Source of the DNA: a virus | Strand: one strand, 5' to 3' | Virus record (IMG/VR): IMGVR_UViG_3300045256_000483 | Span: 1 to 20,622 of that record | Length of the DNA stretch: 20,622 nucleotides | Shown: one piece after another, positions 1 through 20,622 of the stretch | Layout: each line of letters begins with the position of its first letter | Position numbering within the stretch: position 1 is the stretch's first letter | Made by a program: the position numbers and the translations under genes | Notes under the pieces: generated by a model | What the model saw: the letters and a program-made list of their open reading frames with translations, nothing else | What the model was told of the DNA's origin: nothing | The model's database searches: none

Positions 1-182
1 TGATTCGGCTCGAGTTTGATTCGGCTCGGATCTGGCTCGGCTCGGGCTTTGATTCGGCTCGGGCTTTGATTCGGCTCGGGCTTTGATTCGGCTCGAGTTT
101 GATTCGGCTCGGATCTGGCTCGGCTCGGGCTTTGATTCGGCTCGGATCTGGCTCGGCTCGGGCTTTGATTCGGCTCGGGCTT
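1..182. repeat. GC-rich 16/17-bp tandem minisatellite
   Basis: Eleven head-to-tail units are visible and the array continues off the left edge. There are four unit types: A = TGATTCGGCTCGAGTT, B = TGATTCGGCTCGGATC, C = TGGCTCGGCTCGGGCTT and D = TGATTCGGCTCGGGCTT. Their order is A-B-C-D-D-A-B-C-B-C-D, so the array shows a higher-order A-B-C module. It is far richer in GC than its surroundings. The units are not multiples of three and no ATG, GTG or TTG start lies inside on the minus strand. The plus strand is broken by TGA in every frame. I therefore do not read it as coding. It lies just beyond the terminator of the leftward operon. The role is unknown; a genome-end, origin or protein-binding array are possibilities. 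Confidence 0.9.
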
Positions 183-192
183 TATCTTAAAT

Positions 193-215
193 AAAAAAAG
201 ACCGCGAATGCGGTC
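193..215 (-). terminator. Intrinsic terminator of the leftward operon
   Basis: On the minus strand GACCGC-ATTC-GCGGTC forms a perfect 6-bp GC-rich stem with a 4-nt loop, followed directly by seven T residues. It sits about 30 bp after the stop of the second leftward gene, as expected for an operon-ending terminator. Confidence 0.88.
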
Positions 216-244
216 ATTAAAGTTTGAGCAATGATTGAGACTTG

Positions 245-580
245 CTAGTTAATCAATGTTTGCAAGTAGTTATAGTCTAGATCTTTATTGAAACAGAACC
301 GGTAAAAAACTGCTGTTTCATAGATTGCCTGTAACCTTAACAAGTCTTTTTGCGTTTGCGTTAGATATTTGTCCTGTTTGACTTTTGACCAGCAATCGAT
401 TGAAACATTCAATAGTTTTTGCCAAAGTTCAGACGGCAAAAGATTGCTATTTGCTGGATAGAGATAGACGGTTTCAAACATATCGTCTTCGGGCAAATAT
501 GCCTTTGCGATTTTTTCGCCGTTACGTTTGAGAATTCTATCCTTTTCGGTTTGCTCTATTGTGTAAATTTCGATTTTCAT
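245..580 (-). CDS. Hypothetical protein, distal gene of the leftward operon
   Basis: This 111-residue protein is not recognised. It starts with a short beta-like segment (MKIEIYTIEQ), has a Tyr-rich YLYP stretch near residue 40, an LWQK motif around residue 53, and a helical C-terminal third ending FYRFCFNK plus a short tail. There is no signal peptide or membrane helix. A good ribosome site (GGAGGG, 8 nt before ATG) supports the start. It follows the 85-aa gene by 16 bp and is followed by a clear terminator. It shares a sparse pattern (RIL, G..[VI]A, Y.L, WQK, FCF.K) and the AAAACTATGAA start context with the upstream gene, which suggests the two are diverged duplicates. A small phage regulator or anti-host protein would fit the position, but nothing shows this. 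Confidence 0.75.
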   Translation of the reverse strand: MKIEIYTIEQTEKDRILKRNGEKIAKAYLPEDDMFETVYLYPANSNLLPSELWQKLLNVSIDCWSKVKQDKYLTQTQKDLLRLQAIYETAVFYRFCFNKDLDYNYLQTLIN

Positions 581-596
581 AGTTTTACCCTCCGTT

Positions 597-854
597 TTAC
601 TTGCCGAAGCAGAAGTCAGTGATAAAATCTAATTCAGCCTGTAATTCATTGGCTGAAATTGTTTTATCGTTTTTGGCTTCTGTTACGTATTTTTGCCAAA
701 AATCTTGGACTGAAACAGATTTTAGCAGATAGTAAGTGCTAATTTCGCCTGTTTTTTTGTCCAATTCTGCTACTCTACTTCCGCAGTAGTAGAGTATTCG
801 CTTAATTTTTGTTTCATTGAACGAAAGTTTGCCAAATGTTTTTTGCTGTTTCAT
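597..854 (-). CDS. Hypothetical protein, first gene of the leftward operon
   Basis: This is an 85-residue soluble protein of unknown family. The N-terminal half reads as beta strands (KIKRILYYCGSRVAELDKKTGEISTYYLL), and the rest is helical with FWQK near residue 53 and a C-terminal FCFGK. The start is supported by AGAGGA 8 nt upstream and by a strong leftward promoter at 908-936, which leaves a leader of about 45 nt containing an inverted repeat. The downstream gene begins 16 bp later and appears distantly related, with the same spacing of RIL, G..[VI]A, WQK and FCF.K. Its opposite orientation to the structural genes suggests an early or accessory function. This is inference only. Confidence 0.75.
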   Translation of the reverse strand: MKQQKTFGKLSFNETKIKRILYYCGSRVAELDKKTGEISTYYLLKSVSVQDFWQKYVTEAKNDKTISANELQAELDFITDFCFGK

Positions 855-883
855 AGTTTTTGTCCTCTTTTTTTGTCAAAATT

Positions 884-898
884 CACGGACTTGCCGTG
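884..898 (-). promoter_or_regulatory. Inverted repeat in the leader of the leftward operon
   Basis: CACGG-N5-CCGTG is a perfect 5-bp inverted repeat lying between the predicted transcription start (about 901) and the ribosome site at 863-868. In RNA it forms a small hairpin and in DNA it could be an operator. The arms are one base short of the CCCGTG word that recurs across the window. Confidence 0.5.
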
Positions 899-907
899 TT
901 AAGTATA

Positions 908-936
908 AGCATACACAAGTTTGACCACCTTGTCAA
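908..936 (-). promoter_or_regulatory. Leftward sigma70-type promoter
   Basis: Read on the minus strand this is TTGACA, a 17-nt spacer, then TATGCT. The -35 box is perfect, the spacing is optimal and the -10 box has four of six consensus bases. It points to the two leftward genes, with a predicted start near position 901. Confidence 0.8.
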
Positions 937-989
937 GAAAAAAATGCACCAACCGCAAAATTTTTTTTACCACCAAAACCACCGCCGAT

Positions 990-1019
990 GTTTCAGCAGT
1001 GAAACGCTGTTTCAGAAAC
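990..1019. promoter_or_regulatory. Operator-like cluster of GTTTCA half-sites
   Basis: GTTTCA (990-995) and TGAAAC (1000-1005) form an inverted pair with a 4-nt spacer. They are followed by the palindrome GTTTC-A-GAAAC (1009-1019). Three half-sites at about 10-bp spacing between two divergent promoters look like a repressor or activator binding site. No partner protein is proven; the helix-turn-helix product at 1244-1813 is one possibility. Confidence 0.4.
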
Positions 1020-1196
1020 GGGTTGCAGGCAAAAAGGGGTTGACTCCCTATGGGGCACGGGGGCTGCTTGTGTGGGGTGTTGCTATAAACACCAAATTTA
1101 AATTAAACAAACCCTCCCCTAAAGCAAAATCCCCTTTATTTTCAACATTTACATAAACACTACCCTACGGATTCTATAAAAAATAATTAATAGTTT

Positions 1197-1225
1197 TTGT
1201 AATTTTCATAAAAAAATGTTATAAT
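1197..1225 (+). promoter_or_regulatory. Rightward extended -10 promoter (copy 1)
   Basis: TTGTAA, a 17-nt spacer, then TATAAT preceded by TGT (an extended -10 element). The block AAAAAAATGTTATAAT is shared with the promoters at 2584 and 10636. The predicted start is near 1232, which leaves a leader of only about 12 nt carrying AAGGAG before the ATG at 1244. Confidence 0.8.
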
Positions 1226-1243
1226 ATACATAAAAGGAGCTTT

Positions 1244-1813
1244 ATGAAAAGTAATTTTGATATAACACCATCTAAAACTGCTAATGTATTGATAGAAAAG
1301 GAGATACGAGAAATTACAGGAGAGACATATGAAACCATTGCCCTGAAGTATGGGACCAGTGTTTCCTATGTAAAAAATGCAAATTATAAAAATATGAACC
1401 CAGAAGCCAGAAAAATTTATCGGAAAAAGAAAGAGAAACTCAAGGAAATAGCTTTAGATACAACAGTTACAGCTCTTGAGCGAGGCAAAACTTTAATTGA
1501 AGAGGCGGATCATCCAAAATATTTAAGTGGAATTGCTGCTATGGGAAAGCTTTCAGATACAATTTATCGTCTGGAAGAAAAATCTCCAACTTCAATTATT
1601 TCAACAAATAGCACAGAAACATATGCGGTGGAATTTTTCCAGTTACTTTTGCAGGAATATTCCTTTGGAGAAGCCTTAGAAGCCTTCCGTGAAGCGGATC
1701 TTAAACCCATTCTTACCCGTGAACAGCAGAAATTAATTGCGGAAAAAATAGAAAAAGGTGAGTTAAACGTGCTGGAAACTGAGGAAGAAACAGATTATTC
1801 AACTAAGGAGTAG
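1244..1813 (+). CDS. Helix-turn-helix protein, candidate small terminase subunit
   Basis: This 189-residue, mostly helical, charged protein has a helix-turn-helix-like segment at about residues 28-48 (TYETIALKYGTSVSYVKNA), followed by a Lys/Glu-rich helix and further helices, ending in an acidic tail. Small terminase subunits typically combine an N-terminal DNA-binding HTH with a helical oligomerisation region and are about this long. No other gene here fits that role, although large terminase is 4.3 kb away and small terminases are usually adjacent. The alternative is a transcription regulator acting on the divergent region upstream. The start is well supported by AAGGAG 4 nt before the ATG and by the promoter at 1197-1225. 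No helix or motif distinguishes the two roles. Confidence 0.7.
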   Translation: MKSNFDITPSKTANVLIEKEIREITGETYETIALKYGTSVSYVKNANYKNMNPEARKIYRKKKEKLKEIALDTTVTALERGKTLIEEADHPKYLSGIAAMGKLSDTIYRLEEKSPTSIISTNSTETYAVEFFQLLLQEYSFGEALEAFREADLKPILTREQQKLIAEKIEKGELNVLETEEETDYSTKE

Positions 1814-1918
1814 TAGTATAAGTTCCCCATAAACTTTAATATAATTCTTTTAGTGGTATTCAACTGAACAAAAAATTCCCCGTGAAAAATAACCTATCAT
1901 AATTTATTTAATAGATTT

Positions 1919-1978
1919 TAAATTAAAAGACCTCCCGCTGCGGCTTTGGTTTGTGGGGACCACGCCGCAGCGGGAGGT
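1919..1978 (-). terminator. Long GC hairpin with U-rich tail, leftward
   Basis: A perfect 15-bp stem (1930-1944 with 1964-1978, core CCTCCCGCTGCGGC) encloses a 19-nt loop that itself holds GTGG-GGA-CCAC. On the minus strand it is followed by TCTTTTAATTT, giving a plausible intrinsic terminator. On the plus strand no T-run follows, so leftward use is favoured. It is one of the most GC-rich elements in the window outside the left-end array. Confidence 0.6.
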
Positions 1979-2035
1979 TAGTTACAAAAGAACACTGAAT
2001 TTAAATTTTTAATTCAGCGGATCACTTAATTCAAC

Positions 2036-2063
2036 ATTCTATATTCTATATTCTATATTTTAT
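2036..2063. repeat. Heptamer repeat array 1 (ATTCTAT)
   Basis: Four units of 7 bp: ATTCTAT three times, then ATTTTAT, with a trailing ATTC. It is the same family as the arrays at 2519, 3268 and 4760 and lies in the same orientation as the 2519 array. Confidence 0.85.
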
Positions 2064-2168
2064 ATTCAATCTCCGCCGTCCAAAAATAAGTGAACGACTG
2101 TTCAGTATAATCATCTGAAAATTGCTTGGAAATCAGATATACTGTTAACCCCCTGCTGTTAATAACAT

Positions 2169-2197
2169 ATTATAATACATTTTTTTAACTTTGTCAA
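2169..2197 (-). promoter_or_regulatory. Consensus leftward promoter
   Basis: On the minus strand TTGACA, a 17-nt spacer and TATAAT give a full sigma70 consensus match in both boxes. The spacer contains an AAAAAAATGTAT block like that of the rightward promoters. No protein gene lies within 1.1 kb downstream on this strand, so its target is probably the small RNA at 1919-2162. Confidence 0.75.
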
Positions 2198-2320
2198 GTC
2201 ATTTTTTTAGCCTCTGTAACTCATTGATTTTAAAGAATTTACAGTCTCACTTTTTTTCATCAAAAAATCCAGACAACTTGTGCCCTTTTCATTTCATTTT
2301 TCACTCCAAAAATGACAGAA

Positions 2321-2360
2321 AATATCCAAAAAAATGGATAAAAATCCAAAAAAATGGATA
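2321..2360. repeat. Tandem 20-bp hairpin iteron, two copies
   Basis: Two adjacent 20-bp units (2321-2340 and 2341-2360) are identical at 19 of 20 positions. Each contains ATCCA-A6-TGGAT, an inverted repeat separated by an A6 loop. They could be paired binding sites or origin iterons. Confidence 0.7.
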
Positions 2361-2447
2361 AATTCCCCTAAAAATAGCCAAAATTAAGGATTTTTCCCAA
2401 TTTTACAGGCTAAAATACCTGTGGAGTGTTGTGTAGAGGCTATACTT

Positions 2448-2469
2448 GAACAACTTTAATAACTTGTTC
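2448..2469. promoter_or_regulatory. Imperfect 22-bp palindrome
   Basis: GAACAA-C-TT-TAAT-AA-C-TTGTTC is symmetrical apart from a central four bases and one mismatch pair. It lies about 115 bp upstream of the promoter at 2584-2612, so it could be an operator or an origin element. No terminator-like T-run follows. Confidence 0.4.
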
Positions 2470-2518
2470 TTCAGAAAATCCTTAACTCCATCCCTAAATT
2501 CTATATTCCCCACCATTT

Positions 2519-2574
2519 ATTCTATATTCTGTATTCTTTATTCATCATTTATCATTTCTCATTCATCATTTTTT
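2519..2574. repeat. Heptamer repeat array 2 (ATTCTAT/ATTCATC type)
   Basis: Eight 7-bp units read ATTCTAT, ATTCTGT, ATTCTTT, ATTCATC, ATTTATC, ATTTCTC, ATTCATC, ATTTTTT. It is the reverse complement in type and order of the array at 3268-3330. A partial copy (ATTCTATATTC) lies just upstream at about 2498. It abuts the promoter at 2584. Confidence 0.85.
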
Positions 2575-2583
2575 ATTTGTTTA

Positions 2584-2612
2584 TTGACTTATCTATAAAA
2601 AAATGTTATAAT
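2584..2612 (+). promoter_or_regulatory. Rightward extended -10 promoter (copy 2)
   Basis: TTGACT, a 17-nt spacer, then TATAAT preceded by TGT. It shares TTATTGACTT and the block AAAAAAATGTTATAAT with copies at 1197 and 10636. It probably drives the lysis, packaging and portal genes from 2677 onward. The predicted start is near 2619. A small inverted repeat, CAATT-AAG-AATTG, lies just after the -10 box. Confidence 0.85.
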
Positions 2613-2676
2613 TCAATTAAGAATTGGTAAATAAAAACAATTTTTTCTTAAAAACCCAAATAAAATCAATAAAACA

Positions 2677-3276
2677 ATGGAAAGTTTATTTTTTATACTT
2701 TTAGCAGTATGGATATTTCTGAAAATTTATGACTTTAAATTCTCCCGCGAATTCATTTTGTATGATTTTAGGGAAGGAAATAAATTTTTCAGAAATAAAC
2801 TAGGATTCCTGGATTTTAAAAAAGCTCTTATTGTCCAATTACTTTTATCAGGAATGTTCTTTGGATTTTATTGGATGGTCCCAAAGTATGCCTTCATATC
2901 TTTGATTCCAGGAATAGGAATAGGATTTTATTTATTCTTTGATCATATAAAAGGAAGAAAAAAACGAAGGGAACTTCAGAAAAGTATATTAAAACAAATA
3001 AGAGAATTGCCAAAAGATCAATATCAAATCCCACAAAATAATCCAAATATACGAATACAACTTTATGAAGGTAAGACACTTGTTTGGCTTAATTATTTCC
3101 GACATATATATTTACTCAGTCATATATATCCTCAAAATTTTGAACATTATGATTACTTTTATAAGATCTTATTTGATGAGTTAAGACGAATTTCAAATCT
3201 TCCTGAAAATAAATGGTTTCCAAAATATAGTAAATATGAAAATAAACCGTTGAAGGAAATAACAAATATAGAATAA
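2677..3276 (+). CDS. Membrane protein of unknown function
   Basis: This 199-residue protein has a hydrophobic N-terminal helix (about residues 3-17) and two adjacent membrane helices (about 49-69 and 71-90). A basic stretch (GRKKRRE) follows, then a soluble C-terminal domain of about 100 residues rich in aromatic residues. It is the first gene after the promoter at 2584. No Shine-Dalgarno site precedes the ATG; the leader is A-rich. The helices and the place next to lysozyme could suggest a lysis role such as a holin or lysis regulator, but the large soluble tail is unusual for a holin and no family is recognised. Its 3' end runs into heptamer array 3. Confidence 0.75.
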   Translation: MESLFFILLAVWIFLKIYDFKFSREFILYDFREGNKFFRNKLGFLDFKKALIVQLLLSGMFFGFYWMVPKYAFISLIPGIGIGFYLFFDHIKGRKKRRELQKSILKQIRELPKDQYQIPQNNPNIRIQLYEGKTLVWLNYFRHIYLLSHIYPQNFEHYDYFYKILFDELRRISNLPENKWFPKYSKYENKPLKEITNIE

Positions 3277-3330
3277 AGAATATAGAATATAGAATGAGAA
3301 ATGATGAATGATGAAGGATGAATGATGAAA
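3268..3330. repeat. Heptamer repeat array 3, holds the lysozyme start
   Basis: Nine 7-bp units read ATAGAAT, AAAGAAT, ATAGAAT, ATAGAAT, GAGAAAT, GATGAAT, GATGAAG, GATGAAT, GATGAAA. These are the reverse complements of the units in array 2, in mirrored order. The array begins inside the last codons of the membrane-protein gene and ends inside the first codons of the lysozyme gene, supplying its ATGATGAAA start. Confidence 0.88.
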
Positions 3331-4173
3331 ATAAAAATGAGAACATCAGAAAGAGGAAAACAATTAATCAAAGAATTTGAAGGTAAATCTTTAAAGGCAT
3401 ATAAAGATTCAGCTGGTTTTTGGACCATAGGATATGGACATCTTATTAAAGATAATGAAAAACATCTTATTGGAAGAGTAATCACGGATAAAGAAGTCAA
3501 TGATTTATTTGCAGAAGATCTTAAAAAAGTTGAAGATGAAGTAAATGAATTGGTTAAAGTTCAATTAAATCAAAATCAATTTGATGCAATAGTTTCATTT
3601 GTTTTTAATATGGGCAAAACAAAATTCAAAAACTCCTCAGTTCTTACCCACCTTAATAATAAAGATTTTGATAAAGCAATGAGATCCCTCCTCCTTTATA
3701 GAAATGTTACTAAAGGAGGTAAGAAAGTTCCTGAAAGAGGATTAATTAGGAGAAGGGAAGCTGAAAAAAAATTATTCCTCACACCAGTTAAAAACATTGA
3801 ACAGCCAACAGAACAAGTCAAACAGGAAGTAAAAGAGGAAATTAAAGATGAGGTGGTATTATCTGAACAAAAAGAAATACAGAATGAAAATGTTATTGAG
3901 AAAGATAAAATTAATATTGAGAAAGTAACAACACATATTTCTAATGCTTTAGATAATATCTACAATGTAGAAACAAGAGTTTCCAGATCATCACTTTTTT
4001 CCGCACTAACAACTAAATTAATAGGATTCCTTCTTCTTATATTTGGAGTTCTTCAGGATAATTACAGAGAAATTTTAATTGCAGCATTTCTGATAGGAAT
4101 AGGACTTCTTTTCCTACATTTTTCAAAGAAGAGAGCTACGGAAAGATTTTTAGCTATATTTAAAAATGATTGA
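3322..4173 (+). CDS. GH24 lysozyme (endolysin) with C-terminal membrane hairpin
   Basis: The endolysin cleaves peptidoglycan glycan strands at lysis. Residues 7-153 match the T4-lysozyme (GH24) fold. E20 in EFEG, D29 in KDS and T35 in WTIGYGH have the same 9- and 6-residue spacing as T4 E11, D20 and T26. Later family motifs FDAIVSFVFNMG and GLIRRREAE are also present. A long charged Lys/Glu linker (about 155-222) follows, then two hydrophobic helices (about 227-244 and 250-267) and a basic tail. Total length is 283, against about 150-170 for the family. There is no N-terminal signal. The membrane hairpin is unusual and suggests an anchored enzyme or an endolysin-holin fusion. The start lies inside a heptamer array; an AAGGATG stretch may act as a weak ribosome site. 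The stop overlaps the next gene by 8 nt. Confidence 0.92.
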   Translation: MMKIKMRTSERGKQLIKEFEGKSLKAYKDSAGFWTIGYGHLIKDNEKHLIGRVITDKEVNDLFAEDLKKVEDEVNELVKVQLNQNQFDAIVSFVFNMGKTKFKNSSVLTHLNNKDFDKAMRSLLLYRNVTKGGKKVPERGLIRRREAEKKLFLTPVKNIEQPTEQVKQEVKEEIKDEVVLSEQKEIQNENVIEKDKINIEKVTTHISNALDNIYNVETRVSRSSLFSALTTKLIGFLLLIFGVLQDNYREILIAAFLIGIGLLFLHFSKKRATERFLAIFKND

Positions 4174-4375
4174 AGATTACATTGATGATCTTATTGCTGA
4201 GGGATTTTCTACCTACGCAGCTGAGATAAAATTTGGAAATTGTAAAACAATAATGATTTTCTTCTGTGAAGATCCGGAAGAAGCTGAAGAATTTGCAGTT
4301 GAAGTTCTTAAAGGAAAGTTTCTTGGAAGCATTATTGTTGATTGGAATATTATAAATGAAGAGGTTAATAGTTAA
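4166..4375 (+). CDS. Small acidic protein of unknown function
   Basis: This 69-residue protein with a strong excess of Asp and Glu has no membrane helix or signal. The pattern suggests an alpha/beta fold (FGNCKTIMIFFCEDPEEAEEFAVEVL). It overlaps the lysozyme stop by 8 nt and the next gene start by 1 nt, so it is probably translated by coupling. It sits inside the lysis cluster, between the lysozyme and the spanin-like gene. It is not recognised; an antiholin-like or regulatory role is only a guess from position. Confidence 0.65.
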   Translation: MIEDYIDDLIAEGFSTYAAEIKFGNCKTIMIFFCEDPEEAEEFAVEVLKGKFLGSIIVDWNIINEEVNS

Positions 4376-4761
4376 TGTTTACTTTTTTAGTATTTCTTAA
4401 AAGAGTAAAAAATTTTTTACTTAAGCATAAAACAAAATTTATTATTGTTATAGTAATTTTAGTGGCTTTTATAACAGCAAAAATTATTACAACCGCATAT
4501 GACAATTATATTTACAATAAACAACAGAAAAAATTGAATGAGTTAGATAAACAAATATCTAATTCAAATATCAATACTCAAACGATTAAAGAAGAAATGA
4601 AAATTAAAAGAGATCAGATTATTAAAATTGATCCTAAAGTAAAACAGAAAAAAGAAGAAATTAAAAATCTAAACAAAACTGTAAATACAAATATTTCTTT
4701 TGATGAAGCTAACAGACTTAGATGCGAAGTATATCCTGAAGATAAAGGATGTTTGAAATGA
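4375..4761 (+). CDS. Membrane-anchored coiled-coil protein, candidate inner spanin (Rz-like)
   Basis: This 128-residue protein has a basic N-terminus, one membrane helix at about residues 21-40 (FIIVIVILVAFITAKIITTA), then a long Lys/Glu coiled coil (about 48-105) and a short Cys-containing end (RLRCEVYPEDKGCLK). An N-terminal anchor with a periplasmic coiled coil is the layout of i-spanins, which link inner and outer membranes for the last step of lysis in Gram-negative hosts. It overlaps the upstream gene by 1 nt and lies next to lysozyme and a holin candidate. Sequence identity to known Rz proteins is not apparent, so the call rests on architecture and context. Confidence 0.6.
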   Translation: MFTFLVFLKRVKNFLLKHKTKFIIVIVILVAFITAKIITTAYDNYIYNKQQKKLNELDKQISNSNINTQTIKEEMKIKRDQIIKIDPKVKQKKEEIKNLNKTVNTNISFDEANRLRCEVYPEDKGCLK

Positions 4762-4801
4762 TGAATGAGAAATGATGAATGAGAAATGATGAATAAGGAA
4801 T
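4760..4801. repeat. Heptamer repeat array 4, holds the next gene's start
   Basis: Six 7-bp units read GATGAAT, GAGAAAT, GATGAAT, GAGAAAT, GATGAAT, AAGGAAT, a 14-bp double period. It is in the same orientation as array 3. It spans the stop of the spanin-like gene and the start at 4786, and offers several ATG and TGA triplets in close succession. Confidence 0.88.
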
Positions 4802-5160
4802 ATAAAAATAAAATACTTCTTAAAATTTTCTTTATCTTATTCAATGTTACGTTTATTATAATTTTTATATTAAACGCTCCGTTGAATATAAAGGCACAGG
4901 AAACTGTATCATTACCGAAAGAATATTATGAGTCTTCAATAAAAGCTTTTACAGAAGTAAAAATCTCCCGTGAACAAATTAAACTTCTTGAAGAACAAGT
5001 GGATTTGTTAAAGGAATTTATACAGAAACAAGAGCAAGTAATTAAAACTATGGAGGATACAATTAAATTCCAGGATAACAAAATCAACGAATTAATTAAA
5101 TTAAAATGCGACAAAACAAGTTATCTATTTGGAATAGTAAAGAAAACGAAATGCAGATAG
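4786..5160 (+). CDS. Exported or anchored coiled-coil protein in the lysis cluster
   Basis: This 124-residue protein has a basic N-terminus and a hydrophobic segment at about residues 11-30, followed by NAPLNIKAQET, which could be a signal-peptidase site after IKA. A coiled coil spans about 55-105 (EQIKLLEEQVDLLKEFIQKQ). There are two Cys near the C-terminus (C108, C123). No lipobox cysteine is visible after the hydrophobic part, so it does not look like a classical outer spanin lipoprotein. A second spanin component or a periplasmic structural protein are possible. The ATG lies in heptamer array 4 with no strong ribosome site. Its end overlaps the holin-like gene by 10 nt if that starts at 5151. 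Confidence 0.65.
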   Translation: MMNKEYKNKILLKIFFILFNVTFIIIFILNAPLNIKAQETVSLPKEYYESSIKAFTEVKISREQIKLLEEQVDLLKEFIQKQEQVIKTMEDTIKFQDNKINELIKLKCDKTSYLFGIVKKTKCR

Positions 5161-5378
5161 GGCACGATAATGATTTTGTGAATATTCTTATTGGAATGCT
5201 TGCTTCTATCCCTACTTGGATTGCGGCTTATTTATATGTTTCACCAGAGATAGTGTCTATTTTTATAGGATTATTTGCATCATTTATTTTAATGGTATCT
5301 GGGAAATTAATAGATTTGTATCTACACAAAAAATTCTATAATGCAAATAAAAATAAAGACGATAGTCATAGACATTGA
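5151..5378 (+). CDS. Two-helix membrane protein, candidate holin
   Basis: This 75-residue protein has a short hydrophilic N-terminus, two membrane helices (about residues 10-30 and 34-52), a tight turn (SPE) between them, and a charged tail ending KDDSHRH. That is the usual layout of a class II holin, which forms the membrane lesion that frees the endolysin. I chose the ATG at 5151, which overlaps the upstream stop by 10 nt. A longer form from 5106 (90 aa) would overlap the upstream gene by 55 nt and add a polar stretch. No ribosome site favours either. It overlaps the exonuclease gene by 38 nt. The call depends on topology and context. Confidence 0.6.
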   Translation: MQIGHDNDFVNILIGMLASIPTWIAAYLYVSPEIVSIFIGLFASFILMVSGKLIDLYLHKKFYNANKNKDDSHRH

Positions 5379-6075
5379 GACTATTCCTTTTATTGGATAT
5401 TCTCATAAATTCTATGATGCTAAGATTTTAAAAATTTTAAATTATAATTCTATTGTTTCTTTTTCATATAAAATTATAGATGGAAATAAAATAGAAAAAA
5501 CTAAATGTATTACCTGTAAAGAATACAAATCATATAAAAATTTTATTGAAGATATTCACAAAATTCTAAGCAGTGCGGATTGCATAGTAGGATATTATTC
5601 TTCAAGATTTGATATTCCATTTATTCAAAGGGAATTCGCCAAGTTTAATTTAGATCCTATTGATTTTGTTAGTTATGACTTGCATAGGAAAGTAAAGAAA
5701 TTATTTTATTTTCCATCATATTCTCTTGAAAATGTTTGTAGATATTTTGGAATAGGAGAAAAAGGAATAAATCTTTCGTTAGATCAGTATCTTGAATGTT
5801 TAGACAATCCCAAATCATACCTGTGGAAAAGGATTATTAAATATAATAAACAGGATGTTGATATAACGACACGGCTTTATTTCCTTGTTAGAAAATGGTC
5901 AACAGGACATATTAATTTAGGAATTAAATCACAAAGACCTACTTGTTCCAGATGTGGAAGTATTGATGTAATCCGTCGTGGATATAGATATACAGCAATG
6001 AATATTTACAATCGTTATCAATGTAAAACTTGCGGAGGATATTTTAAAGGGTCTGTAGTAAAAGAACAAAAATAA
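5341..6075 (+). CDS. DnaQ-fold 3'-5' exonuclease with C-terminal zinc ribbon
   Basis: In this 244-residue protein, residues 5-185 show the three exonuclease motifs of the RNase H-like DEDD superfamily: IDIET (D11, E13), GYYSSRFDIPF (D91), and a third motif YNKQDVDITTRLY (D172 or D174). This pattern resembles the uncharacterised RNase_H_2/YprB-type group. A C4 zinc ribbon follows: C202-x2-C205 and C228-x2-C231, with RRGYRYTAMNIYNRYQCKTC between, resembling the N-terminal zinc ribbons of some transposase/InsA-type proteins that bind DNA. The expected reaction is 3'-5' degradation or trimming of nucleic acid. Its place between the lysis genes and terminase suggests work on DNA being packaged, or a misplaced replication/repair gene. 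The 38-nt overlap with the upstream gene supports coupled translation. Confidence 0.82.
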   Translation: MQIKIKTIVIDIETIPFIGYSHKFYDAKILKILNYNSIVSFSYKIIDGNKIEKTKCITCKEYKSYKNFIEDIHKILSSADCIVGYYSSRFDIPFIQREFAKFNLDPIDFVSYDLHRKVKKLFYFPSYSLENVCRYFGIGEKGINLSLDQYLECLDNPKSYLWKRIIKYNKQDVDITTRLYFLVRKWSTGHINLGIKSQRPTCSRCGSIDVIRRGYRYTAMNIYNRYQCKTCGGYFKGSVVKEQK

Positions 6076-6082
6076 TTATTCT

Positions 6083-7798
6083 ATGCCTATTTCAAAAGAC
6101 AGATTATTTGCTTTATCAAGAAGCTTTGTAGCAGATAAAATTGCTGAAGGGGCTAGAATATCAGAAACTTACATTAAGTTTAAACCTCATTATAAACAGG
6201 AAATATTTCTAAATCTTGATGAAGATCCAACATTTACAAATCAGGAAATAATTGAATGCCTGTATGGTGGAGCAGCTGGCGGTGCTAAGACAGTAGCATT
6301 GTTAATGGCAGCTCTGAAGTATGTTCATATAAAAGATTATTCAGCACTCCTTCTAAGAAAGAATTATCCGGACCTGGTTCAGGAAGGTGGTTTGATGTCT
6401 CTTGCATTTAAGTGGCTGTCAGACACAGATGCTAAGTGGAATGGAGATTATAAAACCTGGACATTTCCAAGCGGAGCAACACTAAGATTTGGACATCTTT
6501 CTTCAGAGATTGATAAATATAATTATCAGGGTGGTGAGTATCAGTTTGTTGGATTTGATGAATTAACCCAGTTTACTGAAAGCCAATATCTATATCTATT
6601 CTCCCGTGTCCGTAGAAAGAAAAATTTGAATGTTCCTTTGAGAATTTATAGTGCATCCAATCCAGGAGGCTCTGGTGGTAAGTGGGTATATGAAAGATTT
6701 ATTCCAGAAGATTTCACACCAGATAAAGTAAAAGATCAGAATATATTTTTAAAAACTCATGGTAACTTTACCAGGATATTTATTCCAGCTGTTTTAGATG
6801 ATAATCCTTACATTGATAAGGAAAGTTACTATATGGCATTAAGCCAACTCGATGATGTTACAAGAATGCAATATCTTCGGGGAGACTGGAATATTCAGGC
6901 ACGGGGGGATATTCTCTATACCTACAGCGATCTTCATTGTGTTATCAGCTGGAGTCAGTTTAAAAGAGTTTTTGGTTTATCTGAAAATAAAATTCCATCT
7001 CATTGGAAAGTAGGAGTTTTCCAGGACTTCGGAACAAATAAAGATCACCCCTGCGTTACTAGCTGGTTTGCAACTGCAGCAGAAAATTCCCCAACAGTTA
7101 ATGGAGTAGATTTAAAAGGAACAGTTTATTTATATCGTGGATTAATGATATATCCGGCAATAGCTTCAGAAGTAGGAAAGAAAATAAAACAGATAATGGG
7201 TCCAGAAATTGGACAGGCTTCAATTTGGCAGATGTCTCACGAAGCCGCAGCAGCCCGTGAAGAATATAGGAAATATCATAATCTTCCATTTAGTTCCTGG
7301 AAAGCCGGAAGAACAAATGGGATAGAACAATTGAAAGATGCTTTTATGCTGCGGGATAAAGATAAGCCGCATCCATTTAAGTCAGGACTTTATGGACATC
7401 CAAAATTATTTTTAATAGTAGATGACAATGAATTAGTTACTCCTAAGACAGATGCCGGATTAGCAAGATGGAGAGAAGAGATTGTTGCATATCATTGGAA
7501 CATACCAAAATCAGGCAATCCTTCAATGAAATTAATTCCATATGCATTATTTAATGATGCTGTTGATACAATGCGATATGCAGCTGCTGTTTATTTTCCA
7601 ACTGTAACTCCTAAAACTATTGAAGAACTTGTTAAAGAAAAAGTAGATAAAGAGTTCCCCGTGAACAAACTTATTGCAGTTCAGGATGATAATTATAAAT
7701 CCCATCTGTTTACAATGAGAAATATTTTTCAGGAAAAGGTAAAAGAAGAGTTAGAGGAGAATAATAAGATATGTCCGGATTGGATGAATATAGGGTAG
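6083..7798 (+). CDS. terL: Terminase large subunit
   Basis: This 571-residue packaging motor drives DNA into the prohead through the portal and cuts the concatemer. The ATPase domain has Walker A GGAAGGAKT (62-70), Walker B FVGFDE with D159/E160, and coupling motif SASN (190-193) followed by PGGSGGKW. The nuclease domain has D315 in GVFQDFG and D492/D495 in FNDAVDTMRYA. The middle acidic site is less clear; the segment IWQMSHEAAA (381-390) lacks the common DPS-type aspartate, so E387 may serve. The length is normal. The ATG at 6083 lies 7 bp after the exonuclease stop with a weak ribosome site. The C-terminus overlaps a tiny ORF by 28 nt. Confidence 0.97.
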   Translation: MPISKDRLFALSRSFVADKIAEGARISETYIKFKPHYKQEIFLNLDEDPTFTNQEIIECLYGGAAGGAKTVALLMAALKYVHIKDYSALLLRKNYPDLVQEGGLMSLAFKWLSDTDAKWNGDYKTWTFPSGATLRFGHLSSEIDKYNYQGGEYQFVGFDELTQFTESQYLYLFSRVRRKKNLNVPLRIYSASNPGGSGGKWVYERFIPEDFTPDKVKDQNIFLKTHGNFTRIFIPAVLDDNPYIDKESYYMALSQLDDVTRMQYLRGDWNIQARGDILYTYSDLHCVISWSQFKRVFGLSENKIPSHWKVGVFQDFGTNKDHPCVTSWFATAAENSPTVNGVDLKGTVYLYRGLMIYPAIASEVGKKIKQIMGPEIGQASIWQMSHEAAAAREEYRKYHNLPFSSWKAGRTNGIEQLKDAFMLRDKDKPHPFKSGLYGHPKLFLIVDDNELVTPKTDAGLARWREEIVAYHWNIPKSGNPSMKLIPYALFNDAVDTMRYAAAVYFPTVTPKTIEELVKEKVDKEFPVNKLIAVQDDNYKSHLFTMRNIFQEKVKEELEENNKICPDWMNIG

Positions 7799-7989
7799 AG
7801 TTGGATGAAGACGTTGAATTTGAATTATTCCCGATTCTTTTAGGATCAATATACAGCATCAATGAGTCAAAGAGGAGAGTCAAAGAAAAACGAGTAGTGG
7901 GGTTTGTGGATACTAATGATTATAACAACAAGAAAAATTCTATACGACGAAATAGAAAGACTTCAAAAAGAACTCAAAGAAAAAAATGA
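7771..7989 (+). CDS. Tiny protein overlapping the terL end
   Basis: This 72-residue ORF is acidic at the start (ELDEDVEFELFPI) and very basic at the end (RRNRKTSKRTQRKK). It overlaps terL by 28 nt and the following coiled-coil ORF by up to 86 nt in another frame. The ATG follows a purine-rich GTTAGAGGAGAA stretch, which gives a good ribosome site. The first 45 codons look genuine, whereas the basic tail is where the next frame is clearly coding. It may be a real small protein whose tail is dispensable. The family is unknown. Confidence 0.5.
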   Translation: MSGLDEYRVELDEDVEFELFPILLGSIYSINESKRRVKEKRVVGFVDTNDYNNKKNSIRRNRKTSKRTQRKK

Positions 7990-8212
7990 ATTGATTATTA
8001 AACTGATTGATTCATTAATTTACAAAAGGAGACACTCTCTTTTAGGAGATAATAATTTAAATATTGAAGAACAGGTTCAGGAATTTGTTAAAAGTAAAAA
8101 TAAAAGTGAAGAAGTAGATTCCTATCTTCAGGCTGTAGAAGATGCTAAAGAGAATGCTGAAAAAGAGGTAAAAAGATTGAATGGATACGATGTTATCGCC
8201 GACACCGAATAA
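7904..8212 (+). CDS. Small coiled-coil protein between terL and portal
   Basis: This is 102 residues from ATG 7904. The ATG at 7916 (MIITTRKILYDEIERL) is an equally likely start, giving 98 residues. A strong coiled coil (YDEIERLQKELKEKNELIIK) is followed by charged helices (NIEEQVQEFVKSKNKSEEVD and AVEDAKENAEKEVKRL). It lies in a different frame from the previous ORF, overlapping it by about 75-86 nt, and overlaps the portal start by 32 nt. No known family is recognised. The position between large terminase and portal suits a small packaging or assembly accessory protein, but this is not shown. Confidence 0.6.
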   Translation: MWILMIITTRKILYDEIERLQKELKEKNELIIKLIDSLIYKRRHSLLGDNNLNIEEQVQEFVKSKNKSEEVDSYLQAVEDAKENAEKEVKRLNGYDVIADTE

Positions 8213-10619
8213 ACTTACTTTAGATAAATTCCTTCTTAATTATTTAAATGGAATTAATCAACAAGTTGAATCCTCTGAATCTAAATCACGTTATGAAACT
8301 ATTATTCAAATGTGCAGAAGATACAGAGGAATGACTCCTTCTGATTTATTCGGTTTTTGGCACAATGGAGTCTGGGCAGAATCTCCAAAATTTGCAAATC
8401 TTCACGGGACAAATATTTTCCAGGCACTTATTAATGGGGCTTATGCTGCATTTCTTCAGGCAGAATTATCATTAGAGATAACAGCAAAGTCAGATAACTT
8501 TGAAGCCCGTGCAATGGAAAAGATTTGTCGTGGGATTTATGAAGTATTAAACAGGAAGTGGGAATCTTTTGAATCTGATATTTTCTTTGGAATGATCCTT
8601 AAATTAAATGCATTCTGCATTTCAGTTTATGATCAGTCAGATCCAAGCCATAAAATATATCTTCCAATATTTGAAACAGAGGAAGTAGAAGTTCCTGCTG
8701 AAATGGTATGTAAAGATTGTGGATATGTTTTTCAAAAGCAGGAATCTCCGGAAATGGAGATGACTGACATTCCAAAAATAAATGCAGCACATCCGCTGGA
8801 TGAAGAAGAGGCTTCTGAGCTTGAAGGTAATCCAGAAATGATGGAAGAAAACTCAGAAACCTGTCCAGAATGCGGAAGCCCAAATGTAGAACAGTCATTA
8901 GAACCAGGACTAATAGAAATTCAGAAAGTTGTTGGACAGAAAGAAATTAAAATAGGCTCTATAAAAACAATTATTGCAGATGCTTTAGATGTAAGTGTTG
9001 ATGATTTGTCTGGGACCAGTGATTTGGATTCAGCTTCTTGGATTCAATGGAGGTATCTGGTATCAAAAGGCAAGCTTCAATCTCTTTTCCCACATTTGAA
9101 ACTAGATAAGTTTTCCTTGTGGTCATATCCTACCAGACTTAAAATGGCTTACAAAAAGGGAGGGACTTATGGTTCTTATCCTTCAAATTCAATGGAGAGA
9201 AATCTCTATGAAGTAAAACATAATTGGGTAGAAAGATATGAATACCACGATTACATAAGCCCAACTGATTTTAAAGTTGGAGACTTTGAAATTAAAGCTG
9301 GTCAAAGTCTTGCAGAAGTTTGTCCCGAAGGTCTTGTTTTTCTGACAGTTGGAAATGAAATTATTTATATAGGAAATGAGGACAAAAAGAAGGTAATTAA
9401 AACTGCAAGGTGGATTCCTGATGCCAATAGTATTTATGGATTAGGGGCACGGGCTGGTTTGGCTATTCAAAAGAAGATAAATCAAATAGATAACATTGTA
9501 ATGGAAGGAGAATCACGAAGTTTGCGTGGTTCAGTAATTTATGCTCCGGAAGCAATTGATGGAGCTTTCCTTGAAGGAGCTAATACAAATATTCCTTTGA
9601 AACCAGACTTTGCTTTGGGAGGAAATAGAGTAAGTGATTTTGTCTTCCCCATTGAAGTAAAAGGATTAAATGGAGCTTCACTGGCCTTTCTCCAATCTCA
9701 AGTAGGAACAATGCAGAAGATTATGGGTATTCCAGATGTTCTTCTTGGAGCTGGAGATAGGAATGTTGATACCGCACGGGGACAGATGCTTGTTGCTGAC
9801 AGGGCAAGCGGTTTGATGATTCCTCCTAAGAAAAGTGAAGGATATATGAAAATAGGCTGGCTGAAAGACCAGCTTAGACTGATTCAAAAATACTATACTC
9901 CCGAAATTATACGGAAATTTTCAGGGATGTATGATGATAGCTGGCTTGATGATGAGATTGAATCCTTCTTAAAGAATGATATTGATGAATATATTGATAT
10001 TGAAATTGTAGAAGGAACAGAAATTCCAGAAAGTAAGGCTATGAGACAATCCAGATTACGGCAAGATATTGCTGCTGGATTTGTTCAGCTTACTCCAAAG
10101 GTTCGGTATAAACTTCTTAGACAGTCTGGTCTGACTGATTTTGATTATCAGGATTACCAGATGAATATTAAATTAGCAAATAAAAGACTTCAAGTTATTA
10201 AAGAATTGTCTGAAAATGAAGAGGCAGTTAAAAGTTATATACAAGGAGAAGAAGCTTTGTTTGATCCAGAAACTGGAGAAAGATTAACAAATGAACAGGG
10301 AATTCCAATAACCAATCCCGTGTTAATGTCTATACTGGAAATGCCATTAATGAAAATAAATGAGGATGCTGAAGATCACGACATTATGATTTCATTCTGG
10401 GCAGAAAAGTATAGAAGTTACAAAGCTTCAGTAAGAGAATATCCCAAAATGCTGTTGGATTTTTGTGAGATGATGATTGGAGCACACAAAGCAGCGGCTG
10501 CTCAGGCAATGATGAAAGTTCAGGGAGTAATGCAAATGCAGCAAGCTTTAGGTATGGCAACTCAAGCAGCGGCTGCAAATATGCAAAATGAACAAGCCCA
10601 ACCTCCTCAAGAACAATAG
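8181..10619 (+). CDS. Portal protein with inserted zinc ribbon
   Basis: This 812-residue protein would form the dodecameric ring at the capsid vertex through which DNA enters. The call rests on size, on position between large terminase and scaffold/coat, and on portal-like content: a helical N-terminal wing, a central region (YAPEAIDGAFLEGANTNIPL through MQKIMGIPDVLLGAGDRNVD), and a long helical C-terminal part ending in an Ala/Gln/Met-rich tail that could form a barrel helix. P22-type podoviral portals have similar large size and C-terminal helices. An insertion at about residues 165-245 carries C177-x2-C180 and C228-x2-C231, a zinc-ribbon pattern, separated by an acidic linker. AGAGG lies 12 nt before the chosen ATG; M4 (8190) is a less likely start. 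Confidence 0.85.
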   Translation: MDTMLSPTPNKLTLDKFLLNYLNGINQQVESSESKSRYETIIQMCRRYRGMTPSDLFGFWHNGVWAESPKFANLHGTNIFQALINGAYAAFLQAELSLEITAKSDNFEARAMEKICRGIYEVLNRKWESFESDIFFGMILKLNAFCISVYDQSDPSHKIYLPIFETEEVEVPAEMVCKDCGYVFQKQESPEMEMTDIPKINAAHPLDEEEASELEGNPEMMEENSETCPECGSPNVEQSLEPGLIEIQKVVGQKEIKIGSIKTIIADALDVSVDDLSGTSDLDSASWIQWRYLVSKGKLQSLFPHLKLDKFSLWSYPTRLKMAYKKGGTYGSYPSNSMERNLYEVKHNWVERYEYHDYISPTDFKVGDFEIKAGQSLAEVCPEGLVFLTVGNEIIYIGNEDKKKVIKTARWIPDANSIYGLGARAGLAIQKKINQIDNIVMEGESRSLRGSVIYAPEAIDGAFLEGANTNIPLKPDFALGGNRVSDFVFPIEVKGLNGASLAFLQSQVGTMQKIMGIPDVLLGAGDRNVDTARGQMLVADRASGLMIPPKKSEGYMKIGWLKDQLRLIQKYYTPEIIRKFSGMYDDSWLDDEIESFLKNDIDEYIDIEIVEGTEIPESKAMRQSRLRQDIAAGFVQLTPKVRYKLLRQSGLTDFDYQDYQMNIKLANKRLQVIKELSENEEAVKSYIQGEEALFDPETGERLTNEQGIPITNPVLMSILEMPLMKINEDAEDHDIMISFWAEKYRSYKASVREYPKMLLDFCEMMIGAHKAAAAQAMMKVQGVMQMQQALGMATQAAAANMQNEQAQPPQEQ

Positions 10620-10635
10620 AAATAAATAATACTTA

Positions 10636-10664
10636 TTGACTTTTTTATAATAAAATGTTATAAT
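10636..10664 (+). promoter_or_regulatory. Rightward extended -10 promoter (copy 3)
   Basis: TTGACT, a 17-nt spacer, then TATAAT preceded by TGT. The shared block AAAATGTTATAATT matches the promoters at 1197 and 2584. It lies just after the portal stop and would give extra transcription of the scaffold, coat and tail genes. The predicted start is near 10671. Confidence 0.85.
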
Positions 10665-10684
10665 TAAAAGCAAAGTAGAAAATC

Positions 10685-10731
10685 ATCTCAGAAACTTTTC
10701 CACCTTATGGTCTGAGATAGTTGAAAGGTGG
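10685..10731 (+). promoter_or_regulatory. Leader RNA able to form an H-type pseudoknot
   Basis: Two perfect helices interlock. ATCTCAGA (10685-10692) pairs with TCTGAGAT (10711-10718), and CCACCTT (10700-10706) pairs with AAGGTGG (10725-10731). The order a-b-a'-b' with loops of 7, 4 and 6 nt fits an H-type pseudoknot of 8 and 7 bp. It would form in the 5' leader of the scaffold/coat transcript, starting about 14 nt after the predicted transcription start and ending 27 nt before the scaffold ATG, which has no visible Shine-Dalgarno site. Alternatively the two helices may be mutually exclusive hairpins that switch. Confidence 0.55.
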
Positions 10732-10758
10732 CTGCTTGCTATTCACACTCTAAATAAT

Positions 10759-12171
10759 ATGGATAATCTAGAACAAACGATGGGAACTGAAGGTGGTCTG
10801 CCTGCTTCAGAACCTGCTCCCAGTAATACTGGCGTAACGGCAGAACAAAAACCAACATTAAAAGATATTGCAAATTCTTTTAGAGTTGGTGAAACCAAAG
10901 AAAATTCCGCTGTTTCATTACTGGACCAAGAAGCTCCAGAACAAAATATGGGACAGGGGGATTTAAATCCTGAAGCCAATTTTACAGATGTTCCTGATCC
11001 TGAAACTCTTTCAGAAAGTGAGATTGAACGTCTCATTGCTGATCCAAACAGCCCTAAGTGGTATAGGAAACAGCTTGAAAGATTTCAGAAATATATCGGG
11101 AGGCTTAAAAGTGAGGTAGAAGAATTAAAAACAAAAACTTCTAATCCACTTCAAATGCAGTCCGAACAGGAATCTGTAAAGCAAATTGATCCGGAAATAG
11201 AGCTTCTATCCACAATGAAGGATAAACTTATGAAGCTCTCTTCGGTTGTAGCCTCTCCGGAGGAAGTTGTAGGAGCACTGGAAGAAATAATTCCTCCATC
11301 CAAGATAAATGAAATTAAAAATCATATTGCTTGGGAATTCCTGGAACTTCCGGACGGACGACCTAATCTTGACAGCATTCAGGTAATTATAGACAGAATC
11401 GCTGGTTCAGGAGAAGGCGGACAAAAGGTAAATGCCCGTGATGTTTTGAATGCTATTGAAGCTTTGAAACGCGGGGTTGTTACTCCTGAAATGTTTTTGG
11501 AATTCTCTTCCGATGCTGAGTATGAATCTTATAAAAAGATGGAGCAACTCCGCAAGGAAATGGAGCAGCAATACAATGAAGTAAAAGCTGCAAAGGAATT
11601 TCAGGAAAAACAAACAAGAGTAACTCTTCTACAGCCTGTAGTGGATAAGGTAAAAGAAGACGTTAGCACTCGAATCAATACACTGCTAACGAAGTATAAT
11701 TTGAATGAATCCCAGCAAGATCCAGAACCAATCAGCAAGTATAAAGCTTCTATGATTGAGAGGATCGGGGAATTTGTTAACAAGTATGCTGAACAAAATC
11801 CATATCTTGCTGATGTATTTAGATCTATAGATCTTCTTACAAATCCAAGAGGCTTTGATGTGGATAAAATTAGAAAGGAAATTGAAAGTTTCACAAATTC
11901 CTATAATTACAAAGCTGCTGTTAACAGAGGTCTTTCAGATTTAACGAGGGAACTTGAGAGGATTATTGCAGATGAAAGTAACCGATTCAAGATATTTGTA
12001 AGAGGTTATGAATATGAATTTAAGAATACTTCAACTGCTCCAAATCTTCAAAAAGGAACTCCGGCAACGACCACATATTCAAAAGAAGAGTTAGATAAAA
12101 TGAACTCTTCTGATAGAAGAAGGCTGATTTATCAATCAGTATCAGAAAAATTAAGACAACAATTAAAATAG
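10759..12171 (+). CDS. Candidate scaffolding protein
   Basis: This is a 470-residue, acidic, helix-rich protein. Residues 1-90 are Pro/Glu/Ser-rich and probably disordered. A coiled-coil stretch (PKWYRKQLERFQKYIGRLKSEVEELKTK, shown here in outline by its Leu/Lys spacing) follows near 95-125. Another Gln/Glu-rich helix (MEQLRKEMEQQYNEVKAAKE) lies near 255-290, and the C-terminus is basic and helical (RRRLIYQSVSEKLRQQLK). A disordered N-terminus, a helical body and a basic C-terminal helix are typical of phage scaffolds. The location between portal and coat is the usual scaffold place. There is no protease motif. The leader has the pseudoknot but no visible ribosome site, and no earlier in-frame ATG, GTG or TTG exists. 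Confidence 0.72.
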   Translation: MDNLEQTMGTEGGLPASEPAPSNTGVTAEQKPTLKDIANSFRVGETKENSAVSLLDQEAPEQNMGQGDLNPEANFTDVPDPETLSESEIERLIADPNSPKWYRKQLERFQKYIGRLKSEVEELKTKTSNPLQMQSEQESVKQIDPEIELLSTMKDKLMKLSSVVASPEEVVGALEEIIPPSKINEIKNHIAWEFLELPDGRPNLDSIQVIIDRIAGSGEGGQKVNARDVLNAIEALKRGVVTPEMFLEFSSDAEYESYKKMEQLRKEMEQQYNEVKAAKEFQEKQTRVTLLQPVVDKVKEDVSTRINTLLTKYNLNESQQDPEPISKYKASMIERIGEFVNKYAEQNPYLADVFRSIDLLTNPRGFDVDKIRKEIESFTNSYNYKAAVNRGLSDLTRELERIIADESNRFKIFVRGYEYEFKNTSTAPNLQKGTPATTTYSKEELDKMNSSDRRRLIYQSVSEKLRQQLK

Positions 12172-12194
12172 ATTATTTGGAGGAATAACAAGCA

Positions 12195-13499
12195 ATGCCT
12201 TTTGACTTATCACAAATGAGTCAACTTCTTGACCCAGTTTGGGAAGCTACTATTCAGGAGACTGACGAATTCTCAGCCAGCTTTTGGAATCGTCTGCAAT
12301 CTCTTCCTGAAGAGGATTCCAATGCTGTAGGACGTAAAATTAAAGTTAGGACAGGATATAATGAATCAGAGTCCTATGCCCCGTTTAGTTCTACCTCTGG
12401 TTATGCTCAAGGAGGAAACTCAACATTCACGACTTTTCTAGTTCCTTATAGGACAGTTTCAACTCAGGGTGAAATTGATCAGGAAGCTATTGACAATGAT
12501 GATGGTAGTGCATATTACCATCCCGTTGTAGATGAAATGGCTGCTACCATTATGGCAGGTTTTAAGAAAATTAACCGTGCCTGTTTGATGGGAGACGGAA
12601 CGGGAGCTATTGCCGTTCTTACCGCCAACTACAACGGCGGCACACCTACGGTTCTTACAACCGCTCCTTCTGCTACTGTTTTTGGTAATAAGGGAGCTCA
12701 GTTTGTAAAAGTAGGAAAGAAAATACAAGTTTACAACAGCACTGGCACAACACTAAGAAACGGAACAATTGGCGGTGAGGGTATTCTCACTGTTTCATCC
12801 GTTGTAAAAAGCACCGGTGTTATTACTTTTACTTCTAATGCTCCGTCAGATGCGGTTGTTGGAGATATTATTGTTCCTGAACGTTCAGCTTCTAGGGGTA
12901 TTCACGGTCTGCCTTATTGGGTAGATGACTCTGGCTCAATCTTCGGCGTGTCAAGGACATCTAATCCTGGACTGAAATCTGTTAAGGTAGATGGTTCTTC
13001 TGGCTCGATTTTGGTTGCCGTAGAAACAATGTTTTCAACTATGGCTCACTATATCGAGGAAGATGTGGCTCTTTCACTTAACGGACAGGGAATGCACGAA
13101 TTCTTCTGGTCTCCAACTCAAAGGGAAGCTTATCGCAAGCAGGCTCTTGGATTGGGTATGACAATGCTTGGTAGTGAAAAAATTGATACGGGCTATGCTC
13201 ACAACGAACAAATCAATGGGTATAGTTTCACAGTAACTAAGGATCACGACAATACTAAGATTCACGCTCTCAAGATGTCTGACTGGTATAGGGTAACCAG
13301 AGGAACGGGTAATAATCCTTTCCGAGAAGTTCAGATTCACGGAAGCAAATTCTACAACAAATCTGATGCTCAAGGTAGGATTAGTGGTGGTCTTGGCTTT
13401 GTTCTTGCTGGATACTGCAACATCGCTTGCCGAAATGTCCGCAACCAAGCCGTGATTTATAACCTGCCTGTCGCTGGATACGCAACGGGTAATGTCTAA
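12195..13499 (+). CDS. Major capsid protein
   Basis: This 434-residue coat protein is expected to be of the HK97 fold. The N-terminal region (QLLDPVWEATIQETDEF) is followed by a beta-strand-rich extended part (GRKIKVRTGYNESESYAPF), a helical spine (YYHPVVDEMAATIMAGFKKI), and a beta-rich insertion at about residues 140-230 (VGKKIQVYNSTGTTLRNG to VVGDIIVPERSASRG), comparable in position to extra domains of P22-like coats. The C-terminal half contains GLGFVLAGYCNIACRN. It has a near-perfect ribosome site, GGAGGA, 10 nt before the ATG. Its base composition is noticeably richer in GC than its neighbours and it uses more C-ending codons, as expected for the most highly expressed gene. A stable hairpin follows its stop. 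Confidence 0.9.
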   Translation: MPFDLSQMSQLLDPVWEATIQETDEFSASFWNRLQSLPEEDSNAVGRKIKVRTGYNESESYAPFSSTSGYAQGGNSTFTTFLVPYRTVSTQGEIDQEAIDNDDGSAYYHPVVDEMAATIMAGFKKINRACLMGDGTGAIAVLTANYNGGTPTVLTTAPSATVFGNKGAQFVKVGKKIQVYNSTGTTLRNGTIGGEGILTVSSVVKSTGVITFTSNAPSDAVVGDIIVPERSASRGIHGLPYWVDDSGSIFGVSRTSNPGLKSVKVDGSSGSILVAVETMFSTMAHYIEEDVALSLNGQGMHEFFWSPTQREAYRKQALGLGMTMLGSEKIDTGYAHNEQINGYSFTVTKDHDNTKIHALKMSDWYRVTRGTGNNPFREVQIHGSKFYNKSDAQGRISGGLGFVLAGYCNIACRNVRNQAVIYNLPVAGYATGNV

Positions 13500-13509
13500 T
13501 AATTAGATA

Positions 13510-13533
13510 GAAGGGGGTAACCATTCCCCCTTC
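13510..13533 (+). promoter_or_regulatory. Stable hairpin after the capsid gene
   Basis: GAAGGGGG (13510-13517) pairs perfectly with CCCCCTTC (13526-13533) around an 8-nt loop. No T-run follows, so a plain intrinsic terminator is unlikely. A 3' stabiliser of capsid mRNA, a processing site or a weak attenuator would suit the place. The ribosome site of the next gene (GAGGAG) lies just beyond the stem. Confidence 0.65.
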
Positions 13534-13548
13534 ATATAGAGGAGAACT

Positions 13549-13887
13549 ATGGCATTAAGTGTAGTATTTAGGAGCGCTCCATCAGATTTAGCTGCTGCTA
13601 CTAAAACTCCTCAGTCCGCTGGAAATAGATTAAATAACCAGTTTTCTGAGGATGTTATAGTAAGTAAGTTGACTGGGGATACTTCTGGAACGATAACGAC
13701 AAACTCCATTCTTTATCCAACATCCATTACTGCAATGGTATTAAAGGATAATGCTGGAGCAGACCAATCTACGTTATCTTTGCAGAATGTATCATTTACA
13801 ATAAACAGTCCTGGAAACATTACTGTTACCGGACTTGGTAACTGGACAAGAGCTCTACTCCAGGTTTCTGGAGCTAGATTTAAATAA
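13549..13887 (+). CDS. Small beta-rich protein, candidate capsid decoration or head protein
   Basis: This 112-residue protein is rich in Ser, Thr, Asn and Ala with alternating beta-strand patterns (SGTITTNSILYPTSITAMVLK, outlined by its alternation; LQNVSFTINSPGNITVTGLG). It has no signal, helix bundle or cysteine. GAGGAG 6 nt before the ATG is a strong ribosome site, so it is probably well expressed. It lies directly after the major capsid gene and its hairpin, and before a gene overlapping by 1 nt. Capsid cement or decoration proteins are often in this place and of this size and composition. The family is not recognised. Confidence 0.65.
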   Translation: MALSVVFRSAPSDLAAATKTPQSAGNRLNNQFSEDVIVSKLTGDTSGTITTNSILYPTSITAMVLKDNAGADQSTLSLQNVSFTINSPGNITVTGLGNWTRALLQVSGARFK

Positions 13888-14684
13888 TGGAAAAAATAGC
13901 AGGAATTCCAAAAGACAAATTTTATTTTGAACTTCCTCCAAAACCAGATTGGTTTGAGGAAGAACTGAAATCAATTGGTAATATTAACGGGAAACCTTTA
14001 TTCAGAGTAGTAGATGGTCAAAGAGAACAGGTATTTAGATGCGGGAAATTTCGTGTAAAACATCTACTCACTAATAATGGTTTCCCTTGTTTTATTCCGG
14101 TAGTAGATACTTATTATTTCAAGAAATATAAAAATTCAAATGAAATAAAACGATACCCCTCCCGTGAAGAAGCAATAAAAGATAAGAATGAAGAGTTAGA
14201 AGACGAGGTGGAATTTACATCTAATGTTGAAGTTCGTCAAATAGGACGACCTTGCTGGGTAATTGAAACATACATAAGTCCTACAGAAATTAATGAAGAA
14301 GTTTGGAATAACAATAGATTTCAGTTTTTGAAAAAGAATGGTATAGATCAGTTGATAGATGTTTTAGGAGAATTTCCAAGAGATGGAATGTATGTTTATT
14401 GTTTTTCAATTGTAGATGAAAACGGAAATGCAAGATCTCCAGGACAGGCTGATATTGAAGAATGTAGAAAAAGATTACAGCTTTCCCAATTAGATAAAAA
14501 ATCTTTAGAGCAAAGAATTAAAGAATTTCATCAAAGGGAGAGGGAATTTGAAGAAAAGCAGATACAAAGAATTTCAGATAATGTAGTTCAATTTTTTGGA
14601 TTATCTTATAAGAAATTCTTTAATGCAGAAATAAGTAAACCAATAGGAAAAATATATGAGGGGTCTAGCAGTAGTAGGGACTGA
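13887..14684 (+). CDS. Unknown head-region protein with C-terminal coiled coil
   Basis: This 265-residue protein has an N-terminal part with PKPDWFEEELKSIG, followed by RVVDGQREQVFRCGKFRVKH. I have a general impression of similar KPDWFEEEL plus VV.GQ patterns in uncharacterised virion-module proteins of environmental phages. The middle is mixed alpha/beta with aromatic residues (GRPCWVIETYISP). Residues 192-238 form a highly charged coiled coil (KSLEQRIKEFHQREREFEEK). Start and upstream stop overlap by 1 nt (TAATG). It ends 29 nt into the next gene. The function is unknown; the conserved-looking place after the coat suggests a head assembly or internal protein. Confidence 0.7.
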   Translation: MEKIAGIPKDKFYFELPPKPDWFEEELKSIGNINGKPLFRVVDGQREQVFRCGKFRVKHLLTNNGFPCFIPVVDTYYFKKYKNSNEIKRYPSREEAIKDKNEELEDEVEFTSNVEVRQIGRPCWVIETYISPTEINEEVWNNNRFQFLKKNGIDQLIDVLGEFPRDGMYVYCFSIVDENGNARSPGQADIEECRKRLQLSQLDKKSLEQRIKEFHQREREFEEKQIQRISDNVVQFFGLSYKKFFNAEISKPIGKIYEGSSSSRD

Positions 14685-15546
14685 AAATTATAAAGTTCGA
14701 GAACGTCGAAGAGATACGGCATATGGAATTGTTCCAATTTGGGATTATCCGACATCTCCAAAAGATTTTTATGTTTGGACAATTCCAGCCAATACAATAT
14801 TTCCATTCAGACCATTTCTTTCTGAAGTATTGACAGATCCATTTGGAAAAGTTCTGTCTGAGAATGAACGGCTTCCTGATGATCAGGTTACAGATCTGAT
14901 TGCATCTCAGAATTCAAATTTCATTTATTTGTCTGAACTCAGGAATTTGCCTGAACAAACTGTTGAAAGAATTGTTGAAATACTTACTCCAAATAAAAGA
15001 TGTTCAAAGTATCCAGTTGAACTAAAAGAGAAATGTATTACTTGCTGGATAAATTATCTGGACAATGAAGTTTATGAGGTTTTGGAGAAGTATAACTTTG
15101 ATTCTGAGACTACGAGGGTAATTGATAAAACAATTGAAGAAATGGCACGTGGATTCAGGAATGCAATTCGGGAAGCTCAGCGTAGAATTGATATAGCCAT
15201 CCGTGAAATTGATGATCCTAAATCTGGAAAAAGTGCTTTCTATGAGTCTGATTTACAAGCTATTTATCATACTCACTCAGAAAGACCTAAGTATAAAACT
15301 ACGGTTAATGAAGGAGCTGAAATTGCTAATGTTTTGAAACAAATTGGAAACAATAGCACTGAACAACTTCTTAATATGATTTCAAGTCTTCAAGCTAAAA
15401 TACTTACTCTGGAAGAAAAATTAAAAGAACCTGATAAAGTAGAAGCTAAAGAAGAAGTTACACAGGAAGAAGCTCCAGCTGAGGAGGAGCTGAAAGTTGT
15501 ATCTAAAATTAAACATCGGGATAAAAAGGGAATGAATGAGGAATAA
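14656..15546 (+). CDS. Unknown helical protein of the head module
   Basis: This 296-residue protein has an N-terminal region rich in Pro and aromatic residues (GIVPIWDYPTSPKDFYVWTIP). A Cys-containing segment (RCSKYPVELKEKCITCWINY) follows, then long helices (ARGFRNAIREAQRRIDIAIREI) and a Lys/Glu-rich C-terminal coiled coil with acidic low complexity (KEEVTQEEAPAEEELKVV). The four Cys spacings do not clearly match a zinc site. It overlaps the preceding gene by 29 nt, so translation is probably coupled. The family is not recognised. It resembles a structural or assembly accessory protein only by context. Confidence 0.68.
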   Translation: MRGLAVVGTENYKVRERRRDTAYGIVPIWDYPTSPKDFYVWTIPANTIFPFRPFLSEVLTDPFGKVLSENERLPDDQVTDLIASQNSNFIYLSELRNLPEQTVERIVEILTPNKRCSKYPVELKEKCITCWINYLDNEVYEVLEKYNFDSETTRVIDKTIEEMARGFRNAIREAQRRIDIAIREIDDPKSGKSAFYESDLQAIYHTHSERPKYKTTVNEGAEIANVLKQIGNNSTEQLLNMISSLQAKILTLEEKLKEPDKVEAKEEVTQEEAPAEEELKVVSKIKHRDKKGMNEE

Positions 15547-15568
15547 TTTTAGATACCATTAATTTAAA

Positions 15569-16333
15569 ATGGCTACTTTAATTAATTATATTTCACAAGT
15601 AATGATGGAATTTGGCGGTATTATACCGTCAAATTTACTTTCTTACCACGACGTGGCGAGGGAATTCCTAAGTGTGTATTCACTAGAAATGCAAAAACTA
15701 GGAATTTCCTCAACTAATATAACAGTTAAATATAGTGATGTTAATTTAACCACCCGTGAATTTACTGTAACATCTATTCCTGGAGTTACAGGTGATTTCA
15801 TTCCAGCTTTTGTTGAATTTAATGAAAAAAATACTACAACTCCGAAAAAGGTTGAGATAGTTCCACTTAGTATATTACCAACATATGAAGGAGCTAGAGC
15901 AATCAGCTTCTTTGATACTCCTCTTAAAGCACGGACTGCTTGGGATTATTGGAAAAATGGAACACTTAGGATTTACTATGACCCTATTCCAAAATTAGAA
16001 ACAATAAATTATGGTGATGGAATAGTATTTCCTCCAAATTTTAATGTTTATTTGGTAAAGAAAACAGCATTTTTCTTAATAAAAGTAATCAGGATAAAAA
16101 CAATGACATACCAACCAGATTATCCTGGTTTTAGTCTGGAAGGTTTTATCAATGCTTTAAATATGTTTGAGCAGACTCTTGGTCTTCAGCTGCAGGAATG
16201 GCAGGAAGAGTTTAGAAAATTTAAGAACATTGATAGGAATTTCCAGCCAAGACTTAGAAGGTCTTGGGATGAAATACATCTTCTTGATTATGATAATGTA
16301 ACGGGAAATATTCCAACTGAGAAAGAGCCGTAA
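15569..16333 (+). CDS. Candidate head-tail connector or adaptor protein
   Basis: This 254-residue protein starts with a helical region (LINYISQVMMEFGGIIPSNL), then beta-strand segments with a TREFTVTSIPG turn, a region GTLRIYYDPIPKLETINYGD, helices (NVYLVKKTAFFLIKVIRIKT), and a charged helical end (LQEWQEEFRKFKNIDRNFQP). Adaptor proteins of podoviruses (gp4/gp11-like) share a helical N-terminus, a beta domain with a YDPIP/YYP-like loop, and later helices, so this is a reasonable but unproven call. The ATG has no nearby ribosome site; a GAGGAA stretch lies about 25 nt upstream. The stop overlaps the next start by 1 nt. Confidence 0.55.
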   Translation: MATLINYISQVMMEFGGIIPSNLLSYHDVAREFLSVYSLEMQKLGISSTNITVKYSDVNLTTREFTVTSIPGVTGDFIPAFVEFNEKNTTTPKKVEIVPLSILPTYEGARAISFFDTPLKARTAWDYWKNGTLRIYYDPIPKLETINYGDGIVFPPNFNVYLVKKTAFFLIKVIRIKTMTYQPDYPGFSLEGFINALNMFEQTLGLQLQEWQEEFRKFKNIDRNFQPRLRRSWDEIHLLDYDNVTGNIPTEKEP

Positions 16334-16926
16334 TGACAGAAAATGAATTTCTACATATAGTTAGAGCATCTGTAACAGAGAAGTCTCAGGGAACTGTAGA
16401 TGTAACATTCCCTAATATCAAAGTTATAATTACTCCTTCTTTGACACGGTGGGTTTTACAAGCTCAAAAGAAGGAAGTAAGAAATGCTTTAAGAAAAACT
16501 TTTTCTACTAATCTGGATATTTTTGGAAGATTAGATTTAACTCCTTATTTAAATGGATCTACGGCAAAAATAATCTTAGAGTCTATAAAAGATTATCCAT
16601 TAAAAGTAAATTATTCTGGACAGATAATTGAACTGCTTTGGACCAATAATTATTTTCTTTTGAATAATTTTCATATGTTTCCATTAGGGTCTTCCAATAC
16701 AGAATATAATAATGTAGCTTTTTTAGATGGAAATGTAATCAATACTAGAGGAGATAATACTATAACATTTTTTGCAAATCTTCCAGTAGAATTTCAGGCA
16801 GTAGCAATTCCCAGAACAATTCCAGAAATTCCGGAAACTATTGTTGGAGATTTTATTGAATTCATAGTAGCTGCTTTAATAACAAGGATTTACACTGATA
16901 GTAGAGCACCAATAGTCAAACAGTAA
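16333..16926 (+). CDS. Unknown structural protein, connector region
   Basis: This 197-residue, beta-strand-rich protein (GTVDVTFPNIKVIITPSLTR; STAKIILESIKDYPLKVNYS) has no Cys, no signal and no membrane helix. It is joined by 1-nt stop-start overlaps to both neighbours, which are adaptor-like proteins, so the three are probably made in fixed proportions. The small size and place before the nozzle suggest a tail or connector component. No family is recognised. Confidence 0.62.
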   Translation: MTENEFLHIVRASVTEKSQGTVDVTFPNIKVIITPSLTRWVLQAQKKEVRNALRKTFSTNLDIFGRLDLTPYLNGSTAKIILESIKDYPLKVNYSGQIIELLWTNNYFLLNNFHMFPLGSSNTEYNNVAFLDGNVINTRGDNTITFFANLPVEFQAVAIPRTIPEIPETIVGDFIEFIVAALITRIYTDSRAPIVKQ

Positions 16927-17597
16927 TGGCTAATGCAAATATAGACAAAGTAACAGCCCGTGTCCTGTGGATTTTAGGAGGTCAGTCAGGAACATTTAAT
17001 ACCACTGTTTCTGATGATAGATTTATTCTTGAAGAAATTCAAAGATCTATTATTGAAACAGAAGAACAATTAGTAAGAACAATCTGTTCATACGGACATC
17101 CTGAAAGGATGCCTTTTGTAACATTTTCATTGATCGGATATGCAGCAACACTTCCTAAAAGAATTGGAGAAATAGTTTCTGTTAGATGTTTAGCTTCTGA
17201 TAATACAGAAAAAGAAGCTGAATATACATCAAGAACTAACATAGAAAATTGGAGATCAAATCCAAATAATATTTATTCATTACTTCCACATACAGATAAA
17301 AATTCTATTCTTTTTGGGTATTTTAATATTACTAATGACATTATTTATTATACAGGATCTAATGCAAAAGTTTTTTATTGTCAATACACACCAAATTATG
17401 CTACTCCGGCATTAAGTATTTCAGATTATTTTGAAGATGCTTTAGTATGTGGAACAATAACAAGATTGTTTAAAGATGGAGTTCCAGTAGAAATTGTTCA
17501 AGTTCATTCTCAAATCTATGCAAATATTTTAGAGGATATAAAAGCAACTGGAATAAATAAAATAGATGATGTTACTGAAAGGTCTGTGAGAAACTAG
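16926..17597 (+). CDS. Candidate head-tail adaptor (P22 gp4 / T7 gp11-like)
   Basis: This 223-residue protein has an N-terminal helical part (DRFILEEIQRSIIETEEQLV), a beta domain beginning with PERMPFVTFSLIGYAATLPK, then a loop and strand (NIIYYTGSNAKVFYCQYTPN, outlined), and a C-terminal helical part typical of connector proteins (YFEDALVCGTITRLFKDGVP, then helices). This order of helices, a beta domain with a Tyr/Pro strand and a helical D-x-x-E-ALV-G end is seen in podoviral adaptors that bind beneath the portal. It is linked to its upstream neighbour by a 1-nt overlap, and two genes further on lies the nozzle. Exact relation to gp4 or gp11 cannot be settled by eye. Confidence 0.58.
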   Translation: MANANIDKVTARVLWILGGQSGTFNTTVSDDRFILEEIQRSIIETEEQLVRTICSYGHPERMPFVTFSLIGYAATLPKRIGEIVSVRCLASDNTEKEAEYTSRTNIENWRSNPNNIYSLLPHTDKNSILFGYFNITNDIIYYTGSNAKVFYCQYTPNYATPALSISDYFEDALVCGTITRLFKDGVPVEIVQVHSQIYANILEDIKATGINKIDDVTERSVRN

Positions 17598-17598
17598 T

Positions 17599-17823
17599 AT
17601 GCCTTATGAAATTATTTTTTCTTCTGGTAAGTGGAGAATTTATAAAAAGGGTGGCGGGCTAGCAAAGAATAAAAGTGGAACTCCGCTTGATGGTGGAGGA
17701 CATAAAACAAAAGCAGAAGCAGTAAGACAATTGAGGGCTTTATATGCAAATGAAACAAGAGACAGTCTCCAAGCCAAAGATTCTTACAAGGGAAGAAGTA
17801 GAAAAAATCTTAAACCTAAATGA
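17599..17823 (+). CDS. Small phage protein with HKTKAEAVRQLRALYANE motif
   Basis: This is a 74-residue basic protein. Residues 1-30 read EIIFSSGKWRIYKKGGGLAK, and then a Gly-rich turn leads to HKTKAEAVRQLRALYANE, a short helical motif I recognise in several phage small proteins and in N-terminal parts of capsid-region proteins. The basic tail is shared in DNA with the next gene, overlapping it by 80 nt in another frame. The start follows the previous stop by 1 nt. Its function is unknown; a small virion or assembly protein is likely from context. Confidence 0.6.
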   Translation: MPYEIIFSSGKWRIYKKGGGLAKNKSGTPLDGGGHKTKAEAVRQLRALYANETRDSLQAKDSYKGRSRKNLKPK

Positions 17824-18226
17824 TTCAGAAATTAAAGAGCTTCAAGAAGAACAAGAAAAAATAAAACAAAAAGTTTTCAAAAGACTTTCAAAAGAAGAAG
17901 AGATCATTAATCGTAATATGTTAATGATTGAACATTATAAAATTTCTGAAAATAATGAAGGTCTGGCAGAAAGCCTTTTTAATATAGGGGATTTTGATAG
18001 TGCAATAAAAATTACTCAAGACGAAGACAGGAAAGAGTTTTATCAAAAAATTAAAACAGCTTCGGAAAAATCAGAATGTAAATGTGATAAATTTTCTGAT
18101 ATAAACGGAGATTTAATCCCAAATAAATTTCTTTATTTAGAAACTGTAAAAGATAAAAAGTTACTTAGAATCTTTAGGTGTAACATTTGCGGAGAGTTAT
18201 TTAATGAGGCAAGAGCTTCTATATGA
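17744..18226 (+). CDS. Coiled-coil protein with C-terminal zinc-ribbon-like cysteines
   Basis: This is a 160-residue protein; the ATG at 17750 (MKQETV) is an alternative start. A long charged helix (residues 18-60, IKELQEEQEKIKQKVFKRLS) precedes a helical middle with a TPR-like feel (GLAESLFNIGDFDSAIKITQ). The C-terminus has C112-x-C114 and C146-x2-C149 (KCD, CNICGELF), consistent with a metal-binding ribbon, although the first pair is C-x-C. It overlaps the small KTKAEA-motif gene by 80 nt and the nozzle gene by 23 nt. No family is recognised. It is the third Cys4 protein in the window, with the portal and the exonuclease. Confidence 0.62.
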   Translation: MQMKQETVSKPKILTREEVEKILNLNDSEIKELQEEQEKIKQKVFKRLSKEEEIINRNMLMIEHYKISENNEGLAESLFNIGDFDSAIKITQDEDRKEFYQKIKTASEKSECKCDKFSDINGDLIPNKFLYLETVKDKKLLRIFRCNICGELFNEARASI

Positions 18227-20003
18227 ATTTAATTTTGATGGTGGATTCTATGACACTGGATTTGCTCATTCACCAGAGAATACTCTTGCTCCAGGATCTT
18301 CCAATGTAGCAATTATTGGAGGGAATAATATCCATATTTATGGAGGATCTTTTAAACAGACTGGAACAGGAGCAAGATATTTATTTAATCTGGCTGGAGG
18401 ATTAGGAGGTCTTGCAGATTACTCCACAGTTACAGCCTCAGGCTCTTTATTTAATTTTATAAATGAATCCCTTCTGGTTGTTGGGAGTGGTAAAGTCGTT
18501 TATAAAGGGAACATACTAACTAATACTGTTCCTCCCTTTGGAGATGTTACAGCTTCCAGCATTCTTCAAATAGCTCCAAAATCAACAGGATACACTTATC
18601 CAAAATGGTATGTTGCAGGATTTACGCAGCCAGCAGCTCCAACAATTTTTTCAGAAAATCCTGTTCCACCAAATCAGGGACTTCTTGATGGGCTTTATTC
18701 TTTCAAGATTGCTGCAGTAAGAAGTTCTACTGGTGCACGCTCGATTGCATCCCCAGCATCAGCTCCTCTGATGTTTAAGAATCAAACTGCAATAATTTCT
18801 TTCCCACTTCCCCCAACAAACGGAGCTGACAGATGGGCTATATTTGGAACAAAGGCAGGATTTGGAGCAACTGGAGCTCATTTCCTTGTTAAAGAAATAA
18901 ATGAAACAGATCTAGCAACAATCAACTCAATCCCCCGTGCGTATAGAATAGAATATAATGATTCCGACCTTTTACCTATTTTGGCTTATATTGATGATTA
19001 TCCTCCGCAAGCTGCTAAATTTGCTGCACGTCTGGAGAACTATGTAATTTTGGTTGGAGTATATGACAACGGAATTCAGGCTAGTATCAGAAATTTTCCG
19101 GAAAGTTTTCATCCAGAACATTTAGCATTTTTGCCTAAAACTCCAACAGCAATTCTTCCAGAGCCTCAGGGGTCTTTCCTTTATGTTGCAACAGACTCCA
19201 GTGTTCATACAGTATCATTAGCTCCAAATTCAGATAATCCATTAATTCTTAGAACAATATGGTCTGATACCGGAGTTTTAAATAACTCTAATTGGTGTAG
19301 TGCTAACGGAGTTTTATTTGCCTATACATCAAATAGAGGAGCTGTAACAATGGGAGAAAACGGACTTCCGGATAATTCATTTGCAAATGCTGTTGCACAT
19401 TCAATGAAAAACTGGAAGCCTGATAATGTAGTAGTTCACTATATTCCACATTTAAACTCTGTTGCTTATACAAACAAAAAAACATCATACTTATTTAATT
19501 TACATACATTAACCTGGTCTTCTCCATTTAATTTAGAAGAACAAACTTTAAATCTTTTTGATGTTGTAAGCGGAACTGTATTTAATTTTTTACCCTATAT
19601 TTCAGTTAAAGAAATATCATCTGGGAATTTCTATACAGTTCTTTTTGAAAATCCTGAAACAACAACAATTTCCCAAAAAGACGGAGTTTTTCAATCTCCG
19701 GAAATTTTAATTTATCCTCAAGGCAGAGTTAATTGGATGGGAACAAAAATATATCTGCATTCAGATTTTCCAGGTAAAATTATAAATGTAACTTTAAATG
19801 GAAACTTTGGAGAGAAAATAAAAAACTATACCATAACTACCGGAAGTGAAAACGTCATATCTGTTTATTTCAGGCATTTTCTTCCAAGACTGGAAACATT
19901 AAATGTAAAAATAATAATGCCAAAAACAGATTATTCAAAGAGAATGGGTGTAGAGAAAGTTCAAATATTTGGAACAGTAGAGAATAGTAAAAGATTCTTC
20001 TGA
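18204..20003 (+). CDS. Tail nozzle, beta-propeller-like (P22 gp10 / T7 gp12-like)
   Basis: This 599-residue protein is composed almost wholly of beta strands with repeated blade-like segments, for example GSFLYVATDSSVHTVSLAP, GVLFAYTSNRGAVTMGE and NSVAYTNKKTSYLFNLHTLT. The last reads as a classic propeller blade with a strand ending in W (TWSSPF). The N-terminus has DGGFYDTGFAHSPENTLAPG, which resembles the start of P22 gp10-type packaged-DNA stabilisation or nozzle proteins. Such proteins close the tail tube and carry fibres. Size and place after the adaptor-like genes fit. It overlaps the zinc-ribbon gene by 23 nt and the next gene by 1 nt. Confidence 0.8.
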   Translation: MRQELLYEFNFDGGFYDTGFAHSPENTLAPGSSNVAIIGGNNIHIYGGSFKQTGTGARYLFNLAGGLGGLADYSTVTASGSLFNFINESLLVVGSGKVVYKGNILTNTVPPFGDVTASSILQIAPKSTGYTYPKWYVAGFTQPAAPTIFSENPVPPNQGLLDGLYSFKIAAVRSSTGARSIASPASAPLMFKNQTAIISFPLPPTNGADRWAIFGTKAGFGATGAHFLVKEINETDLATINSIPRAYRIEYNDSDLLPILAYIDDYPPQAAKFAARLENYVILVGVYDNGIQASIRNFPESFHPEHLAFLPKTPTAILPEPQGSFLYVATDSSVHTVSLAPNSDNPLILRTIWSDTGVLNNSNWCSANGVLFAYTSNRGAVTMGENGLPDNSFANAVAHSMKNWKPDNVVVHYIPHLNSVAYTNKKTSYLFNLHTLTWSSPFNLEEQTLNLFDVVSGTVFNFLPYISVKEISSGNFYTVLFENPETTTISQKDGVFQSPEILIYPQGRVNWMGTKIYLHSDFPGKIINVTLNGNFGEKIKNYTITTGSENVISVYFRHFLPRLETLNVKIIMPKTDYSKRMGVEKVQIFGTVENSKRFF

Positions 20004-20622
20004 TGAATATATTAGATTTAAATCAATCAGAATTAATTCATCGAATATCTGTATTAGAGAGAACTATTTCAACACTAACAGATGTTCAAAATAGAATTGT
20101 AGATGCTCAAACAGAAGAAGCATCTAAAGCTGAAAGGCAATATATCCATCAAAATTTAATTAGAAATGGTGATTTAAATTTTACCAGAAATACATATCTT
20201 TATACTACTGATTACACGGGAGCGGAAGCTGCTAATGTTTCAGAGGAAGCAGCTTTTGTTTATGGACTTCCAAGAGATGATTCCCGTGAATCTTATGGAA
20301 GTATTAATTCCGGAAATACTACATTAACAATTAATAATGCTTTATTTACGCCTTCCGACGTAGGAAAAAATATAATTATAGAAGGTGCTGGAACTGGCGG
20401 GAGTGTTCATTTTACTAATATTTTTTCCTACATATCTGCAACACAATGTGTAATAGGATCTTCTGCGGCTACTACAGTTACAAATGCACGGGTAAGATGG
20501 GGATTCCCTTCTTATATAGAAGATACAACAGATGATAATCCTGATTCAAATCTTGCTACAAATACAGCATTAAAAACCCCTTCTCACACAAGATATTCAA
20601 CAACAGTAAATGATCCTGATTT
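20003..20622 (+). CDS. Tail fibre or tailspike protein, N-terminal part (cut by window edge)
   Basis: The ATG at 20003 overlaps the nozzle stop (TGATGA). The frame stays open for 206 codons to the window end with no stop. Residues 1-50 form a coiled coil (MNILDLNQSELIHRISVLER), typical of an attachment or trimerisation segment. A beta-rich domain follows with YGLPRDDSRESYG, LFTPSDVGKNIIIEG and a strand YISATQCVIGSS, a pattern common in phage receptor-binding and tailspike proteins (a repeating FT..DVGK..T/I..AG element). It probably continues into a receptor-binding or depolymerase region beyond the window. The gene content of this part of the phage agrees. Confidence 0.8.
   Translation, partial: MNILDLNQSELIHRISVLERTISTLTDVQNRIVDAQTEEASKAERQYIHQNLIRNGDLNFTRNTYLYTTDYTGAEAANVSEEAAFVYGLPRDDSRESYGSINSGNTTLTINNALFTPSDVGKNIIIEGAGTGGSVHFTNIFSYISATQCVIGSSAATTVTNARVRWGFPSYIEDTTDDNPDSNLATNTALKTPSHTRYSTTVNDPD

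Follow-up and report, generated by a model that had tools for sequence, protein, structure and literature searches.

The phage fragment and its CCCGTG sites

The window, which is the whole 20,622-nucleotide stretch analysed here (IMG/VR record IMGVR_UViG_3300045256_000483), is a fragment of a tailed phage, a bacterial virus. Its packaging and structural genes include:

6083..7798, + strand: terminase large subunit gene (phrog_979, E=2.3e-55); CCCGTG in 4/6 encodable slots
8181..10619, + strand: portal protein gene (phrog_156, E=4.7e-4, backed by gene order); CCCGTG in 5/5 encodable slots
12195..13499, + strand: probable major capsid gene, identified only from its position; 43% GC; CCCGTG in 0/14 encodable slots

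A family match was sought for the capsid candidate and none was found, no recombination gene or methyltransferase was recognised within the fragment, and an Rfam search gave no matches. Restriction-type words are nearly missing, including CATG (1 vs 66 expected), GTAC (0 vs 26) and GGCC (1 vs 25), and GCGC is likewise avoided; this phage genome clearly evolved under restriction.

The word CCCGTG is present in 21 exact copies (1.02 per kb), 14 of which read CCCGTG and seven CACGGG on the + strand:

1056..1061, - strand: site 1, probably non-coding
1716..1721, + strand: site 2, CCCGTGAA
1879..1884, + strand: site 3, CCCGTGAA; intergenic, probably non-coding
4967..4972, + strand: site 4, CCCGTGAA
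6603..6608, + strand: site 5, terminase gene, S-R-V
6900..6905, - strand: site 6, terminase gene, A-R-G
7254..7259, + strand: site 7, terminase gene, A-R-E
7658..7663, + strand: site 8, terminase gene, P-V
8403..8408, - strand: site 9, portal gene, H-G
8506..8511, + strand: site 10, portal gene, A-R-A
9448..9453, - strand: site 11, portal gene, A-R-A
9775..9780, - strand: site 12, portal gene, A-R-G
10317..10322, + strand: site 13, portal gene, P-V
11435..11440, + strand: site 14, gene 10759-12171
14161..14166, + strand: site 15, CCCGTGAA
15753..15758, + strand: site 16, CCCGTGAA
16957..16962, + strand: site 17
18934..18939, + strand: site 18
20215..20220, - strand: site 19, open reading frame running off the window
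20283..20288, + strand: site 20, CCCGTGAA; open reading frame running off the window
20487..20492, - strand: site 21, open reading frame running off the window

This recount reproduces the 21 recurrences and the 14:7 division between orientations given in a preliminary description of the sequence, whose start positions are all correct except 1717, which is truly 1716. The nine copies of CCCGTGAA that it reported were also counted, and CCCGTGG is absent as it had stated, no copy having G next. Of all the copies, just 1056 and 1879 probably lie outside coding DNA, because 20215, 20283 and 20487 sit in an open reading frame that leaves the window.

CCCGTG is kept by selection at the DNA level

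The 21 copies correspond to an enrichment of approximately 13-fold over chance (~1.6 expected). The earlier expectation of about two copies agrees with Markov models of order 0, 1 and 2, which predict 1.9, 1.2 and 1.6; order 3 predicts 5.6, and none of orders 0-3 yields the roughly 20 copies at which the preliminary description would have considered the recurrence explained. At order 4 the expectation is 12.4, but this value is circular: CCCGTG itself accounts for 21 of the 33 copies of CCGTG and for 21 of the 30 copies of CCCGT. Dinucleotide shuffles gave a mean of 1.16 copies and a maximum of 4, the Poisson P of ~1e-16 lies far past correction for ~2,080 hexamers, and the window ranks second by enrichment among 75 sequences surveyed.

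CCCGTG has exact six-base specificity, its one-mismatch variants occurring at background (45 vs 46.1 expected) with no excess. The conserved core is 6 bp and the flank logo, which contains only a weak A in the two bases after the word, rules out a longer or degenerate motif. The strand split does not differ significantly from equality (binomial P 0.19), and the spacing (CV 0.89) falls inside the random range of 0.66-1.39, a weak test with 21 sites.

Chance might also be proposed as the source of the word, as might codon usage or mutational bias in an AT-rich genome, and 15 of the 19 copies counted in reading frames do share one phase, containing a CGT or CGG arginine codon. Permutation of synonymous codons, however, gave 1.7 copies where 16 are seen (reached in 0/2000) and, for a wider gene set, 2.0 copies where 20 are found within genes (reached in 0/1000). 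The word also fills 25% of its encodable slots, against a median of 1% for other words of the same composition. Codon habit, which the preliminary description had considered insufficient, is ruled out as the cause by the synonymous permutation, and this origin is hardly credible; selection acting on the DNA itself keeps CCCGTG at synonymous positions. Its density is highest in the terminase and portal genes, where the word approaches saturation (9/11 slots vs 11/70; Fisher 3e-5; permutation P 4e-4). It is missing from the probable capsid gene although 14 slots there could encode it, in agreement with its previously described absence from the GC-richer coat gene.

Chi-like and uptake-sequence interpretations

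We favour the interpretation that a host enzyme recognises CCCGTG, most probably as a Chi-like site, a reading which we place just short of an even chance. Host machinery would read the word on the double helix, and selection would in consequence keep dispersed sites in the phage. The likeliest reader would be a host DNA-end-processing helicase-nuclease of the AddAB or RecBCD type, in which reading of CCCGTG may stop phage DNA being degraded from its broken ends and turn it to recombination. A phage would benefit from such protection if its host cuts DNA, and a host of this kind is suggested by the nearly complete avoidance of CATG, GTAC, GGCC and GCGC. Chi protects restriction-cut DNA, and lambdoid phages over-represent it, most densely between the replication genes and the packaging site (PMC3784561). 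In the fragment, which does not include the replication region, CCCGTG is dense in terminase and portal (9/11 slots).

The lambdoid phage mEp460, examined by directed count with the same statistics, served as a positive control for a true Chi. Its Chi, GCTGGTGG, is present genome-wide in 16+/4- copies, and in the right half of the genome (22.5 kb) 18 copies occur vs 1.5 expected, with 16 vs 2.1 in the synonymous test and neighbours at 20 vs 25.4. Like CCCGTG, this word is exact, non-palindromic, mostly in genes, mostly but not wholly in one orientation and accompanied by near-misses at background, and its O/E of ~12 in the enriched half is akin to that of the window. CCCGTG differs in being another word, of 6 bp and less polarised (14:7), and its density of 1 per kb is above the reported Chi density of 0.2 per kb in lambdoid phages that lack recombinases. 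AGCGG, which is Chi-like in Bacillus subtilis, resembles CCCGTG in being enriched beyond codon expectation in two Cytobacillus prophage regions (L017 and L022), but is completely polarised there (40:0 and 0:26, respectively) and has a near-miss excess. L022, which has a related terminase, contains 26 copies vs 9.7, and an Oscillospiraceae prophage region with a related terminase (L033) contains the AGCGG-type word GGCAGCGG 15 times vs 1.5.

Host Chi is strongly polarised, as are the two Cytobacillus prophage controls, and the 14:7 split of CCCGTG counts against Chi. The 16:4 split of mEp460 softens this point, and strand polarity was dropped as proof against Chi since that phage is itself Chi-rich. 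The Chi words known so far share a short length and a high GC content, and the longer Lactococcus form GCGCGTG has CGTG in common with CCCGTG. The Lactococcus word itself is given as GCGCGT (PMC8022716). Chi enrichment is not the rule in phages, because phi11, r1t, P22, BCJA1c and GBSV1, whose hosts have known Chi words, show none, and the lack of a bacterial genome with enriched CCCGTG among those sampled, like that of a recognised recombination gene in the fragment, also counts against the Chi reading. The Chi-like site put forward in the preliminary description is retained as a candidate, given the same signature in Chi-rich mEp460, but not as the sole fit, since the main rival, a DNA uptake sequence, which that description did not list, fits nearly as well. 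The methylation, packaging and segregation roles that it did list gain no support and are not refuted.

On the uptake account, the host would be naturally competent and CCCGTG, often as CCCGTGAA, its uptake sequence; the phage would have gathered copies by long residence in that gene pool, in parallel with Haemophilus phages. We consider this unlikely on balance. In an unsupervised survey, the Pasteurellaceae uptake signal sequence AAGTGCGGT was the top word of both HP1 (14 vs 0.24, 9+/5-) and Aaphi23 (10 vs 0.25, 6+/4-), where, like CCCGTG, it is exact, near one per kb and on both strands. In HP1 it is also selected at synonymous sites and fills about a quarter of its encodable slots (28%, compared with 25% for CCCGTG in the window and 8-15% for AGCGG-type words). 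Uptake sequences occur at ~1 per kb, with no orientation bias and unusually few singly mismatched copies (PMC1626085), traits shared by CCCGTG at 1.02 per kb, with a 14:7 split lacking significant bias (P 0.19) and no excess of single mismatches (45 vs 46.1). USS-profiling of phages found the same accumulation, which is greater in long-resident genes (PMC6776037). The signature of the window is matched by both Chi-rich and uptake-rich phage controls.

Several features weigh against an uptake sequence. Known uptake cores are 9-10 bp, whereas that of CCCGTG is 6 bp (compared with 9 bp for AAGTGCGGT) and unrelated in sequence, and the known cores AAGTGCGGT and ACAAGCGGT are absent from the window. 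Known uptake sequences are described as spaced more evenly than random, whereas CCCGTG has no sign of regular spacing (CV 0.89, in the random range), and PMC1626085 reports them only from Pasteurellaceae and Neisseriaceae. CCCGTG is not among the listed Chi words or the known uptake sequences, and its being the uptake sequence of a lineage outside those two families, first seen via its phage, appears rather unlikely.

The exact six-base specificity without near-miss enrichment also resembles that of restriction-modification enzymes and, in a phage genome that evolved under restriction, the word could be a site of host or phage modification or defence (methylation, BREX-like or phosphorothioate), its enrichment then reflecting the greater safety of marked DNA. 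Restriction targets are, however, avoided, as are CATG, GTAC, GGCC and GCGC here, whereas CCCGTG is enriched; with no methyltransferase recognised in the fragment, and no phage known to us to have tenfold enrichment of a modification site, we find this quite improbable. Binding by a phage protein, such as a stoperator-like repressor or a packaging, partition or condensation protein, has a precedent in the L5 stoperators, which are dispersed asymmetric sites bound by the phage repressor, and agrees with the density of CCCGTG in packaging genes. Regulatory sites are, however, relaxed and mostly intergenic, whereas CCCGTG has near-misses at background level only and almost all of its copies within genes, on both strands, making such a role decidedly improbable. 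HIP1 of cyanobacteria (GCGATCGC) is, like CCCGTG, an abundant dispersed word within coding DNA but, unlike it, a palindrome, and among 146 genomes sampled from the cyanobacterial phylum none had a CCCGTGAA density comparable to that of the window.

Relatives, host search and possible use of the word

The host survey, conducted outside Patescibacteria and Pseudomonadota, comprised ~880 genome searches by CCCGTGAA density, covering ~750 distinct genomes as one scan overlapped another. Density peaked near 85 per Mb, compared with 436 in the window, and in ten of the higher-ranking genomes the stretches read had CCCGTG itself at background. No sampled genome came near the density of the window, and the survey did not yield the host. 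A portal profile search of genome contigs gave no matches, and the TerL profile identified 21 distant prophage-like loci spread over many phyla, the word being present in none of them. Enrichment was also absent from 46 viral loci sharing a lysozyme and eight sharing a promoter-like repeat, and a search for literature naming CCCGTG or CACGGG found nothing relevant among the papers listed. Distant relatives of 54% GC (L010/L012 and L013) contain 3-4 copies, as expected, and these two relatives rule out a family-wide trait. The preliminary description had named absence of enrichment in the rest of the genome and in relatives as evidence against the signal; L009, a nearly identical contig belonging to a different IMG/VR record, retains all 14 shared sites.

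Before the Proteobacteria survey of PMC8022716 itself, Chi or Chi-like words had been identified in five bacteria only (E. coli, H. influenzae, B. subtilis, L. lactis and S. aureus; PMC8022716), and descriptions of uptake sequences cover two families (PMC1626085). In the present case, a candidate host word emerges from 20 kb of metagenomic phage without any host sequence, and CCCGTG could serve to find the host of this phage. Applied to controls, the unsupervised statistic picked out the established uptake word from both HP1 and Aaphi23, as well as an AGCGG-containing word from a Cytobacillus prophage; screening of phage genomes could therefore reveal words used in recombination or uptake by hosts that are uncultured.

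Selection on the exact hexamer

The preliminary description had reported 21 copies of CCCGTG in the window, and recounting returned the same number (split 14:7 between the + and - strands) at the same starts, except for one that was off by one; nine of the copies are indeed CCCGTGAA, and CCCGTGG does not occur. Markov backgrounds, which the same description had considered as a possible source of the count, predict 1.2-1.9 copies at orders 0 to 2 and 5.6 at order 3, the order-4 expectation being circular because the pentamers involved are mostly the word itself. Dinucleotide shuffles of the window contained at most 4 copies. Codon habit is likewise insufficient, as had been proposed: synonymous codon permutation, which holds proteins and codon usage constant, gave 2.0 copies in the genes against 20 observed, a number reached in 0 of 1,000 permutations. 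The word fills 20 of the 81 distinct slots in which the protein sequence permits it (25%, compared with a median of 1% for words of the same composition), and its one-mismatch variants are at background (45 vs 46.1 expected). The permutation excess, slot filling and background level of near-misses therefore show selection on DNA for the exact hexamer. CCCGTG is a real, dispersed, DNA-level six-base site, a new word among sites of a known kind, and its function is one that we infer.

The window is a 20.6 kb tailed-phage fragment encoding terminase (phrog_979), portal (phrog_156), a phage lysozyme and an exonuclease, and CCCGTG is spaced along it as if at random. Terminase and portal together have 9 of 11 slots filled, compared with 11 of 70 in the rest of the window (P = 3e-5 by Fisher's test and 4e-4 by permutation within slot types), and the reported absence from the coat gene holds for the probable capsid gene, assigned by position, with 0 of 14 (Fisher 0.017; within slot types 0.07), although both regional tests were picked after the counts were seen and deserve correspondingly less weight.

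Relatives and host

The enrichment extends to one relative, the near-identical contig L009 of another IMG/VR record (99.87% identity across 12.5 kb), which keeps 14 of 14 shared sites, but not to two 54% GC relatives, whose counts of 3 and 4 compare with an expectation of about 3 and one of which aligns across the entire portal at 45% identity. CCCGTG thus characterizes the lineage to which this virus belongs, and plausibly its host as well. No host was found in the genomes sampled, which came from the cyanobacterial phylum, Bacteroidota, Bacillota, Planctomycetota and the phyla of the Dehalococcoidales and Calditrichota bins or carry a related terminase (21 genomes); the sample says little on Pseudomonadota (one Smithella-type only) and Patescibacteria. 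The density of CCCGTGAA in these genomes peaks near 85 per Mb, compared with 436 per Mb for the window, and CCCGTG is at background in the stretches read from ten that rank higher.

Comparison with known words and possible function

In a survey of the best 6-9-mer in each of 75 sequences, including some with known host words, the window ranked second, between the Pasteurellaceae phages HP1 (first) and Aaphi23 (third), whose top word is in both cases the uptake sequence of HP1's host, AAGTGCGGT. Fifth was a Cytobacillus prophage with AGCGGC, containing AGCGG, the Chi-like word of Bacillus. A direct test of the Chi-rich lambdoid phage mEp460 gave 20 copies of Chi, GCTGGTGG (16+/4-), with 18 vs 1.5 in its right half (synonymous 16 vs 2.1) and near-misses at background. 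The numbers of the window (21 vs 1.6; 14/7; sharp) resemble both mEp460 and HP1. AGCGG is fully one-sided in two Cytobacillus prophages (0:26 and 40:0, with a near-miss excess in L022), which would seem to exclude Chi for the window, but mEp460 shows that in a phage Chi can be incompletely polarised. Clear Chi enrichment is lacking in many phages whose hosts have a known Chi (phi11, r1t, sk1, P22, BCJA1c, GBSV1).

A Chi-like site is our preferred reading, in part because a RecBCD or AddAB type enzyme is present in nearly all bacteria. It is also favoured because published work reports phages enriched in Chi (PMC3784561), mEp460 matches the level in the window, the packaging genes are the densest region, and marks of restriction are strong: CATG (1 vs 66 expected), GTAC (0 vs 26), GGCC (1 vs 25) and GCGC (1 vs 9) are nearly absent from the whole window, as expected for a phage that faces several type II restriction systems. 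This scarcity extends to the capsid gene. Degradation of cut DNA would run from the ends until Chi is encountered, so that a phage exposed to restriction would profit from it; we infer this protection step. CCCGTG may instead be a DNA uptake sequence, which would account for the slot filling and the lack of orientation bias, and, given long residence, for differences between genes (PMC6776037, PMC1626085), but known uptake cores are longer than CCCGTG, and this reading would require the window's host to be naturally competent.

Other repeats and words

Further repeats in the window are:
1-183, GC-rich tandem array at the left end, 17-base unit TGATTCGGCTCGGGCTT
1194-1229, promoter-like repeat (TTGACT-type box, 17 bases, TATAAT)
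1931-1977, intergenic perfect 14-bp inverted repeat CCTCCCGCTGCGGC, 19-base loop
2581-2616, similar promoter-like repeat
10633-10668, similar promoter-like repeat

The inverted repeat had no match in Rfam, and the left-end array of L009 is longer and differently arranged. The promoter-like pattern matches eight other viral contigs, none of them enriched in CCCGTG; two (L094 and L095) have GTCAATA/TATTGAC at 17 vs 1.8 and 16 vs 2.5. Lactococcus phage sk1 has GACGGA/TCCGTC at 18 vs 3.5 (strands 15:4) and GGCGA at 35 vs 11.5. A prophage-like region of Oscillospiraceae has GGCAGCGG at 15 vs 1.5, on a single strand throughout; this word ends in AGCGG and is possibly a Chi-like word of Clostridia.
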